Assembly (NCBI RefSeq): GCF_014337925.2
Contig: NZ_CP143423.1
Location: forward strand, 1,518,501-1,582,500
Direction: 5' to 3'
Length of the DNA stretch: 64,000 bases
From: Roseobacter fucihabitans
GTDB lineage: Bacteria; Pseudomonadota; Alphaproteobacteria; Rhodobacterales; Rhodobacteraceae
Shown here: positions 1 through 64,000 of the stretch, piece after piece
How the letters are laid out: every line of letters starts with the position of its first letter
Position numbering within the stretch: position 1 is the first letter of the stretch
The notes under the pieces: model-generated
Databases searched by the model: none
Told to the model about the DNA's origin: nothing
The model's input: the letters and a program-made list of their open reading frames with translations, nothing else
Translations under genes and position numbers: made by a program

Positions 1-72
1 ATCGACGCATTAAAAATTTCGGCGTAGGCAGGTGATGTGATTTGTCCCAGTGACCCCAGATAGAGTACCCCG

Positions 73-1002
73 ATGACCGACACCCAGATTTCAACCCATG
101 ATGCTGCGGCGGACGCGCGCAATGATGACATCCTGATCTATGTGGACGGCGATCTGGTGCCACGCGCGGAGGCAAAAGTGTCGGTGTATGATTCTGGCTT
201 CATGCTGGGGGATGGCATTTGGGAAGGGCTGAGGCTCTATGACGGGTATCTGTCGTTTCTGGATGAACATCTCGACCGGCTGTTTGAAGCCGCGCTCTAT
301 ATCGACCTCGACATTGGCAAAACCCGCGCGGAACTGGTGCAGGCGATCCACCAGACCCTTGATGCAAATGCCATGACAACGGATGTGCATCTGCGCGTGA
401 TGGTCACACGTGGGCGTAAGAAAAAACCCTTTCAACATCCGCAGCTGAGCGTTTTCGGCTCTACGATCGTGATCATTGCGGAGCACTCCAAACCCGACGA
501 AAACGCCATTCACCGTGGCATCCGGCTTCACACCGTGCCCCATCACCGTGGTCTGCCGCTGACGCAGGATTCAAAACTGAATTCGCATTCCAAACTAAAT
601 TGCATTATCGCCCTCAACCACGCGTTGCGCGCGGGGGCGGATGAGGCGCTGATGCTGGATCCCTTTGGTTTCGTGAATACGACCAATGCCTGCAATCTTT
701 TTATCGTGCGCAAGGGGGTTGTTTGGACCTCGACGGGGGATTATTGCATGAACGGTATCACGCGGCAGAAGGTTATCGATTTGTGTTGCGAGAATGACAT
801 TCCGGTGTTTGAACGCAACTACTCCCTGGTCGACACCTACGGTGCGGATGAGGTATTTCTGACCGGTACTTTTGGCGCGCAGACGCCCGTTTTCGAGGTT
901 GACGGTCGTGTGATCGGCGGTGGCAAACCCGGCCCCGTATTTTACCAAATACGCGCATTATACAAAGCGCTCATTGCAGAATCGCGGATCTCGACCTCCT
1001 GA
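73..1002 (+). CDS. Class IV PLP-dependent aminotransferase (branched-chain/D-amino-acid type)
   Basis: This 309-residue protein has the fold type IV transaminase layout: an N-terminal 'GDGIWEGLR' segment (about residues 46-54), the likely PLP lysine K174 in 'HSKLNCI', and a 'GADEALMLD' stretch (188-196). The family transfers amino groups between amino acids and 2-oxo acids in the cytoplasm. The segment that often reads E-T/G-x-x-x-N-L-F is 'NTTNACNLF' here (about 202-210), so the usual Glu is replaced by Asn; this could mark a different substrate preference (inference). Length fits the family. The ATG at 73 is the first in frame, but no strong ribosome binding site is visible. The gene stands alone, followed by a 325-bp gap and a convergent response regulator. 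It could be a BCAT, D-alanine transaminase or aminodeoxychorismate-lyase relative; sequence alone does not decide. Confidence 0.85.
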   Translation: MTDTQISTHDAAADARNDDILIYVDGDLVPRAEAKVSVYDSGFMLGDGIWEGLRLYDGYLSFLDEHLDRLFEAALYIDLDIGKTRAELVQAIHQTLDANAMTTDVHLRVMVTRGRKKKPFQHPQLSVFGSTIVIIAEHSKPDENAIHRGIRLHTVPHHRGLPLTQDSKLNSHSKLNCIIALNHALRAGADEALMLDPFGFVNTTNACNLFIVRKGVVWTSTGDYCMNGITRQKVIDLCCENDIPVFERNYSLVDTYGADEVFLTGTFGAQTPVFEVDGRVIGGGKPGPVFYQIRALYKALIAESRISTS

Positions 1003-1327
1003 AAGACCTAAGGCAATCAGTCGGCAAGGTGCTGGCGACGCTTCGGTGCAGGTCGGGAAAAATGAACCGCTCACCGCCGCGCGCATGACGGAGGGGTTTC
1101 GCGGAACGACTTGGTCTGGGTTTTGAGGTAAAGACCGGGCAGGCCTGTCTTGTTCTGCCTCATATTTCTGGTGCATCTAAGTTCAGTCTGATCTTGGGGT
1201 CCTGTGATGCCCGACCTGACGCGCTTGACGGTCGGATTCAAATTTGACCTAAAAACCAGAACGCGCGACCCACGGGTTTTGTATTTCCCACGCTCTTTTC
1301 AATTGCCATTGTGGAACCTAGCAATTT
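1003..1327. other. Intergenic region, no gene seen
   Basis: About 325 bases lie between the aminotransferase and the convergent response regulator. Short ORFs here (for example around 1204-1386) lack family resemblance and a good ribosome binding site. A 6-bp inverted repeat (CCGACC/GGTCGG, about 1210-1234) is the only structure noticed and has no T-tract. Confidence 0.5.
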
Positions 1328-1762
1328 TCAATCACAATGAGCCGCCTGCAAAACAGGACGCAGTCGCATCAGCTCTTCGACCTTGAGCGGTTTGTCGAGA
1401 AAAGCTTGAACACAGGACATGCCGCTGAATTTATTTTTTTGAACCAATGGTAAAGGTGTCGAGATCATGACCAGCACCGCGGGCGCGAAGATCAGATTTG
1501 CATCATTGGTTGCGGTTTCAAGAAACTCCAGTCCGTTCATACGCGGCAGGTTCACATCAAGTAGGATGACATCAATTGCGCCGCCGGGGGGCGTGCGCAA
1601 ATAGGCGAGCGCCTTTTCGGCATCCATGAAGCTTATCACCTCCTCGGCAAGGCGCGCGCGGATCAGCGTCCTTTGGCACATCGCCTGATCGACGCGATCA
1701 TCGTCAATGATCATCACCTTTCCCAGAAAAAGCGCGGGGTCATTTTTGTCAATATGCATCAT
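1328..1762 (-). CDS. Single-domain response regulator (Rcp1-like receiver)
   Basis: A stand-alone receiver domain of 144 residues with no output domain. The acidic pocket is 'DDD' at residues 20-22, the phospho-acceptor is D69 in 'ILLDVNLP', the switch S/T is S101/T102 and the conserved lysine is K124 in 'LDKP'. Such regulators pass a phosphate from a kinase to a partner protein or phosphorelay. It lies 123 bases downstream of, and in the same direction as, the CHASE histidine kinase, so they are likely a cognate pair (inference). Two adjacent ATGs (1762 and 1759) could serve as start. There is no DNA-binding domain, so its effect is probably by protein contact. Confidence 0.9.
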   Translation of the reverse strand: MMHIDKNDPALFLGKVMIIDDDRVDQAMCQRTLIRARLAEEVISFMDAEKALAYLRTPPGGAIDVILLDVNLPRMNGLEFLETATNDANLIFAPAVLVMISTPLPLVQKNKFSGMSCVQAFLDKPLKVEELMRLRPVLQAAHCD

Positions 1763-1885
1763 TTTGGGGTCCTCTTTCCAACCATCGGGCGTTTCTTTTT
1801 GCGCCGACGCATATTCCCGACGTCGTTTGATGACATCGTGTGGCGAGGCGTTGAGGTTTTAAAGCGTTGTGGGGCGGTAATGCTC

Positions 1886-3655
1886 TCACGCCGCGGTACT
1901 TTCACGGGGGGGTGCGGTCGCGTTACGGGGCCAATGAAAACTGAACGTGGCACCCTCACCGGGATGAGAGATAATTTCGACACGGCCGCCGTGTAATTCA
2001 ACAGATTTCTTGACGACAGCCAATCCGATCCCCGTGCTTTCGGGGGTATCGCAGGTACGCAGGGTCTGGAACATTTCAAATATCTTCTTGTGATATCTGA
2101 CGTCGATACCCGGCCCATTGTCTGCGACGCTAAAGGCAAAGGTGTCGCCTTTGTCCTCTACGCAAACCCGAATTCTCAGCGGTGTCCGGCCATCGTGGTA
2201 TTTGACCGCATTGCCGATCAGGTTTTCCAAAACGCGCCTCAGGTTGATCGTGTCGGTTGTGAGAGTTTGGACGGGCGTGTCCAGGACCAGCTGATCGGGC
2301 TCCAGGTCCAAATCCGCGATCATTGAGGTTATGAAATCAGTAAGCTCGAGGGGGCTGTCTTTGCCATAGGTTTCGCGGATACAGGAGAATTCGAGGATTC
2401 CAGATGTCAGGTCATTCATGCGTTGAACGCGATCATGGATAAGGTCGATCGCCGTTGTGACCTCCGGGTTGGCATCCTTTGAGCTGCAATAATCCTCCAG
2501 GTCCTCTTTGAGCATATCTGCAAGGCCGGCAATGCCGCGTATCGGTGTTTTCAGATCATGGGAAATGACATAGGCGAATTGTTCGAGTTCGACATTCGAT
2601 TTGACCAGCTTCTCCTTTTCGCTGCGCAATGCGTCGGTCACCTTTTCCGCATAGGCGACAGCTTTCTTGTTCGTGCGTGCCATCATGATGATCAGCGCGA
2701 TAACCAGTACCTCAATCAATACCCCTGCAATCAAAAACAAAACGGGCTGCATATCGCTATTGTTATGGCGAAAGGCGAGGTTGGTTCTGATGTCCAGCCG
2801 CCACTGGCGACCGTATAGATCCAGCGTCACCTGTTCAGCAAACATGGGATTGTCATCATGCAGGTCTTCTGCCGTCAGGTGCTCATCATAAATCACCTCA
2901 TCGGCATCGCTGATGCTGACACTTACGTGGCGCAGATGTTTGGCCAGCAGACCGTCCATCAGCCTGTTGACGACGAAAGGTGCATAAACCGTGCCTGAAA
3001 AACTTGCGCGCCGCTGTTCAAGGGTGTCCAGCGGCCCCTCTTTGTAAATGGGGGCGTAAAACAGGAATCCGGGCGTTGAACTGGCATCCTGCACCAGGAC
3101 GATGGGTCCCGTGATCTGCGCGTACCCCGTGTCGCGGCTGGCCAATGCGGCGTTCCGGCGATTGGTCTCATGTGCAATATCGAGGCCGATGGCGGCAGAA
3201 TTCGCGGCTTCCGGCTCAATGAATGAAATTGGCATCATGTGATCACTGTCATGGTCGGGGAAGATCTGAAATACGTCCCGCTCGATCCCGCGCGCGTCCA
3301 GGTAGGCGTCGAGCATGTCAGGGCGCAGATAGTGGATGACACCGATACCGTTGATGCCGGGATACTTATCCCCAATCCGCATCTTCTCCGTGAAAAGGCG
3401 CCACTGCTCCAGCGTCATATCTCCGCCCTGCGAATCCATCGCCGACACCCCCGCCCAGAGCGCGTCCTCATATCGTGCCATGCGATTTTCGATCAGGCCA
3501 ACGATCCTGTCGCGTGAGGCTTCAAACCGCTGCTGTACTTTGATTTCGGTTTGATGCTTTGTGTATTGCCAAATGGTAAAGGTCACCGAAAACGACAAGG
3601 CGATGACGACAAGATGCAGCGGCGTAATCTGGCCACGATGAGGTTGCATTTTCAT
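1886..3655 (-). CDS. CHASE-domain sensor histidine kinase
   Basis: A 589-residue membrane sensor kinase. An N-terminal membrane helix (about 12-29) and a second (about 303-325) bracket a periplasmic CHASE domain recognisable from 'YPGINGIGVI' (98-107), the 'FIEPEAANSAAIGLD' stretch (145-159) and 'GFLFYAPIY' (196-204). After a coiled-coil-like linker comes HisKA with phospho-acceptor H366 in 'YVISHDLKTP', then the HATPase with N box (477-489), G1 'DNGPGI' (512-517) and G2 'TGIGLAV' (541-547). The family autophosphorylates on detecting a small extracellular ligand; the ligand cannot be read from sequence. The receiver protein at 1328-1762 is the obvious partner. The H box 'EQFAYVISHDLKTP' is of the type found in bacteriophytochrome-like kinases that pair with Rcp1-like regulators. 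Confidence 0.93.
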   Translation of the reverse strand: MKMQPHRGQITPLHLVVIALSFSVTFTIWQYTKHQTEIKVQQRFEASRDRIVGLIENRMARYEDALWAGVSAMDSQGGDMTLEQWRLFTEKMRIGDKYPGINGIGVIHYLRPDMLDAYLDARGIERDVFQIFPDHDSDHMMPISFIEPEAANSAAIGLDIAHETNRRNAALASRDTGYAQITGPIVLVQDASSTPGFLFYAPIYKEGPLDTLEQRRASFSGTVYAPFVVNRLMDGLLAKHLRHVSVSISDADEVIYDEHLTAEDLHDDNPMFAEQVTLDLYGRQWRLDIRTNLAFRHNNSDMQPVLFLIAGVLIEVLVIALIIMMARTNKKAVAYAEKVTDALRSEKEKLVKSNVELEQFAYVISHDLKTPIRGIAGLADMLKEDLEDYCSSKDANPEVTTAIDLIHDRVQRMNDLTSGILEFSCIRETYGKDSPLELTDFITSMIADLDLEPDQLVLDTPVQTLTTDTINLRRVLENLIGNAVKYHDGRTPLRIRVCVEDKGDTFAFSVADNGPGIDVRYHKKIFEMFQTLRTCDTPESTGIGLAVVKKSVELHGGRVEIISHPGEGATFSFHWPRNATAPPRESTAA

Positions 3656-3844
3656 AGCAACGAGTCCGAACAGGTTGTTGGATGAGAATACATTTCCGCA
3701 GGATAAAGAGCAGAAGATAAGAAGCGGTTAAGTGTTTGCAGGGATCTTGGTGACCTGTGGGCGTAGCGTCTCAAAGGGGCGCTGACTGAGGCGTTGGCTG
3801 GCGGCATTACCAAAATGACACGGGCATCCGTGACGCTTGTGTGA

Positions 3845-5140
3845 CTATCCTGCGTAGCCGAAAAGCCGGGGCAGCCAGAGGACGATGTCGGGCCAAATGA
3901 CCAGCCCCATTAAGGCCATCAGAAGCGCGATCAGAAACGGCCAGATTTCGCGGATGATTTCGGAGAGAGGAATACGCGTTACCGCATTGAGAACGAATAG
4001 CAAAATACCATAGGGTGGCGTGATCAGGCCAATCATGCAATTGACTACGGCGACAACGCCGAAATGCACCAGATCAATGCCCAATTCGCGACAGGTTGGC
4101 AGGAACAGCGGAATGATCACCAGGATGATGGTGGTCGCATCCAGCACGCATCCCAACAGCAGGAACAGCAGGTTCACACCCAGCAGGAACAGCAGAGGAT
4201 CGACGTCCAGACCCACCAGTTGCTGGGCCAGAACGCTGGGGATGTTTTCGGAAGCGACCACGTAGTTGAGGATCAATGCACCGCCGATGACGAGGCCCAC
4301 GGCGGCAGAAGAACGCGCGCTTTCCACCAATATCCCATAGAGCGCGTGAAAGCTCAGGGCGCGGTAAAACAGCGCCGCCAGCACCAGCGCATAGAAGGCC
4401 GCCACGGCTGCGGCCTCCGTGGGCGTCGTGACGCCGCCGTAGATCCCGTAAAGCAGGATCGCGGGCATCAGGAGGGCGGGGAAGGCGTTGATTGTACGCC
4501 CCGGTAATTCAGAGAGGGGCACGGGATCTTCGAGCGCAAAGCCGCGCCGGTGGGACAGGAAGCTGTTCATCGCCATCAGAACCAGGCCCATCATCAGGCC
4601 GGGGATAATGCCGCCCAGAAACAAATAACCGATGGAGGTGTTGGACACCAAAGCATAGAGCACCATCGGGATTGAGGGGGGGATGATCGGGCCGATTGTA
4701 GCGGAAGCCGCCGTGATCGCAGCGGCGTAACCGCGGGTGTAATGGCCGGATTTGGTCATCATTTCGATGATGATCTTGCCGATCCCCGCCGCATCGGCGA
4801 CAGCCGAGCCTGACATGCCCGAAAAGATCAGCGAGGCGACGACGTTGACATGCCCCAACCCGCCCCTGAAGCGACCGACCAGGGCGACACAGAACGCCAG
4901 CAGCCGGTCGCTGATGGTGCCCGCGTTCATGATGTTGGCCGCAACGATAAAAAGTGGGACGGCCAGCAGGATGAAGCTCTGATAAAGCCCATCCATCAGG
5001 ACTTTGCCCGCGATACCAATGCCCTGACCCGATACCGTCAGATACCCCATGGAGGCGATCAGAATGGCGTAGGCAATCGGCGCACCGATCCCGGCCAGAA
5101 AGAACAGCAAGCCGATACAGACCAGAAATTCAGTGCTCAT
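3845..5140 (-). CDS. dctM: TRAP transporter large permease subunit (DctM family)
   Basis: A 431-residue, highly hydrophobic protein of the DctM family, the 12-helix translocating subunit of TRAP symporters, which import organic acids using a sodium gradient and a periplasmic receptor. It contains the family's glycine-rich segments ('GIAGKVLMDGLYQSF', 'FSGMSGSAVADAAGIG', 'GPIIPPSIPMVLYA'). The open frame runs much further upstream, but the start is set at ATG 5140 ('MSTEFLVCIGLLFF'), which overlaps the DctQ stop codon in an ATGA arrangement and matches the family's N-terminus. It is the last gene of a dapA-gntR-dctP-dctQ-dctM run. The substrate is unknown; the neighbouring aldolase and kinase suggest an acidic sugar. 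Confidence 0.95.
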   Translation of the reverse strand: MSTEFLVCIGLLFFLAGIGAPIAYAILIASMGYLTVSGQGIGIAGKVLMDGLYQSFILLAVPLFIVAANIMNAGTISDRLLAFCVALVGRFRGGLGHVNVVASLIFSGMSGSAVADAAGIGKIIIEMMTKSGHYTRGYAAAITAASATIGPIIPPSIPMVLYALVSNTSIGYLFLGGIIPGLMMGLVLMAMNSFLSHRRGFALEDPVPLSELPGRTINAFPALLMPAILLYGIYGGVTTPTEAAAVAAFYALVLAALFYRALSFHALYGILVESARSSAAVGLVIGGALILNYVVASENIPSVLAQQLVGLDVDPLLFLLGVNLLFLLLGCVLDATTIILVIIPLFLPTCRELGIDLVHFGVVAVVNCMIGLITPPYGILLFVLNAVTRIPLSEIIREIWPFLIALLMALMGLVIWPDIVLWLPRLFGYAG

Positions 5141-5688
5141 GCGCGCGGGTCTCGCGCTGGTTCTTCGACGCCGTAGCGGATGGCGCGGTAAACGGCCCAG
5201 GCGTATCGGAGCGACACGGCGATGAGAAAGAGAATATAGATTGAATAGATGTCGCGCATGCGGATCCAATCGCCAAGGATCGAGGACAACGTGGCGGTCT
5301 TTTTCAACCGCAGGATGTGGAATTTCGCCAGCGTGGGTTCGATGGAGGCGATCAGGCCGATTGAGATCGTCAGCCCGGAGATGATAATAAACCAGCGCCG
5401 CAGCGCGGGGCGCACATTCAGGAATATGATATCGAAAGTGACGTGATCGCGGTCCCGGACCACAAAGGCATTGCCCCAGAAGATCAGCCACACCCAGAGC
5501 AGCAGGCAAAATTCCAGCGTCCACCCGTAAAGTGAGGGTTCCAGCAAAGGAAAGCGCGCGGGCAGCCATTCCAGACGCGCAGAATAGCGCACTGTGATCT
5601 GGAGAATGAACGTCAGAAACATCAGCGCCATCATGCTGGCGGCCACGGCTTGTGCCATGTGGCGCAGGGCGGAGGTGAGTGACGTCAT
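5137..5688 (-). CDS. dctQ: TRAP transporter small permease subunit (DctQ family)
   Basis: A 183-residue membrane protein with four predicted helices, typical of the DctQ subunit that pairs with DctM in the inner membrane. Helix one starts near residue 14 ('AVAASMMALMFLTFILQITV'), and 'FCLLLWVWLIFWGNAFVVRDRDHVTFDII' is a characteristic DctQ segment. The stop overlaps the dctM start (ATGA), implying coupled translation. It lies 84 bases downstream of the receptor gene dctP, as in most TRAP operons. Confidence 0.92.
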   Translation of the reverse strand: MTSLTSALRHMAQAVAASMMALMFLTFILQITVRYSARLEWLPARFPLLEPSLYGWTLEFCLLLWVWLIFWGNAFVVRDRDHVTFDIIFLNVRPALRRWFIIISGLTISIGLIASIEPTLAKFHILRLKKTATLSSILGDWIRMRDIYSIYILFLIAVSLRYAWAVYRAIRYGVEEPARDPRA

Positions 5689-5772
5689 TGAGTATCCGAA
5701 AGCGAGGGCGCGGGGATCACGCCGGACAGGAGGTGCGCGTCATGCGCCCCTCCCTGGTTTTATTTGGCCTTA

Positions 5773-6765
5773 TCAATTGCCAAGTGCATTGATCTTGTCG
5801 AGCGCGCCCTCAGGCCAGCTTGCCGCCAGTTCTGAGCCTGCGTATTGGCCCTGAACATGGGTGCGGAACGCCTTGAGGTCCGGTTCATAGACGGCCAAAC
5901 CCTGCTCCTTGAGGAAGGACACGAGGTCTTCTTCTTTCTGGAGCTGTTTGTTGCGCCCGCTTTCAGCGGCGGCATCGGCGGCTGCCTGAACCTGTGCTTG
6001 CTGCTCCGCGCTCAACCCGTCCCAAACCGTCTTGGAAAATGCCACGTAATTCAGGTCGACCAGATGCGAGGTCAGGGCGATCTGGTTTGTCACCTCGTAG
6101 AATTTCGCATCTACGACTGTTGGTAAGGGGTTGTCCTGCCCATCCACGGATCCGGTCTGAAGCGCGGTGTAAACTTCGGTAAAGGACATCGGCGTGGGGT
6201 TCGCACCCAGCGCCTTGCCCAGGAACTGCCAGGCATCCGTGCCGGGCATCCGCAGGTTGACCCCGGCCAGATCGGCGGGCGTCATGACGGTCAATTCGTC
6301 TTTGGTCTGGCGCAGGTTCACATGGCGCCGTCCCAAATACATGACAGACAAAAGCTTGACGCCAAGCTCGTCTTCGGCGGTTTGCTTGAAGGAATCCATC
6401 AGCGGGTCATTGAACACCGCCACCTGATGCGCTGCATCCTGATGCACGTAACCGGTCGCAAAGATCGAGAATTCCGGGAAGAATTGTGCCAGTTCCTGCG
6501 CCGAGGCAATCGACATTTCCAGATCCCCCGAGGCGATGGCCTCAAGCTCTGAGCCCTGCGCGATCAGCGAGCCGTTGTAATGCGGCTCATAGGTGGCAAA
6601 CCCCGCAACGGCGGGCGCGAAAACCTCTGCCAGCGCGACCGAGCGTTGATCGGTTTCGGACGCGGGGGTCGACATGCGCAGTGTGATCGTATCTGCCGCA
6701 TAGGCCGGCAGGGCGATGGTTGCGGCTGTCAGGGCCATCAGCGCGCGTCTTGTGAATTTCATCAT
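5773..6765 (-). CDS. dctP: TRAP transporter substrate-binding receptor (DctP family)
   Basis: A 330-residue periplasmic receptor. It has a Sec signal peptide ('MKFTRRALMALTAATIALPAYA', cleavage after AYA) and the conserved ligand-arginine segment 'GVNLRMPGTDAWQFLG', followed by 'MSFTEVYTALQTGSVDGQDNP', a DctP-family signature. The receptor captures an organic anion and delivers it to DctQM. Two adjacent ATGs (6765, 6762) follow a strong GGAGGAG ribosome binding site; the upstream extension of the frame is not needed. It is encoded between the GntR regulator and dctQ. Ligand unknown; DctP members bind many carboxylates, sugar acids and some sulfonates. Confidence 0.95.
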   Translation of the reverse strand: MMKFTRRALMALTAATIALPAYAADTITLRMSTPASETDQRSVALAEVFAPAVAGFATYEPHYNGSLIAQGSELEAIASGDLEMSIASAQELAQFFPEFSIFATGYVHQDAAHQVAVFNDPLMDSFKQTAEDELGVKLLSVMYLGRRHVNLRQTKDELTVMTPADLAGVNLRMPGTDAWQFLGKALGANPTPMSFTEVYTALQTGSVDGQDNPLPTVVDAKFYEVTNQIALTSHLVDLNYVAFSKTVWDGLSAEQQAQVQAAADAAAESGRNKQLQKEEDLVSFLKEQGLAVYEPDLKAFRTHVQGQYAGSELAASWPEGALDKINALGN

Positions 6766-6843
6766 GGTAAGGTCTCCTCCGTTTAGATCGCGGTGTTGCA
6801 ACCGCTTGTTTATTCGCGAGGCCACGCCCCGTCGAAATCTGTG

Positions 6844-7500
6844 TCACATCCCCAGGGCGCGCCTTTTTGCGCTGTCGACATGGGTGTGGATGGCGGCGAT
6901 GGCGGCGCTATTGTCCCGCGCCTCCAGCGCCGCGCAGATCGCCAGATGTTCATCCAGCACCGGCACCACCAATTCGGGTAACATGCGGGTATCTGAATTG
7001 CGGATCAGTCTGATTTTGATCGCATTGACCCGGTGAATGTCCGAAATGATCGCATTGCCCATCGCGTCGATGATGCGGTCATGAAAGGCCCAATCAATCT
7101 GCTGTGCCCTTTGCAGGACCTCTGTTGTGACGCCTTGGGTGGCCTGCGCGCGGATCTCTTGATGCTCTGCCAGAAGCTGTGCGATATCTTCGTCGCTGGC
7201 AGTGCGGCAATAGATCGAAACGGCCTCACCCTCGATGATATGGCGCAGTTGGAAGGCATTGCGCACGAGCTCCAGATCAATGGACAACACCTGGAGTCCG
7301 CGTTTTGGGACGGTTTTGATCAAGCCATCCGCCTCCAGACGCGGGATCATTTCGCGGATCGCTCCGAGCGGCATACCCGTCAGAGCGACCAATTCGCGTT
7401 GCGATACGATCTGGCCGGGATCGATGTCGCGCGCCAGCAGTTTCTGGGTGAAGTTGGAATAGGCGTGATCGCGCAGGCGCAGGGGCGTTGAGGGCGTCAC
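6844..7500 (-). CDS. GntR-family transcriptional regulator (FCD subfamily)
   Basis: A 218-residue regulator with an N-terminal winged helix ('QRELVALTGMPLGAIREMIPRLEADGLIKTVPKRGLQV') and a C-terminal all-helical FCD ligand domain with metal-binding-type residues ('FHDRIIDAMGN', 'DEHLAICAAL', 'AIHTHVDSAKRR'). The start is placed at GTG 7500, whose GTGA overlaps the stop of the aldolase gene, because the preceding 29 codons read as aldolase DNA in another frame. FCD regulators usually repress catabolic operons and are released by a pathway acid. The likely target is the divergent promoter at 8364-8494, which carries a perfect 12-bp palindrome. Confidence 0.9.
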   Translation of the reverse strand: MTPSTPLRLRDHAYSNFTQKLLARDIDPGQIVSQRELVALTGMPLGAIREMIPRLEADGLIKTVPKRGLQVLSIDLELVRNAFQLRHIIEGEAVSIYCRTASDEDIAQLLAEHQEIRAQATQGVTTEVLQRAQQIDWAFHDRIIDAMGNAIISDIHRVNAIKIRLIRNSDTRMLPELVVPVLDEHLAICAALEARDNSAAIAAIHTHVDSAKRRALGM

Positions 7501-8363
7501 GCCAGCACCTTTCCCGCAAAAGCCGACAGGATTGCGGCGCGCGCCTCCCCGCGTAAGGGCTTTAGGGGCGGGCGGAGGCGCGCCCAATCCGCGTTGTCGC
7601 TGCGCTGTGACGAAATCAGTTTCAACGCGGGGATGACCGGTACAGAGACAATATGTGCAACCTCGGCGGATAAGGCTTGATCCTCATTTTGCGTTTCAAA
7701 AAGCCGCGCCATGCGTTCGGGATAGAGGTTCGCCATGCCGCAGATGGAGCCCACCGCCCCCAGCGCCGCCGCCTTGTGCAACAGGCGTTCATCCCCTACC
7801 AGCACCGGGATTTGTCCGCTTTCAATAAGGGCGCGCGTGTTATCCCAACTTCCTGAACTGTCCTTGATCGCCATGATCCTCTCCGGGAAGCCCGCGCTCA
7901 GGCGCATTACCAGATCGACCGGCAGGGGCGCATGGCTGACTTGCGGAATGTGATAGAGAATAAAGCGGGCGCGATGATCCGCTGCGTTGAAAAGCCGGGC
8001 GTGCCAGTCAAAAAGCCCGTCCTCTTCAACGCATTTGAAGTAGAAAGGCGGGAGCAGCAGGAAATCTGTGATCCCCGCGTCGATGCCCTGCTGTATCTGC
8101 GCAAGGGCATCATCAAGCGCGCTGCTGCTGACACCCAGAGTGATTTTTGACGCAGATATGCCGGAGGCCAACAGTGCTGATATGGCCGCGGCACGCTCTT
8201 TCAGGCCGATGGAGGCACCTTCGCCCGTTGTGCCAAAGGCCGTGACCCCCTCTATGCCGCGTTTCAGAAGGTCACGCGCATGGGTGCAAAACAGCGAAAG
8301 GTTGATGCTGCCGTCTGCCCCAAATGGCGTTAGCAAGGCCGCCGAAATCCCAAAATGCGCCAT
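7497..8363 (-). CDS. DapA-family aldolase (dihydrodipicolinate synthase / N-acetylneuraminate lyase superfamily)
   Basis: A 288-residue class I aldolase with a complete active site: 'GTTGE' (residues 44-48), the proton-relay tyrosine Y137 in 'LYHIP' and the Schiff-base lysine K167 in 'AIKDSS'. The family cleaves or forms 2-keto acids such as pyruvate aldols. Its place first in a TRAP transporter operon, divergent from a sugar kinase, points to catabolism of an imported sugar acid rather than lysine biosynthesis (inference). Start ATG 8363. Its stop overlaps the gntR start (GTGA). Substrate not determinable; 2-keto-3-deoxy sugar acids or sialic-acid-like compounds are possible. Confidence 0.88.
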   Translation of the reverse strand: MAHFGISAALLTPFGADGSINLSLFCTHARDLLKRGIEGVTAFGTTGEGASIGLKERAAAISALLASGISASKITLGVSSSALDDALAQIQQGIDAGITDFLLLPPFYFKCVEEDGLFDWHARLFNAADHRARFILYHIPQVSHAPLPVDLVMRLSAGFPERIMAIKDSSGSWDNTRALIESGQIPVLVGDERLLHKAAALGAVGSICGMANLYPERMARLFETQNEDQALSAEVAHIVSVPVIPALKLISSQRSDNADWARLRPPLKPLRGEARAAILSAFAGKVLA

Positions 8364-8494
8364 ATCACCCCCATGTTGGTCTGTCCCACGACGCCAATCT
8401 TCATATGGAGGTTAAAGAATACACGTTGACTGTCAATCTGACATGTCAGACCCTTGATAAGATTTTTACGCCGATCTGTGGAGGTTGAAACCGC
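8364..8494. promoter_or_regulatory. Divergent promoter region with perfect 12-bp palindrome
   Basis: The 131-bp gap separates the minus-strand aldolase/regulator/TRAP operon from the plus-strand kinase gene. It holds the perfect palindrome CTGACATGTCAG at 8438-8449, directly preceded by a second odd palindrome TTGACTGTCAA at 8426-8436, whose first half also looks like a -35 hexamer. The TGTC/GACA half-sites resemble GntR-FCD operators. Inference: the regulator at 6844-7500 controls both directions here. Confidence 0.55.
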
Positions 8495-9385
8495 ATGGCA
8501 AGGGTTCTGTGCGCGGGGTTGATCGCGGCTGATCTGGTTTTTGATATGCCCTCCTTTCCAGTGGAGGGCGACAAGCACCGCGCGCGCGCCTCGCATTTGA
8601 TCGGGGGTGGTGGGGCGTTGAATGCGGCCTGTGCGATTGCAGCACTTGGTGGTGAGGTCAGCCTTGCCGGCGCTGTTGGAGCGGATGTTTTCGGCATATT
8701 CCTGCGTCAAAAGATGCACGACCGAGGGATTGACGACACTCTGGTGCGCGACGTGCCGGGGGTTACCACGTCGCGCTCCACGATCCTGCTCTCGGCGGGA
8801 GGGGAGCGTACGATTATCAATCACCGGGAGGCCGCGCTTATGCAGGGCGATGTCGAGGTGCCAGAGACGTTTTCCCATGACGCGATGCTCGTGGATACGC
8901 GCTGGCCGCAGGGTGTGGTGAAAATCGCCCAGATGGCCCGGCGCGCAGGCAAGCCGGTTGTCGTGGATGGCGAAGCCCCCGTGAAATTGGCGATGCAGGT
9001 CCTGAAAACGGCAAGCCATATCGTCTTTTCCCAGCAAGGCCTCAAGGATTTTGCCGGATCATATGATGCGGATGCGCTGCAAAGCGTGGCCACAGATTTG
9101 GGCGTATGGTGTGCGGTGACGCGGGGGGCCTTGCCAACCGTCTGTTGCGTCGGCGAGGGGATCATGGAAATTCCGGTACCCGCTGTTGAGGCAAAGAACA
9201 CCCTTGGCGCCGGGGATGCCTGGCACGGGGCGTTTACGTTGGCTTTGGCGAAGGGATACGCGGAACTGCAGGCCGTGCGATGGGCCAATGCTGCGGCCTC
9301 TCATAAGGTCCGTTTTGCGATAGAAACCGAAACCTTCGCAAGTACTGCGCAAACCGACGCTTTGATGGCGCAAATGCGCGATTGA
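8495..9385 (+). CDS. PfkB-family carbohydrate kinase, YihV-like
   Basis: A 296-residue ribokinase-fold kinase with the glycine-rich substrate lid 'HLIGGGGALNAACAIAALGG' (34-53) and the anion-hole/catalytic motif 'NTLGAGDAWHG' with D241 as base. It transfers the ATP phosphate to a sugar hydroxyl. From memory, the central part ('ERTIINH', 'DAMLVDTRWPQG', 'KPVVVDGEAP', 'HIVFSQQGL') aligns better with the YihV branch (6-deoxy-6-sulfofructose kinase) than with KDG kinase or ribokinase; this needs an alignment. Start ATG 8495. The stop overlaps a TTG possible start of the next gene. It is divergent from the TRAP operon and probably acts on its product or substrate. Confidence 0.85.
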   Translation: MARVLCAGLIAADLVFDMPSFPVEGDKHRARASHLIGGGGALNAACAIAALGGEVSLAGAVGADVFGIFLRQKMHDRGIDDTLVRDVPGVTTSRSTILLSAGGERTIINHREAALMQGDVEVPETFSHDAMLVDTRWPQGVVKIAQMARRAGKPVVVDGEAPVKLAMQVLKTASHIVFSQQGLKDFAGSYDADALQSVATDLGVWCAVTRGALPTVCCVGEGIMEIPVPAVEAKNTLGAGDAWHGAFTLALAKGYAELQAVRWANAAASHKVRFAIETETFASTAQTDALMAQMRD

Positions 9386-9396
9386 AAATACCGAAA

Positions 9397-9426
9397 GGCA
9401 CCGGCATTGAAGGCACCGGCATGGAA
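9397..9426. repeat. Two-copy 15-bp tandem repeat at the gene start
   Basis: GGCACCGGCATTGAA (9397-9411) is followed directly by GGCACCGGCATGGAA (9412-9426), a tandem duplication with one mismatch. The mismatch creates the ATG at 9421 that is a candidate start of the downstream gene. If translation starts at TTG 9382, the repeat adds a duplicated G-T-G-I/M-E peptide. Confidence 0.85.
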
Positions 9427-10332
9427 GGCATCGTTCCCAGTCTCAACACGCCCTTTGCGCAGGATGGATCGGTGGATCATGCATCCCTGCGCCGCTTGGT
9501 CGATCACACCGTTGCGGCGGGCTGTGGTGGCATGCTCGGGCTGGCCGTCGCGGGCGAATATGCGATGTTGGGATTTGAGGAAAAGACCGCGATGATCGAA
9601 ACCATCGCCGCGACAAATTCAGATCGCATTCCCTTCATTGTGAGCGTCACTGCGCCGGATTTGGCGGAGACGCTTGACCTTTCATCTGTTGCGCGCTCGG
9701 CGGGTGCGCGAGGCGTCTGCGTACAGGTGCCCGCCGGTTTCGCGCGCCATGAAGCACTGGTGTTTCTCAACGATGTTGCGGCGCGCGGGCCCGGTTTGCT
9801 GATGGTGCAGGATCTGGATTGGGCAGGTCCGGGCAGGACGCTTGAAGATATCGTGTTTCTGCATGAAAACATCGAAGCGTTTTCATGGCTAAAGATCGAA
9901 ACATCACAGGCCGGGGTGAAATATACCGCTGTCTTAAACGCCACAAACGGTGCCTTGAACGTCTGCGGCGGGTGGGCGGTTACGCAATTGATGGATGCCC
10001 TGGCGCGCGGGGTGCAGGCGTTTATCCCGACGGGGATGGAGCGTATTTACGTCGCCATTTTTCGCCGGTTCAAATCGGGTGATGTCGCGGGTGCACGGGC
10101 GCTGTTTGAGCGCGTTTTGCCGGTCCTGAATTTCTCAAACCAACATATCGACATCAGCATTCGGTTCTTTAAGGAACTCAGAAAAGCCGAGGGCCTGTTT
10201 GAGAGCGGTAAGTGTCGGCAACCGGGGGCGGTGTTTGATCCGGTGCAGGAAAGCGAAGCGGCGATTGCGATGGGCAGAGCGCTTGTTTTGGCAAGAGAGA
10301 TTGACATGGACGTGGCTGGCCTGTCGTCCTAG
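9421..10332 (+). CDS. DapA-family homologue with degenerate active site
   Basis: A DapA-superfamily protein of 303 residues from ATG 9421, or 316 from TTG 9382, which overlaps the kinase stop. The fold is recognisable ('EGIVPSLNTPFAQDGSVDHASLRRLVDHTVAAGCGGM' region), and a Schiff-base-lysine candidate lies in 'WLKIETS'. However, the GTTGE loop is replaced by 'LAVAGEY', and the LYNxP tyrosine region reads 'MVQDLDWAG'. The chemistry may therefore differ from a standard aldolase: dehydratase, hydrolase or sensor roles are possible. The two candidate starts flank a 15-bp tandem repeat. It probably forms an operon with the YihV-like kinase. Confidence 0.8.
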   Translation: MEGIVPSLNTPFAQDGSVDHASLRRLVDHTVAAGCGGMLGLAVAGEYAMLGFEEKTAMIETIAATNSDRIPFIVSVTAPDLAETLDLSSVARSAGARGVCVQVPAGFARHEALVFLNDVAARGPGLLMVQDLDWAGPGRTLEDIVFLHENIEAFSWLKIETSQAGVKYTAVLNATNGALNVCGGWAVTQLMDALARGVQAFIPTGMERIYVAIFRRFKSGDVAGARALFERVLPVLNFSNQHIDISIRFFKELRKAEGLFESGKCRQPGAVFDPVQESEAAIAMGRALVLAREIDMDVAGLSS

Positions 10333-10375
10333 CATTGTGCCGCTTTGAGGATGGTTTTGGAGATGACAACGGCGT

Positions 10376-12151
10376 TCAGAACAGGAAAAGCCCGGCAAAT
10401 GCGGCACCGAACCCGAAACAAATCAAACTGGCCCGGCGCAGGATGCTCCCGCGTCCGATCAATCCGTAGGACATGCAGGACAACCCGGCACCCACATGCA
10501 CAAATGCGATGAGCGCCCCAAAGGGTTCCGTGGAAAGCCGGATCAGGGCGGGGCTGGCGATCATGCTGAGCGGGATGATGTAGAGACCCAGCCCCAGAGC
10601 CATGGCGGTCAGGGCGACCTTGAGCCAGTTTTCCTCGATCATGCCAGCGGCGATGAAGACCGCGCCGCAAACGGGCGGTGTGATGGTGGAGAGAAGGGCG
10701 AACCAGAAGACAAAGAGATGCGCTTGCAGCGGTTCCAGGCCCAGATTGATCAAGGCCGGTCCGGCAACGGAGACGCAGATGACATAGGCCGCCGTGGTGG
10801 GCACCTCCATCCCCAAAAGCAGGCAGGCAAGGGCGGTTAACAGCAGCGCAGGCCAGAGCGCGCCGCCGGAACCAGATAAGATCACGGAGGTGATTTTAAC
10901 GCCCAAACCGGTGATGCCCAAGACGCCGATGATGATCGAGGCACACAGGATAATCGCCGCGATCATGGCGACTTGTTTTCCGGCGTTGATCATCGCGCTG
11001 CCCAATCGCTCAAAGCCCTGCGCGATGTTGATCCGAGGCGTGGCGTCACAGAATAGCGCGAGCGTGGCGGCGAAGATCGCAAGGGCGGCGGCATATTGCG
11101 GGGTGAAGCCGAGAGCAAACATGGCGAACAGCAGGACCGAGAATGGCACCATGAAAAAGCCGGAGGTGATCAGCACCGCACGGCGTGTCGGACGTTGGTC
11201 TTCGGGGATGGCTTTGAGGTCATAGCGCTCTGCATAGGCGTTGATGCCCATCCAGACCGCCAGAAAATAAAGGATCGCGGGCAAAAGAGCGGCCAGCATG
11301 ATCTGCGCATAAGGCACACCGGTCAGTTCTACCATGACAAAGGCCCCGGCCCCCATGAGGGGGGGCATGATCTGGCCGCCCGAGGAGGCGACGGCTTCCA
11401 CCGCCGCCGCCAGTCGTTTGGGATAGCCCAGTTTTTTCATCGCGGGCAGGGTGATCGCCCCCGTCGAGGCCACATTCGCCGAGGCAGACCCGGAAATAGA
11501 GCCAAAGAGAGCAGAGGATAGCACTGAGACCTTGGCCGCGCCGCCCTTGAGGCGCCCGGCAGCGGCGGAGGCGACATTCATGAAGCCCTGACCGGCTTCG
11601 CCGGCGTTCAGCACCGCGCCAAAGATCACAAAGATTGCCACGACGCCAACCGACACCCCCGTGAGGCTGCCCCATATGCCGCCCTCTGCCACGACCAATG
11701 TGCCCAGAAAGCTGCGCAATGGGGTTCCGGCGTGACCGAATTCACCGGGGATATATTGGCCATAGAGCCCGTAGAGCAGTGCGGCCAGCGCCACCATTGG
11801 CAGGGGCCAGCCGATCATGCGCCGCGCGCCTTCCATGACAATCAGCAGGAGGGTGATGGCGAGCGCGACCTGAAAGCGGTCCTCCAGAAACCCATATTGA
11901 TTGCGCAGCATCTGGTGATTGAGCGCGATCCACAGGCACCCTGCAAGGCCCACCGCCGCGATCACAGCGCCGGACAGGGTGGCCAGACGCGAGGTGCTGC
12001 CGAAGACAAACACCCAGGGCAGGATCAGCGCCATATGCAGCGGGCGCGCCACGAGATTTGGCACCAGACCATAGAAGATCAGCCCGATATGGAACACACA
12101 AGAGAACGCCCCGAGGGCAATCCATCCGTGCCGCGCAGAGAGGTTTTGCAT
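10376..12151 (-). CDS. TRAP transporter fused permease (DctQM fusion of TAXI type)
   Basis: A 591-residue membrane protein joining the small 4-helix and large 12-helix TRAP permease domains in one chain, as is usual for TAXI-type systems. The first 150-200 residues correspond to the small subunit plus linker. The large-subunit signature glycine-rich segments follow ('VLSSALFGSISGSASANVASTGAITLPAMKKLGYP', 'SSGGQIMPPLMGAGAFVM', 'LGMEVPTTAAYVICVSVAGPAL'). It lies 53 bases downstream of the TAXI receptor gene and ends the sulfonate-catabolism run, making it the likely importer for DHPS or sulfolactate (inference). Start ATG 12151. Confidence 0.94.
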   Translation of the reverse strand: MQNLSARHGWIALGAFSCVFHIGLIFYGLVPNLVARPLHMALILPWVFVFGSTSRLATLSGAVIAAVGLAGCLWIALNHQMLRNQYGFLEDRFQVALAITLLLIVMEGARRMIGWPLPMVALAALLYGLYGQYIPGEFGHAGTPLRSFLGTLVVAEGGIWGSLTGVSVGVVAIFVIFGAVLNAGEAGQGFMNVASAAAGRLKGGAAKVSVLSSALFGSISGSASANVASTGAITLPAMKKLGYPKRLAAAVEAVASSGGQIMPPLMGAGAFVMVELTGVPYAQIMLAALLPAILYFLAVWMGINAYAERYDLKAIPEDQRPTRRAVLITSGFFMVPFSVLLFAMFALGFTPQYAAALAIFAATLALFCDATPRINIAQGFERLGSAMINAGKQVAMIAAIILCASIIIGVLGITGLGVKITSVILSGSGGALWPALLLTALACLLLGMEVPTTAAYVICVSVAGPALINLGLEPLQAHLFVFWFALLSTITPPVCGAVFIAAGMIEENWLKVALTAMALGLGLYIIPLSMIASPALIRLSTEPFGALIAFVHVGAGLSCMSYGLIGRGSILRRASLICFGFGAAFAGLFLF

Positions 12152-12204
12152 TGTTGTAAGCCTTGATGCGCCCGGTCCCGCCGATCACGGAACCGGGCAG
12201 CGCA

Positions 12205-13161
12205 TTACATGTGAGCGTCGTTCAATGCCGCGCCGATTTCTTTGTAATAGCGGATCGCACCGGGGTGGATCTGCGTGGTGATGTTGCTGAGCATGTCAAG
12301 TGACACGCCTGCCCACCAGGCGGCATCCCCGGCCATATCGGCTTTGGTTTCCCAATAGGTTTTGGTCAGAAGGTAGGCGGTGTCCTCGTCCATCTTTTCC
12401 GTCGTATAGGCGACAACGGGCAGCGATGTGGTGGTGATATCGCCGTCCTGACCGGTATAGGTGCCTGCGGGGATGATCAATTCGGTGCGCTTGGTCTGCG
12501 CGATCTGATCTGGGTCCAGCGACAAGACCGTCACACCGGTGGATGCGGCCGCTTCGATCACATTTGGTGCGGGGTAGGAGCCTGCGGTCACGAAGCCGTC
12601 GATCTGCCCGTTCTTGAGGGCGTTCACGGCGTTGGACAGTTCGGAATCCGCCACTGTGACCTTGCCTTCCAGCCCGAAGAGTTCGATGTATTTCGCCCCT
12701 TCACGCGCCCCAAAAGACCCGCTGCCCAGAAGCACCGTCTTGCCTTCCATCTGCGCGAAGGACGTCACCCCGCTGGCCTCTGACATGACGAAATGCATGG
12801 TCAAGGACGGAATCGGGAAAAGCGCGCGGATGCCTTCAAAAGAGGGGTCGGATTTACCCTCGAACATGGCTTTGCCACCCTGCGCCAGACCGATCAGGGC
12901 GGGGGGCGTGGTAAAGACGTAATCGCCGCCCCGCGCGCGCACTTCCATGACGTTTTGCACGGAGCCCTGGCTTTCCTCCACTGTGACGGACACATCGCCA
13001 CCGGTGCCTGCTTTCATGGCTTCGGCGAATTGCACGGCCATCTGGAAGTAAGAGGAACCTGCCTTGGCCGATTTATAGGTTACGCGAGTTTCGGCGCTGG
13101 CCGCGGAGCCGAGCAGCATCACGGTTGCGGCGATCACGCCGATGGATTTGAAAAATGTCAT
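12205..13161 (-). CDS. TAXI-family TRAP solute receptor
   Basis: A 318-residue periplasmic binding protein with a Sec signal peptide ('MTFFKSIGVIAATVMLLGSAASAE'). TAXI signature regions include 'VTYKSAKAGSSYFQMAVQFAEAM', 'VLLGSGSFGAREGAKYIELFG' and 'NALKNGQIDGFVTAGSYPAPNV'. TAXI receptors feed fused TRAP permeases; some bind glutamate-like dicarboxylates, but most ligands are unknown. Here the position directly downstream of the sulfolactate/sulfopyruvate genes suggests a C3 sulfonate ligand (inference). A gap of about 275 bases upstream could hold a separate promoter. Confidence 0.93.
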   Translation of the reverse strand: MTFFKSIGVIAATVMLLGSAASAETRVTYKSAKAGSSYFQMAVQFAEAMKAGTGGDVSVTVEESQGSVQNVMEVRARGGDYVFTTPPALIGLAQGGKAMFEGKSDPSFEGIRALFPIPSLTMHFVMSEASGVTSFAQMEGKTVLLGSGSFGAREGAKYIELFGLEGKVTVADSELSNAVNALKNGQIDGFVTAGSYPAPNVIEAAASTGVTVLSLDPDQIAQTKRTELIIPAGTYTGQDGDITTTSLPVVAYTTEKMDEDTAYLLTKTYWETKADMAGDAAWWAGVSLDMLSNITTQIHPGAIRYYKEIGAALNDAHM

Positions 13162-13437
13162 AAGATGTCTCCCTGAAGTCTGTGCGCACAGTCTCTTGTT
13201 ATGAGTGGAAGCGCAAGATTTCTTGTAAACCGATAGATTGGAAAACCGGGCGAAATCCCATTGGGGTCAAGGTGCAAAAATCGACCATAAACAGGGCCCG
13301 TTTGCGCGAGTGCATGCCTCTGTGGAATCGGCGGATCTTTGGGGTCTGAGCGCCGGGCTCGCCCCAAACACGCAATCGCCTGCGCGATACCGGGCCTTGT
13401 TTCGCAGGCCCGTGCCGTCATTGTCGGGTGAGCGGCG

Positions 13438-14541
13438 TCAGGTTTTGCCGTTGAGCGGCAATGTCACCCGCCCCATCTGCGCCAGCGTTAAACCGACTTC
13501 TTCTGTGATCAAATTCCAGTATTGTGCCAACCCGGCTTCGCCACCAGCGGCGATCGCAAATTGCAAGGCGCGGCCAAAGAAAACGTAACTCGCCCCCATG
13601 GCATAGGCTTTCACGACGTCTTCGCCCGACCGGATGCCAGTGTCGTAGAACAGCGGATAATCATCGCCGAGCGCCGCGCGGATTTTCGGGAGCGCCAAAA
13701 TCGGGGGCGGGGCGCTATCCAATTGTCGCCCGCCATGGCTCGAGACCTGAATGGCATCGACGCCTTCTGCTTTCAGACGCTTGGCGTCCTCGACATGGGT
13801 GACGCCCTTGGCAACCAGGTTCCCGTCCCAGCTGTCGCGCAATTCCTTGAGGAAATCCCAATCCGCCAGCGCGCGGCTTTCGGTGCGATCAAAGGTGAAG
13901 CCATCCTGCTGAAAATTCGCCAAATCAGGCGCGCCCGCAAGTAGGCTGGAAATCGACCATTGCGGGTGCAGCGCGAAGTCGATGAATTGCATCGGCCCGA
14001 TGCGGAATGGCATTTTGAAACCCCGGCGCAATTCACGCGGACGGCGTCCGACTTCAGGCACGTCGAGCGTCATCACAAGGGTGCGGTAGCCTGCGGATTT
14101 GGCGCGCTGCACCAGCTTTTTGGTGCCACTGCCGTCGCCGCTGAAATAAAGCTGGAACCAGGCGTGACCCTCGGCCACCTCGATGATTTTTTCCAGCGTG
14201 GTGGAGGCGACGGTCGACACGCCATGCGGCACCTGATGTTTCGCGGCCATGCGCGCCAGCATGAGATCGGCACCGGGACCAGAAAGATTGCACATGCCCA
14301 TCGGGCTGATCCCAAACGGGGACACCCCCGCATGATCAAACACCGGCACCCGCAGATCGCGGTTGGTCACATTGACGAGCACGCGCGTCTGCAATTCAAT
14401 CTCGCGCAGGGCGGCGAGATTGCGCGCTTCTGCAACGCCGTTTCCCGCCGCCCCGTCGATATAATCAAACACCATCCAGGGCAGACGCCGGCGCGCGAGG
14501 CGCCGGGCGTCGTCGTACGAATGGATGGCGCTTGCACCCAT
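13438..14541 (-). CDS. slcD: FMN-dependent alpha-hydroxy-acid dehydrogenase, probable sulfolactate dehydrogenase
   Basis: A 367-residue member of the L-lactate dehydrogenase/glycolate oxidase family, which oxidises 2-hydroxy acids to 2-oxo acids with FMN. The catalytic histidine lies in 'SSHGGRQLD'. The flavin phosphate segment 'PLFYDTGIRSGEDVVKAYAMGASYVFFGR' and the N-terminal 'MVFDYIDGAAGNG' are canonical. It sits five bases downstream of the sulfopyruvate decarboxylase subunits, so oxidation of 3-sulfolactate to 3-sulfopyruvate is the natural role; flavin-dependent sulfolactate dehydrogenases named SlcD are known in roseobacters. Whether this protein is an orthologue of that SlcD was not tested, so the symbol is tentative. 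Start ATG 14541. Confidence 0.82.
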   Translation of the reverse strand: MGASAIHSYDDARRLARRRLPWMVFDYIDGAAGNGVAEARNLAALREIELQTRVLVNVTNRDLRVPVFDHAGVSPFGISPMGMCNLSGPGADLMLARMAAKHQVPHGVSTVASTTLEKIIEVAEGHAWFQLYFSGDGSGTKKLVQRAKSAGYRTLVMTLDVPEVGRRPRELRRGFKMPFRIGPMQFIDFALHPQWSISSLLAGAPDLANFQQDGFTFDRTESRALADWDFLKELRDSWDGNLVAKGVTHVEDAKRLKAEGVDAIQVSSHGGRQLDSAPPPILALPKIRAALGDDYPLFYDTGIRSGEDVVKAYAMGASYVFFGRALQFAIAAGGEAGLAQYWNLITEEVGLTLAQMGRVTLPLNGKT

Positions 14542-14546
14542 GATGG

Positions 14547-15101
14547 CTATGCCTGAACCGATTTCATGAAGCGATCCCGGATCACGACAGGGTCCATGGT
14601 GATGACCGGCAGCTTGATGTTGCCGCTGTCACATTTCACCACGATCACGGTCATCTTCTTGCTGTCGATGGCCGCTTGCAGCACCTTGCCGGTGTCCACG
14701 TCCTTGCAGGTGACGACGTTTTCGCATCCGCACGCAGCAGCGACGGCTTCGAGCTTGGTCTTCTTGCCCGCATAGGTGGGCTGATCGCCGGTCGAGCCAT
14801 AAGAGCCATTATCGATGATCATCAGGATGTAGTTATCCGCCACGTTGTTGGCAATCGTGGGCAAGGTGCCAAGGTTGGTCAGAACCGAGCCGTCCCCATC
14901 AATGGAGATCACGGTTTTGTCTTGCGCAAGCGCCAGGCCAAGACCGATGGAGGAGGATAGACCCATGGTGCCCAACATGTAGAAGTTGGTGGGTTGGTCA
15001 TCAATCATATGCAGCTCTTGGCTGGGCAGACCGATGTTACAGACGACCAGTTGGTCACGCAGGATAGGCGCGATTTCGCGCAGGATTTCAGAACGTATCA
15101 T
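14547..15101 (-). CDS. comE: Sulfopyruvate decarboxylase, beta subunit (ThDP-binding)
   Basis: A 184-residue protein forming the diphosphate-binding half of a thiamine-diphosphate enzyme. The motif 'ISIDGDGSVLTNLGTLPTIANN' is the GDG-S...N metal/ThDP motif, and 'MIIDNGSYGSTGDQPT' follows as in ComE and phosphonopyruvate decarboxylases. With ComD it decarboxylates 3-sulfopyruvate to sulfoacetaldehyde. Start ATG 15101 overlaps the comD stop (ATGA); the open frame upstream is comD DNA. A phosphonopyruvate decarboxylase is the main alternative, but the adjacent hpsN favours the sulfonate. Confidence 0.87.
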   Translation of the reverse strand: MIRSEILREIAPILRDQLVVCNIGLPSQELHMIDDQPTNFYMLGTMGLSSSIGLGLALAQDKTVISIDGDGSVLTNLGTLPTIANNVADNYILMIIDNGSYGSTGDQPTYAGKKTKLEAVAAACGCENVVTCKDVDTGKVLQAAIDSKKMTVIVVKCDSGNIKLPVITMDPVVIRDRFMKSVQA

Positions 15102-15604
15102 TGGTCGCCGTAGCCTCCCCAGAAGGACGCATCCGTCAGGATCGCCACAGGTTTGTTGCACATGAAAGTGTATTTCAGGATCGCGTCCATCTCATCCGCG
15201 TCCGATTCCTTGTGGAAATGATAGGTCGGGATCAGCATCTGTTGCAGCAGCGCCTTGGTATGCACGGCCATTTCGACCTGGCACGCCACCGGCTCGCGCA
15301 ATTCCCCGCGATAGGAAATCAGCATCGGCAAAGGCATACGGTAGTATTGCGTCAGCGTCGCCAGCGTGTTGATCGTAACCCCGATGGCGGTGTTCTGCAT
15401 GATGATCGCGGGGCGTTTGCCCCCCATGAAGGCCCCGGCGCATAGGCCCATGCCCTCGTCTTCCTTGTTGGAAGGAATATGGTAGATCTCCGGGCGCGCT
15501 TCGACCTCGTCAATGACGCCGGCCAATTGCTTGCAAGGCACGGTGGTGATGAAATCGACGCCATTGGCGACAAAGTCATCCACAATTTTAGTGCTGATGG
15601 ACAC
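15098..15604 (-). CDS. comD: Sulfopyruvate decarboxylase, alpha subunit
   Basis: A 168-residue protein corresponding to the pyrimidine-binding half of a ThDP decarboxylase. It carries the conserved glutamate segment 'PSNKEDEGMGLCAGAFMGGK' that activates the cofactor, and 'MQNTAIGVTINTLATLTQYYRMPLPMLISYRGE', typical of split ComDE-type enzymes. It pairs with the following comE gene through an ATGA overlap. In coenzyme M biosynthesis of archaea the same reaction is biosynthetic; in marine bacteria it lies in sulfolactate degradation toward sulfoacetaldehyde. Start ATG 15604. Confidence 0.87.
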   Translation of the reverse strand: MSISTKIVDDFVANGVDFITTVPCKQLAGVIDEVEARPEIYHIPSNKEDEGMGLCAGAFMGGKRPAIIMQNTAIGVTINTLATLTQYYRMPLPMLISYRGELREPVACQVEMAVHTKALLQQMLIPTYHFHKESDADEMDAILKYTFMCNKPVAILTDASFWGGYGDQ

Positions 15605-15659
15605 GTGTATACTCCTCGTGTGCGTGAAGTGAATAAAATCAGTATGTTGTCGTGTAAAT

Positions 15660-16064
15660 CTAACGTATTACGTAAACCGAGCAGGGCGCATGGCGTACCA
15701 CCCGGGACGATGTCGAGCCCAGAAAGTAATCGCTCAATCCTGGCTTGTGAGATCCGATAATGATGCAATCGGCATCGATTTTTTCGGCGTATTCCGTGAG
15801 CGTGCGACCCGACGGACCTTGCAGCATCACCGCCTCCACATCACGCGTCCCGGCAATGCGTTCCGCCAGTTTCTGTTTGGCGGCACCAAAGGCATTTTGG
15901 ATCGCGTCTGCGGGGATAAAGGCGTTGACGGAACTGCTGGGGGCCTCGTGAACGTGAACAGCCAGGATTTCGCCATCATCACCGCGCAGATGGCGCGCCA
16001 TATCCAGAGCCTCCTTGCTAATGCCATGATCAAGCGCGAGGGCTACGATGATTTTCTTATGCAT
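15660..16064 (-). CDS. Universal stress protein family (UspA)
   Basis: A 134-residue single UspA domain. 'KIIVALALDHG' begins strand one, and the C-terminal nucleotide-loop region 'IIIGSHKPGLSDYFLGSTSSRVVRHAPCSVYVIR' shows a slightly altered G-x2-G-x9-G-S pattern, so ATP binding is likely but not certain. It sits in the sulfonate operon between the zinc dehydrogenase and comD, 55 bases before comD. UspA genes are often found beside TRAP transporter genes. Role in the pathway unknown. Confidence 0.9.
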   Translation of the reverse strand: MHKKIIVALALDHGISKEALDMARHLRGDDGEILAVHVHEAPSSSVNAFIPADAIQNAFGAAKQKLAERIAGTRDVEAVMLQGPSGRTLTEYAEKIDADCIIIGSHKPGLSDYFLGSTSSRVVRHAPCSVYVIR

Positions 16065-16102
16065 GTTCGATCCTTTTTTCGTCCGGTTGGGAGCAGTTTA
16101 CG

Positions 16103-17107
16103 TCAGCTGGGGTCGGGGGTCAGGATGACTTTTGGGGCTGCGACAGCACCGGCGCGGATGTCCCTGAAAGCGGCGTGACCGTCGCAAAGGGGCCGTTCCT
16201 CAATCCAGTCCAGCGCTCCGAGACGACCGTCGAAAATGGCAGCGGCAGTCGCGGCGAAATCCGCCGCAGTATAGGTATAGGTGCCGATGAAGGTGATTTC
16301 CTGGAGCGTCATGCGACGCACATCAAGACCGCCCGTCGCTTCGCCCAGACCGATATGCGCGATCACGCCGCCAGTGCGTGCAAGCGCGCTGCATGTCGCA
16401 CGGGTCGCGGCAAATCCGACGCCATCAATGACAAAATCCACGGACCCCTCTTCGGGCATTGCCGCTTCATCGGGCGCGCAGACTTCAAACCCGGCCACAT
16501 CCGCAAGGGTCGAGCGGCGCAGCTCGTTTGGTTCCACCACGGTGATGTCGCGCGCGCCCTGAGCGGCCAGCGCCAGAGCCGCACCGACACCGATTGCACC
16601 CCCCCCGATGACCGCGCAGCGCAGATGCGACATGTCCCCGCCCAGCACCGATTTGCCCAAACGCACCGCATGCCAGCCACAGGCGATCGGTTCGGACAGC
16701 GCCGCATGGGCGAGGGGGACGTGATCCGGGACGGTGATCAGGTTGCGCAGCGGCATGGCGACATATTCGGCAAAGGCCCCTTCGCGCGGTTGCATCGAGA
16801 TAATCTGGCGGTTGGGGCAGAGGTTTTCGCGTTTGCTGCGGCAAAATTCGCAGGTTTGGCAGGCCACGAGCGGGTTGATCGTGACGCGGCGCCCGTCTTC
16901 AGGTCCGCCGGAAATAACACCCGCCGCTTCATGGCCCAGGGTAAGAGGAAAGGGGCGGCGCGCATCATGGCCGAGATAGGCATGCATGTCAGAGCCGCAA
17001 ATGCCCGAAGCCATCACGCGCACCAGCGCCTCGCCGGTTTGGGGGTCGGGCAGGGGGCGATCCATATAGGTCAGCATCTCGACATCGGTATACACTAGGG
17101 CTTTCAT
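16103..17107 (-). CDS. hpsP: Zinc-dependent alcohol dehydrogenase, HpsP-like
   Basis: A 334-residue medium-chain dehydrogenase. Catalytic zinc ligands are C37 ('GICGSDMH') and H59/E60 ('LGHEAAG'); structural zinc cysteines are C83, C86, C89 and C97; the NAD(P) motif 'VIGGGAIGVGAALALA' lies mid-protein. Next to hpsN and an SDR gene it matches the DHPS 2-dehydrogenase set (HpsO/HpsP), which interconverts the R and S forms of 2,3-dihydroxypropane-1-sulfonate through a keto intermediate. The start ATG 17107 overlaps the SDR stop (ATGA). The symbol rests on context; a general polyol dehydrogenase remains possible. Confidence 0.78.
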   Translation of the reverse strand: MKALVYTDVEMLTYMDRPLPDPQTGEALVRVMASGICGSDMHAYLGHDARRPFPLTLGHEAAGVISGGPEDGRRVTINPLVACQTCEFCRSKRENLCPNRQIISMQPREGAFAEYVAMPLRNLITVPDHVPLAHAALSEPIACGWHAVRLGKSVLGGDMSHLRCAVIGGGAIGVGAALALAAQGARDITVVEPNELRRSTLADVAGFEVCAPDEAAMPEEGSVDFVIDGVGFAATRATCSALARTGGVIAHIGLGEATGGLDVRRMTLQEITFIGTYTYTAADFAATAAAIFDGRLGALDWIEERPLCDGHAAFRDIRAGAVAAPKVILTPDPS

Positions 17108-17856
17108 TTGGCTGTAAAACCTCCATCGACAAAAAGAGTTTGCCCGGTCACGTAATCGGACGCTTTCGAGCAGAAAAACATCAAGGGTCCGTCCAGATCG
17201 CTAGGCTCGCCATTGCGCCCGATGCAGGTTTGATCCGCATTGCGTTGCGCCAGAACCGGGTCGGCAAAAACCGGTCCCGTCAATTCAGTTCTGAAAAAAC
17301 CGGGTGCAAGGGCGTTGGCGGTGATGCCGTCGCCGGACCAGGCTTCGGCCATGGCGCGTGTCATCTGTTCCACGCCACCCTTGGAGGCTCCGTAGCTGAT
17401 CCCGCCCGGAAAGGCGCGGCGCGATTGCAGCGAGGCAAAATTTATGATCCGTCCCCACCCGTGATGTTTCATACCCACAGCCATCGCCTGCGCCAGGAAA
17501 AACGGTGCAGCCAGGTTGAGGTTCAGCGTCACATCCCAGCCCTCATCCGTTACATCATCGGCTTTCTGGCGGGTGTTGATCCCCGCCGCATTGATCAGGA
17601 TGTGGATGTCACCAAACGGCTTGGCGGCGTCGCGTGCCACATCGCGCAGGATTTTGCGGTCCGATAGATCCGCAATCAGGCTGGCGGTGTCACCCGGCGT
17701 ATTTTCACGCCAGCTTTCCAGTTCCTCACCGCGCCGTGCCAGCCCAACAACACGCGCCCCGGCACCGGCCAAAAGACTGGCCGCCTGGCGACCCAGGCCA
17801 CTGCTGGCCCCGGTCACGCAGACATTCAACCCGGTGATATCAAAGAGCGGTTGCAT
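17104..17856 (-). CDS. hpsO: Short-chain dehydrogenase/reductase, HpsO-like
   Basis: A classical 250-residue SDR with the cofactor motif 'TGASSGLG' (15-22), the 'LINAAG' strand and the catalytic 'SYGASKGG' YxxxK. The start is set at ATG 17856 ('MQPLFDITG'), four bases after the hpsN stop; the longer frame would overlap hpsN. In characterised DHPS degraders an SDR and a zinc dehydrogenase together epimerise DHPS via dihydroxyacetone sulfonate so that the form accepted by HpsN is produced. The gene order hpsN-hpsO-hpsP supports that role here, though substrate is inferred. Confidence 0.8.
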   Translation of the reverse strand: MQPLFDITGLNVCVTGASSGLGRQAASLLAGAGARVVGLARRGEELESWRENTPGDTASLIADLSDRKILRDVARDAAKPFGDIHILINAAGINTRQKADDVTDEGWDVTLNLNLAAPFFLAQAMAVGMKHHGWGRIINFASLQSRRAFPGGISYGASKGGVEQMTRAMAEAWSGDGITANALAPGFFRTELTGPVFADPVLAQRNADQTCIGRNGEPSDLDGPLMFFCSKASDYVTGQTLFVDGGFTAK

Positions 17857-17860
17857 GGTC

Positions 17861-19168
17861 TCAATCTTCCGGCGAGAGGTCGAAATTCTCGTTCGGGAAG
17901 TATTTATGCAGCCGTGCATCGGCGGTGCGTGCATGGCCTTCCATTCCTTCAAGACGCGAAATCCGGGCGGTGGCCACGGCAACCGGCTTGGCACCATCGC
18001 GGGTTGCGCGCTGCCATGTCACGATTTTCATGTATTTGTGCACAGACAGACCACCAGTGTATTTGGCCGATTGCGAGGTGGGCAGCACGTGGTTGGTCCC
18101 GGAAGCCTTGTCGCCGAAAGCCACGGTGGTTTCCTCCCCGAGAAACAGCGAGCCGTAGCATTGCAAACGTTCCAGCCACCACGGCAGGTCTGCGGCTTGC
18201 ACCGTCAGGTGCTCGGGGGCGTAATCATCCGAACAGGCGGCCATTTCTTCGCGGTCCGCGCAGACGATGACTTCGGCGTAATCGCGCCAGGCCGCTTCGG
18301 CGTTGGTGCGGTTCAATTCGGGCAGGTCCGCGATCAGGCCGGGCACAAGTTCCATGACCTTCTCTGCAAGCGCGCGGCTGTCGGTTACCAACCAGACGGG
18401 TGAATTATACCCGTGCTCTGCCTGGCCCACCAGATCGGTCGCAGCGATGAAGGGATCCGCGTCCTTATCCGCAAGGATCAGGCTATCGGTGGGGCCTGCG
18501 ATCATATCAATGCCGACGCGCCCAAACAGGATGCGCTTGGCTTCGGCCACAAACTGGTTGCCCGGACCGACCAGGATATCGGCCTTTGGCAGCCCGAAAA
18601 GGCCGAATGTCATGGCGGCCACACCCTGCACACCACCCATAGAGAGGATGTTATCGGCACCGCACAGGTTTGCAGCATAAACGATCGCGGGGTTGATACC
18701 GACGTCCGGGCGGGGCGGGGAACAAGCGGTGATGTGCTGGCAGCCGGCAACCTTGGCAGTGGTCACGGTCATGATTGCGCTGGCGATATGGCTATACCGT
18801 CCACCGGGGACATAGCAGCCAGCGGCCCGGCAAGGGATCGCTTTTTGACCGGCGATAAGACCGGGAACGATCTCCAGTTCAACGTCCTTCATGGTGGATT
18901 TCTGGGTTTCAGCGAACCGGCGCACGTTGTCATGCGCGAAGGCGATATCGTCTTTGAGCTTTTGGGACACCAGATCAGAGGCCGCTGCGATCTCTTCTGC
19001 ACTCAGCAGGATGCTACCCTGATAATTATCAAATTTCTCGGCGTATTTCAAAGCTGCCGCGTCACCGCCCGCCTCGATGTCGTTGAGAATGTTCTGAACG
19101 GTTTCACGCACATCACCGGCGTCTGTCATCGCGGTTTTGGCGGCTTTTTTAAGATACTCACGTGCCAT
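17861..19168 (-). CDS. hpsN: Sulfopropanediol 3-dehydrogenase (HpsN), histidinol-dehydrogenase family
   Basis: A 435-residue histidinol-dehydrogenase-fold enzyme that in DHPS degraders oxidises the terminal hydroxyl of DHPS twice with NAD+ to give 3-sulfolactate. Zinc-ligand regions are visible as 'DLVGQAEHG' (Gln and His) and 'DDYAPEHL', with the family segment 'GPGNQFVAEAKR'. The absence of other his genes and the presence of sulfopyruvate decarboxylase downstream separate it from biosynthetic HisD. It is the first gene of the minus-strand sulfonate run; a LacI-type operator core lies about 55 bases upstream of its start at 19168. Confidence 0.88.
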   Translation of the reverse strand: MAREYLKKAAKTAMTDAGDVRETVQNILNDIEAGGDAAALKYAEKFDNYQGSILLSAEEIAAASDLVSQKLKDDIAFAHDNVRRFAETQKSTMKDVELEIVPGLIAGQKAIPCRAAGCYVPGGRYSHIASAIMTVTTAKVAGCQHITACSPPRPDVGINPAIVYAANLCGADNILSMGGVQGVAAMTFGLFGLPKADILVGPGNQFVAEAKRILFGRVGIDMIAGPTDSLILADKDADPFIAATDLVGQAEHGYNSPVWLVTDSRALAEKVMELVPGLIADLPELNRTNAEAAWRDYAEVIVCADREEMAACSDDYAPEHLTVQAADLPWWLERLQCYGSLFLGEETTVAFGDKASGTNHVLPTSQSAKYTGGLSVHKYMKIVTWQRATRDGAKPVAVATARISRLEGMEGHARTADARLHKYFPNENFDLSPED

Positions 19169-19220
19169 CGTCAGGGGTCCTATTCATTTAGTTCGTTTGG
19201 AAGGTGATTTGAAAAACGTT

Positions 19221-19234
19221 TTCAAGCGCTTGGG
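19221..19234. promoter_or_regulatory. LacI-type operator candidate near hpsN
   Basis: TTCAAGCGCTTGGG contains the perfect palindrome CAAGCGCTTG (19223-19232) and matches the AA-x-CG-x-TT core of LacI-family sites. It lies about 53-66 bases upstream of the hpsN start, where a repressor would block the promoter. It shares AAGCGCTT with the second site at 19485. Confidence 0.6.
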
Positions 19235-19484
19235 AAGGCCGGATTGTCAGGGTCCGAGTCCATGCGCCCTGTCCGGCGCGTCGTTGATAAAAGCTGCACG
19301 ACAGACCATCTGGGAAACCATATTGATCTGGCGTCCGATCGCCTAATGCGCATGGCTGAGATCGAAGGTGCGATCCAACGCCCTTCACGGCTGGTTTCTC
19401 TATGTATTCTAGGGTTTGCAAGTCCAGAGTCCCATGTCTTTGAAAAGGGTCGGCGTCGCATTTATTATCTCTTCGTTAATCTTC

Positions 19485-19498
19485 TGTAAGCGCTTACA
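19485..19498. promoter_or_regulatory. Perfect LacI-type operator near the regulator gene
   Basis: TGTAAGCGCTTACA is a perfect 14-bp palindrome and agrees fully with the usual LacI/GalR consensus TG-x-AA-x-CG-x-TT-x-CA. It is 98 bases upstream of the regulator start at 19597, consistent with autoregulation. Confidence 0.75.
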
Positions 19499-19596
19499 TC
19501 GATTCTTGCAAGAGATTTAATTTAGTGTTTTCCAATTAGAGGGGAAGCGCATAAGCTGGCTCGACCGGGTCAGGATGGCGGGAGGCGACACAGCCG

Positions 19597-20616
19597 ATGA
19601 ACAAAAGAACTGCTCCCACTCTCGAGGATGTCGCGCGGATGGCGAAGGTGTCCACGGCGAGCATTTCACGCGCCCTCAATGATCCGGACAAGGTCTCCAA
19701 AACCACGCGGGAGCGCATTGAAAAGGCGATTGACGCGCTGGGCTATACGCCTCATTTTGGCGGACGCGTGCTGGCCATGAGCCGGACCAACACGGTGGGT
19801 GCGATTATCCCCAGCATGGCGAACGCCATGTTTGCCAGCGGCTTGCAAGCCTTTCAGGAGGTTCTGGCGGAGGCCGGTGTGAACATGTTGGTGGCGAGTA
19901 CCGGCTATGATCCCCAGCAGGAATTGCGTCAGATCAAATCGCTGATGGCGCGCGGGGCGGATGGGTTGTTGTTGATCGGCAGTGAGCGCCCGCCCCAGAC
20001 GCGGGACTTCTTGATGAAACGTCATGTGCCCTATGTCCTGTCATGGTGTTTCAAGCCGGGTGATGATCAGCTTTGCGTCGGTTTTGACAATCATCAAGCC
20101 GCCTATGATGCCACCTCGCAGGTCCTGGCCAAGGGGCACCGGCGGATAGCGATGATTTGCGGTGTGCGCGCGGGCAATGACCGGGCGCAAGATCGGTATG
20201 ATGGCGTCCGCACAGCGATTGAGGATTTTGGTGCGCCGGCTGCTTTGGTCCAGGTTTGTGAGGCAAAATACCGCCTTGAATATGGCGCGGAGGCTTTTGC
20301 GGCGATCATGTCCGGCAACAGGGCGGCGACGGCAGTGATTTGCGGCAATGACGTTCTGGCGGCAGGTGCTTTGATGCGGGCGCGTGATCTTGGCATTGAT
20401 GTGCCGGGGCAGGTGTCGTTGATTGGGTTTGACGACATCGGATTGGCCAGCGTCGTCACCCCGCCGCTGGCGACGGTGCGTGTGCCACAAATCGAAATGG
20501 GGCGCCATGCCGCGCGGGTTTTATTGGCGCGTCTGTCCGGCGGCACCCAGCCGGAAAGCGTCCAATTGCCCGCCGATTTTATCCACCGCGCCTCGCTGGC
20601 CGCGCCCCCGGATTGA
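19597..20616 (+). CDS. LacI-family transcriptional regulator
   Basis: A 339-residue regulator with an N-terminal LacI helix-turn-helix ('TLEDVARMAKVSTASISRALNDPDKVSKTTRERIEKAIDALGYTP', residues 8-52, hinge following) and a periplasmic-binding-protein-like effector domain ending in 'VSLIGFDDIGLASVVTPPLATVRVP'. This is the GntR/IdnR-like branch of LacI proteins. It is divergent from hpsN across a region with two LacI-type palindromes, so it is the probable regulator of DHPS catabolism. The known regulator of a Cupriavidus hps cluster is of another type, so this would be a regulator swap. Effector unknown: DHPS, sulfolactate or a related metabolite. Confidence 0.9.
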   Translation: MNKRTAPTLEDVARMAKVSTASISRALNDPDKVSKTTRERIEKAIDALGYTPHFGGRVLAMSRTNTVGAIIPSMANAMFASGLQAFQEVLAEAGVNMLVASTGYDPQQELRQIKSLMARGADGLLLIGSERPPQTRDFLMKRHVPYVLSWCFKPGDDQLCVGFDNHQAAYDATSQVLAKGHRRIAMICGVRAGNDRAQDRYDGVRTAIEDFGAPAALVQVCEAKYRLEYGAEAFAAIMSGNRAATAVICGNDVLAAGALMRARDLGIDVPGQVSLIGFDDIGLASVVTPPLATVRVPQIEMGRHAARVLLARLSGGTQPESVQLPADFIHRASLAAPPD

Positions 20617-20711
20617 AATCCGTCCTGAACGGTTCGATTGCGCGCGCCTTGGCTTGACATAACGGCGTTCTGGCTTTCTGTGTGGGGCAAACATATTGAA
20701 GGATGATTGTT

Positions 20712-21824
<1,113 letters not shown>

Positions 21825-21959
21825 GGATGGAATTCCTGCCCACCGGACGCCGTCGGCTGAGAGGCCATAAACATGGATCTGATTGTCAATGGCATTGCGC
21901 ACTGCGGATGATATGCGGCTCTGGCCAGGCGGCGGGCAACCCGGTTGGTTTGACTGATT

Positions 21960-22586
21960 CTACACGCTCACAAGGCCAAGGCCGGACACGGCCTTGAGCT
22001 GATCCAATACCGCGTCAACGCCCTCGCCGTGGCGCAATGCGGCAAAGACAAACGGCCGTCCCGCGCGCATTTTCGTCGCATCCCGCGCCATGACCTCCAA
22101 TGATGCCCCGACATGGGGCGCAAGATCGGTCTTGTTGATGATGAGGATGTCCGAGCGGGTGATCGCAGGCCCGCCTTTGCGCGGGATTTCTTCGCCCGCC
22201 GCCACGTCGATCACATAGAGCGTCACATCCGCCAGTTCCGGCGAGAAGGTCGCGCTCAGGTTGTCACCGCCGCTCTCGATCAGAATGGCCTCGATGTCGG
22301 GGTGACGCACTTGCATTTCGGCGACGGCGGCAAGGTTGATCGAGGCATCTTCGCGGATCGCCGTATGCGGGCAGCCGCCGGTTTCAACGCCGATGATCCG
22401 GTCACGCGGCAGGATTTGCATCCGCATCAAGGCCTCGGCGTCTTCCTGCGTATAGATGTCATTGGTGATCACGCCGATGGAATGCTGCGGGCTCAGCGCG
22501 CGCGCCAAGCAGGCGGCCAGCGTTGTTTTGCCAGCCCCGACAGGACCACCGATACCGATACGAAGAGGGCCGTTCAACTGGGTCAT
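21960..22586 (-). CDS. ureG: Urease accessory GTPase UreG
   Basis: A 208-residue SIMIBI-class GTPase that drives nickel insertion into urease. It has the P-loop '[12 protein letters not shown]', the metal-binding '[17 protein letters not shown]' (CPH motif), '[15 protein letters not shown]' and the base-specificity 'INKTDLAP'. The start is ATG 22586, which overlaps the ureF stop (ATGA); the upstream open frame is ureF DNA. Last gene of the urease operon. Confidence 0.97.
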
Positions 22587-23224
22587 GTGCGAAATACCTT
22601 TGAGTATTGGGTTTCGTGCTGCATCGCTGCGATGTCCCCGGCAAAGCAGTGAGAGGCCAAATCGCTCAGAGGTGTGTCGACAGCCTCTTGCGCGGTGGAT
22701 TGGATGAGCGGTACCAATCTTGCCAGCAATGCCTGGCCCTCGGTTTGACCCAGCGGGATCAGTCGCACGGCGGCGGAGATCAGATTGGCCGCAAAGGCAT
22801 GCAGGTACATGCGCGCTGTAAGGGCAAGCGGGATGTGATGGATGCAAGCGGCATGTCCCACAGCCACGGGATAGGTCAATGCGCCAAGCTTGGTGTTCCA
22901 GACCGCATCAAGGGTTCGGCAAAACGCGCCGCCCTGTTGATCCGTTTCCAGCAGGCGCTCGGCGCTGGCGGCAAAGGCGCGAGACACTGTATCGGCTTCA
23001 TGCGTCACATTGAGATCGAGGCTATAGGATGCGGATAATAATACGATATCTGTTCTGCCACTGCCGTGTTTGATCAGATCGACAAGCCATATTTCCAGAT
23101 CCTGGATGGAGCGTATTTCACCCGTTTCGATCACAGTTTCCAGCCCGTGGGAATAGGCGAAGGCACCAACCGGAAAGCCGGGGGACAGCCATTGCGTCAG
23201 GGTCATGACCGCATCAGTGCTCAT
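22583..23224 (-). CDS. ureF: Urease accessory protein UreF
   Basis: A 213-residue all-helical chaperone subunit that bridges UreD and UreG during nickel loading. It begins '[29 protein letters not shown]', the family's conserved N-terminal motif. ATG 23224 overlaps the end of ureE; ATG 23206 is a possible internal start. The stop overlaps ureG (ATGA). Confidence 0.94.
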
Positions 23225-23696
23225 GCGAATGCGCTGTATCGGGTCCGTGTTGCGCGCCGTGATCATGCCCATGCGTGCGACCATGCCCATAGGCACCACC
23301 CTCAGGCGTGAAGGGCAAAGTGACCGCGCGAACATGCGCGCCCAATTGCGCGAGCATCTGCGCCATGACGTGGTTTTGCTGGATGAACAGGCGTGTGTCC
23401 TCAATCTGGCAAGGCGTGTGGCGATTGCCGATGTGCCAGGCGATGCGGTGCAGACCCTGCCCGGTGATTTCCAGCAAGGGTTCGGGTGCCGCACAGATAC
23501 CTATCCGTAAACCATCGTTTGTTTCCAGCGCATCGCCATCCATCAGCGAGGTCGTTTTGGGCAAATCGACCAGAACCTCCAGACCGCTTTGTGTCTTTAG
23601 CATTTTGCGGCGCAGAAACCGCGCGTCGTAATCGAGCGTGACGTGGTCCGTGACGTCATGGGCGTTCGGAACCACCTTCTGTGCTGTCGGTATCAT
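23214..23696 (-). CDS. ureE: Urease nickel metallochaperone UreE
   Basis: A 160-residue protein delivering nickel to the urease assembly complex. The C-terminus is histidine-rich ('HGRTHGHDHGAQHG' and following), a variable nickel-binding tail of UreE. The start is set at ATG 23696, preceded by GAGG with six-base spacing; a TTG at 23708 overlapping the ureC stop is the alternative. Its end overlaps ureF by about ten bases. Confidence 0.93.
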   Translation of the reverse strand: MIPTAQKVVPNAHDVTDHVTLDYDARFLRRKMLKTQSGLEVLVDLPKTTSLMDGDALETNDGLRIGICAAPEPLLEITGQGLHRIAWHIGNRHTPCQIEDTRLFIQQNHVMAQMLAQLGAHVRAVTLPFTPEGGAYGHGRTHGHDHGAQHGPDTAHSHEH

Positions 23697-23704
23697 TTCA
23701 GGCC

Positions 23705-25414
23705 TCAAAACAGGAAATAGCGTTGCGCCATAGGCAGGATTTCAGCGGGCTGGCAGGTCAATAATTCACCATCCGCGCGGACCTCATAGGTCTCGGGATT
23801 GACCTCGATCTGGGGCAGGGCGTCGTTCAGGATCAGGTCCTTTTTGCCGATGTTGCGCGTGTTCTTCACCGCGATCACATCCTTGTTCAACCCCAATGTC
23901 TTGCCGATCCCCGCGGCTTCGGCTGCGGCACTCACAAAGGTGACGGCGGAGCGCTCAACCGCCCGGCCAAAGCTGCCAAACATGGGGCGCGTATAAACCG
24001 GTTGCGGCGTCGGGATGGAGGCATTGGGATCACCCATCTGCGCACAAACGATGGTGCCCGCCATCAGAACCATCTCAGGCTTCACCCCAAAAAACGCGGG
24101 GTTCCAGAGCACCAGATCCGCGCGCTTGCCCACTTCAATCGAGCCGATTTCGTGGCTGATCCCATGCGCAATCGCCGGGTTGATCGTATATTTCGCAATA
24201 TAGCGGCGCACGCGGAAATTATCGTTTTCGCCGACCTCCTCGGCCAGACGCCCGCGTTGCTTGCGCATCTTATCCGCCGTTTGCCAGGTGCGGATCAACA
24301 CTTCGCCGACGCGGCCCATCGCCTGGCTGTCCGAGGCGATGATCGAAAAGGCCCCCATATCATGCAGGATATCTTCGGCGGCGATGGTTTCGCGCCGGAT
24401 GCGGCTTTCGGCAAAGGCCACGTCCTCGGGGATGGATTTATCCAGATGATGGCAGACCATCAGCATGTCCAGATGCTCTTCGAGTGTGTTTACGGTGAAG
24501 GGGCGGGTTGGATTGGTTGAGGAGGGCAAGACATTGGCATCACCGCATATTTTGATGATGTCCGGCGCGTGCCCCCCGCCCGCGCCCTCGGTGTGAAAGG
24601 CGTGGATCGTGCGGCCCTTCATCGCGGCCACGGTGTTCTCCACAAAGCCGCTTTCATTGAGCGTATCGGTGTGGATCATCACTTGAACGTCCATGTCATC
24701 GGCCACGGAGAGACAGCAATCAATCGCGCCGGGGGTGGTGCCCCAATCCTCGTGCAGCTTCATCGCACAGGCACCGCCCTCAATCATTTCCACCAATGCT
24801 TCGGGCTGGCTCGCGTTGCCCTTGCCCGACAGGCCGATGTTCATTGCGAACCCGTCAACCGATTGCAGCATGCGCCCGATATGCCAGGGGCCCGGCGTGC
24901 AGGTCGTGGCCAATGTCCCATGTGCCGGACCCGTGCCACCGCCCAGCATTGTGGTCACGCCGGAATGCAGCGCGTCCTCGATCTGTTGCGGACAGATGAA
25001 ATGGATGTGGCTGTCAAACCCGCCTGCGGTCAGGATTTTGCCTTCTCCGGCAATGGCTTCGGTGCCGGGGCCGATGATGATATCGACACCCGGTTGCGTG
25101 TCCGGATTGCCTGCCTTGCCGATTTTATGGATGCGCCCGTCTTTGAGGCCGACATCGGCCTTATAGATGCCGGTATGATCCACGATCAGCGCGTTGGTGA
25201 TGACCGTATCGACCGCGCCGCCTGCGCGCGTGACTTGGCTTTGGCCCATCCCGTCGCGGATTACCTTGCCGCCGCCAAACTTGACCTCCTCGCCGTAGGT
25301 CGTCAGATCGCGCTCGACCTCAATCACTAGGTCGGTATCGGCCAGGCGAACCCGATCCCCGGTCGTGGGGCCGAACATGGCGGCGTAGCTGGAACGCGAG
25401 ATCGTTGCGGGCAT
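23705..25414 (-). CDS. ureC: Urease alpha subunit (catalytic)
   Basis: The 569-residue catalytic subunit hydrolysing urea to ammonia and carbamate. It carries the dinickel-site features: '[10 protein letters not shown]' (His-x-His), the lysine of '[12 protein letters not shown]' that becomes carbamylated, 'HTDTLNESG', '[15 protein letters not shown]', and the active-site flap '[22 protein letters not shown]'. Length is normal. It lies downstream of an inserted cyclase and AhpD-like pair that separates it from ureA and ureB. Start ATG 25414. Confidence 0.98.
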
Positions 25415-25419
25415 ACGGA

Positions 25420-25821
25420 TCAGTCCTTCTTGAATTCAGGATCGATGGGAACTTGAAGAGCGTTGACCAAACCATTGGTTTGCATGGCTATTCCGATCAC
25501 GCTCAATAACTCACCATATTGCTCGGGTGTCATACCCTTGGCCCTTGCGGCGGCTGTGTGAGAATGTACGCAATACTCACAGCCATTTGCCGCAGAGACC
25601 GCAACATAGATCATCTCCTTAACCAGCGGGTCGAGCGTCCCCGATCCCATCACGTGTTTCAACCGGTCCCAGGTGGCCGCGAGCAAGGCCGGATCATTGG
25701 CCAGCGCGCGCCAGAAGTTATTGATGAAATCCGTGCCGCGCGTGGCTCGGATGTCGTTGAAGACGGCCAGCACCTCTGCGCTGGCCGTATCGTCGGATAT
25801 CAACGAAACTGTTGCCATCAT
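25420..25821 (-). CDS. Carboxymuconolactone decarboxylase / AhpD-like protein
   Basis: A 133-residue protein of the CMD/AhpD superfamily, with the redox motif and distal histidine '[19 protein letters not shown]' (CxxC...H). Such proteins act as peroxidase/reductase partners or as small decarboxylases. Start ATG 25821 overlaps the stop of the cyclase gene (ATGA), with ATG 25818 adjacent. It ends five bases before ureC begins, so it is embedded in the urease operon. No role in urease activity is known to me; a redox or organic-nitrogen role with the cyclase is conjecture. Confidence 0.88.
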
Positions 25822-26639
25822 ACCATCGCAAAGATGCGCGCGGGACCACCGGTGCCACCGACGTGGTTTGGCGCGCCAACGACCAGCGTTGCCCCCGCGG
25901 CGGGCACTTGATCCAAACCGGCGAGGTTTTCGATGCCATAGCGACCCGCCGGCAACCACGCGTAATGCGTCGCGAAATCGGGCGAGGGGCCGTGATCGAG
26001 CGACAGCGTATCGACCGCCATGGCCGCTGCCGTGGTTTCTTCCAGCAACATCTGAGTTGCCTCAACATGAAAACCGGGGAAATGCTTCACGCCGTCGGCG
26101 TCATTGCCCACATAATCGGGGCTTGCAGTCTTGCCCGCCCAGCCGGAATGCATCGCGATACAGGCGCGGTCGGGGATTGCGCCATGGGCGGCAATCCAGG
26201 CCTTCAGATCATCCGGTGTTACCTGCGCATCAGCGTTTTCGGCGGATTTGGCGGCGATGTCGATGACGCAAAGCGGCACCACCAGATCGCTTACCGGAAT
26301 TTCATCCACCGAATTGCCATCCGCCGAAAAATGCAGAGGCGCATCGACATGGGTGGCCGTGTGCTCATTTATGCTCAGGTTCATCAGGTTGAAACCATGT
26401 TCGGCAAAATTGAACTGCTGCTCCATCGAGATGCCGGGGACGCCGAAAAACGTGGGGAATTCGGGGCTAAGCTTATGGGTCATGTCGAACACGCCGCCGT
26501 GGCCCGCCGCCATCGCCGCGGGTGCCGTCGCCATGCCGCCCAGCGTGGCCGCCGCTCCGACCGCAGCGCTGGCCTTGAACAGGTCGCGCCTTGAAAGCAT
26601 ACGTTCTTTCACCGAATTGATCACACAGATATCACACAT
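25818..26639 (-). CDS. Tat-exported cyclase-family metal-dependent hydrolase (kynurenine formamidase/isatin hydrolase-like)
   Basis: A 273-residue cyclase-family (PF04199-like) protein with the metal motif 'HTATHVDAPLHF' (HxxTHxDxPxHF). A twin-arginine signal 'SRRDLFKASAAVGAAATLGG' starts near residue 16, predicting export to the periplasm. It is preceded by the unusual N-terminal 'MCDICVINSVKERM' with a CxxC. ATG 26639 is favoured by a strong GGAGGAGG ribosome binding site; ATG 26600 would give a shorter signal. Family members hydrolyse N-formylkynurenine, isatin and similar amides. Lies between ureB and the AhpD-like gene; might generate a urea or ammonia precursor (inference). Confidence 0.87.
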   Translation of the reverse strand: MCDICVINSVKERMLSRRDLFKASAAVGAAATLGGMATAPAAMAAGHGGVFDMTHKLSPEFPTFFGVPGISMEQQFNFAEHGFNLMNLSINEHTATHVDAPLHFSADGNSVDEIPVSDLVVPLCVIDIAAKSAENADAQVTPDDLKAWIAAHGAIPDRACIAMHSGWAGKTASPDYVGNDADGVKHFPGFHVEATQMLLEETTAAAMAVDTLSLDHGPSPDFATHYAWLPAGRYGIENLAGLDQVPAAGATLVVGAPNHVGGTGGPARIFAMV

Positions 26640-26669
26640 GGTCGTTCCTCCTCCAAGGGGCGGGCGATC

Positions 26670-26975
26670 TCAAAGATCTCCCATGACGTGTTGGTTGAAG
26701 CCAAAAACGCGACGTTTCCCCGAAAGCGGGATCAATTGAACCTCGCGCCGCTGGCCCGGCTCAAAGCGTACCGCCGTCCCGGCTGCAATATCAAGCCGCA
26801 TGCCGCGCGCCGCTGTGCGATCAAACTCCAGCGCCGGGTTGCTTTCGGCGAAATGGTAATGGCTGCCGACCTGCACGGGCCGGTCGCCGGTATTGGCGAC
26901 CATCAGGGTGATGACTTGCGCGCTTTCGTTCAACGTGATGTCGCCTGTTGCGGGCATGATTTCACCGGGGATCAT
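26670..26975 (-). CDS. ureB: Urease beta subunit
   Basis: The 101-residue structural subunit. 'MIPGEI', '[19 protein letters not shown]', '[15 protein letters not shown]' and 'LIPLSGKR' are the family's hallmark segments. ATG 26975 follows GGAGG with five-base spacing. Nine bases separate it from ureA. Confidence 0.97.
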
Positions 26976-26984
26976 CGCGGCCTC

Positions 26985-27287
26985 CTATCGGATCGGGTTG
27001 TGGACGGTCACCAGTTTGGTGCCATCGGGAAAGGTCGCCTCGACCTGCACATCGTGGATCATCTCCGGCACACCTTGCATGCATTGATCACGGGTGATTA
27101 CGGCGGCCCCGGCCTGCATCATATCGGCGACGGATCGCCCGTCACGTGCACCCTCGACAACCGCGTCCGTAATCAGGGCAATGGCCTCGGGGTAGTTCAA
27201 TTTCACGCCGCGCGCCAAACGCTTGCGGGCAACCTCGGCGGCCATGGCCACCAGCAGCTTGTCTTTTTCACGCGGGGTCAGTTGCAC
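26985..27287 (-). CDS. ureA: Urease gamma subunit
   Basis: The 100-residue subunit with '[21 protein letters not shown]' at its start and '[28 protein letters not shown]' at its end, as in other UreA proteins. The start codon is GTG at 27287, three bases after the ureD stop, suggesting coupled translation. Confidence 0.97.
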
Positions 27288-27290
27288 GTT

Positions 27291-28106
27291 TTACAGTCTC
27301 CAGCTTTGGGGCAATTTGTTGTCGCTGAGCCGATCAAGGATGGGCAGCAGGGTTTTGCGCAGCCCATAGCCGTCCTCGCCCAGCAAGCGCGCGACCAGAA
27401 CGCCGGGGCGCAGCAGGCTTGCGCCCCCCTTCGGCCCCAGCATGTCGCGCACCGGTGCGAGATGGCCCTCGGCCTCTGGCGTCACGAACACGATGCTTGC
27501 CATGGCGCCTGCGCCGCCCGCGATGGCCGGTCGCTCCAGCATCGCCGCCACATCACCGTGCAAAGACAGACCGTCGCGATAAAGGATGTCGCCCGCTTGC
27601 CGGATGCTGATCCGATCCTCAAAACGCACATCGTGCAGCTCTTCGCCCATCGCGCGGCGTCCGAACAGGATGGGTTCAACCATCAGGAACCGCGCGCCTG
27701 CGGCCAGATCAACGTCGAGGCTGCGGCGTAGCGCGCAGCCCTCAAAAAGGATGGTTTCCTGCGGCAACCAATCAAGCCGCGCATCCGCCGCAACCTTTAA
27801 TCGGGTGCCCAGATGTCCGGTCTGGCCCGGTTGGGAGCGATAGGCGCGCTCGGCTGCTTGCGTCGTCACGCAAAGATGTGACCCATCCCCGGCCGTCGCG
27901 GATAGGGTAAAATCATCGCCACCGGTAATACCGCCAGCCGTATTGATCAGGATCGCCTCAAGCGGACCGGCGCGGCGCGGGAACAGCAGTTTGAACGCAC
28001 CGGATTGGTGCAGGTCATCGATATGCGAATGACCGGCGCGCTGTTTGCTGGATACCATCGCGGTGCCAATCGCGCGGGGCTGGTCCAGCAAGGTGGGGGT
28101 TCGCAT
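27291..28106 (-). CDS. ureD: Urease accessory protein UreD
   Basis: A 271-residue urease assembly chaperone and first gene of the operon. Characteristic segments are 'GAFKLLFPR', 'LINTAGGITGGD', 'TTQAAERAYRS' and 'WLPQETILFEGCALRRSLDVDLA'. ATG 28106 is chosen; a GTG two codons upstream (28112) is the alternative. UreD docks on the UreABC core and recruits UreF and UreG for nickel transfer. Confidence 0.95.
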   Translation of the reverse strand: MRTPTLLDQPRAIGTAMVSSKQRAGHSHIDDLHQSGAFKLLFPRRAGPLEAILINTAGGITGGDDFTLSATAGDGSHLCVTTQAAERAYRSQPGQTGHLGTRLKVAADARLDWLPQETILFEGCALRRSLDVDLAAGARFLMVEPILFGRRAMGEELHDVRFEDRISIRQAGDILYRDGLSLHGDVAAMLERPAIAGGAGAMASIVFVTPEAEGHLAPVRDMLGPKGGASLLRPGVLVARLLGEDGYGLRKTLLPILDRLSDNKLPQSWRL

Positions 28107-28294
28107 CAGCACAGCTCAGGCCTTGATCATCATGAAAACATCCGCAAAACGTCACATGCGCCGAAGGTGTTGGCTATGGCTGCGGGCACCATCGGTGATC
28201 CGCTTCCAGTATTTGCTCGAAACTTAAGCGTTGTGCCTGCGAAAGCAGCAGCTACGGTTTTGAGGCCGCCGTGCAGGGTGTTGTAATTTGCGCG

Positions 28295-29110
28295 TCAGAA
28301 TGCCCCGCTACTGACGATCACCCTGGGTGTGTCCGGGCCGTGATCCAGCCGCCAGATATGATCGGCCATCGCACGCGGAAAAGCTTTGGTCACCAGCGGA
28401 TCATGACCCGGCACGATTAATTCGCGCTTTGAGGCCAACCGCGCCAGAATATCGAACCCATCGAGCATGTTTTGCAGGTCCACAACAATCGGGAAGGGTT
28501 TGCGGGCAAAGACGTTTTCGTAATAATGCGCCGCATCCGAGGCCAGCACCATCCAACCCGCAGCCGTGCGCACCCGCACCGCCTGCAAACCGCGCGAATG
28601 ACCCCCGATGCAATGCACGCTCACCCCTTCGGCCACCGCACCGTCCCCCTCGTGAAACACCACCTGGCCCGAATAAAGCCGCTTGACCGCCTCACAAATA
28701 TGCCCCGCCGTAAAAGGCATGCGCAGCGTGTCGTGACACATGCAAGGCCCTGTGGCATAGGCCATCTCCGCCACCTGCATGTGCAATTTCGCGTTGGGAA
28801 AAAGATGCAAGCCGCCCGCGTGATCATAGTGCAGATGCGTAACGATCACGCAGGTGATGTCCTCGGGCTTCAAGCCCAGCGGCGCAAGCGAGGCCGCCGG
28901 GTCCTGGCGGATCGGGCGATCCCGCAAGGAAGCCTCAGCGGCATCATAGCCGGTGTCGACAAGGATGACCTCCGCACCGCGCCGCAGCACCCACATGAAA
29001 TAATCCATCGGATGGGGGGCATCGTGGTTGTCATCGAAAATGAAACTGTCCCGACGCGTGCGGCTGTTGCGATCCGCATATTTGACGGCAAAGACCTCCC
29101 AATCGTTCAT
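28295..29110 (-). CDS. Metallo-beta-lactamase-fold hydrolase (N-acyl-homoserine-lactonase-like)
   Basis: A 271-residue MBL-fold enzyme with the dinuclear metal motif 'THLHYDHAGG' (HxHxDH), a downstream 'GGHSRGLQ' histidine, 'LASDAAHYYENV' and the last ligand 'VPGHDP'. These features match the AttM/AiiB branch of lactonases, which open lactone rings including quorum-sensing acyl-homoserine lactones. Start ATG 29110 overlaps the stop of the monooxygenase gene (ATGA). Quorum quenching or opening of a sugar lactone are both possible; the divergent sugar-acid-type dehydrogenases favour a metabolic lactone. Confidence 0.85.
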   Translation of the reverse strand: MNDWEVFAVKYADRNSRTRRDSFIFDDNHDAPHPMDYFMWVLRRGAEVILVDTGYDAAEASLRDRPIRQDPAASLAPLGLKPEDITCVIVTHLHYDHAGGLHLFPNAKLHMQVAEMAYATGPCMCHDTLRMPFTAGHICEAVKRLYSGQVVFHEGDGAVAEGVSVHCIGGHSRGLQAVRVRTAAGWMVLASDAAHYYENVFARKPFPIVVDLQNMLDGFDILARLASKRELIVPGHDPLVTKAFPRAMADHIWRLDHGPDTPRVIVSSGAF

Positions 29111-29397
29111 TGGCGTACCGATGTGTAGGTTTTGACGGATTTTTCGGCGATCATGGCGGCGGTTGCCTTATCGAAGGCCTGGAAATGGAGGGTGGAGAGA
29201 TGCGCCCTGAACGCGGCTTCGTCACTATAGAGTTCGTAGAGGAATACCTCATCGGGGCGCGCGGGATCGGTGGCGATGTCAAACCGGTGGCACCCCGGCT
29301 CATCGGCAAGCGAGGTTGCCGCATTCTGCTGCATCAAGGGCATGAACTGTGCAAAATGCTCGGGTGGAATGGAAAAGGTAACGACAACTGCGAACAT
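29107..29397 (-). CDS. ABM-domain (YgiN-like) monooxygenase
   Basis: A 96-residue antibiotic-biosynthesis-monooxygenase fold protein: 'FSIPPEHFAQFMPLMQQNAATSLADEPGCHRFDI' and 'FLYELYSDEAAFRAHLSTLHFQAF' are the standard ferredoxin-like segments. Members are cofactor-free quinol oxygenases or small regulatory dimers. It begins a two-gene operon with the MBL hydrolase and starts about 35 bases from the 18-bp palindrome. Confidence 0.88.
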   Translation of the reverse strand: MFAVVVTFSIPPEHFAQFMPLMQQNAATSLADEPGCHRFDIATDPARPDEVFLYELYSDEAAFRAHLSTLHFQAFDKATAAMIAEKSVKTYTSVRQ

Positions 29398-29431
29398 GAT
29401 ATTCCTTGCTTGTGAGGGCTTTCAAATCAAC

Positions 29432-29449
29432 GTATGCATTAATGCATAC
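29432..29449. promoter_or_regulatory. Perfect 18-bp palindrome in divergent promoter
   Basis: GTATGCATTAATGCATAC reads identically on both strands and lies in the 134-bp gap between the ABM/MBL operon and the dehydrogenase pair. GTAT...ATAC dyads are typical of GntR (FadR/VanR-type) operators. No regulator gene lies next to it. Confidence 0.7.
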
Positions 29450-29531
29450 ATTAAATGCGCGATTGGCGTCATCCCAAATCTGACCTTGATCGTTTCGCCC
29501 ATTACCAAAGACCAAGGGATTGCAAAGATCA

Positions 29532-30620
29532 ATGAAAGATAACTTCGACATTGCTGTTTTTCACGGCGACGGAATAGGGCCGGAAATCATGGCTCCGACG
29601 TTGGATATCCTGCGCGATCTGGCCAGCCTTGGGGGGTATCGGTTATCGTTTCATGACTGCGCGGCGGGGGCGGCGCATTACGCCAAGACAGGGGAGTCGT
29701 TGCCCGCCATGTCGATGCAGACCGCGCGCCAGTCCGATGCGATCTTATTGTCTGCAATGGGGCTCCCATCGGTGCGGTATAAGGATGGCACTGAAATTTC
29801 ACCGCAGATCGAGCTGCGCAAGGCCTTGAACCTCTTTGCTGGTGTGCGCCCGGTGCGTATTTTTCCCGGACAAAAGACACCCCTGAACATGCCCGAAGGC
29901 CGTGAGGTGGATTTCGTTCTGATCCGCGAAAGTACCGAAGGGCTGTTTCATACGCAGGGGCGGGGCGAGGTGTCCCAAAACGAGGCCCGCGAAACGCTTC
30001 TGATCACGCGTGAGACCTCGGAGCTTTTGTTCAGGTTTGCCTTCAACCTGGCACGCGAACGCAAGGCCGCCGGGCGCGGCAAAGGGCTTGTGACCTGTGT
30101 GGACAAGGCCAATGTCTTTCGCGCCTTCGCGTTTTTCCGCGAGATCTTTGATGCGCAAGCCGCGAACTATCCCGATCTGCAAAACGATCACGCCTATGTC
30201 GATGCGATGGCGCTCTGGTTTGTGCAGCGGCCCTGGGATTTTGATGTTCTGGTCACCGAAAACATGTTTGGTGACATTCTCTCCGATCTGGGGGCCGGTC
30301 TGATGGGGGGGCTGGGTGTGGCACCTTCCGCCGATATCGGGTTGCATCACGCGGTGTTCCAGCCCTGCCACGGCTCGGCGCCCGATATCGCGGGGCAGGG
30401 GATTGCGAACCCGCTGGCGATGATCCTGTCGGCGGCGATGATGCTGGAATGGCTGGGGCTGCGTGAAGGCCATGCGCGGATGGCGGCGGATGGGGCGCAA
30501 CTGCGCGATGCGACCGAGGCGGTGATTGCGCAGGGCGATGTGTTGACCGGTGATCTTGGAGGCTCTGCGCGCACGCTTGAAGCTGCGGGGGCCGTCAGCG
30601 CGGCCCTGAAGGGGGCATGA
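29532..30620 (+). CDS. Isopropylmalate/isocitrate/tartrate dehydrogenase family protein
   Basis: A 362-residue beta-decarboxylating dehydrogenase: 'FHGDGIGPEIM' at the start, 'LIRESTEGLF' in the substrate loop, and 'CVDKANVFRAF' plus 'VTENMFGDILSDLGAGLMGGLG' with the metal aspartates. The family oxidises and decarboxylates (R)-2-hydroxy diacids with Mg2+/Mn2+ and NAD(P)+. No leuCD genes are adjacent, so biosynthetic LeuB is unlikely; tartrate- or malate-type catabolism fits better. ATG 29532 is chosen over TTG 29520. Its stop overlaps the next gene (ATGA). Confidence 0.87.
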   Translation: MKDNFDIAVFHGDGIGPEIMAPTLDILRDLASLGGYRLSFHDCAAGAAHYAKTGESLPAMSMQTARQSDAILLSAMGLPSVRYKDGTEISPQIELRKALNLFAGVRPVRIFPGQKTPLNMPEGREVDFVLIRESTEGLFHTQGRGEVSQNEARETLLITRETSELLFRFAFNLARERKAAGRGKGLVTCVDKANVFRAFAFFREIFDAQAANYPDLQNDHAYVDAMALWFVQRPWDFDVLVTENMFGDILSDLGAGLMGGLGVAPSADIGLHHAVFQPCHGSAPDIAGQGIANPLAMILSAAMMLEWLGLREGHARMAADGAQLRDATEAVIAQGDVLTGDLGGSARTLEAAGAVSAALKGA

Positions 30621-31654
30621 TGGCGCGCGCGCCGCTGCGTGTCGCCTGCGTCGGGGCGGGATATTTCAGCCAGTTCAATTACGGCGCATGGGCGCGTCTG
30701 AATGAGGTCACCTGTGTGGGAGCCGCCGATCACGATATCGCGCGGGCAAAAGCCACCGGTCTGCCCGCCTTTGACGATCTGGGTGACATGCTGGCCCGCA
30801 CAAGCCCCGATATCCTAGACATTATCCTGCCGCCCATGGCCCATCATGCGGCCGTTTCCACCGCTGTGACGGCGGGTATCAAAACGATCATCTGCCAGAA
30901 ACCGTTTTGTCAGGATCTCAGGGAGGCAACGGCGCTGGTGGCACTGGCCAAGCAGCATGGCGCGCGGCTGGTGATCCATGAGAATTTCCGTTTCATGCCG
31001 TGGTACCGCGCGATCAAGACCGAAATTGACGCCGGGCGCATCGGCACGCCCTTGCAGGCCAGTTTCCGTCTGCGCCCCGGTGACGGGCAGGGCGCGCGGG
31101 CTTATCTCGACCGCCAGCCCTATTTCCAGCAGATGCCGCGCTTCCTGATCCATGAAACGGGTGTGCATTGGGTTGACACCTTCCGGTTTCTCTTTGGCAA
31201 CCCATTGGCGGTCTATGCAGACCTGCGCCGTATCAATCCGGCGATCCGGGGCGAGGATGCGGGCTTCGTGATTTTCGATCACCCCGCAGGCGTGCGCACG
31301 CTCTTTGATGGCAACCGCCATTGCGACCACCGCGCTGACAATCAGCGCCGCACGATGGGAGAGGCGTTTTTCGAGGGCAGCGACGGGGTTTTGACGCTTT
31401 TGGGCGATGGCAGTGTTACTTTCCGTGGGCAGGGCGACATGGCGCAGGAAACGGTTTTGCCGCCTGATACCCGGGAGGGATTTGGCGGGGATTGTGTTTA
31501 TCATCTGCAACATCACGTGGTCCGTGCGCTGTTGGACAATGCCCCACTGGAGAATGAGGCGCGCGATTATCTGGAAGTGATCCGGATCAAGGATGCGATC
31601 TACGCCTCCGCCGAAACGGGCCGGAAAATCGACCTTTTTGAGGCTGGCGCGTAG
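30617..31654 (+). CDS. Gfo/Idh/MocA-family oxidoreductase
   Basis: A 345-residue protein with an N-terminal Rossmann fold ('RVACVGAGYFSQFNYGAWARL') and the family's C-terminal substrate domain. The usual E-K-P lysine motif appears as 'CQKPFCQD', with Q replacing E, and the catalytic-histidine region is 'HETGVHWVDTFRFLFG'. Members oxidise or reduce sugars, inositols and related compounds with NAD(P). Coupled through ATGA to the preceding dehydrogenase. Substrate unknown; the conserved lysine is kept, so it is probably active. Confidence 0.85.
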   Translation: MMARAPLRVACVGAGYFSQFNYGAWARLNEVTCVGAADHDIARAKATGLPAFDDLGDMLARTSPDILDIILPPMAHHAAVSTAVTAGIKTIICQKPFCQDLREATALVALAKQHGARLVIHENFRFMPWYRAIKTEIDAGRIGTPLQASFRLRPGDGQGARAYLDRQPYFQQMPRFLIHETGVHWVDTFRFLFGNPLAVYADLRRINPAIRGEDAGFVIFDHPAGVRTLFDGNRHCDHRADNQRRTMGEAFFEGSDGVLTLLGDGSVTFRGQGDMAQETVLPPDTREGFGGDCVYHLQHHVVRALLDNAPLENEARDYLEVIRIKDAIYASAETGRKIDLFEAGA

Positions 31655-31657
31655 CGA

Positions 31658-32467
31658 TTATATCACCACTCGATCGCGCTTGCGGTTGATCTCGCGGATG
31701 ACGCTGTAAACCGTGGCGCGCGACGTCTTGGCATTGTCCGGCGAGGCGGCGTTTTCGATTGTCATGGAAAAACGCCCGGCGGGGCTTTCCACACTACAGC
31801 TGTGACAATTGCCTGTGGCTGCGGGGTCCGCGATCAATGCCACACGCGTGGCCTCAAACCCCGCGCCAGCAAGGGCGAGGGTTGCGGCGACATTGGCGTT
31901 TTTGGGATAGGATGTGGCGGCCTTGCGGGCATTCCCCTCAAAGAAGACATGCGCCTCGCGCAACCCATCAAGATCACAGGCCTGCGCCGCTGGCGTTCCG
32001 GCCCATGCGGCGGGGGGCTTGGTGCCGCGGTAGGTGACGTTTACCCCGCCCGCCAAGGCCAGAGCCGACAAAAGGTCAATGCCGCCGATAGCCCCCGAGG
32101 GCAGGATCAGTTGCGCATTGCCAGCCTGAGCGGCTTGTTGCAAGCGCTGTGCCAAATCGGAATCGGCCATGGCACCGATGGAAACAAGAACAAGATCAAA
32201 CCCCGCGTGCAGCACCGCGACCCCGGCCTCTGCAACGGCGTGATGTCCGGCGCATTCCACCACCAGATCCGGGGCACCCTGCAAAAGATCTGACAGCTGG
32301 TCGGTCACCTGAACCACAGGGGCCGCGTGCTTGAGAGCGGCGTCGTCCTGCGCCCGGCCAAGCGATGTCGGCCGCACCAGGACCGTCAGACGGGCAACCG
32401 GGCGCTCTGCGAGCCATGCCACGGTCGATTGTGCGATATTGCCATATCCGATAAGTGCCAGATGCAT
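31658..32467 (-). CDS. Aspartate dehydrogenase-like protein (NadX family)
   Basis: A 269-residue protein with a Rossmann start 'LALIGYGNIAQSTVAWLAE', 'DLVVECAGHHAVAEAGVAVLHAGFDLVLVSIGAMAD', and the C-terminal 'YPKNANVAATLALAGAGFEATRVALIADP' with the conserved catalytic-histidine region in 'GNCHSCSVESPAG'. The family converts L-aspartate to iminoaspartate/oxaloacetate. It is convergent with the Gfo/Idh gene, four bases apart, and divergent from ltnD across the repeat region. No nadA or nadB lies nearby, so a catabolic role or a related substrate is possible. Confidence 0.84.
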   Translation of the reverse strand: MHLALIGYGNIAQSTVAWLAERPVARLTVLVRPTSLGRAQDDAALKHAAPVVQVTDQLSDLLQGAPDLVVECAGHHAVAEAGVAVLHAGFDLVLVSIGAMADSDLAQRLQQAAQAGNAQLILPSGAIGGIDLLSALALAGGVNVTYRGTKPPAAWAGTPAAQACDLDGLREAHVFFEGNARKAATSYPKNANVAATLALAGAGFEATRVALIADPAATGNCHSCSVESPAGRFSMTIENAASPDNAKTSRATVYSVIREINRKRDRVVI

Positions 32468-32492
32468 GCCGGTTCCCCCGTTTTAACGGCTT

Positions 32493-32534
32493 TTATATGC
32501 CACATTTTGCCGATTATATGCCACATTTTGCCGA
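32493..32534. repeat. Perfect tandem 21-bp repeat (two copies) with a third related half-site
   Basis: Two exact 21-bp units abut at 32493-32513 and 32514-32534, each containing ATATGCCACAT (32495-32505 and 32516-32526). A near copy, ATATGGCACAT, lies at 32612-32622, close to the ltnD start and just after a TATAGT -10-like hexamer (32600-32605). A 21-bp period is two helical turns, placing bound proteins on the same DNA face. Probably regulator sites for the C4 sugar-acid genes and/or the divergent gene. Confidence 0.8.
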
Positions 32535-32675
32535 TGTGCGATGTGGTTGAAAAACCGCGGTTCCAGGGAGGCGGCCAGAACCGATGGCGAAACCCGTTTT
32601 ATAGTGCAACGATATGGCACATAGTGAACAGATGTTTTTGCCCTGGTGCAGAGATCATAGATGGAGATTGAACAC

Positions 32676-33575
32676 ATGGCGCAAAAAGTTGCGGTCATCG
32701 GCTTGGGCTCGATGGGTTTCGGAATTGCAGCTTCACTGCTGCGGGCGGGGCATGAAACCTTTGGTTTCGATGTCAGCGCGGCACGGGTGGCGGATTTCAT
32801 AGCTCAAGGGGGGGCTGTGGGCGATCTCTCCGAAGTTGCGGGTGATCTGGATGCGGTGGTCGTCGTGGTGCTCAATGCCGCGCAAACCGAGGATGTGCTA
32901 TTTGGCGCAGAAGGCGTCGTGCCAAGGCTCAAGCCCGGCGCGGTCGTGCTGGCTTGTGCCACGGTCGCGCCCGACGTGGCGCGCCGCCTGGCCGCCCACG
33001 CCTCAGAGCATGGCGTGCAATATATCGACGGGCCGATTTCTGGCGGGGCGGTGAAGGCGGCTGCGGGCCAGCTCTCGGTCATGGCCTCCGGCAGTACGGC
33101 GGCATTTGCAGCCGCGCGCCCCGTGCTGGATGCCATCGCGCAGACGGTGTTTGAATTGGGCGATGAGGCGGGTGCCGGATCGGCCATGAAGGCCGTCAAT
33201 CAAATGCTCGCGGGCGTTCACATCGCGACCATGGCCGAAGCCTTGACCTTTGGCATGACCCAAGGGATCAGCCCGGATAAATTCGTTGAGGTGATCAGTA
33301 AATGCGCCGGTACCAGCTGGATGCTGGAAAACCGCGCGCCCCATATCGTGGCGGGTGATTACACGCCCCATAGCGCGGTCAATATCTGGCTCAAGGATCT
33401 CGGGATCGTGCTGGATATCGCCAAAGGTGACAATTTCAGCGCGCCAATTACTGCCGCCGCCTTGCAGCAATTCATCGCCGCCGCCGGGCAGGGCTTGGGC
33501 GGTGAGGATGATGCCGCCGTGGCCAAGGTTTATGCCCGAAACGCGGGATTGAAACTGCCGGGCGCGCAATCATGA
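32676..33575 (+). CDS. ltnD: 2-hydroxy-acid dehydrogenase of the LtnD type (threonate/erythronate dehydrogenase)
   Basis: A 299-residue beta-hydroxyacid dehydrogenase: 'AVIGLGSMGFGIAASLLRAG' binds NAD(P), 'YIDGPISGGAVKAAAGQLSVMASG' is the substrate loop, and 'GSAMKAVNQMLAGVH' holds the catalytic lysine. Next to otnK and otnC it matches LtnD, which oxidises L-threonate (or D-erythronate for related enzymes) at C2 to 2-oxo-tetronate. ATG 32676 is preferred because GGAG lies about ten bases upstream; ATG 32661 is an alternative. First gene of a four-gene catabolic operon. Confidence 0.87.
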   Translation: MAQKVAVIGLGSMGFGIAASLLRAGHETFGFDVSAARVADFIAQGGAVGDLSEVAGDLDAVVVVVLNAAQTEDVLFGAEGVVPRLKPGAVVLACATVAPDVARRLAAHASEHGVQYIDGPISGGAVKAAAGQLSVMASGSTAAFAAARPVLDAIAQTVFELGDEAGAGSAMKAVNQMLAGVHIATMAEALTFGMTQGISPDKFVEVISKCAGTSWMLENRAPHIVAGDYTPHSAVNIWLKDLGIVLDIAKGDNFSAPITAAALQQFIAAAGQGLGGEDDAAVAKVYARNAGLKLPGAQS

Positions 33576-33606
33576 CAGGGTACGCAATGAACGGAACGGG
33601 GTATTC

Positions 33607-34875
33607 ATGACAACGCTTCTGGGCTGTATCGCCGATGATTTTACCGGGGCCACGGATCTGGCCGGATTGCTGGCGCGCAGCGGGGTAAAGGTCTCGCTGC
33701 GCATCGGTGTGCCTGCTGAACCGCCCAAGGATACCGCCGCCTTTGAGGTCATCGCGCTGAAATCGCGCACTGCGCCTGTGGACGCGGCGGTGGCTGAATG
33801 TCGCGCCGCGCTCGCGTGGTTGCAGGCGGCAGGAGCCAAGCGGTTTTTCTGGAAGTATTGCTCGACCTTTGACAGCACAGCGCAGGGTAATATCGGACCC
33901 GTGGCGGAGGCGCTGATGCGCGACATTGACACCGCGCAGACGATCTATTGCCCTGCATTCCCCGAAAACGGGCGGTCAATCTTCATGGGCAATCTCTTTG
34001 TGGGACAACAACCGCTGAATGAAAGCCCGATGAAGGATCACCCGTTGACCCCGATGCGGGACAGCAACCTGATGCGCTTGCTGAGCCCCCAGGTGACCCA
34101 GCCGGTCGGTCTGGTGGACCGCTTGACCGTGGCGCGCGGGGCAGGGGCCATCAAGGCCGCCCTTGCGCAATTGGCGGATCAGAACATCGCGCATGTGGTG
34201 GTGGATGCGGTGGCGGATGCGGACCTTGTGCAGATCGCGTCGGCTTGTCGGGATATGCCGTTGATGACGGGCGGCAGTGCTGTGGCGATGCCGCTGCCGG
34301 ATCTTTATGTGCAGGACGGATTGTTGAGCCGTGAGGCAGCACAGGCACAGGTCCACAAGGTCGATCCGGGGGCGGTTATCCTGTCAGGCAGTTGTTCGGC
34401 AATGACCCGGAGCCAGGTCGCGCAATATTGCCGGACCGCGCCGGGGTTTCGCCTTGATCCGCTGGCGTTGGCGCAGGAGGGGGCTGGACCAGCACTGGCT
34501 TGGCTCGCGGCGCAGACGTTGGAGACCACCCCCATACTCTATGCGACGGCGGAACCGGATGAGGTGCGCCGCGCGCAACACGCGCTTGGCACCGCCCGCG
34601 CGGGTGACATCGTCGAAGACGCCCTGGCGCAGATCGCCCTGGCCGCATTGGAGCGCGGCAGGCGTCGTTTCGTTGTGGCGGGCGGGGAAACATCAGGGGC
34701 GGTCACCAAGGCGCTGGGCGTGGACCGGCTTGATATCGGGGCGGAAATTGCGCCGGGTGTGCCCTGGACCTATTGCCAAAGCGGCGGACATTCTATCGCG
34801 CTGGCGCTGAAATCTGGGAATTTTGGGGCGGTGGATTTCTTTGCTGAGGCGCTGGCCTGTCTGGAGGCCACATGA
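33607..34875 (+). CDS. otnK: 3-oxo-tetronate kinase OtnK
   Basis: A 422-residue four-carbon acid sugar kinase (formerly DUF1537). The N-terminal 'LGCIADDFTGATDLAGLLARSGV' and C-terminal 'FVVAGGETSGAVTKALGVD' with 'YCQSGGHSIALALKSGNFG' are family signatures for substrate and ATP binding. The enzyme phosphorylates 3-oxo-tetronate at C4. The stop overlaps otnC (ATGA). Confidence 0.92.
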   Translation: MTTLLGCIADDFTGATDLAGLLARSGVKVSLRIGVPAEPPKDTAAFEVIALKSRTAPVDAAVAECRAALAWLQAAGAKRFFWKYCSTFDSTAQGNIGPVAEALMRDIDTAQTIYCPAFPENGRSIFMGNLFVGQQPLNESPMKDHPLTPMRDSNLMRLLSPQVTQPVGLVDRLTVARGAGAIKAALAQLADQNIAHVVVDAVADADLVQIASACRDMPLMTGGSAVAMPLPDLYVQDGLLSREAAQAQVHKVDPGAVILSGSCSAMTRSQVAQYCRTAPGFRLDPLALAQEGAGPALAWLAAQTLETTPILYATAEPDEVRRAQHALGTARAGDIVEDALAQIALAALERGRRRFVVAGGETSGAVTKALGVDRLDIGAEIAPGVPWTYCQSGGHSIALALKSGNFGAVDFFAEALACLEAT

Positions 34876-35522
34876 GCCCGGACAGCGCCCTGCGCGAAGA
34901 CATTTGCAGGCTGGCCAAATCGCTCTTTGAGCGCGGGCTGACCGGGGGCAGCACCGGCAATATCTCCGCGCGCACCCAGGACGGTGGTTTGCTGGTCTCA
35001 CCGACGAGCACAAGCTTCGGCAGGCTCGATCCCGCGCGCCTCAGCCATTTCGACCCCACAGGGGCGTTGATCGAAGGCGACCCGCCCACAAAGGAAATGC
35101 CATTGCATTCCGCGTTTTACGATACACGCAGCACGGCAGGGGCGGTGGTGCATCTGCATTCCTGCCACGCCGTTGCCTGGTCGATGATGCCCGGCGTGGA
35201 CCCCGATAACTTCCTGCCGCCGATGACGCCCTATGCGATCATGAAGCTGGGACGGGTCAAGCTGCTGCCATTTTATCGCCCCGGTGATCCGGCCATGGGG
35301 GCGGCGGTGCGCGGGCTGGCAGGCAAGCGTAGCGCGGTCATGCTGGCCAATCACGGGCCGGTGGTTGCGGGCAAGGATGTCGAGGCCGCCTGCAATGCCA
35401 TCGAGGAACTCGAAGACACCGCGCGGCTGGCCATGTTGATGCGCGGCTTTGACGCGCGGATGCTGAGCGCGGGCCAAATCAATGACGTGGTGACGCATTT
35501 TGAAGTGGAGTGGGACGCATGA
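34872..35522 (+). CDS. otnC: 3-oxo-tetronate 4-phosphate decarboxylase OtnC
   Basis: A 216-residue class II aldolase/adducin-family protein with metal ligands in 'HSAFYDTRSTAGAVVHLHSCHAVAWSM' (HxH type) and 'ANHGPVVAGKDVEAACNAIEELED'. Together with OtnK it converts the phosphorylated 3-oxo acid to dihydroxyacetone phosphate and CO2. Overlaps both neighbours by ATGA junctions, indicating a tightly coupled operon. Confidence 0.9.
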   Translation: MSPDSALREDICRLAKSLFERGLTGGSTGNISARTQDGGLLVSPTSTSFGRLDPARLSHFDPTGALIEGDPPTKEMPLHSAFYDTRSTAGAVVHLHSCHAVAWSMMPGVDPDNFLPPMTPYAIMKLGRVKLLPFYRPGDPAMGAAVRGLAGKRSAVMLANHGPVVAGKDVEAACNAIEELEDTARLAMLMRGFDARMLSAGQINDVVTHFEVEWDA

Positions 35523-36286
35523 TCCGCTTTTCGGCCAACCTTGGGTTTTTATGGGCGGATCGCGCGCTGCCTGACGCTATCCGCGCCGCTCATGCGGCGG
35601 GGTTTGATGCGGTGGAATGTCACTGGCCCTATGCCTTCGCGGCTGCGGATGTGGTCGCGGCGCTTGAGGACACCGGATTGACGATGCTGGGGTTGAACAC
35701 GCGGCGGGGCGATGTGGCGGGGGGCGAGAACGGGCTGTCGGCGCTGCCCGGGCGCGCCGCAGAGGCGCGGGCGGCCATTGATGAAGCACTCGCCTATGCC
35801 GACCAAACGCGGACCGGTGCCGTGCATGTCATGGCGGGTTTCGCGCAGGGTGCTCAGGCCGCCGCTTGTTTCGAGGCCAACCTGGAGTATGCCTGCACGC
35901 AGGCGGCTCCGTTGGGCATCACGATCCTGATCGAACCGCTCAACCATTATGATGCGCCGGGGTATTTCCTGAGCACGACGCGGCAGGCAGAAGACATCAT
36001 TGCGCGCGTTGTGCGTCCCAACCTCAAGCTGATGTTTGATTGCTATCATGTGCAACTGATGGAGGGGGATCTGTCGCACCGTCTGACCCGATTGCAGCCT
36101 CTGATCGGTCATATTCAATTTGCCAGCGTGCCTGACCGGGGCACACCGGATCACGGCGAGATCAACTATCAGCATATCTTCGAGGTGATCGAAAACATGG
36201 GCTATGACCGCCCGCTCGGGGCGGAATATAAATCAAACCTGCCAAGCGATCAGACCTTGCAATGGATGCAAGCCTACAGAGGTTGA
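35519..36286 (+). CDS. otnI: 2-oxo-tetronate isomerase OtnI (hydroxypyruvate-isomerase family)
   Basis: A 255-residue TIM-barrel isomerase: 'MIRFSANLGFLWADRALPDAIRAA' begins it, with metal/proton residues in 'ILIEPLNHYDAPGYFL', 'LMFDCYHVQLMEGDL', 'HIQFASVPDRGTPDHGEINY' and 'LGAEYKS'. OtnI interconverts 2-oxo- and 3-oxo-tetronate so that LtnD products reach OtnK. ATG 35519 overlaps the otnC stop, so the GTG three codons upstream is unlikely. Confidence 0.88.
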   Translation: MIRFSANLGFLWADRALPDAIRAAHAAGFDAVECHWPYAFAAADVVAALEDTGLTMLGLNTRRGDVAGGENGLSALPGRAAEARAAIDEALAYADQTRTGAVHVMAGFAQGAQAAACFEANLEYACTQAAPLGITILIEPLNHYDAPGYFLSTTRQAEDIIARVVRPNLKLMFDCYHVQLMEGDLSHRLTRLQPLIGHIQFASVPDRGTPDHGEINYQHIFEVIENMGYDRPLGAEYKSNLPSDQTLQWMQAYRG

Positions 36287-36769
36287 GGGTGCGGTGGCGG
36301 GGAATCGTCAAGCGGATGCGCCTGTTTCTCAGTCCCACCGGAGGGGCGAAAAATTGGCTTTGCCGGTAGAGATAAAACAGCCCTGCGGGCGAGGGTGCTA
36401 TTTGGAGCCGCCTCACCAGGGTCCTCGCGCTCGTGAGGCACGCACCCTGGTTGAAAAATGATCATGGCGGTAGTTTTTTAACTCACGCAATACATTAATA
36501 AAGCTCAATAGTGAACTGTTATATATAGAATTAAATTCCATAAAACGCCATCCTGATCGCGCATAGAGCACCGATATTCTGACGGTGAAAGAACCCGCTA
36601 TCCTGCACCCACGCCAGAAAACCTCACCGCATCCAAAGCGCTTCGAAGGTTGGTGTCACCCCTATGGCACCGCCGCTGGCAAAAGAAATTCTTGACTGAG
36701 AAGGTTAATGGAACGTTTACTCATAGTTGAATTTACGACTTTATTTCCGACGCTTCGGGGTTTTTCCAC
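36287..36769. other. Long intergenic region, AT-rich, no gene seen
   Basis: About 480 bases separate the otn operon from the giant-protein locus. It holds the hairpin at 36415-36451, an AT-rich stretch near 36470-36560 unlike the surrounding GC-rich DNA, and a weak sigma-70-like pair TTGACT (36692-36697) / TTTACT (36716-36721, 18-base spacing) before the small membrane-protein gene. Confidence 0.6.
36415..36451 (+). terminator. Hairpin, possible terminator of the otn operon
   Basis: ACCAGGGT (36415-36422) pairs with ACCCTGGT (36444-36451), with an inner CCTC/GAGG stem inside the loop. Only a short, imperfect T/A stretch follows, so intrinsic termination is plausible rather than proven. Confidence 0.5.
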
Positions 36770-36964
36770 ATGTATTCCTTGCTCAAGGCGCTTTCGTTCA
36801 AAGACGTTCTGGAGCGCGAGTTCATTCCGTTTCTGGCGGCTCTGATTGTTGCGCAGCTCTACTTTAAATGGGGCAGCTTCGCGTTAGAGCTTGTGGGCTT
36901 TATTTTTACCTGGCTGGTGCTTGGCTTCGTTTTGCAGAAAATTCTGAGCGCAATCCGTAAGTAA
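36770..36964 (+). CDS. Small membrane protein of unknown function
   Basis: A 64-residue product with a charged start ('KALSFKDVLEREF') and two predicted membrane helices: 'IPFLAALIVAQLYFKWG' and 'FALELVGFIFTWLVLGFVLQKIL', ending in basic residues. It was accepted as real because of this coherent hydrophobic pattern, a possible upstream promoter and its position 101 bases before the giant-protein genes in the same direction. It could anchor or regulate that system, or be unrelated. No family is recognised. Confidence 0.55.
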   Translation: MYSLLKALSFKDVLEREFIPFLAALIVAQLYFKWGSFALELVGFIFTWLVLGFVLQKILSAIRK

Positions 36965-37065
36965 AGATCCGCCGTGATCCAAACCGGATGCTGCCTTCGC
37001 GCGTCCCCGACGACATGAGCTGTGCGAAACGCTGCACCTGCGCTCTATATTTGGGAGAGACCGTT

Positions 37066-37944
37066 ATGGTGCGCCGACCCACATCACGACGCGGGCTTGA
37101 TCTTGGCTCTGTTTTATCCGGCACGCGCCTGCGCGATTTGGGCGGCCTGTCGGGAGTGTCCGCGCGCGACCGTGAGCGGCTTGAACGGATCATCAAAGAC
37201 GCTGGCGATTTGAGCGGCATCCGCGCCGAAGACCTTGTGATCAGCCGGGACAAACCACCAGTCTTTGACGATTTGGGCGATTTCATCGGCAATATCGTCA
37301 AACCCAGAGAGGTGACTGACCTGCTGGAGGAGGTGGTGCGCCAACCGGTTCTGTCGGGAAAAGACCCGCTGCACGGTGTGACCACATCGCTGATGGCGAG
37401 GCTACGCAAGAAACGGCCCGAAGCCTTGCCGCAGGTGCCTGTCGCGACCGGCAAAAAGGGCGCGGAAGTACCGGTGAGCACAAAGGGTCTGACGCAATTG
37501 CTGCGACTGGCCGCCGTGCGGATCTGCGCGGGTGAGCCAAGCGTGATCTGGGATGACGGCATCAACCAATTGATCGTGCATGGCTCAAAGATCAGCGCAA
37601 CAGTCACGGATGGCATGGTGCGCATTGACATCAAGGTCGAAGCCGATGGCCTGTCCACCACAATGCAAATCCCCTTCGCGCTTGGCAGCGAAGAGCGCCT
37701 TTCGGGGCTTGTGATGGCGACGACTGACCGACCGGCGGGCAATGCGCTGGTGGCGCAGGTCTGGGGGGATGCGTTGATCGCGCTGGCGCATGGCGCACTT
37801 GTGGCGGTGAGCGAGAGCCTTGCTGGGGCCTCCGGGCGGGATGTGATCAACAAGCGTCTGGTGCCGCGTGCTTTGCGCGCCAAACGCGGTAGCCTCGTGG
37901 TGGAAAGCCAGGCGCGGTTCCTCTTCAAGGAGGACGGGCGATGA
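37066..37944 (+). CDS. Unknown protein, first coupled gene of the giant-protein locus
   Basis: A 292-residue soluble protein from ATG 37066, chosen because GGGAGAG lies about seven bases upstream; the open frame continues to 36988. No signal peptide or membrane helix is visible. A charged N-terminal half rich in aspartate and arginine ('SARDRERLERIIKDAGDLSG') is followed by a beta-rich half ('QLIVHGSKISATVTDGMVRIDIKVEADG'). No family is recognised. The stop overlaps the start of the 3280-residue gene (ATGA), so the two are probably made together and may interact. Confidence 0.8.
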   Translation: MVRRPTSRRGLDLGSVLSGTRLRDLGGLSGVSARDRERLERIIKDAGDLSGIRAEDLVISRDKPPVFDDLGDFIGNIVKPREVTDLLEEVVRQPVLSGKDPLHGVTTSLMARLRKKRPEALPQVPVATGKKGAEVPVSTKGLTQLLRLAAVRICAGEPSVIWDDGINQLIVHGSKISATVTDGMVRIDIKVEADGLSTTMQIPFALGSEERLSGLVMATTDRPAGNALVAQVWGDALIALAHGALVAVSESLAGASGRDVINKRLVPRALRAKRGSLVVESQARFLFKEDGR

Positions 37945-40900
37945 ATGCTTTTTCAGCAGATGAGTTCGGCGATACGGCGGATCTTTTGCGCGCGCTTGGG
38001 CTGGTCGATGCGGCCGGGGAATTCAACAGCGATTGGCTGGGCAATCCCGAAGCCTATCTGAAAACCATGCTGGCCGATGATGCGCAGCGTCAGGCGCTGT
38101 TTGATTTCGTGGCCACGCTGCGCGGGGGAGACACCGAACGCGATCCCGAGGGGCGTTTGTGGATCGAGCTTTTTGCTGAAGATCTGGGCGGTGGGTCGCG
38201 TATCAGCTTCTTTGTCATCGCCGATGATACGCCCGCCAGCGAAGTGCATTTGTTTCTGGGTGTGCGCTTTGGGACCGGCGCGCCCCTGGTCGAAAGCCAA
38301 TCCTCGCTGATGTTTCCGCTGTTTCGGGCGGGCAAGACCGGGCCTGCGCCGGACACGCCCGAACTGATCGGCAACAGGGGCGGCGTGATCGCCCTGACCA
38401 GCGATGTGACTGTTTCGGACACACCCGCCCCCCCCGGTGAGGCCGGGTTGCAGGGCGTCGGGTTGCGGTTGCTGATCCCGACACTGGCCACGGATGGAGC
38501 TCCTCAAATCGGTCTGACCCTGCGCGGGATGCAATTGCCCGGTCAATCCAGCGGACGCGATGTGATCCTGTCGCTGAGCGATCCTGACAGCCTGCGCGAG
38601 TCCGGGCTCGAATTGATTATCGCGCTGTTGCAGGCGCGGGTCGGGACTGCGGCGGGCGCGCAGATCGCGGGTTTTGCCAAGCTGATCGGTCTGGGGGATG
38701 ATCCTGCGATCCCGCCGCTGCCGGTAGCGGAATTTTTCGAGCGCGGTGTGGAGGCGCTTGGCGACTGGCTGGCGCAGGTGCTGGGCGATGCGCCGCGCCG
38801 CTCCGCTTGGTTGCAGGCGCTGGCGGATGTCTTTGGCGGTGCCGCTTTGGTGCAGGGCGATGAGGTTCTCATCACCCTTGGCGCGAGCGTTCTGCGCCTT
38901 GGCCTGCGCGCCGAAGCCGGGGCCTCGGGCAAGCCGGTGCTGACAGTCTCCTGCGCCTTCGGGCTGCGGGATGGACCAGCGGAGGTCGCCTTGCGCGCCG
39001 ATCTGGTGCGCCTTGATCTCGGGCTTGGCACGGCGCTGGCCGTTCCGATGCTGCGCGGGGAAGCGCGGTTTGATCTGTCGGGCGTGGTGATGCCGGATGT
39101 CTCTGTCGAGACGCTGGTGATCGGGTTCGGCCTGAATGCGGACCGCCGACCCATTCTGGTTGTGGAACTGCTCAACGCGGTTCTGTTCAACACCGCCCAT
39201 CCGCGTCTTGATCTGACCAATCCCGATGCGCTGGCCGCGACGGCCTCGGCCGCAATCACGGACGCGCTGGCCGAAGTGCTGGGCAACCTCGGACCGGGTG
39301 GGGATTTGATCGCGACCGTTCTGGGCTGGCAGGCCCCGCCCGGCGCAACGCCCACTTATCCGCGTATCGATCTGCTGGCGTTCCTGGGCGATCCTCTGGG
39401 CCGTTTGCGTACCCATTGGGAGGCGGTTCTGAACGGTCCGGCGGCGGATGTCACCGCAGGCCTTGCCGCTCTGCGCCATTTGCTGACGGGGGATGGCAGC
39501 CCCACTGCGATCACCGGGACGGGCACGGCGGGCGAGCCATGGGTGCTGCCGCTTGTGGCGGGGCTGCATGTGGCGCTGTGGCGTGACGCGCGCGCGCGGC
39601 TCGTCATCGGGCTTGCGTTCCTGCGACAGGTCGATTCACTGGGTCAGCGTTGCACCGTTCTGGAAACACGGCTGCGCGTCGGCATCGTCGCGCTCGATTT
39701 GCAAAGCGGGGCTGCCGGTTTCCTGCCCGAAATTACCCTGCGGGGCTTGGGGCGCGCGCGCGGTGGAGGGCGGTTGCGCACCGATCAGGGGGATTTTCGC
39801 CTGGAGGTGGATCACCTTGGCCTGCGCGCGCTCTGGACCCCGGAGGATGGGCTCGGGGTTACGATCGAGGCTCCAAAACCAACGGTCTATATCAATGGGG
39901 TGCCGGTGCCGCTGGACATACCGGATTTTTCCGGCGGTCTGGCGCAGAGCATCGCCTCCTTTACCAATGAGCAATGGGACGCGATTGAGCGCCTTGTGTC
40001 GCTGTTGGTCCACAAGATCGGGCAGGATTGGCTGAACGATCTGATCGAGGCAGTAGGATGGCGGCGCAAGACCCCGATCCTGGGCGCGCCGCAGCGTCAC
40101 CGATTGCGACTGGCCGATCTGATCGCCGATCCCGCCGAGGCCCTGCGCGGCTGGCTGGCGCGTATTCTGGCGGATGCGGACGCGCGGATCGAACAGCAAA
40201 TCCAACCTCTGGCGCGATTCCTGTCGGGCCGCCCGGCCGCACGGATCAGCGTGACAGGTCGCGGTACGCTGCGCGACCCCTGGCGTATTGCGCTTTCGGA
40301 TGCGCCACAGATGCCCGCCATCGCCGTCTGGCGTCAGCCCGACGCGCCGCTGCCTGTGCCAAATGCCTTTGCGTCCCTGCCGCTGCGCCGCTGGCGACCG
40401 GGTCGGGCGGGCTTGCCACCGGGCAAGCTGGCCCGCGCGATCCTGACCGAATTCCCGGACATAACCGGGCCTTTTGGCGCAGGTCTGGCACAGGAGGCGG
40501 TGAGCACCGGGCTCGCGGGGCTTGCGCGGCTCTGGCAGGGCAGCGATGGGCGTCTGCGTCCTCCGGCGGTTCCGATACCGGGCGCGACGGTGCATCTGAT
40601 CCAGAACCAGACCGCCCGCGCCATTTTTACAAACCTTGACCCTGCGCAGATCCTCGGGGTGCAGGTCGCGACCCGGATCACCGTTCGCGTGCAGCGCGCG
40701 AGCGCCGCAGTGGATGCCACCCTTAATCCCGCGCGGGTGTTGGATTTGCGCGAGGCAGGGCGCGATCCGCTGGCCTTCACGCCCTTGCCTGCGCAAAGCG
40801 GGGAATGGCATGTGTTGCTGGCCCCGCGCGATGCGGCCCGCTTGCCGAGCGGGGATGCCGATGGTGTTGCCGGACAGATCGCGCGGCTGCGCCATGCCCT

Positions 40901-43900
40901 GTCGCTGATTGCGGCGCAGCCGGATGTCTGCGTGATTGCGGATGCCGCCGCGTCGCATGCCTGCTGGCTGACACTTGATGCGATGGGCAGTGGTATTGAC
41001 CGGTTGATCACCGTCGGGATGCCGGTTGTCGCGCAACAGGTGCCCGTGACGCTCCCTGCAGTGCAGGGAGAGATGCTGCGCCGACTTGCCGAGTTTTTGC
41101 CCGATCTGGACCCTGCGGTACCGGATGACGATGATCTGGCGCGGGCGCGCGATCTTATCGGGACCTATCTGTCCGTGGATGCCACGTTGCTGGAGGATCT
41201 CGCTCTGCCGTTTGGTTGGTCGATGGAGACCCGCGCCGATTTGTCCCGGCATCTGGTCCATGGTGCCTTTGACACGGACGCAATCGCGCGTGCGATGAGT
41301 GCTGCGGTGGCCGCAGGGCTCAGCCTGAACGCGCAAACCCGCAACGCGCAACGTAAATTGCAGGACATGACTTCTGCGTCGCTGGGTGTCTGGCTGCCGC
41401 TGGCCAGTGCGCCGGGTACTACGGGGATACGTCTGCGCGGACATGGCCTGGCTGAAATCATCGGTATTGATCTGGAGCCTTCCGCCGCCCTCCCAGAAAC
41501 CAAGCCGCGCCCTGCGCGGGTGATTTCCGCGGCATTGGAGATTGCTCATTCGGGCGGCTGGTTGATTGGTGGGCCGGAGCGCGCCCCAAGGCCGCTTGAT
41601 CTGGAATTGCGCTCGCTTGAGATCGAACTGAGCCTGACGCTCGGGACTGCGGGTGCGCCAAAACTCAACCGCGCGCGCCTCGTGATGCACGGTGTACGCA
41701 TCCGCGGGCGCAGTTTTCCGCGTCTGGTCCTGTCGCCTGATCTCGCAGTGGCGGATCTTGGCATAGACGGGCAGGCCGCGCCCAGCATGCCCGAAATACA
41801 GGATATGTTGGGCCAGGTCTTTGCGCAAATGAGCGCGGCGGCGGACCCGAGCCTTGCCAAACTCGCCGATGCTGTGCGGGCCGCGGGCATCCTTGGCGCG
41901 GGCGATGCGCTGGATCCGCTTTCGCTGTCGAACTGGCTGGATGATCCGGCCGCGCGTCTGCGCGATGTGCTGGACAATCCGGACCTGCGCAACCGACTGT
42001 TGGACTGGGTGGCACAGGTCACAGGTGATGTGACGGGCCTCAGCTTTGATCCGGTGCGCCAGCAGGTCACGGTCGCGCTGTCGGGGGACACGGGCATGCC
42101 TGTCTTCACCGAATGGGCCGTGTCGAGCGTTATTGGTCCCGCAGGAGTGAGCAGTGCAGCGCTGCGGCTGGGGGCGCAGAGCGACACGCATCTGGCCGTG
42201 CCCTTGATGCCTTTTGCGGCCTCACTGACCCTTGGGAGGTCCCATGCCGACGCCCTTGGCGGCTTGCCGGCCGTTGTGCCGCTCTGGCCCGCGCCTGACG
42301 TGACGCGCCTGCTGGCAACCTCCGCACCGGCGCTGGCAAGCCACGCGATGGCCCGCCTGCTTGAAGGGTTGCGCGCCTCTGATCCCGGTGTGCGCCCCGT
42401 CGTTGATGCGGCCCTGAACGCGTTGGGGATGCTGGATAGCGCATCCGGCACGCCGCGCGTGGCGATCCCGCCCTTGATGTTCATCAACCCCGGTGCCTGG
42501 CTGCGTCTGGGGACGGTTCTGGGTACGCTGGACGGCGCGACCATCCGCCCGGAACGTGCCATTGCGCTGATGGAGGCGCTTAAGCCGCTGGTGGGTCTCT
42601 CGGGCGCGCCGGGCGTGTGGGACATTGCGCCGGGGCTGTCGCTGCGCGCGCGCAGTGCGGCTGGGCTCATCGTGGAATTCACGCTGGATCCGGCGCTGTT
42701 CATGCCGGGGGCGGATGTTGATTTCGGCGGCGCAATCGGGCTGCACATCGGGTCAGATGGGCGGGTTCTGCCTGCGCTTGCAGTATTTGTCGGGCTTAGC
42801 GGCGGCGTAGCAGGCCAGCGTGCCGTACATCTCGCCGTGGCCGGTGGGAGCACACGTCTCTTCCTGCGCAACGGCGCGGGCAGTGATCTGGAAATCTATC
42901 CCAACCCGGCGGGGCTTGGCCAATTGGCCACGCAGGGCGTGACGGCGGCACTTCCTGCGGCTTTGGACGCAATTGTTGATACCAATTCACCTGCGGGCGA
43001 TGTGCTGGGCGATATCGGGGATGCCTTACTGCTGCGCGTGGGCGGGAATTTCGATGGTGCCGCGATGATCTCCTGGGTCACGGATCCTGCGGGCACGCTT
43101 GAGGCCAGATGGATAGCGCTTTTGACGTCCGGGCTTGTCCGGCTTGGGGCGGCCTTGCCGAGCGATATCACTCTGACGGTCACCGCCGCCGGGGTGCGGC
43201 TTGAAATACCCGACGCTGGAACATCCGGTTCCACGGTGCATGTTGCGCTGAATGCCAGCCCGGTATCGCTCGAAGTCGGCGCGAACATCACAACAATTCC
43301 CTTTGTGCGCACTGTCTCAACCACGCTCAAGTTTGACGCCTCGGGCCTCGCGCTTTCGCAAGCCGGTGTGGGCCCCGCAGATATCCCGCTCAGCGATGGT
43401 ATCAGCCTGCGCCCGATTTTTGCGCTTGATGTCGGCAGTGAGGCCATGGACCCCTTCGTGTCCATCGGGCTGGCGGTGGCGGCCGACAACGCACAGGCGC
43501 TTGCATTGCGCTATGCGTTCAACAGCGAGAGCTTCGATCTGGGCTTTGGCAGCAATTCGCCCGAAGACATCGCCAGCGGGATCATGCATTTCGCCATTGA
43601 TCTGATCGGCTCATTCCTGCTGGAGCTTGAGGCCATCAACGACGTGCTGGATGAAACCATCGGTCCGGCAAATAGCACAAGCATCCGCGATCTGCTGACC
43701 GGGGTGCTGCTCAAACCGGGCGGTGGGCTTGATCCCGATCTGTTCCGTGTGATCATGAAACCGGGTGAAAGCCTTGAGGATCTGCTGGAGGATAAGCTTG
43801 CGCGGGTCATCACGCTGATCGCCAATGTGGCGGATGCCAACCCGACAGTGCGAGTGGGCGGCGAACTTGACATTGGCATCGCGCGTACCGGCGAAGTGAT

Positions 43901-46900
43901 TGGCTTCTCGCTGGGGTTGGCGGGCCGCTTGCCGCTGGTGGAGGGCGATATCGCGCTCTGGCTGGAAAACGATAGCCGCTGGATCATCGGCGGGCCAACG
44001 GCGGGGCTGAAAATCGGGCTGCTGCGCGAGAGCAGTGGCGCTTTGGCTTTTGAGCCGACCTTGTCCGTAGATGGTGTGGGCCTGCGCATCGGGCGTTCAA
44101 ACGGGCCACTCCTGGAAAGCCCGATTGCCATCGGGTCTATCGCGCTGCATGGGTTTGCGCGCTTGGGGGACGGCCAAAAACTGGGCGGTGCGCAGGTGCA
44201 GCTCTCTGAAATCGCCGTCGCCGTGGGCAGCGCTTCGGGCGACGAGGAGGGCGGTAACGCGGTCGCACAAGGCATGCTGGCGGAAACCAATGACGGGGAC
44301 GCGGCCCTCGCGCCCGCCTTCAGCCCCGCGCTGTCGGTGCAGACCCGCCCGAGTGCCGATGGCGGCGGCGTCGCGTTCCGCTTTGTCGCGGGCGAGGGGG
44401 AGGGGCCCTGGTGGCTGCCGATCCGCAGCCAGTTTGGCCCGATCTATATCGACCAGATCGGCCTTGGCACTCAGATGTCGGAGGATACGCTGCAAGCGAT
44501 TTCGCTGCTCTTTGATGGTAATGTCTCCATCGCCGGGTTGCAGGCGGCGGTGGATGATCTGGAACTGCGCTACCGGTTGGACGCGGGTGGCATCTTTGAT
44601 CCGGCCTCCTGGTCGGTCGATCTGGCCGGGTTGGCGGTTTCGGCGGATATGTCCGGTGTCGTGCTGGCGGGGGGCTTGCGTAAATTCGAGATCGAAGGCA
44701 CCGACAGCATTGATTATATCGGCATGCTGGCCGCGCGCTTTGGCACCTATGGGTTGTCGCTTTACGGCGGCTATTCCGCGATCAAGGGCGATGATCCCTA
44801 TTCAGCGTTCTTTGTCTATGGCGCGGTGCTGGGGCCTTTTGGCGGGGTGCCTGCGTTTTTCCTCACCGGCATCGGGGGCGGCTTTGGCATCAACCGCGAT
44901 CTGATCCCCCCGACCAGCCCCGGTGATTTTGACGATTTCATCATGATCGCGGCCCTTGATCCGGCCTTCAGCCCGGATGGCGACCTCAACGCAGACCTCG
45001 CCGTGATCCGTGGCAATTTCCCCGAAAAGAAAGGCAAGTTCTGGTTCGCCGCTGGCATCAGCTTCACCTCCTTCGCGCTGGTGGATGGGATCGCCGTGGT
45101 GGCCGTGGAATTCGGGCAGGGCTTTGAGCTGTCGATCTTCGGACTCGCGCGCATGGCCCTGCCGCGCCCGCAAGTGGCGCTTGTTTCCATCGAACTCGGC
45201 CTCATCGCGCGGTTTTCGACCGAGGAAGGCGTGATCTGGATACAGGCGCAATTGACTGATAACTCGTGGCTTTTGCACACAAGCGCGCGGCTGACGGGCG
45301 GGTTTGCCTATGTCAGCTGGTTCAAGGGCGACAAGGCGGGTCAATTTGTCATCACGCTGGGCGGGTATCACCCCAATTTCCACCGCGACGGATACCCCGT
45401 GGTGCCCCGGCTTGGGTTTAACTGGTCCGTTTCCAGCAATATCGTCATCAAGGCGGAGGTGTATTTCGCCCTGACGTCCGAGGCGATCATGGCGGGCGGG
45501 CTGTTTGAGGCCAGCGCCAAATTCGGCCCTGCCTTTGCGCATCTCAGCTTTGGCGGCAATGCCATCGTCTATTTCGACCCGTTCAATTATGAGGCGGATG
45601 CCCATGCGCGCATTTCGGCGGGCATCCGGATTTCGACGTGGTTCGGGACCATCCGGCTTTCGTTCAGCCTTGGGGCCTATATCGAAGTGCGCGGCCCCGA
45701 ATTTCACGGCACGGCGCGCATTGAGATCGGACCCATCGACATCCATGTGCGGTTTGGGGATAGCTCGAAACCCCGTGGGGCGTTGGTGTCCTGGAGCGCG
45801 TTCTGCGAGAAATATCTGGAACTGGCCACCAATGACAGCGCGCGCGCCATCAGCGCAATCGCCGGTCGCGGTGCTTTGCCCCCGGCGTCAAGCGACGGCG
45901 AGGAGGCGGGCAGTGCCGATGGCAGTGCTGCGCATCCCTATGATGTCACAAGCGAATTTGAGCTGTCCTTTACCTCTACGATCCCGCTGACGGCGATCCT
46001 GTGTGACGGGCGTGTCGTGGCCACGGGGGCCAAGCCAAATCTGGGCGTGACGCCTTCGGGCAAGGCGGTCAAGGTCAGCCGGCTGATCCTGAGCCTGAGG
46101 CGCACGGATGGAGGGGCTGCAAGCCTGAACCTGCCTGACAGGATCTTCCTGAGCGCGCGCAGGACCGGCAAATTCCCCATCGGGGTCTGGGGTCCGCCGC
46201 AGGATGATGACACGCGCAAAATGCCCAAAGGTGATGTGATCACCGCGACCGAGGGGCTGGATCTCCAGTTCAAATCCGTGCGCTCCAGACGCATCCCGAA
46301 TGATGCATCCGGCGGTGTGGGCTTTGATCAGGTCGAGCCCGGACAGCGCAAACCCTTGCCGTTGCGCGCGGCGGGTGCTTTGCGCGCCAGCCTCCTGCGG
46401 GTCGCAAAAGAACAGCGCGCCCTGCTCAGTGCCATGAACCCGGATAAAATGCCGCAATTTGCCTCCGACTGGCACGGTGCGGCGCGCCAGGCGACGGCGC
46501 AACGCTCTTTCGCGCGCGCCCGCGCCGTTCCCATGCGGATCGGGCTCCTGTCTGAACGCATTATCGGGACGGCGGCGGCGGGTAAAAAACGCGTGAAACT
46601 GGCCCCCGGACAATCCACCAAGACCGTAACATTTGGCAAGGCGCGGTTGCGCGGGCTGATGGTGCAGCCGGTCCGCATGGCGCGCAAGACGGCCGTGGAT
46701 GCGGTCACAAGCGTGACGATGACCGCATCGATTGCCAAGAACCTGAAGCGCATGTCGCCCCCCGCGTTGGTGCTTAATCCACAAATCGCCGGGATCACGC
46801 CGGTCCTGTTACGCGCCCAGATCGGTGCGCCCAAATCCGCCAAAACGCTGGTGGCCGCCACTGTTGTGCCCGAGACAGTTTCAGCTCTTTCGTCTTTCTC

Positions 46901-47783
46901 CTCAGGGCGCAGGGGGGCCGGTTCCGCAGACCGCAAAACCTTGGCCGGTATCGAAAACATGGTGCAACCCCGCTCGGCCAACCGGGGCGAGACCCGCGCG
47001 CTGATGCCCGGTGAAATTGCCGTTTTCGACCTGCCGGGTGCGGGCGGCACCTTGCGGTTTGAAAGCGCTGGCGCGGTTGCTCTCAAAGGGGTAGCGCGGC
47101 TCATCGCGATTGGCGGTGGCGGGCATGTCATCGTGAACAACGCCGATGCCGGGCGTGCCGTCCTGCCTGCCGAAACGCGCGCCTTTGCGGTCATCGCCGG
47201 AGAAGAGCCCGCGCCGGGTGATCTTGCCGGATGGCTTGAAACCACGCAAATCGCCTATCTGGGCTATGGCACCGCGCGCTGTCCGGGCGGGTTCGTGCGC
47301 GCCGAGGGCGCAAGCCGTGCGCGGGCGGGTAAAAAGGCAGGGTGTGGTTGGATGCAGGCGCGCGATCTGACGGATCAATCGGCGCTGGTTGAGACCCAGT
47401 TTGATCGCGGTGCGCGGAGTGTTGCGCTGATGATAGACGGTGCCTTGCAGAAAGAGGACCTTGAAACGCTGGCGCTGCATTTTGACGGGTTGGACATGGA
47501 GGAGGGCGCGCCGCAACTGGTGCCTTTCGATGGCAAGACGCTGATCGTCTATTCCTCCGAAAAACCCGCCAGCGTCAAGCCGTTCTCGCTGAGCATCGGC
47601 GGGCGTACCGACGATCGCCTTGACGGTGTGATCGCCGCACAGATCAGCGCGGATCGCCTGATTGCGCGCCTGCTTAACGCCGCCCTGCGCCTCGATCTTG
47701 AAACCGGAAGCGGGCAGAGCAGCAAAACAACAAGCATCACGTGGAAAGCGCCCGCCAATTTGCGCGTGACGCAGCCGGAATAG
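37941..47783 (+). CDS. Giant 3280-residue protein with recurrent modules and a DUF6603-like region
   Basis: An uninterrupted 9.8-kb gene. No signal peptide or clear membrane helix. The first half alternates beta-rich blocks with short helical modules of the form W/L-x-x-D/N-P-x-x-x-L: 'WLGNPEAYLKTML' (about 32-44), 'FLGDPLGRLRTHWEAVL' (about 477), 'LIADPAEALRGWLARIL' (about 724), 'WLDDPAARLRDVL' (about 1330) and 'WVTDPAGTLEARWIALL' (about 1711). Around residues 2390-2620 ('FGLARMALPRPQVALVSIELGL', 'YFALTSEAIMAGGLFEASAKFG', 'AHLSFGGNAIVYFDPFNYEADA') it resembles DUF6603 from memory. The last 600 residues are rich in Ala, Arg and Lys. Function unknown; a scaffold or lipid/ligand-binding surface is conceivable. 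Coupled to both neighbours. Confidence 0.9.
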   Translation: MNAFSADEFGDTADLLRALGLVDAAGEFNSDWLGNPEAYLKTMLADDAQRQALFDFVATLRGGDTERDPEGRLWIELFAEDLGGGSRISFFVIADDTPASEVHLFLGVRFGTGAPLVESQSSLMFPLFRAGKTGPAPDTPELIGNRGGVIALTSDVTVSDTPAPPGEAGLQGVGLRLLIPTLATDGAPQIGLTLRGMQLPGQSSGRDVILSLSDPDSLRESGLELIIALLQARVGTAAGAQIAGFAKLIGLGDDPAIPPLPVAEFFERGVEALGDWLAQVLGDAPRRSAWLQALADVFGGAALVQGDEVLITLGASVLRLGLRAEAGASGKPVLTVSCAFGLRDGPAEVALRADLVRLDLGLGTALAVPMLRGEARFDLSGVVMPDVSVETLVIGFGLNADRRPILVVELLNAVLFNTAHPRLDLTNPDALAATASAAITDALAEVLGNLGPGGDLIATVLGWQAPPGATPTYPRIDLLAFLGDPLGRLRTHWEAVLNGPAADVTAGLAALRHLLTGDGSPTAITGTGTAGEPWVLPLVAGLHVALWRDARARLVIGLAFLRQVDSLGQRCTVLETRLRVGIVALDLQSGAAGFLPEITLRGLGRARGGGRLRTDQGDFRLEVDHLGLRALWTPEDGLGVTIEAPKPTVYINGVPVPLDIPDFSGGLAQSIASFTNEQWDAIERLVSLLVHKIGQDWLNDLIEAVGWRRKTPILGAPQRHRLRLADLIADPAEALRGWLARILADADARIEQQIQPLARFLSGRPAARISVTGRGTLRDPWRIALSDAPQMPAIAVWRQPDAPLPVPNAFASLPLRRWRPGRAGLPPGKLARAILTEFPDITGPFGAGLAQEAVSTGLAGLARLWQGSDGRLRPPAVPIPGATVHLIQNQTARAIFTNLDPAQILGVQVATRITVRVQRASAAVDATLNPARVLDLREAGRDPLAFTPLPAQSGEWHVLLAPRDAARLPSGDADGVAGQIARLRHALSLIAAQPDVCVIADAAASHACWLTLDAMGSGIDRLITVGMPVVAQQVPVTLPAVQGEMLRRLAEFLPDLDPAVPDDDDLARARDLIGTYLSVDATLLEDLALPFGWSMETRADLSRHLVHGAFDTDAIARAMSAAVAAGLSLNAQTRNAQRKLQDMTSASLGVWLPLASAPGTTGIRLRGHGLAEIIGIDLEPSAALPETKPRPARVISAALEIAHSGGWLIGGPERAPRPLDLELRSLEIELSLTLGTAGAPKLNRARLVMHGVRIRGRSFPRLVLSPDLAVADLGIDGQAAPSMPEIQDMLGQVFAQMSAAADPSLAKLADAVRAAGILGAGDALDPLSLSNWLDDPAARLRDVLDNPDLRNRLLDWVAQVTGDVTGLSFDPVRQQVTVALSGDTGMPVFTEWAVSSVIGPAGVSSAALRLGAQSDTHLAVPLMPFAASLTLGRSHADALGGLPAVVPLWPAPDVTRLLATSAPALASHAMARLLEGLRASDPGVRPVVDAALNALGMLDSASGTPRVAIPPLMFINPGAWLRLGTVLGTLDGATIRPERAIALMEALKPLVGLSGAPGVWDIAPGLSLRARSAAGLIVEFTLDPALFMPGADVDFGGAIGLHIGSDGRVLPALAVFVGLSGGVAGQRAVHLAVAGGSTRLFLRNGAGSDLEIYPNPAGLGQLATQGVTAALPAALDAIVDTNSPAGDVLGDIGDALLLRVGGNFDGAAMISWVTDPAGTLEARWIALLTSGLVRLGAALPSDITLTVTAAGVRLEIPDAGTSGSTVHVALNASPVSLEVGANITTIPFVRTVSTTLKFDASGLALSQAGVGPADIPLSDGISLRPIFALDVGSEAMDPFVSIGLAVAADNAQALALRYAFNSESFDLGFGSNSPEDIASGIMHFAIDLIGSFLLELEAINDVLDETIGPANSTSIRDLLTGVLLKPGGGLDPDLFRVIMKPGESLEDLLEDKLARVITLIANVADANPTVRVGGELDIGIARTGEVIGFSLGLAGRLPLVEGDIALWLENDSRWIIGGPTAGLKIGLLRESSGALAFEPTLSVDGVGLRIGRSNGPLLESPIAIGSIALHGFARLGDGQKLGGAQVQLSEIAVAVGSASGDEEGGNAVAQGMLAETNDGDAALAPAFSPALSVQTRPSADGGGVAFRFVAGEGEGPWWLPIRSQFGPIYIDQIGLGTQMSEDTLQAISLLFDGNVSIAGLQAAVDDLELRYRLDAGGIFDPASWSVDLAGLAVSADMSGVVLAGGLRKFEIEGTDSIDYIGMLAARFGTYGLSLYGGYSAIKGDDPYSAFFVYGAVLGPFGGVPAFFLTGIGGGFGINRDLIPPTSPGDFDDFIMIAALDPAFSPDGDLNADLAVIRGNFPEKKGKFWFAAGISFTSFALVDGIAVVAVEFGQGFELSIFGLARMALPRPQVALVSIELGLIARFSTEEGVIWIQAQLTDNSWLLHTSARLTGGFAYVSWFKGDKAGQFVITLGGYHPNFHRDGYPVVPRLGFNWSVSSNIVIKAEVYFALTSEAIMAGGLFEASAKFGPAFAHLSFGGNAIVYFDPFNYEADAHARISAGIRISTWFGTIRLSFSLGAYIEVRGPEFHGTARIEIGPIDIHVRFGDSSKPRGALVSWSAFCEKYLELATNDSARAISAIAGRGALPPASSDGEEAGSADGSAAHPYDVTSEFELSFTSTIPLTAILCDGRVVATGAKPNLGVTPSGKAVKVSRLILSLRRTDGGAASLNLPDRIFLSARRTGKFPIGVWGPPQDDDTRKMPKGDVITATEGLDLQFKSVRSRRIPNDASGGVGFDQVEPGQRKPLPLRAAGALRASLLRVAKEQRALLSAMNPDKMPQFASDWHGAARQATAQRSFARARAVPMRIGLLSERIIGTAAAGKKRVKLAPGQSTKTVTFGKARLRGLMVQPVRMARKTAVDAVTSVTMTASIAKNLKRMSPPALVLNPQIAGITPVLLRAQIGAPKSAKTLVAATVVPETVSALSSFSSGRRGAGSADRKTLAGIENMVQPRSANRGETRALMPGEIAVFDLPGAGGTLRFESAGAVALKGVARLIAIGGGGHVIVNNADAGRAVLPAETRAFAVIAGEEPAPGDLAGWLETTQIAYLGYGTARCPGGFVRAEGASRARAGKKAGCGWMQARDLTDQSALVETQFDRGARSVALMIDGALQKEDLETLALHFDGLDMEEGAPQLVPFDGKTLIVYSSEKPASVKPFSLSIGGRTDDRLDGVIAAQISADRLIARLLNAALRLDLETGSGQSSKTTSITWKAPANLRVTQPE

Positions 47784-47792
47784 GACAGGGAT

Positions 47793-49910
47793 ATGGTCGC
47801 CAGAGGCAAATTCTTTTTATACGACTACATCGTGCCGCCTTTGCCAGCGGGCCGTTACAAATTGAATGCCACGCTTGATCTGAGCGTTACCGATGGTACC
47901 GATACGGCGGTAGCACCGCATGATTTGCATTTCAACGTCACCGCCCCGCGCCTGAAATTGCCACCCGATCAGGCGCTGATGACCTTTCCCCCGGCGCATT
48001 CTGAAGGGGCCTATGAGGCCCGCTTGCCGCAGATCGTCTTGAAAAAACGCACGCTGCCATGGGATCGCCAAGCGGCCCCCGTGGGCAGCGTGTTTCATGA
48101 GCAAAGGGTGGAGGAGAGTACGCCCTGGATGGCGCTGGTGGTGATCGCCGAAGGGGAGGGCGAGATCCAGCACGACCAACCCGCCGCCGATTGCATCACC
48201 GCGCCCAGGACCTTGCCCGGCAATTTCGACACCCCGCGTGCGAGTTGTCTGTCGGTGCCGCAATCCACTGTGGATAAGGTGTTTCCGACGGTTCAGGACC
48301 TGTCGCTGCTCAGCCATGTGCGCGAAGTCAATGTGGATGATACCGAAAACGCCATGGGCGATGATGACGGGTTTCTGGCCGTGGTCATTGCCAACCGGAT
48401 GCCGCAATATGATCACGACACCTGCAAGCCCAAGGCCTATACCGCCTGTCTGATCAACCTTGAAGGCCAATTGGATGTCTTGCCGCCGCCTGCACCCCCG
48501 CGGAGCTTCTACGAGTTGTCGGACCTGTTCCTGAGCGCTGAAATCGCGCGGTTCGCGACATCTGTGGGGTCCGGCACGGCGGTGCCGCAAACCCTCACCA
48601 TGGAGCCGCGCCTGCTCGATCTGGGCGATGCCGGTGCCATGGTGGATGCCGTTCGGCGCGGCGAGGTGGTGTTTCATGACGGCACGGTCGTGGATAGGGC
48701 TGGCGGCACAGCGGAGGGGCTGAACGTACTGGGGCGTATGGATTCGGCCGCCTTCCTGGAGGGCGATTTCGCATCGCTTTCCGGCGTGAGCGAGGATGTT
48801 GGCGCGATGGCCGTGCGCCGCGTCGAGGGGACGTTTTCGGGGTTCAACTTCCCGCTGGAACGGCTTGTCACGGAAAAGATTTACCGCTTTCCGGTCCTGA
48901 CATCCTGGCGTTTCACCTGTTCAGGCGCGGGCAGCTTTCAGCAATTGATGAGTTCGCTTGATGTTGGCCTGTTGGGGACCGTGACGCCGGGGGGCTACAA
49001 GCGCGCCTTGCCCGATTGTGTGACAAAGGTGAAGGGCAGCGACCCCGGCGCGCCCCCCGTGACAAAATTGCCGCTGGAAATGGCGGAGACCGGTCACGTC
49101 GGCCTGCCGCATCTGACGCGTACCGGGGAAAACGCCAATGCATGGTATCGCGGGGCTTTGTCGCCACATCAATTGCTGCGCAACCCGCTGGCGCAGGAAG
49201 CGCAGTTCCCGGTGCTGGCCCATATCAGCGATCATTTGCGGATGATGACGCCGGATGGGCGCGAGGATGTGTCGCTCGCGGTGGCCTTTGAAACCGGGCG
49301 TCTTCTGGCGATGTCCCAACCCTCCTTCGTGGCCGCGCTGCAACGCTGGCGTGCCGATAAGTTCGGAGCGCGTCGTCGGCAGTTCGCACAGGAGGCCGCG
49401 TTTCGCGACGGCCCTGATCTGCTCGATACGTTGATCAGCGATTTCGATAATGACGCCATTCTTGAGGCGATCAAGGCCGGGCTGATCCCGCAACTCATTG
49501 AGGGCGGGCTGATGCGTGCGCTGGACCTGCGCCGTGAACGCACGATTTCCACACCTGTCGAATTGGTTAACCCCGGCGTTGAAGCGCAGGGGCTGGTGGG
49601 CGATTTTAATGCCTTCCTGGCAGATGGGCTTGGCATGGACCGCGCCATGGTGGATCAGATCGCGGCCCAGCCGGAAAACATGGATGCCTTCGCGCGCCTG
49701 CAGGCCGCAGAACCCGGTGGGATCAGCACCCGCGAGATTAACCTGAACGGGGACATAGACGCCCAGCTTGGCGATGTTCTGGACAGTGGCATCGCGGATC
49801 TGGCCAGCGCCACGATCGGCACGCGCGACATCCGCGAAGATACCATCAAGGACCTGAATGAATTCTCCTCCTTTGACCTCTTTGTCAAAGACCGGTTTGA
49901 GAGGAACTGA
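47793..49910 (+). CDS. Unknown 705-residue protein of the giant-protein locus
   Basis: Starts nine bases after the giant gene. The N-terminus ('FFLYDYIVPPLPAGRYKLNATLDLSV') reads like a beta-sandwich, not a signal peptide. Distinctive segments are 'LSLLSHVREVNVDDTENAMGDDDGFLAVVIANRMP', 'NAWYRGALSPHQLLRNP', and 'EDVSLAVAFETGRLLAMSQPSFVAALQRWR' followed by a helical C-terminal third. Six cysteines occur, clustered in the first two-thirds. From memory such segments recur in hypothetical proteins of other large-genome bacteria, but no function is known to me. One base separates its stop from the next start. Confidence 0.85.
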   Translation: MVARGKFFLYDYIVPPLPAGRYKLNATLDLSVTDGTDTAVAPHDLHFNVTAPRLKLPPDQALMTFPPAHSEGAYEARLPQIVLKKRTLPWDRQAAPVGSVFHEQRVEESTPWMALVVIAEGEGEIQHDQPAADCITAPRTLPGNFDTPRASCLSVPQSTVDKVFPTVQDLSLLSHVREVNVDDTENAMGDDDGFLAVVIANRMPQYDHDTCKPKAYTACLINLEGQLDVLPPPAPPRSFYELSDLFLSAEIARFATSVGSGTAVPQTLTMEPRLLDLGDAGAMVDAVRRGEVVFHDGTVVDRAGGTAEGLNVLGRMDSAAFLEGDFASLSGVSEDVGAMAVRRVEGTFSGFNFPLERLVTEKIYRFPVLTSWRFTCSGAGSFQQLMSSLDVGLLGTVTPGGYKRALPDCVTKVKGSDPGAPPVTKLPLEMAETGHVGLPHLTRTGENANAWYRGALSPHQLLRNPLAQEAQFPVLAHISDHLRMMTPDGREDVSLAVAFETGRLLAMSQPSFVAALQRWRADKFGARRRQFAQEAAFRDGPDLLDTLISDFDNDAILEAIKAGLIPQLIEGGLMRALDLRRERTISTPVELVNPGVEAQGLVGDFNAFLADGLGMDRAMVDQIAAQPENMDAFARLQAAEPGGISTREINLNGDIDAQLGDVLDSGIADLASATIGTRDIREDTIKDLNEFSSFDLFVKDRFERN

Positions 49911-49911
49911 T

Positions 49912-50928
49912 ATGGCGCTCGCCCAATACATGACCCTGCAACTGCTGGCCAATGCGGTGGTGGATACTGTCGCAACAGATGGCGGACGGATCACACCGCC
50001 CGAAATCCTGACATTTCTGGGCAAACTGCGGATGCTGGAAGGGGTGCCGTTCAACAATCTGGTGCCGGATGAAGAGCTGTTGCCCAATGAATCGATCCGG
50101 TTCTTTCATCTGGATCGGGCCTGGAGCGATGCTTTGGTTCAGGGCGCCTTGAGTGTGGCAACGACCAATTCTGTTGAACGCGCGCAGCTCGAGCAGCTCT
50201 ATCCGACCATCGAGAGCGAAGTGGATGAGGTGGAACGCGAATACCGCGCGCCGGGGGGCGAGCCGGTGTTGCGCGGGCCTGCGGGTCCGGTCTCGGGGTT
50301 TTTGTTGCGCTCGGCCGCCGTGGCGGGATGGCCGGGTCTGCATGTGCGCGCCTATAAGAACGAGCCCGAGGCGGGGGATACGGAGATTGCGGATGAGGGC
50401 GACCCATCCCGCATCAAGCTGTTGCGTCTGGAACGTTTGTCGCCTGCGGTTCTGTTGGCACTGTTTGATGGCATTCCCAAGGTGCTGCACATTGAGGAGC
50501 CGCGTCAGGGTATCCAGTTTGGCGTAAACCTTGAGACCAACGCGCGCACCAAGCGTACCAGCGCTACGGTGCCCGCGCGCAATGTGGAGACCGGCAATTA
50601 CGTCAATGGCGCAGGGGTCGAGCAGGAATTACCCACGCGGGCCGCGCAAATCCCGGTGCGGTTTCGTCGCGGTGCGGCGGGTGTGCTGGACCTGTCCAAC
50701 ACCGCGCGGGGTTTTGCGGATGCGAGCGCCACGGGGATGAGCACGGCGCCCGGTGATCCGGTGAACGGTGCGGAGTTTGCCATGCAGATGATCCGTTTCC
50801 CCTACCGGCAGATTTTTGCACAGGACGTGGCCACGACCGCCACGCAGAATGACGCCTTCAAGCCGACGCTCGCCAGTGTTTCTGCGCGCTATACATCTGT
50901 TCTGAAAAAGAAAATACGGGAGGATTGA
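49912..50928 (+). CDS. Unknown 338-residue protein of the giant-protein locus
   Basis: Begins one base after the preceding stop at ATG 49912; the longer frame would overlap the upstream gene. The N-terminal part is helical ('YMTLQLLANAVVDTVATDGGRITPPEILTFLGKLRMLEGVPFNNLVPDEELLP'), the middle mixed ('GPAGPVSGFLLRSAAVAGWPGLHVRAYKNEPEAGD'), the end basic. No signal peptide, membrane helix or recognised family. The segment 'LLRLERLSPAVLLALFDGIPKVLHIEEPRQGIQFGV' looks like a domain core. Its conservation beside the 705- and 1269-residue partners would be the main clue to a complex. Confidence 0.83.
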   Translation: MALAQYMTLQLLANAVVDTVATDGGRITPPEILTFLGKLRMLEGVPFNNLVPDEELLPNESIRFFHLDRAWSDALVQGALSVATTNSVERAQLEQLYPTIESEVDEVEREYRAPGGEPVLRGPAGPVSGFLLRSAAVAGWPGLHVRAYKNEPEAGDTEIADEGDPSRIKLLRLERLSPAVLLALFDGIPKVLHIEEPRQGIQFGVNLETNARTKRTSATVPARNVETGNYVNGAGVEQELPTRAAQIPVRFRRGAAGVLDLSNTARGFADASATGMSTAPGDPVNGAEFAMQMIRFPYRQIFAQDVATTATQNDAFKPTLASVSARYTSVLKKKIRED

Positions 50929-50930
50929 GC

Positions 50931-53900
50931 ATGGCAGACCGGATCAAACCAGGCCTGATGAAATCCATCCTCTCCAGTGGAAACTGGGCGTTGGCCAGCG
51001 GCGTTCAGGAACAGGTGCTGGATGCGCAACAACTGTTTGCGAAACCCACACCAAAACCGGATCCCGCCTTGTTGGTGCCTGTCGATGTGCAGGCGCTTTA
51101 CGTGCCGACATCGCATAGCGAACGCTATGTGCGCCTGCCTTTGGAGCTGGGCGAAGGGGCGAAAAAAGGGGAACACATCGCGCCGTTTTCGATCCCGCGC
51201 GCGCGTTCAAAGGGGGTGCATCTGCACTGGGCCTTGCCGGATGGGTTGTTGCGCGGCGAGATGGTGGAGGATGCCGACACACCCGTAAAAATGCGCGCCC
51301 TGCCCAACAGGTGGCTTGTGGTGCGCATGAGCGGGCGGCAGGGGCGCAGCAAGCTTGATCTGCGCACGTGGCTGATCGAATCCGATAAAGGCCGCGTGTT
51401 CGATCTGCCCAAATACCCCGCGGATGCCGCGTCGATCTCGCCCCATGCGCTCGATCCTGAGCAATTGACCGGGATTATGGGCGGCTCGCCCAACTGGACG
51501 GCCTCCTATGACGCCAGCCTTAACCGTTTTGCCTTCCATGATCCGCTGGATGATATCGACGCCGGGCAAGTGATGACAAAACAGGCCAGCTATGTCGTGA
51601 TTGGATGGTGGTCCGAGCGCAACCTCGATCCGCTGGCCGGGCTGACCTTGCCCTACGGCGTGCCGCGCCGGATCGCGGGGTTCAACTGGACCGCTTCCAC
51701 GGCCCCCTTTATCACCGCGTGGCAATCGCCCAAAGCCGTATTGGCCTCGACGCAAACCGAGGCGGTGGATATTGAGCGCGTCGATATGCGCAGCGCCTTG
51801 AAGCTGAGCACCTCGCAGATTGGCCTCGCGGCAGGTTTCCGCGAATATGAATTGGACGAGGTCGTGTTGCAGCGTATCCGTGCGCGCTACCAGACCGTGC
51901 TGCACGGCGCGGTCTACGGTGTGCCGATCATGGGCGGTGTGGGCAAGGACGCAGCACCACGTGCGCGCGACATCAACCTGTCCATGGCACCGACATTGGA
52001 GCGGTTGATTGCCGCACAGGCCGCCAGCGGTATGGGGATAAGATCGGCCGCGAAAAAGGAGTATTTCGAGGCACTGATCACGGCGGTGGCCAATACATCG
52101 TTGATGAACGTCGCCACCAGTGACGGTGTGGTGGCCTTGGATGAGGCCGAACACGGCGATGGGTTTGAGGCGTTTCAGGGTCCCGAAACCTATGAGGATG
52201 TCATCATCACACGCCAGCAATCCGCCCTGAAGGCGGGCAGGCCGCTGCGCACGAAAGAGGCCAAGGCGACAACCCCTGAGGCGCTGCGCGCGCAGGTGAT
52301 CTGGAACGGTCGGGTGCGCGGCAAGACCATGTCCACGCGCGACGCGCTGCGCCGCAAGAGCGAAGACATCAAATACCGGATCAAACCCGGCGAGGTTGTG
52401 GAGGACGGACCCGAAACGCGCAAGGTGCGCCGCCCCGGTCCGCGCTATCATCGTCCCACTTCGCCGGTCATCGGTTTGCGCAACTATGGGCGCGCACAAC
52501 GGTTTCTGGGGGATGGCCGGTTTAACGATGAGAACAAGCTGGTCTGTCGCTGGTCCGATGAAATGACCGTGCAATATGGCGAGGGCTATGAGGCCAAAAC
52601 CTATGTGCCGCCGCTGGTGAACAGCGCCGTTCCGGCAATTGCCAACCGCATCATCCAGAACAGTTTCATGGGCGATCTCTATATGATGCCGTGGATTTTC
52701 GATGCGATCAAAGCGGTGGTGCGCGGCGACGCGGTAGGGCAGACGCAGAACCGGTTGCGTGGGGAAATGGCGCTGCGTTATTCGCCGGATGGGGTCTATG
52801 ATGGCATTGTTCCTCTGGCGCGCAAGAACCCCGAAACACCCCGTTCCGCGCAGATCGCGGTGAGCGATGCGATGCGCCGGTTTTCGCTGGCCGAGGGGCG
52901 CGAGCCGAGCCCGGTGGCCGTGACCAGCTGGGTGCAACCCTGGTCGCCGGTCTGGCTGGAATGGGAGGTCGAACTAGCACCGGGGCGCGGGTTTGAGGGC
53001 TGGTCGCTGGGGCGTATCGAATTTGACGGCGCGCCGGTGCCGCAGGGCGAAACGCTGACCCTGCTCGGGCGTTCGGCCATCACCTCAGGCGTGGCGCGGA
53101 CCTACCAGGCAGTGATCGACACCTATCTGATCGCCGAAAACCAACGCGATGCGGCGGATGCGGGGGAGATTGGAGAGCTTCACGAGGGGACGCTGTCCCG
53201 GCTCGCGGCATATCTGAAAAATGCCGATCTGGGCTCGGTGACGCTGGACCGGATTAACGATCTGTGGCTCGCCATCGAGACCGGTCCGGATGGCCAGGTG
53301 ATGCCTGCGCCCGCCGCCGTGTCCGATGCGCTGCGCGCGGCGGGTTTGCCCAACCTGATCGCGGACGGCACCCTGCGCCTGACGCGCGCCCGCATCGTGG
53401 ATAGTTTCGGGCGGTTTCGTGATGTGAATACCTCAGGGATCACACTGCCCACCGCGCTGGCCACCAAAACGGAAGGTGGCGATACCGCATTGGCGATGCC
53501 GCCGCGGCTCTCCTTGCCCGCGCGGCTGATGTGGCGATTTGTGGATCCCGGTGATACCTCTGCGCGGCCCGCTGAGGGGCGGCTGGATCAAGCCACGCCC
53601 GCCAATATGGTGAACCCGATCTCGGGGTATGTGCTGCCCGATTTCATTGATGAATCGCTGGAGTTCTTCGACCAGACCGGCCAGCCGCTGGGTGAGGTTT
53701 TGCATGATCCGATCACCGGCGGGTTGATCTGGGAGGGCGGTGTGGGGCGTGAGGGGCCTGCTTCCGGCTCGCCGCGCGCGGATTTGCCCAAATCGGCGCG
53801 GCTGTGCGGTGAAATCGCTCAAGGCATGATCGAAGCGGATGTGTTTCAGCGCAACACCCCAGAGCATCGCGACAAGGAAAGCCCGCTGAGTGCGTTTTTG

Positions 53901-54740
53901 CGCGCGGTGGATACCACCAGCTGGAGCGTGGACAGCAGCCTGATGTCGGCGGGCGCGACCATTGCCGGTCTGGTCGGGCGGCCCGTGGCGGTGGTGATGA
54001 CGCAGCTTTGGCTCGATATCCCCGAGGACCTTGCCAAAACCGGTGCTTTTGGGGACAGCGGGGATGATATCCGTGACCATCTGGTGCGCGAGGCGGTGTT
54101 TGACGCGGTCAAATCGCGGGCCTTCAAGGTGCGTCTGGGCGAAATCGCCAAGGGGCATGACGGGCTTTACGGATTCTTCATCGGGGAGGATTACGCGCAT
54201 TTCCACCTGATCGAAAAGGAAGTGGCACAGGCCGCTCTGATCAGTCGCAGCGGTTCCGGTTTCCGCGCGCTTCTGGGCGGGGTGGGCGATCAGATGGGGT
54301 CCAATGCGCTGCCAGCGCCCAGCCCGCTGGACACACCCTATATCGGTGCAGGCGAGCCGCTGAGCGTGCATGTCGGGCAGAAACTGCGCCTGACGTTGCT
54401 GATGCATCCCACGGCGCGGGTGCATGCCACCACGGGCTTTTTGCCGCGCAAGTCACTGGAATTACTGAATGACTGGGTGTCGCCGGGGCTGGGGCGTGTG
54501 GCACCTTCGGTACGTATCGGGCCGGTGATCATTGATCCTGACCGGGTGCGTTTGCCCAAAATCGCCGCTTTTGGCGCGGATCAAACCTGGACGCGGCGCA
54601 ATACGCCGATCACCTGGCGCGACGATCCCATTCTGGCCGCGACCCAGGCCGCGCTGCTGCCAGGCGGGCGCGCGAGCGTGCAGGAGGGCTACATCCGCAT
54701 CACGCCGGAGGGCGGTGCCAAGATCGGGGAGGAGTCCTGA
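50931..54740 (+). CDS. Unknown 1269-residue protein of the giant-protein locus
   Basis: ATG 50931 is chosen: GGAGG at 50919-50923 is correctly spaced; TTG 50925 overlapping the upstream stop is the alternative. Early segments 'GVHLHWALPDGLLRGEM' and 'LPNRWLVVRMSGRQG', a middle with 'SWVQPWSPVWLEWEVELAPG', and a late 'NPISGYVLPDFIDESLEFFDQTGQPLGEV' plus 'VGRPVAVVMTQLWLDIPEDL' suggest several mixed alpha/beta domains. No signal peptide, membrane helix, catalytic motif or repeat toxin signature was seen. The stop overlaps the propeller gene by one base (TGATG), implying reinitiation. I recall similar segments only in uncharacterised proteins. Confidence 0.85.
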   Translation: MADRIKPGLMKSILSSGNWALASGVQEQVLDAQQLFAKPTPKPDPALLVPVDVQALYVPTSHSERYVRLPLELGEGAKKGEHIAPFSIPRARSKGVHLHWALPDGLLRGEMVEDADTPVKMRALPNRWLVVRMSGRQGRSKLDLRTWLIESDKGRVFDLPKYPADAASISPHALDPEQLTGIMGGSPNWTASYDASLNRFAFHDPLDDIDAGQVMTKQASYVVIGWWSERNLDPLAGLTLPYGVPRRIAGFNWTASTAPFITAWQSPKAVLASTQTEAVDIERVDMRSALKLSTSQIGLAAGFREYELDEVVLQRIRARYQTVLHGAVYGVPIMGGVGKDAAPRARDINLSMAPTLERLIAAQAASGMGIRSAAKKEYFEALITAVANTSLMNVATSDGVVALDEAEHGDGFEAFQGPETYEDVIITRQQSALKAGRPLRTKEAKATTPEALRAQVIWNGRVRGKTMSTRDALRRKSEDIKYRIKPGEVVEDGPETRKVRRPGPRYHRPTSPVIGLRNYGRAQRFLGDGRFNDENKLVCRWSDEMTVQYGEGYEAKTYVPPLVNSAVPAIANRIIQNSFMGDLYMMPWIFDAIKAVVRGDAVGQTQNRLRGEMALRYSPDGVYDGIVPLARKNPETPRSAQIAVSDAMRRFSLAEGREPSPVAVTSWVQPWSPVWLEWEVELAPGRGFEGWSLGRIEFDGAPVPQGETLTLLGRSAITSGVARTYQAVIDTYLIAENQRDAADAGEIGELHEGTLSRLAAYLKNADLGSVTLDRINDLWLAIETGPDGQVMPAPAAVSDALRAAGLPNLIADGTLRLTRARIVDSFGRFRDVNTSGITLPTALATKTEGGDTALAMPPRLSLPARLMWRFVDPGDTSARPAEGRLDQATPANMVNPISGYVLPDFIDESLEFFDQTGQPLGEVLHDPITGGLIWEGGVGREGPASGSPRADLPKSARLCGEIAQGMIEADVFQRNTPEHRDKESPLSAFLRAVDTTSWSVDSSLMSAGATIAGLVGRPVAVVMTQLWLDIPEDLAKTGAFGDSGDDIRDHLVREAVFDAVKSRAFKVRLGEIAKGHDGLYGFFIGEDYAHFHLIEKEVAQAALISRSGSGFRALLGGVGDQMGSNALPAPSPLDTPYIGAGEPLSVHVGQKLRLTLLMHPTARVHATTGFLPRKSLELLNDWVSPGLGRVAPSVRIGPVIIDPDRVRLPKIAAFGADQTWTRRNTPITWRDDPILAATQAALLPGGRASVQEGYIRITPEGGAKIGEES

Positions 54741-57700
54741 TGACCCGCTATAACTGGCCCCGCGAATTCAGGAAATCGCCCGATAGGCTGGCGCGTCGCC
54801 AGGAACATGCGCTGCGCGATACGGGCATCCCTTTGCCGGAGGGGGCCTTGGGCGATCTTGACCTGCTTGATGAGGTGATCGCGGCCAATTTCGACGCGGC
54901 GCGCAGCTGGATACCGATTGGCCCCTCGATCATGACCAATGGTCAGGCGACCGGTGATCCCATTGTCGCGGGGCGGGTGCGCGCCATCAATGTCAGCCCC
55001 GACGGGGAGCGCATCTATGTCGGCAGCGCCAATGGTGGCGTGTGGTATTCGCGGGATGCGGGGGTCTCCTGGGATCCGTTGGGGGCGGGGGGTCTGGCGA
55101 CGGGTGCGAACCGCTCGGATCTATCCCTGACCACGGGCGCGCTTTGGGTGGAATTCGGCGCAACCGGGGGCGTGGATGAACCCGCCAAGGATGTGGTTTA
55201 TGTCGCCACGGGCGAGGGCATACCGCAATTTGGCGAAATTCCGGGCAGAAAAATGGGCGGCATCGGCGTGTTGCGGCTGGACGTGCCCTTACCCGAGGCG
55301 CTGGCAAACCCGCTGCAAAACCCCTGGAAACGCGAAGCGCGCAACCTCGCAGGGCAGGGCATTTTCCGTCTGGCGCGCGACCCCGGCGTGACACCGACGC
55401 TGGGCGGGGATGCAACGCTTGTGGCGGCGACATCGACCGGGCTTTGGTCGCGCAGCGGTGGTTTCATTGAGGACGCTGATTGGCAACGGGTTGAATTGAC
55501 GCCCACGCCTTTTGCGGATTTGTCTGAGTGGTCCTATTGCTCGGATGTGATCTGGAATGACAAGGGGCTTTGGGTCACGCTGGTGGACAGCGCGGCGCAG
55601 GACGGGCTTTACCATGCGCCCAACGGCCGGGCCGGGCCGTTCCGCCGGATCGCGCTGCCGGGCCTCGAGACCGGTACACGTCTCAGCATCGCGGCGGCAC
55701 CGGACACGGACCGGCTCTATGTGCTGGGTAAGGTTCCGTGCCCCTTTGTCCCCGGCACCAACCCCGGATACGCAGCCCTGTGGCGCGTCGATCTGACCAA
55801 TAGCACCACACAGGCGCGATTGGTGCGCAACATGCCCATCGGGCTTTTTGTACCAGGGGTCACGCCGGATAACGCGGGCAATCGGATCAATGATGGCGGA
55901 GATCAAAGCGCGCATGATCAGGCGATCTCGGTTCGCCAGGTCGGGGCGAATGATGTGGTCACGGTGGGCGGCTCGATGGAGGATAACGGAGCATTTGATG
56001 CTGCGCTCTTTGATCTGACCATTACCGGGCCCGCCACAAATCCGACCACTGATTTTCTTGACACCAACCAAACCACGCCAGCGGCTGATCCGACCTTCAT
56101 CGGGGAGGGGATTCACCCGGATGTGCATGCGGTGACACAGGCAGGCACGACGCTTTGGGTGGGTTGCGATGGCGGCGTTTTTCGCCGCAACGGCGGGGTG
56201 AACCAAGCAATGAATGCAGGTCTGGCGCTGGCTGAACCGGGTTACATTGCTTCCCACCCCGGCCTTGACGGCCCCGTGATGGCAGGCACACAGGATAACG
56301 GCACGATCCAGCGGATTGGCGATACGGTCTGGAGCCTGGTCGTCAAGGCGGATGGCGGCGGGTGCCTTTTTCATCCTACAAAGCCGCATATGCGCGTGAT
56401 GCAATACGTCCATGCCACATGGAGTTTTGAGCCGGATCAAATGGTGCCCCTTGGCCCGGTGATCCGCACGGAACCGGCCACCGATGATGAAAACAGTGAG
56501 GATGCGCGGTCGTCGTTTTATTCGCAATGTGCTGTTGCGCGCGCGACGCTTGATGAGGATGCGCGGCTTTTCATCGGCACGGACCGGATCTGGTATTCGC
56601 AGCGCTGGAACGACCGGACCATCGATATGGGGTGGGTGACGATCCCCACCTTAACCGATGGGGCTCCCACGGCCCTTCTGACCCAGGATCAGCTGACGCA
56701 GGGGGGCAACCCGGATTTTGTTCTGGCGATCGATATCCTGCAGGAGGGAGATCGGGCGGATGCCTATGAGGGGACGGCGTTGCTCGTGCTTTGCGCGCGT
56801 AGTATCAGGATTTTCCGTTCTGCGCGCACCACGCCCTCGGGGCCGCAGGTCTGGACCGTCCCGAACGCTTCCATCATCAGCAACCCCTCGAGTGCCGAGC
56901 GTCCCAAGAGCAAATATCTTGACGACGACGAACCCAACCCGTTTCTTAACTACCTGCCGGACCCGCATATGAGCGCCTGGACCGATATCGCCGTGCATGA
57001 CACGTCGGTTGCGGGACAGGAAACATTCTATGTCTCTACCACGGGGCAGCGCTCGGAGGATGCCAGCGGTGCCCTGCTCAGCGATCCCTTATATGACACG
57101 CTGTGGTGGTTTGACGGGCAGGGGCGTTGGTATCCGACGGGCCTGCGCAACGCGCCGCTGGATGCGGGTGCCGGGACGGGCGGCTCGCCCACGGCGGCGC
57201 ATTGCGTGATCGTGAACCCCGAAGCGCCCGACAACGTCTATGTGGGCAATCGCATTGGCGTGTGGCAGGGCGTGATTGATCAAAGCGGGGAGCATCCCAC
57301 ATGGACCTGGCGTCCGGCGATGGAAGGTTTGCCGCAGACGCAGGTGCAGGATCTGAACATTTCCGCAACAGAGGCGGGGACATTCCTGCGCGCAGCCCTT
57401 GTGTCGCGCGGGGTGTGGGAGCGTGATATTTCCCTTCTGCCGGCCTCCGTGGGGCGCAGCTATATCCGGACCGTGCCGCATGACACCGGGCGCGTGATCC
57501 TGCCCAATGAGGTCAAGAACCCGCTGGATGATACGGTCCTGACTTTCCACCAAAGCCCCGACCTGATCCTGTTGCCCAGCGGCGCGCATCGCTGGGATCC
57601 GGGTTTTCCCAATGAGGCGGATATGCTGGGCGCGCCGTCACCTGCGCGCTATGACAGGGTGATGCACGATGTCTTTGTGATGATCCATCACCGTCACACG

Positions 57701-58084
57701 ACTGCCCTTGCCGCGGGGGATGCCAATATCGACGTTTTCCTGCAAAAGGACGCGCCCGCCGGGCCGCTGAGCGACTTTGCCATGACGCCCCCCTGGCGCA
57801 GTTTCATTGAACAGACCGTACTTGGCAACGCCCCTGCACCCGTGGCGGGGTTGACGCATTTGGGGCGGCGTAATCCGAGCCTGCCGGTGGATGCGCGCAC
57901 GCCGCGCGCGGTGAAACTCTCGCTTGATCTGGGCTATGCAGGGGGCGGGCGGCACGGGATGCTGATTGCGGTGGTGACCTCGCCGGGCAACCTGCTGGCC
58001 AGCGCCGATCTGGCACCGGCGAACCTCAAGGTGGTGGTGCGCAGATCGGCACAAATTGCCGTCCGCAGGTTTCTCCGCCGTTAA
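54740..58084 (+). CDS. 1114-residue BNR/Asp-box beta-propeller protein of the giant-protein locus
   Basis: Last gene of the locus. After a charged start (residues 1-50) the segment 'GRVRAINVSPDGERIYVGSANGGVWYSRDAGVSWDPLG' (79-115) is a beta-propeller blade with an Asp-box (S104-W111, S-x-D-x-G-x-x-W). More blades follow ('VVYVATGEGIPQFGEIPGRKMGGIGVLRLD', 'TLWVGCDGGVFRRNGGVN', 'MAGTQDNGTIQRIGDTVWSLV', 'NVYVGNRIGVWQGVIDQSGEHPTWTW'). The final 200 residues are a separate domain. Such propellers are usually extracellular glycosidases or binding proteins, yet there is no signal peptide and no obvious sialidase catalytic set. Probably a recognition or scaffold subunit. Confidence 0.87.
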   Translation: MTRYNWPREFRKSPDRLARRQEHALRDTGIPLPEGALGDLDLLDEVIAANFDAARSWIPIGPSIMTNGQATGDPIVAGRVRAINVSPDGERIYVGSANGGVWYSRDAGVSWDPLGAGGLATGANRSDLSLTTGALWVEFGATGGVDEPAKDVVYVATGEGIPQFGEIPGRKMGGIGVLRLDVPLPEALANPLQNPWKREARNLAGQGIFRLARDPGVTPTLGGDATLVAATSTGLWSRSGGFIEDADWQRVELTPTPFADLSEWSYCSDVIWNDKGLWVTLVDSAAQDGLYHAPNGRAGPFRRIALPGLETGTRLSIAAAPDTDRLYVLGKVPCPFVPGTNPGYAALWRVDLTNSTTQARLVRNMPIGLFVPGVTPDNAGNRINDGGDQSAHDQAISVRQVGANDVVTVGGSMEDNGAFDAALFDLTITGPATNPTTDFLDTNQTTPAADPTFIGEGIHPDVHAVTQAGTTLWVGCDGGVFRRNGGVNQAMNAGLALAEPGYIASHPGLDGPVMAGTQDNGTIQRIGDTVWSLVVKADGGGCLFHPTKPHMRVMQYVHATWSFEPDQMVPLGPVIRTEPATDDENSEDARSSFYSQCAVARATLDEDARLFIGTDRIWYSQRWNDRTIDMGWVTIPTLTDGAPTALLTQDQLTQGGNPDFVLAIDILQEGDRADAYEGTALLVLCARSIRIFRSARTTPSGPQVWTVPNASIISNPSSAERPKSKYLDDDEPNPFLNYLPDPHMSAWTDIAVHDTSVAGQETFYVSTTGQRSEDASGALLSDPLYDTLWWFDGQGRWYPTGLRNAPLDAGAGTGGSPTAAHCVIVNPEAPDNVYVGNRIGVWQGVIDQSGEHPTWTWRPAMEGLPQTQVQDLNISATEAGTFLRAALVSRGVWERDISLLPASVGRSYIRTVPHDTGRVILPNEVKNPLDDTVLTFHQSPDLILLPSGAHRWDPGFPNEADMLGAPSPARYDRVMHDVFVMIHHRHTTALAAGDANIDVFLQKDAPAGPLSDFAMTPPWRSFIEQTVLGNAPAPVAGLTHLGRRNPSLPVDARTPRAVKLSLDLGYAGGGRHGMLIAVVTSPGNLLASADLAPANLKVVVRRSAQIAVRRFLRR

Positions 58085-58192
58085 AACACGTCTTGAATTG
58101 CCCGGTGGATTTCCGCCTGATCGAATGCCCACAGGCCCCGGAGTAGAGAAAGGTGACTGTGGTTTCCCGATCTGGAAGGGGCCGCGCCGTCC

Positions 58193-60436
58193 CTAGGGTT
58201 CATCCGGCACCAGTCCGGGTTTTTGCGGCGGGGTGATGGCATCCTGCGCGGCCGCCGACACGGCCCTGCGCTCGCCTTCGCTCAGATACTCATCCCCGGC
58301 GATTTCGACCTTCACGTTGCGCTCGGCCATGCGTATGCCATTTGCCTCAAAGGCATCGCGCACTTTCTGATAGGCGTCGCGCCGCACCAGCCATTGCTCT
58401 CCCGGACGGGTCATGAATTTGACGCCGACCACCATGTTGAACTCCTCCATCCGTCGCACGCCCTGTGATTTCAGCGTATCCAGGATCGCATCGCCGTAAT
58501 GCTCATTGGCCTTAAGCTCCGCGCCGACCTTCTTGATCAGTTTCTTGACCAATTGCAGGTCAGTATCAAAGGGGACCCGGAATTCGAGTTTCATGATCAC
58601 CCAGTCGCGCGAATAATTGGTCATGGATTTCAATTCGCCAAAGGGCAGGGTGTGCACGGCCCCGCGGTGATGGCGGATTTGCAGCGAGCGGATCGAGATT
58701 TTCTCCACCGTCCCGCGCAGCTGGTCTATCTCGACATATTCCCCGACGCGAAAGGCATCATCGATCAGGAAGAAAATACCCGATACCACATCCTTGACCA
58801 GCGATTGCGCGCCAAAGCCGATGGCAATGCCCAAGACGCTGGCACCGGCGAGGATCGGCGCGATATTCACGCCCATCGAATAGAGCACTGACATCATTAC
58901 CATGCTCAAAAGCGTCACCAGCAAGACCACGCGCAGCAGCGGCAGCAGTGTCGCCATGCGCGCCTCCGGGCCGGGGGCCTGTCCGTCCTCGGGCGGAACA
59001 TAGGCGGCGAGGCGGCGGTCAATTGAGGTCTTGCCCCAGGTCCAGACCAGATCCGCAATCAACACCGCAGCGGCACTGTCGATCAGTACGGAGAAGACCC
59101 GCTGCACGATGCTGGGCTTGTCGGGGTCCTCGAAAATGCCCGCGTTCCAGATCAGCGCCAGGGTCAGCCCCAGCGTCACAAAGACACCAAACCGGATCAG
59201 CCGTTGCGCCAGGGGGCGGTAGGTTTCATAGGGATCATCCGGAGGCTCGACCGGCTCCACGGGCTCGGCGTCTTCTTGCGTCTCCACTGTGGCGGTATCT
59301 TGCGGCGGGTGTTGCGGATCCGTGCGGTGCCTGAAATCAGCGATGGCGCGATCGAAGGTCATATCGGTCCAGCCGCGCAGGAGTTGCAGGGCAGGGATGG
59401 CCAGCCCGATCGCCGCAAATGTCCACATCAGGGAGCGTGTGTCAAAGAGCCAGCTCACAAAGACAAGCGCGCTGAGCACGCCCAGATAGCTGCGCCAGCG
59501 CGTCAGCGTGCGCGTCGGCAGAGTTTGGCAGTGTTTTTTGGCCTGGGCAAAACAGACGCCAATGGTGATCAGCCCCGCCCCCAGCAAAAGCGTCGCAAAA
59601 AGCACGGCTATGGCCAGTGTTTCCGGCGATCCCGGCGGGGTGAGTTGCGCAAAAACGTCAATGAAGGACATGGCGAAAATGAACACCCCAGAGAAGATCA
59701 TCAGCGCATATCCGATCACGCGCGCCATATGGTTGCCCACCGGCACAAGGCGTAGTTGGGCCACGCGGGGGGCCAGAAACAGCTTGATCAGGGCGTTGGT
59801 CAGGCGCACCAGCACAATGGCGATCAGCGTGGCCGTGATCAGCGTCGAGAGCAACGGTGGCCAGCTCAGCGCGGAAAATGCGCCGATACTGCCGACCGCA
59901 AACAGGCTCAACCCTGCAAGCGTCAGCGCCGTGCGGGTCAGGGCGGCGGCGAGGCGTTCTCTGGGGCGCGTGAAATAGCCAAATTCGATCCGCCGCCGCA
60001 ATGGGGCGACGTATTGGCGAAACAGCCATTCCAGACCCGCCCCAACAAACAGAAAGATCAGCGCAAATGTCAGGCTGCGCACGCGCCTTTCCGGGGTCAT
60101 TTGCGCGCGCCATTGCGCGGCCAGCACATCGGGCGCGCGATCAAAATTGGCCCATGCCGCAGCCAGATCATCCACCCGCCCGCGCGTGCGTTGCATGGCC
60201 TCGGTCACCTGCTCGCGCAGGGTGGTGGCGTCCTGATTGGTTGTGTCATCGGCATCCTGCGCCTGTTCTGCGATCCAGTTCTGAATGCGCTCATCCGCCA
60301 GAAGCCGCGTGAATTCATGCAGATCATTTGGAGACGGCGCGGCAATCTGCACGCTCTCTTGGGCGGTAGCGTTCTGCGCCGTTGCCAGGGTTAAGGCGAG
60401 GATGACCCCCCTTGCGATATGTTTGAGCCGCATCAT
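58193..60436 (-). CDS. MscS-family mechanosensitive ion channel
   Basis: A 747-residue membrane channel with an N-terminal signal peptide ('MMRLKHIARGVILALTLATAQNATAQ'), a periplasmic domain to about residue 140, about ten membrane helices, and the MscS pore and vestibule: 'ILAGASVLGIAIGFGAQSLVKDVVSGIFFLIDDAFRVGEYVEI' followed by 'GTVEKISIRSLQIRHHRGAVHTLPFGEL'. It opens when membrane tension rises on hypo-osmotic shock; the extra N-terminal helices place it among large (MscM/YbiO-like) homologues. Start ATG 60436 overlaps the upstream gene's stop (ATGA); the longer open frame belongs to that gene. Confidence 0.93.
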   Translation of the reverse strand: MMRLKHIARGVILALTLATAQNATAQESVQIAAPSPNDLHEFTRLLADERIQNWIAEQAQDADDTTNQDATTLREQVTEAMQRTRGRVDDLAAAWANFDRAPDVLAAQWRAQMTPERRVRSLTFALIFLFVGAGLEWLFRQYVAPLRRRIEFGYFTRPRERLAAALTRTALTLAGLSLFAVGSIGAFSALSWPPLLSTLITATLIAIVLVRLTNALIKLFLAPRVAQLRLVPVGNHMARVIGYALMIFSGVFIFAMSFIDVFAQLTPPGSPETLAIAVLFATLLLGAGLITIGVCFAQAKKHCQTLPTRTLTRWRSYLGVLSALVFVSWLFDTRSLMWTFAAIGLAIPALQLLRGWTDMTFDRAIADFRHRTDPQHPPQDTATVETQEDAEPVEPVEPPDDPYETYRPLAQRLIRFGVFVTLGLTLALIWNAGIFEDPDKPSIVQRVFSVLIDSAAAVLIADLVWTWGKTSIDRRLAAYVPPEDGQAPGPEARMATLLPLLRVVLLVTLLSMVMMSVLYSMGVNIAPILAGASVLGIAIGFGAQSLVKDVVSGIFFLIDDAFRVGEYVEIDQLRGTVEKISIRSLQIRHHRGAVHTLPFGELKSMTNYSRDWVIMKLEFRVPFDTDLQLVKKLIKKVGAELKANEHYGDAILDTLKSQGVRRMEEFNMVVGVKFMTRPGEQWLVRRDAYQKVRDAFEANGIRMAERNVKVEIAGDEYLSEGERRAVSAAAQDAITPPQKPGLVPDEP

Positions 60437-61599
60437 GTTTGCGCCTGTTTCATGTCTGGAGGGGGTATCGGATGCGCGTGCTCTGACTCCTCGAACGTAA
60501 AATCCGCAGGATATACCGGCTCGACGCTCAGATGCCCTCCCGCCGGCGTCAATTGACACGCCAGACGCATATCTTCTGTCGCCCCGATGCGGCGCAGGGT
60601 CTTGATCTCCAGCGCCGTTGGCTCTGGAAGGGGATATTCGAAACCCGTCACCCGTACTGCGCAGGTGCCACAACGCCCGCGCCCTTCACACAGGCTGGCG
60701 TGGGGCTGGTGATGCGCCCTGAAACTGTCCAGCACACTCAATTGCGATGTGCTGGCCAGCGCCGGGGCATTTCCGCGCCGGATCACAACGACCTGGCTCG
60801 ATTGGACGCGCACCCTGACTTCGCGTGCGATTAAGGTCAGTGCGGCGAGGGCGATGGACCACCAGATAATGCCGTTTGTGATCCGTTTTACCTGCTCGTA
60901 GGGCAACCTGATTGGTTCTGTGCGGGCCGGTTGCGGGATGGAGGTGCTGGCAGCGGGTTCTGTCTCGTAATACCCGGATGGCGCGGCTTGGCTCTGAACC
61001 TCGATGAGGACTTGACGCCCGACCTCTGCATAGCCGGTCAGAGCCATGACGGGGACGGCAACGGCCAGCGGATAAAGCCAGCCCAGCACATTGCGCATGT
61101 CGCTTTTGGAGCGCAACCAGGTGATCAGCCCCGCGCATCCGTGGATCCAGACCACAGAGAGCAAGATGACCTGCAAAAGTCCGATTTCGGGGCGGTCCAC
61201 CCAGAAGAACTTGAGCGCGATGGCATAGTCGAATGGTATCCCGTTGAGCTTGAGCGACATAACACCGACGACATGCGTGGCCAGCAACGGCACGACACAA
61301 ATCCCTGACAGCAATTGTACCAAATCCTGCGGGTTTGTGCGCAGGGTCGGGCGGCGATAGATCGCCCAGAGCCCGATCAGGAAATGCACCACCAACGCCG
61401 TGAGCAACAGGCTGCCCATGACCGGGTTCGACCAGATCCCCGTCAGGAACGGTTTGGCCTTGTTCATAGCGTCGCCTGAAAACACGCCAAGGCTGAGGTT
61501 CAGCAGATGCGCGGTGACGAACGCCAGCATGAACAAGCCGGAATACACCCGCGCCGTGCGGATGATGAGCCCTGATCTATTCGCGCCCGCCCGTGCCAT
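60433..61599 (-). CDS. Cytochrome-b-like membrane protein fused to a C-terminal 2Fe-2S ferredoxin domain
   Basis: A 388-residue protein. The first 260 residues hold about six membrane helices, four with histidines placed like haem ligands (H31, H72, H109, H153), resembling the SdhC/fumarate-reductase-type haem domain. Residues 265-365 are a plant-type ferredoxin with cluster cysteines C304, C310, C313 ('CEGRGRCGTC') and C348. This arrangement is familiar from the N-terminal part of some membrane adenylate cyclases, but no cyclase domain follows. It is translationally coupled to the MscS gene. Likely a membrane electron-transfer or redox-sensing protein; partner unknown. Confidence 0.82.
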   Translation of the reverse strand: MARAGANRSGLIIRTARVYSGLFMLAFVTAHLLNLSLGVFSGDAMNKAKPFLTGIWSNPVMGSLLLTALVVHFLIGLWAIYRRPTLRTNPQDLVQLLSGICVVPLLATHVVGVMSLKLNGIPFDYAIALKFFWVDRPEIGLLQVILLSVVWIHGCAGLITWLRSKSDMRNVLGWLYPLAVAVPVMALTGYAEVGRQVLIEVQSQAAPSGYYETEPAASTSIPQPARTEPIRLPYEQVKRITNGIIWWSIALAALTLIAREVRVRVQSSQVVVIRRGNAPALASTSQLSVLDSFRAHHQPHASLCEGRGRCGTCAVRVTGFEYPLPEPTALEIKTLRRIGATEDMRLACQLTPAGGHLSVEPVYPADFTFEESEHAHPIPPPDMKQAQT

Positions 61600-62033
61600 A
61601 TATGTGTTCTCCTTGAGAGCGGGTGGGGCCCCGAGAAGGGTCGGCCACCCTGATTGGGATCATGCGGCGAAACTCTCGGGACTCTGCGCGCGCATTGCAA
61701 CCCCGCGCGTGATCATTTGGGGTGTCCCGGCCCGTTGCAGGGCACCCGAATGCGGCGCGGCGATATCATCCAGCCGCAGTATGGCATCTGTGAAGGTTCT
61801 GAGGATGACACATTGGTTTGGAAGCCCGCTAGCGATCAAAGTGTCGCGGCGTTTATGGCGCACCCTGTGGAGCACACCGGATAGGGGCCCGCCGTGGGTC
61901 TTGATGCAGTGTTTTAACTCTAAGAGGTTGCAAGATGGCTCTATGCAGAAGATTGTCACGAACAGATTCGATCCCCCTGACCGACCCCCCTGATGCGGAT
62001 CAGATCAGGCAGATGACAAGCGAAGGAAGCACA
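61600..62033. other. Divergent intergenic region, no gene seen
   Basis: About 430 bases lie between the ferredoxin-domain gene and scoA. ORFs here (61660-61959 minus, 61654-61884 plus) have no family features, and the scoA frame upstream of 62034 lacks the conserved start. Presumably holds both promoters. Confidence 0.5.
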
Positions 62034-62738
62034 ATGAGCAAGATCTATTCCACGGCGTCTTTGGCCCTTGAGGGGGTGCTGGAGGACGGCATGTTGATTG
62101 CCGCCGGGGGCTTTGGGCTCTGCGGTATTCCGGAGTTGTTGCTCGGCGCGATCCGGGATGCGGGCACGCGCGATCTGACCTTTGCCTCCAACAATGCGGG
62201 CGTGGATGATTTTGGCATCGGCATCTTGCTCCAGAGCAAACAGGTCCGCAAAATGATCTCCTCCTATGTCGGGGAAAACGCTGAATTCATGCGACAATAT
62301 CTGAGTGGAGAGCTGGAATTGGAGTTCAACCCGCAAGGCACATTGGCCGAACGCATGCGCGCAGGCGGCGCGGGTATTCCGGGGTTTTACACCAAAACCG
62401 GCGTTGGCACGGTGATCGCCGAAGGTAAGGAACATAAGGATTTCGACGGTCAAACCTACATCCTGGAGCGCGGGATCGTGGCGGATCTGGCCATCGTGAA
62501 GGCCTGGAAGGCCGATGACACCGGCAATCTGGTGTTTCGCAAAACGGCGCGTAATTTCAACCCCCCGGCGGCGATGTGCGGGCGCATCTGCGTGGCGGAG
62601 GTCGAGGAGATCGTGCCGCGCGGGTCGCTGGAACCGGATATGATCCATCTGCCCGGCATCTACGTGCACCGCATCGTGCAGGGCACCCACGAAAAACGCA
62701 TCGAACAACGTACCACCCGCAAGCAGGAGACCGCATAA
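62034..62738 (+). CDS. scoA: Succinyl-CoA:3-ketoacid CoA-transferase subunit A
   Basis: A 234-residue CoA-transferase family I alpha subunit with the glycine-rich 'MLIAAGGFGLCGIPELLLGAI' start, 'GAGIPGFYTKTGVGT' and 'KTARNFNPPAAMCGRICVAEVEEIV'. With ScoB it activates acetoacetate by transferring CoA from succinyl-CoA, allowing ketone-body or polyhydroxybutyrate-derived acetoacetate use. ATG 62034 ('MSKIYSTASLALEGVLEDG') matches the family N-terminus; the longer frame is rejected. The stop overlaps scoB (TAATG). Confidence 0.95.
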   Translation: MSKIYSTASLALEGVLEDGMLIAAGGFGLCGIPELLLGAIRDAGTRDLTFASNNAGVDDFGIGILLQSKQVRKMISSYVGENAEFMRQYLSGELELEFNPQGTLAERMRAGGAGIPGFYTKTGVGTVIAEGKEHKDFDGQTYILERGIVADLAIVKAWKADDTGNLVFRKTARNFNPPAAMCGRICVAEVEEIVPRGSLEPDMIHLPGIYVHRIVQGTHEKRIEQRTTRKQETA

Positions 62739-63361
62739 TGCCCTGGGACCGCAACCAAATGGCCGAACGCGCCGCACAAGAGCTGAACGACGGGATGTAT
62801 GTGAACCTCGGGATCGGCATCCCGACGCTGGTGGCCAATTACGTGGGCGACAAAGACATCACGCTGCAAAGTGAAAACGGCATGCTGGGCATGGGTCCGT
62901 TTCCGTTTGAGGGCGAAGAAGACCCCGATCTGATCAACGCCGGCAAGCAGACGATCACTGAACTAGGGCGTACGTCCTATTTCGACAGCGCCACCAGTTT
63001 CGGTATGATCCGCGGTGGCAAGATCGCGGCGGCCATTCTGGGCGCGATGGAGGTTGCCGAGAACGGGGACCTGGCCAATTGGATGATACCGGGCAAGCTG
63101 GTCAAGGGCATGGGCGGCGCGATGGATTTGGTGGCGGGCGTGGGCCGCGTGATCGTGGTGATGGATCACACCTCCAAACATGGCGACAGCAAGCTGCTCA
63201 AGGCCTGCACCCTGCCATTGACCGGCAAGGCGGTGGTGGACCGGATCATCACGAACCTCGGTGTTTTGGATGTGGTGGCGGGCGGCTTGCGCATTGTGGA
63301 ATGTGCTGAGGGCGTCAGCGAGGAAGAGCTGCGCGCGGCAACCGACGCCACGATTGTTTGA
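62738..63361 (+). CDS. scoB: Succinyl-CoA:3-ketoacid CoA-transferase subunit B
   Basis: The 207-residue beta subunit. The catalytic glutamate lies in 'LQSENGMLGMGPFP' and 'NLGIGIPTLVANYV' is the family's opening motif. ATG 62738 shares a base with the scoA stop; the upstream frame is scoA DNA. Together the two genes form a complete enzyme. Confidence 0.95.
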   Translation: MPWDRNQMAERAAQELNDGMYVNLGIGIPTLVANYVGDKDITLQSENGMLGMGPFPFEGEEDPDLINAGKQTITELGRTSYFDSATSFGMIRGGKIAAAILGAMEVAENGDLANWMIPGKLVKGMGGAMDLVAGVGRVIVVMDHTSKHGDSKLLKACTLPLTGKAVVDRIITNLGVLDVVAGGLRIVECAEGVSEEELRAATDATIV

Positions 63362-63487
63362 CCCCTTCGTTGACGCCTTGTTCTTGGGATCGCCTGGGAT
63401 AGGCTGACCTGTCTCTTTGACGAAACCCATTTGTGTGCCTGGTCGCGGAGCTGCGTCGGGTGTGCTCATGGCAACGGGTGAACGGCT

Positions 63488-64000
63488 TTAGCCTAAAACG
63501 GCCTGAACCGCGTCTTTGGTCGCGGCCACGATCTTATCCGCCTCGCTTTGCGTCAGGCAGAAAGGCGGCGCGAAACCGACGATATCGCCCTGTGGCATGG
63601 CGCGCGCAATGATACCGTTTTGAAGCATCTGTGCCACCACCTGTACGTTGATTTTACGGGCGGGATCGAAGAAGGCCCGCGCGTCACGATCTTCGACAAA
63701 CTCCACGGCGCACAACAAGCCGGCACCGCGAATATCACCAACATGCGGATGTGTGCCAAGCGCGTCTTGTAGTGCCGCCAGAAGATAGGCCCCCATCTTC
63801 TCGGCATTCGCCACCAGCCCAAGCTTGTCGATCAGATTAAGGTTTGCCACGCCCGCCGCCGCCCCGATGGGATGCGCGGAATAGGTCCAGCCGTGACCAA
63901 AAGCTCCGTTTTCATCGGTACCTTGCTCCAGAACCTTCCACATCTTATCCGACACGATGGAGCCCGAAAGTGGCGCATAAGCAGAGGTCAACCCCTTGGC
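63488..64000 (-). CDS. Class III PLP-dependent aminotransferase, C-terminal part (cut by window edge)
   Basis: About 170 codons of the C-terminal part; the gene continues beyond base 64000. The visible end begins 'AKGLTSAYAPLSG', where K is the PLP Schiff-base lysine of class III (omega) aminotransferases, followed by 'GHGWTYSAHPIGAAAGVANLNLID' and 'DIRGAGLLCAVEFVED'. The family includes beta-alanine, taurine, putrescine and 4-aminobutyrate transaminases. Taurine:pyruvate-type enzymes would fit a sulfonate-using roseobacter, but the fragment does not allow a choice. Convergent with scoB. Confidence 0.93.
   Translation of the reverse strand, partial: AKGLTSAYAPLSGSIVSDKMWKVLEQGTDENGAFGHGWTYSAHPIGAAAGVANLNLIDKLGLVANAEKMGAYLLAALQDALGTHPHVGDIRGAGLLCAVEFVEDRDARAFFDPARKINVQVVAQMLQNGIIARAMPQGDIVGFAPPFCLTQSEADKIVAATKDAVQAVLG

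What the first reader, a model, noticed from the sequence alone, without database searches (positions are those of the whole stretch)
37066..58084. Uncharacterised 21-kb locus of translationally coupled giant proteins
Five consecutive plus-strand genes (292, 3280, 705, 338 and 1269 residues) and a 1114-residue propeller are joined by ATGA/TGATG overlaps or gaps of one to nine bases. Such tight coupling indicates a fixed-stoichiometry complex. None shows a signal peptide, membrane span or known catalytic, toxin, phage-tail or secretion domain. Roughly 7000 residues encoded in one block is a large investment for a cell. Inference: a large cytosolic or non-classically released particle or scaffold with a beta-propeller recognition subunit.
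Basis: partly seen in the sequence, partly recalled or inferred. Interest (0 to 1): 0.88.

Follow-up and report, generated by a model that had tools for sequence, protein, structure and literature searches.

The report
Giant lipid-linked protein cassette, undescribed
A block of six genes encoding about 7,000 amino acids, including one protein 3,280 residues long with a buried lipase-like part, is shared as a unit by very different bacteria and, in a shorter form, by archaea; its job is unknown, but it most likely builds a large lipid-handling particle with a surface-recognition arm.

Summary
In detail: six same-strand genes at 37066-58084 with the stated overlaps and gaps. They form a real system. 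A (3280 aa) carries Pfam DUF6603. In 79 named loci, B3 follows A wherever DNA remains (66 of 66); B4 in 62 of 62; C downstream in 55 of 58. In 394 genomes of the window's family, B4 and C occur in the same 11 genomes, never without A. The gene tree mixes phyla.

"No known domain" is only partly right. A also contains a lipase-fold domain without its nucleophile serine in this genome; one clade lacking the domain has a separate class 3 lipase gene near the cassette (5 of 5 loci). A's N-terminal part is an expanded repeat of about 220 residues, predicted as amphipathic beta-sheet plus helices. D is a BNR-like propeller; other lineages have tail-fibre-like or Ig-like proteins there, sometimes in tandem. 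The proteins are cysteine-poor and lack evident signal peptides.

Best reading (0.35): a large particle, exported without signal peptides, with a lipid-engaging body and an exchangeable recognition arm. It may work like fibre-armed tail particles or toxin complexes, but matches none by sequence. No held paper names DUF6603 or PF20248.

The parts
37066..37944 (+). P1, 292 aa, no family match; its C-terminal ~160 residues are conserved upstream of A in 41 of 50 relatives whose A is 3000 aa or longer
   Evidence: start codon uncertain (36988 possible)
37941..47783 (+). A, giant 3280-aa protein
37959..40358 (+). A, N-terminal repeat units (helical part plus 7-8 long strands, about 205-230 residues each): about 37959-38573, 38583-39212, 39222-39911, then a fourth starting at 39939
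   Evidence: profile self-comparison and AlphaFold model, mean pLDDT 83.2, pTM 0.49
40476..41288 (+). A, embedded alpha/beta-hydrolase domain of triacylglycerol-lipase type, nucleophile serine absent here
   Evidence: profile A12 matches bacterial triacylglycerol lipases, best E 9.1e-7; alignments; the window sequence alone has no Pfam match
41853..43712 (+). A, further diverged repeat units
   Evidence: HHalign probabilities 75-94% among An 1299-1548, 1467-1695, 1660-1918
44427..45830 (+). A, DUF6603 domain (PF20248): long amphipathic beta-meander; with B4 the most conserved part of the cassette
   Evidence: E 4.2e-117; AlphaFold model; identities
46041..47747 (+). A, C-terminal region (Ac), mixed beta with disordered linkers; a separate gene in two archaeal loci
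47793..49910 (+). B3, 705 aa, no family match above cut-off; fused with B4 in several short forms
49912..50928 (+). B4, 338 aa, no family match; highly conserved
50931..54740 (+). C, 1269 aa, no family match and no PDB sequence relative
54740..58084 (+). D, 1114 aa: BNR-like beta-propeller (about residues 55-930) plus C-terminal domain (about 930-1114); putative recognition arm

Best explanation
The locus encodes one multi-protein system. A is a very long rod or shell of amphipathic beta-sheet with a lipase-type module and is proposed to bind or wrap lipid. B3, B4 and C, which follow A almost invariably, are proposed as the assembly hub. D (a propeller here; tail-fibre-like, Ig-like or tandem proteins in other lineages) is proposed as the recognition arm. 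The assembled particle would act outside the producing cell and reach the medium without signal peptides, for example by lysis as tail-derived particles do; the arm would dock on a target surface and A would engage the target's lipids. Shown: gene order, co-inheritance, domains, repeat structure, exchangeability of the last slot. Inferred: assembly, release, lipid binding and attack or delivery.
For: Fixed order and co-occurrence: B3 in 66 of 66, B4 in 62 of 62, C downstream in 55 of 58 loci with enough DNA; B4 and C in the same 11 of 394 genomes, all within the 16 that have A. Lipid link: embedded lipase-fold domain with the nucleophile serine kept in 7 of 29 aligned rows; in the one clade where A lacks it, 5 of 5 loci have a Lipase_3 gene near the cassette, and a profile of these found no further one in the other stretches held. 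Amphipathic strands: mean odd-even hydropathy difference 2.93 against 1.49 in shuffles (26 strands, DUF6603) and 2.74 against 1.59 (20 strands, repeats), 0 of 2000 shuffles as high in both. Recognition slot: L114 product with Pfam Collar E 3.5e-16 and Gp10_C and PHROG tail proteins E 7.4e-38; shared N-terminal domains with different C-termini, 2-3 tandem copies in L014, L015, L025, L117 and L119. Propeller D adjoins the cassette in 19 of 25 genomes searched. Low cysteine, 24 of 6998 residues against 78 of 4849 in 15 flanking genes. Works in one- and two-membrane cells: Actinomycetota and Pseudomonadota are mixed in the tree.
Against: No particle, release or lipid binding has been shown. No tail, sheath, tube or pore homologue lies in the cassette. 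No evident signal peptide or lysis gene. Near relatives do not show a fast-evolving D: D identity is like that of the rest. D has no propeller match in 6 of 25 genomes; for L100 the next gene after C looks unrelated. The window's lipase-like domain lacks its serine, so no catalysis is expected. The lipase swap is one clade, hence one event. Low cysteine and amphipathic strands are also common in ordinary beta-rich proteins.
Confidence: 0.35

Rival explanations
1. An internal lipid-handling machine: A is a giant lipid-binding or lipid-transfer scaffold inside the cell (storage granule coat or transfer rod), and D recruits partners.
For: Lipase-fold domain or separate lipase gene, amphipathic repeats, no signal peptides on the window proteins. 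ApoB100 fragments are among the structural neighbours of DUF6603 (Z 15.3, rmsd 9.7, 267 aligned), though porins score the same.
Against: Tail-fibre-like products at the last position in other lineages, one with a signal-peptide-like start by eye (L034); very low cysteine.
Confidence: 0.22
2. A secreted or surface-attached adhesive scaffold or sheath, with D as adhesin and the lipase part vestigial.
For: Collar, GIGT-type, Ig-like and collagen-like products next to relatives; haloarchaeal loci sit beside genes annotated as surface proteins; thrombospondin-type-3 repeats after the Poseidoniales cassette.
Against: No S-layer homology domain, anchor or evident signal peptide in the window proteins; amphipathic repeats and lipase module not needed for a sheath.
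Confidence: 0.18
3. An enzyme complex on lipids or polyesters, in which the propeller binds the polymer and A is a substrate-binding platform.
For: Lipase-type domain or gene; nearest PDB sequence match of D is annotated glycosyl hydrolase BNR repeat; PhoD-like phosphatase upstream of one haloarchaeal A.
Against: The lipase serine is missing in the window and in 22 of 29 aligned rows; no other catalytic domain found.
Confidence: 0.12
4. An accessory of extracellular contractile injection systems: the particle or its parts work with that machine.
For: A sheath gene (PF17482) is commoner in DUF6603 genomes: 7 of 16 against 54 of 378 in the same 394-genome sample, one-sided Fisher p 0.0056; a sheath locus exists in the window's genome (L162); baseplate-V genes lie about 9-12 kb from DUF6603 on a Paenibacillus plasmid.
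Against: 9 of 16 DUF6603 genomes have no sheath match; the window's sheath is about 1.4 Mb away; the sheath count includes ordinary phages; relatedness and genome size were not controlled.
Confidence: 0.07

Closest known systems
DUF6603 (Pfam PF20248)
   Same: A contains the domain far above the curated cut-off
   Different: The Pfam entry is one domain of unknown function; here it sits in a six-gene cassette with a giant repeat extension and lipase-type insert
Extracellular contractile injection systems and tailocins
   Same: Large conserved core plus variable fibre-like last gene in some lineages; no Sec signals on the core; weak genomic co-occurrence
   Different: No sheath, tube, baseplate or ATPase homologue in the cassette
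Tc toxin complexes
   Same: Giant first protein with several large partners; A and C-class sizes are comparable (recalled)
   Different: No Tc, SpvB or RHS family match
Repeating beta-groove and AsmA-type lipid-transfer proteins (search listings only)
   Same: Tandem amphipathic beta units with a hydrophobic face
   Different: No AsmA, TamB or chorein family match; unit is 7-8 strands plus a helical bundle rather than five strands and a loop (recalled); no membrane anchor
Bacterial triacylglycerol lipases
   Same: Embedded domain matches the core lipase fold (PDB 1qge, 1tah, 1cvl)
   Different: Nucleophile serine missing in the window; domain sits inside a giant non-enzyme-like protein
Apolipoprotein B-100
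   Same: Very large protein with amphipathic beta-sheet; appears among structural neighbours
   Different: Match is no better than unrelated porins; no vitellogenin family match

Membership tests
DUF6603 (PF20248) | Score above the curated cut-off | tested here: met
   392 bits against 27, residues 2163-2630 of A
Contractile injection system / tailocin | Sheath, tube, baseplate or ATPase gene in the cluster | tested here: not met
   No such Pfam or NCBIfam match in the six proteins; no PHROG match in five of them and in the last third of A
Tc toxin complex | TcA, TcB (SpvB) or RHS families | tested here: not met
   No such Pfam match up to E 0.1 in the six proteins; distant fold similarity of B3, B4 and C not tested
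AsmA / repeating beta-groove transfer proteins | AsmA, TamB or chorein sequence family | tested here: not met
   No Pfam match in A
AsmA / repeating beta-groove transfer proteins | Groove fold of repeated five-strand units | tested here: inconclusive
   Model shows 7-8-strand units with helices; no Foldseek match with E <= 0.001; a missing fold match excludes nothing
Outer-membrane beta-barrel | Up-and-down amphipathic beta-meander | tested here: inconclusive
   DUF6603 aligns to porins at Z about 14-16 but with rmsd 11-12 and TM 0.1-0.15
Outer-membrane beta-barrel | Signal peptide and two-membrane host | tested here: not met
   No hydrophobic N-terminus; relatives in Actinomycetota and archaea
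Triacylglycerol lipase | Core alpha/beta-hydrolase sequence | tested here: met
   Profile match E 9.1e-7; sub-threshold PGAP1, LCAT and Abhydrolase matches in single relatives
Triacylglycerol lipase | Nucleophile serine in the window protein | tested here: not met
   Alignment at the elbow
Anti-phage defence system | PADLOC family match | tested here: not met
   0 matches for the six proteins
S-layer apparatus | Signal peptide and cell-wall or surface anchor | tested here: not met

The most novel reading that the evidence does not exclude
A prokaryotic counterpart of a lipoprotein particle: a giant apolipoprotein-B-like beta-protein that wraps lipid, carries a lipase-type module, and is aimed by an exchangeable arm at other cells or surfaces, passed between bacterial phyla and found in archaea as one cassette.
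Probability: 0.12. Interest if true: 0.95.

Novelty: categorically new. Interest (0 to 1): 0.74.

Why it matters
About 7,000 residues are devoted to one cassette that stays in order across at least eight named phyla and both domains, yet it matches no described system and DUF6603 or PF20248 appears in none of the 5.39 million held papers. If the particle reading is right, it would be a new class of large extracellular or lipid-carrying assembly. Even if it is wrong, the conserved A-B-C core with a lipase module gives a DUF family its first testable context.

Tried and rejected
Rejected: outer-membrane porin (relatives in one-membrane cells and archaea, no signal peptide). Rejected by sequence: contractile tail, Tc complex, AsmA-type transfer protein, defence system. 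Led nowhere: scan of viral contigs with A (0 relatives by tblastn); PDB sequence search with profiles of B4, C, B3 and DUF6603 (nothing below E 1); the A N-terminal profile gave only a weak MspA match (E 0.027), not pursued; the viral fold library gave only low-TM matches; sigma-70 scan found 0 sites upstream and no terminator downstream; NCBIfam and PADLOC gave nothing above cut-off. The upstream ~780-aa family of Bacteroidota loci and the N-termini of type II A proteins did not match A's repeats. The propeller D shares no profile similarity with the fibre-type anchor domains, so 'exchangeable arm' rests on position, not homology. Only two AlphaFold jobs were allowed; B3, B4, C, D and most of A (about residues 807-2117) were not modelled.

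Results against or limiting the reading: L032 and L033 have DUF6603 with no recognisable B or C; L018 has B and a broken C without A in 29 kb; L118 has no C in the stretch held; 9 of 50 long-A loci show no P1. The 79 loci are the best of 198 relatives kept by the tool, so counts lean to close kin. For L111 the lipase lies beyond D and was seen only because I fetched more DNA there; the other loci were not extended in the same way, so absence of a separate lipase is limited to the stretches held. The repeat and hydrolase counts use 48 of the 54 loci with a full N-terminal part, and 29 of 43 for the serine count.

Full report
Observation. The six genes are present as described, with an ATGA overlap, gaps of 9, 1 and 2 bases, and a TGATG overlap. 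The window lies at 1,518,501-1,582,500 of the largest contig of a 4.85-Mb genome; its nearest A relatives are Roseobacteraceae and Paracoccaceae. Upstream lie metabolic genes and downstream, on the other strand, a mechanosensitive-channel gene.

Families. Pfam gives DUF6603 in A (E 4.2e-117) and nothing above cut-off in the other five. NCBIfam, PHROGs (five proteins plus the last third of A) and PADLOC give nothing above cut-off.

System. DUF6603 occurs in 16 of 394 genomes sampled from the window's family. B4 and C each occur in 11 of the same 394, the same 11 genomes, all within the 16. Of the other five, three have a gene related only to part of B3 next to A, and two (L032, L033) show no B or C. 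A genome-collection scan found 198 relatives and kept 79 loci. Thirteen contigs end inside A; in the other 66 a B3 match is present (66 of 66), directly adjoining in 61 of 64 with at least 1.5 kb left. B4 is present in 62 of 62 with at least 3.3 kb, and C lies downstream in 55 of 58 with at least 7.5 kb, upstream in 2 (L114, L117) and is not found in 1 (L118). P1 precedes A in 41 of 50 loci whose A is 3000 aa or longer. In Bacteroidota, one cyanobacterium, one Aminicenantes bin and one alphaproteobacterium (L034) C lies upstream of A. Plasmid relatives exist in Paenibacillus, Streptomyces and Embleya; haloarchaea, Paraburkholderia and Gemmatirosa carry a second type with only part of B3. One Paenibacillus plasmid has B and a split C without A in the 29 kb held (L018).

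Spread. A tree of 65 A sequences (first 560 residues of each) covers eight labelled phyla; Pseudomonadota need 10 label changes and Actinomycetota 7 (starred branches force at least 8 and 6). This is what transfer between phyla predicts, though bins and paralogues can also cause it. It means the system serves cells with one or two membranes.

Protein A. Profile self-comparison shows internal repeats of about 220 residues (HHalign probability up to 98%). Short A proteins of three alphaproteobacterial loci (L025, L028, L030) carry one unit like the first and a segment like the last part, so the giant form looks like an expansion. AlphaFold of residues 7-806 (mean pLDDT 83.2, pTM 0.49) gives alternating helical and long-strand units; Foldseek finds nothing with E <= 0.001 and VIA-align's best Z is 8.5 over 99 residues. 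AlphaFold of DUF6603 plus the C-terminal part (mean pLDDT 80.6, pTM 0.53; DUF6603 mostly above 85) gives a long up-and-down beta-meander; best Foldseek E 1.3e-4 but TM 0.12 to a barrel protein; VIA-align gives Z 15.8 to OccK2 (rmsd 11.5, 271 aligned) and 15.3 to ApoB100 (rmsd 9.7, 267 aligned). I read this as a porin- or ApoB-like amphipathic sheet type, not as membership. Strand amphipathicity exceeds all 2000 shuffles in both models.

Lipase. Within A lies a domain whose profile (29 rows) matches triacylglycerol lipases of the PDB (best E 9.1e-7); single relatives show sub-threshold PGAP1, LCAT or Abhydrolase matches. The nucleophile serine is kept in 7 of 29 rows and lost in the window. Of 48 aligned N-terminal parts, 43 have the domain and 5 do not. 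All 5 without it (L108, L109, L110, L111, L115) have a Lipase_3 gene nearby: four upstream of A, one about 3 kb past D. A profile of these five found no other in the stretches held. These five sit in one supported clade (100/99), so this is one exchange event.

Recognition slot. The window's D is a BNR-like propeller (PDB 3b7f, E 2.8e-8 with the profile). D matches adjoin the cassette in 19 of 25 genomes searched; one further weak match is elsewhere and 5 have none. In other lineages the slot holds proteins with conserved N-terminal domains and varied C-termini: a Collar and Gp10_C end in L114 (PHROG tail proteins), GIGT-type repeats, Ig-like parts, up to three tandem genes. The two anchor families look related to each other (HHalign 71.5%), but not to the propeller. 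Within the alphaproteobacterial set D is not faster-evolving than the rest.

Location. No evident signal peptides or spans. Cysteine is 0.34% against 1.61% in 15 flanking genes that I chose, and 0.22-0.49% at the median in relatives. This fits life outside the cytoplasm but also fits beta-rich repeats in general.

Contractile systems. Sheath genes occur in 7 of 16 DUF6603 genomes and 54 of 378 others (one-sided p 0.0056). The window's genome has one such locus (L162, L163), which I call injection-like from the sheath match and from reading the ORFs only. The link is weak and uncontrolled for phylogeny.

Judgement. System: very likely. Lipid connection: likely. External particle with recognition arm: the best of several readings, 0.35. 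Literature: no held paper names DUF6603 or PF20248; only listings of other searches were seen.

Noticed in passing
window 24974-25261 (+): Rfam 5' ureB sRNA match (118 bits) antisense to a urease-alpha-like gene at 23705-25414 (-); probably reflects conservation of the urease gene itself.
   Followed up: no
L162-L163 (G000:C1:142000-176000): The window's genome has a phage-sheath-type gene (PF17482, 802-aa frame) with neighbours that read like a contractile injection locus.
   Followed up: partly
L013 1-6221 (Paenibacillus polymyxa plasmid p-YT9A): Baseplate-V, DUF4280 and toxin-like genes lie several kb upstream of a DUF6603 cassette.
   Followed up: no
L152 1392-8579 (-): A 2395-aa polyketide synthase-like gene lies a few kb past the lipase gene downstream of the Pseudoalteromonas cassette (L111).
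   Followed up: no
L040 7337-9994: PhoD-like phosphatase gene directly upstream of a haloarchaeal DUF6603 gene; not found by phmmer in the other stretches held.
   Followed up: partly
L153 120-2498: In Poseidoniales a 792-aa protein with a signal-peptide-like start and thrombospondin type 3 repeats follows C.
   Followed up: no
L014 2645-7701 (Streptomyces sp. NBC_01276 plasmid): CATRA/CHAT-type conflict genes lie about 5 kb upstream of a DUF6603 cassette.
   Followed up: no

Follow-up and report, generated by a model that had tools for sequence, protein, structure and literature searches.

The window, the whole 64,000-nucleotide stretch of Roseobacter fucihabitans DNA analysed here, contains an open reading frame of 3280 amino acids (gene B; 37941..47783, + strand), and it raises the question of how so long a protein is built and what it may do together with its neighbours. 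A preliminary description had reported at least five related modules in it, near residues 32, 477, 724, 1330 and 1711, punctuating beta-rich blocks. All five were present, with the true D or N lying a few residues downstream, and five [D/N]-P-x3-L-x3-hydrophobic cores were located with D/N at residues 35, 484, 730, 1335 and 1715. In shuffled B, 0.2 was expected for the five-copy pattern, and none of 500 shuffles reached five copies. A sixth copy at 1516 (FINPGAWL) was also conserved, and two degenerate copies were seen at approximately 268 and 1941. An HMM of the six copies detected 6/6 at matching positions in four orthologs (approximately 60-76% identity), and an ortholog of 41% identity kept four of the six.

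The self-similarity of B is deep, since plain BLASTP of the protein against itself was blind to it and returned no match. Self-comparison was made profile against profile (hhalign), from ortholog alignments of B. The strongest self-matches (E 7e-8 to 2e-9) were 58-98 columns in length and included residues 457-554 against 701-804 (E 2e-9) and 8-65 against 1304-1365 (E 7e-8). Weaker matches extended over whole units (209-375 vs 422-602; 170-379 vs 1223-1431) or linked 288-414 with 1722-1835, and spanned helices and strands alike. The column-shuffled null of the B profiles gave a maximum of 27 bits compared to 58 bits for the real profiles. The ten best non-redundant self-matches all fell in unit register, set by anchors at 35, 268, 484, 730, 1335, 1516, 1715 and 1941, compared to approximately 11% for a random pair, a descriptive figure as the anchors were partly picked from earlier self-matches of B. 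The duplicated blocks were approximately 180-250 residues each and comprised helices and approximately 10 strands. The modules do not stand alone between independent beta blocks; each supplies the helices of a duplicated piece that also includes the beta half of the unit. Convergence, by which the D/N-P helix caps would have arisen as short motifs in a protein without other repeats, is favoured by the empty BLASTP self-comparison and by the commonness of D/N-P helix N-caps, but is very improbable and largely refuted by the null and by profile alignments of 80-194 columns that include strands and keep a single register.

These alignments support a protein of approximately eight tandem units followed by a C-terminal DUF6603 domain, all on the + strand. 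Unit 1 (37941..38582, residues 1-214) carries an NP motif at 35 and aligned to unit 5 with an E-value of 7e-8; in the AF2 model it has helices at 6-61 and strands after. Unit 2 (38583..39221, residues 215-427) contains the degenerate motif near 268, its segment 209-375 aligning to 422-602, with helices modelled at 215-298 and strands at 302-424. Unit 3 (39222..39938, residues 428-666) has a DP motif at 484 and was recognized by a profile self-match and the AF2 pattern. Unit 4 (39939..41780, residues 667-1280; DP motif at 730) was placed by the match of 457-554 to 701-804 and is interrupted by an insert (40338..41366, residues approximately 800-1142) with an inferred boundary and an alpha/beta look. 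This insert of approximately 340 residues, deduced from sequence, would account for the gap of 605 residues between units 4 and 5. By eye alone the insert also resembles an alpha/beta-hydrolase core lacking the catalytic serine elbow (ADAAAS); a PDB profile search gave no match, and the hydrolase reading was rejected. Unit 5 (41781..42296, residues approximately 1281-1452) has a DP motif at 1335 and unit 6 (42297..42905, residues approximately 1453-1655) the NP motif at 1516. Unit 7 (42906..43559, residues 1656-1873; DP motif at 1715) is marked by the match of 427-508 to 1655-1739 and by the AF2 pattern, and unit 8 (43560..44426, residues approximately 1874-2162) by the degenerate motif near 1941, the match of 1317-1370 to 1923-1973 and its helix/strand pattern. 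The DUF6603 domain (44427..45830, residues 2163-2630) matched PF20248 with an E-value of 4e-117 (392 bits, cut-off 27), and a PDB profile search with it returned nothing notable. The C-terminal tail (45831..47780, residues 2631-3280) is less conserved.

Two AlphaFold models of B (mean pLDDT 46.9 and 33.1) were used for secondary-structure order only; the input alignment held four sequences, the contig scan having been made by N-terminal patterns only and having given three loci. The same order was found independently in both models, in units 2-4 of the first and units 7-8 of the second: a long helix, a short helix, a linker, 2-3 helices with D/N-P at a helix start, approximately 10 strands and the next long helix. 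A unit is thus predicted, from models of low confidence (mean pLDDT 33-47), to hold 4-5 helices and approximately 10 strands. The predicted strands are strongly two-faced, with a mean face difference of 1.01 compared to 0.58 when shuffled (0 of 2000).

Foldseek with the B model returned no significant match. Its top-ranked hit was the OrfX1-OrfX3 structure (E 0.13, probability 0.06, TM 0.07-0.10), and orfX-p47 clusters, like the present operon, are multi-gene clusters encoding several large proteins that are rich in beta structure, have no obvious signals and whose function is obscure. The units of B could accordingly be read as TULIP-like lipid-binding domains, in an operon analogous to orfX-p47 clusters whose products are partners in a secreted complex. 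The structural resemblance is, however, weak and non-significant, none of the TULIP families matched in sequence, the helix content differs and the operon has no neurotoxin genes. When the strands of unit 2 were compared by Foldseek and VIA, resemblances to barrels and meanders were middling (a designed barrel scored best, Z 8.2), and VIA-align favoured unrelated meanders and barrels. We regard the TULIP-like reading as quite improbable.

Somewhat better placed, though still improbable, is a bacterial bridge-like lipid carrier, in which the unit strands would form a continuous hydrophobic groove and a small two-TM protein encoded upstream (gene S, below) would be the membrane port. Bridge-like lipid transfer and AsmA-TamB proteins are, like B, very large, repeat-built and rich in amphipathic strands, and the tandem beta-block repeats, the two-faced strands and the linked membrane protein would all suit such a role. 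Two-faced strands are, however, expected equally of barrels and sandwiches, and the repeat of bridge-like lipid transfer (RBG) proteins consists of five antiparallel strands and a loop that form a U-shaped groove (PMC12066543), compared to approximately 10 strands alternating with 4-5 helices in B. No chorein, AsmA or TamB match was obtained against Pfam (for chorein at E<=1, a search by which remote homologs can be missed). The start of B, MNAFSADEFGDT, has no N-terminal hydrophobic segment and so no inner-membrane anchor of the AsmA/TamB type, and the operon has no gene for a second membrane. The long rod, groove or lipid-carrying bridge raised in the preliminary description thus appears unsupported; the lipid-bridge idea draws on two-faced strands that barrels and sandwiches share, in a protein predicted to have neither the anchor nor the five-strand repeat.

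Shorter relatives pointed to the route by which B grew. Proteins with DUF6603 (PF20248) are usually approximately 860-1400 aa and, as for B, combine this domain with the downstream partners CD and E; B differs in its 3280 aa and approximately eight N-terminal units, where typical relatives have one to a few. A protein of 1288 aa from another genus (L015) carries a single clear module at its N-terminus (E 6e-5 against unit 1 of B) and a C-terminal block in common with B, the last unit being the same. A 1744-aa protein (L041) resembles L015 in its first module (89% probability) and in the C-terminal 900 columns, but these are separated by an additional stretch of approximately 600 residues, in which two segments weakly match units 3 and 8 of B. 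These relatives with fewer units support growth by internal duplication, and the duplication proposed in the preliminary description is upheld by them together with the in-register alignment of whole units. In the beta-only short relatives N-terminal self-repeats were not significant, so no family-wide repeat is claimed, and the short helix-block HMM by itself lacked the power to detect units in distant relatives. Viral contigs, scanned twice, yielded no relative. One DUF6603 relative (L018:8624-12745) ends at its C-terminus in two matches to the ribosomal L7/L12 C-terminal domain.

B belongs to an uncharacterised Pfam family, of which it is a member expanded by repeats, and is part of a wider gene cassette. 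With iterated profiles, the gene immediately after DUF6603 was a CD homolog in 22 of 25 loci, and the other three had no detectable CD gene; the CD-bearing loci belonged to Alphaproteobacteria, Bacillota, Actinomycetota and Halobacteria and included Paenibacillus, Streptomyces and the haloarchaeon Halalkalicoccus. An E homolog was found in 16 of the 25, in DUF6603 loci of Alphaproteobacteria, Paenibacillus and Streptomyces, and was not detected in the archaeal locus. C and D, two genes in this stretch, are one fused gene in most relatives, and conservation of the complete operon extends to other species and genera. Directly 5' of one divergent DUF6603 cassette lies a subtilase (Peptidase_S8) gene (L017:6034-8340). 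Our literature search found no paper mentioning DUF6603 and no description of the wider cassette.

The operon comprises seven genes, S and A-F, with A-F contiguous and co-oriented. Gene A (37066..37944, +) encodes 292 aa from the conserved start MVRRPTSR (318 aa from 36988, the start given by the ORF caller). B is followed by C (47793..49910, +; 705 aa), D (49858..50928, +; 356 aa; overlapping the end of C), E (50925..54740, +; 1271 aa) and F (54740..58084, +; 1114 aa). Inside C, ARAGORN called a tRNA-Ala(ggc) at 48779-48861 (+), probably a false positive given that this part of the reading frame is conserved. CD showed no evident catalytic signature, and the E product had no match in Pfam or the PDB (profile search included), its homolog in one relative containing a Jacalin lectin domain. 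F has weak similarity to BNR/propeller proteins (PDB 3b7f, E 0.004). Homologs of A and F occur only beside long B, and typical DUF6603 loci are without S, A and F. Hydropathy gave no signal peptide and no TM segment in any of A-F. PADLOC matched none of the seven proteins to anti-phage defence and PHROGs matched none of A-F, S giving a short, weak match to a family with function unknown only; overall the operon proteins had no enzymatic, transport or defence match.

Gene S (36770..36964, +), upstream of A, is a 64-aa ORF with two predicted TM segments in a hairpin, and was absent from the preliminary description and from a 100-aa ORF list. All six long-form loci have this ORF ahead of A, at 48-83% identity and with ATG, GTG or TTG at one shared start position, and its pN/pS of 0.10-0.46 across these loci indicates purifying selection. 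The genomes with S were precisely those that encode long B (4 of 395 in the family sample, 3 of 19 in the genus); genomes whose DUF6603 proteins are short lacked it.

Presence of the cassette is patchy, at 16 of 395 family genomes. In one congener (G647) otnI and MscS lie 1.4 kb apart and the operon is missing between them, while in another (G644) it is present there; with the patchy presence, the empty and filled site make the DUF6603 operon an accessory block. In the window, the operon directly follows genes resembling a catabolic operon for sugar acids (four-carbon acids), OtnK/OtnC/OtnI-like (29520-36286, +). Further upstream, Rfam matched 5_ureB_sRNA at 24974-25261 (+; 118 bits), on the strand opposite a 569-aa ORF (23705-25414, -) that is probably the urease gene; conservation of the coding sequence, and not an sRNA, may explain this match.

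An island-like distribution with an empty site would also suit a particle of inter-organism conflict or release, toxin- or tail-like, assembled in the cytoplasm and freed by lysis, with S acting as a holin-like protein. The lack of export signals in A-F and the lectin and propeller domains in an E homolog and F fit such a particle, and a homologous locus in Paenibacillus is carried by a plasmid, close to baseplate genes. Those baseplate genes are, however, approximately 9 kb away, genes for a toxin, sheath, tube, baseplate or lysin are missing from the operon itself, and no PHROG, PADLOC or informative Pfam match was obtained. This explanation is unlikely, although slightly less so than those above.

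A structural complex is the most economical explanation, because gene order is conserved, C and D are fused in relatives and enzymatic, transport and defence matches are lacking. We tentatively favour B as the repeat-built scaffold of a large assembly of B, C, D and E, tied to the inner membrane in its long form and carrying A and F as lineage-specific add-ons, a reading we hold at a little short of even. The N-terminal two thirds of B consist of approximately eight tandem units of approximately 180-250 residues, each predicted to have 4-5 short helices, one of them capped by D/N-P, and then approximately 10 antiparallel amphipathic strands. DUF6603 and the last unit would form the shared docking core that pairs with CD and E, while the number of extra units would determine how large the B arm is. 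S would tie the long-form assembly to the inner membrane or let it pass through, and A and the propeller-like F would be additions of particular lineages. Carbohydrate-type domains in the partners (Jacalin in the E homolog, BNR in F) speak for the scaffold, and the three DUF6603 loci with no detectable CD count against it. The data show the repeats, their differing copy number, the conserved neighbours, the C-D fusion, the linkage of S and selection on it, and a patchy distribution that includes an empty site; the physical complex, the extended shape, the membrane contact and any surface-binding role are what we infer for the B assembly. The extended shape is assumed, as the structure models are of low confidence; the small two-TM protein S suggests membrane contact in the long form; and a role at the cell surface would need an unusual export route, since A-F have no signal peptide or TM segment.

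For the family, these results move DUF6603 from an isolated domain of unknown function to a multi-protein system that can be tested: it now has fixed partners across phyla and an architecture of repeats whose copy number forms a series, and S, a small membrane gene, tracks only its longest form. It is possible, and we put it no higher than that, that an undescribed protein machine with DUF6603-CD-E at its core extends from bacteria to haloarchaea, E not having been detected in the archaeal locus. In it the DUF6603 subunit would serve as a molecular ruler lengthened by duplication of a helix-plus-sheet unit, and its longest form would have acquired a dedicated two-TM membrane partner.
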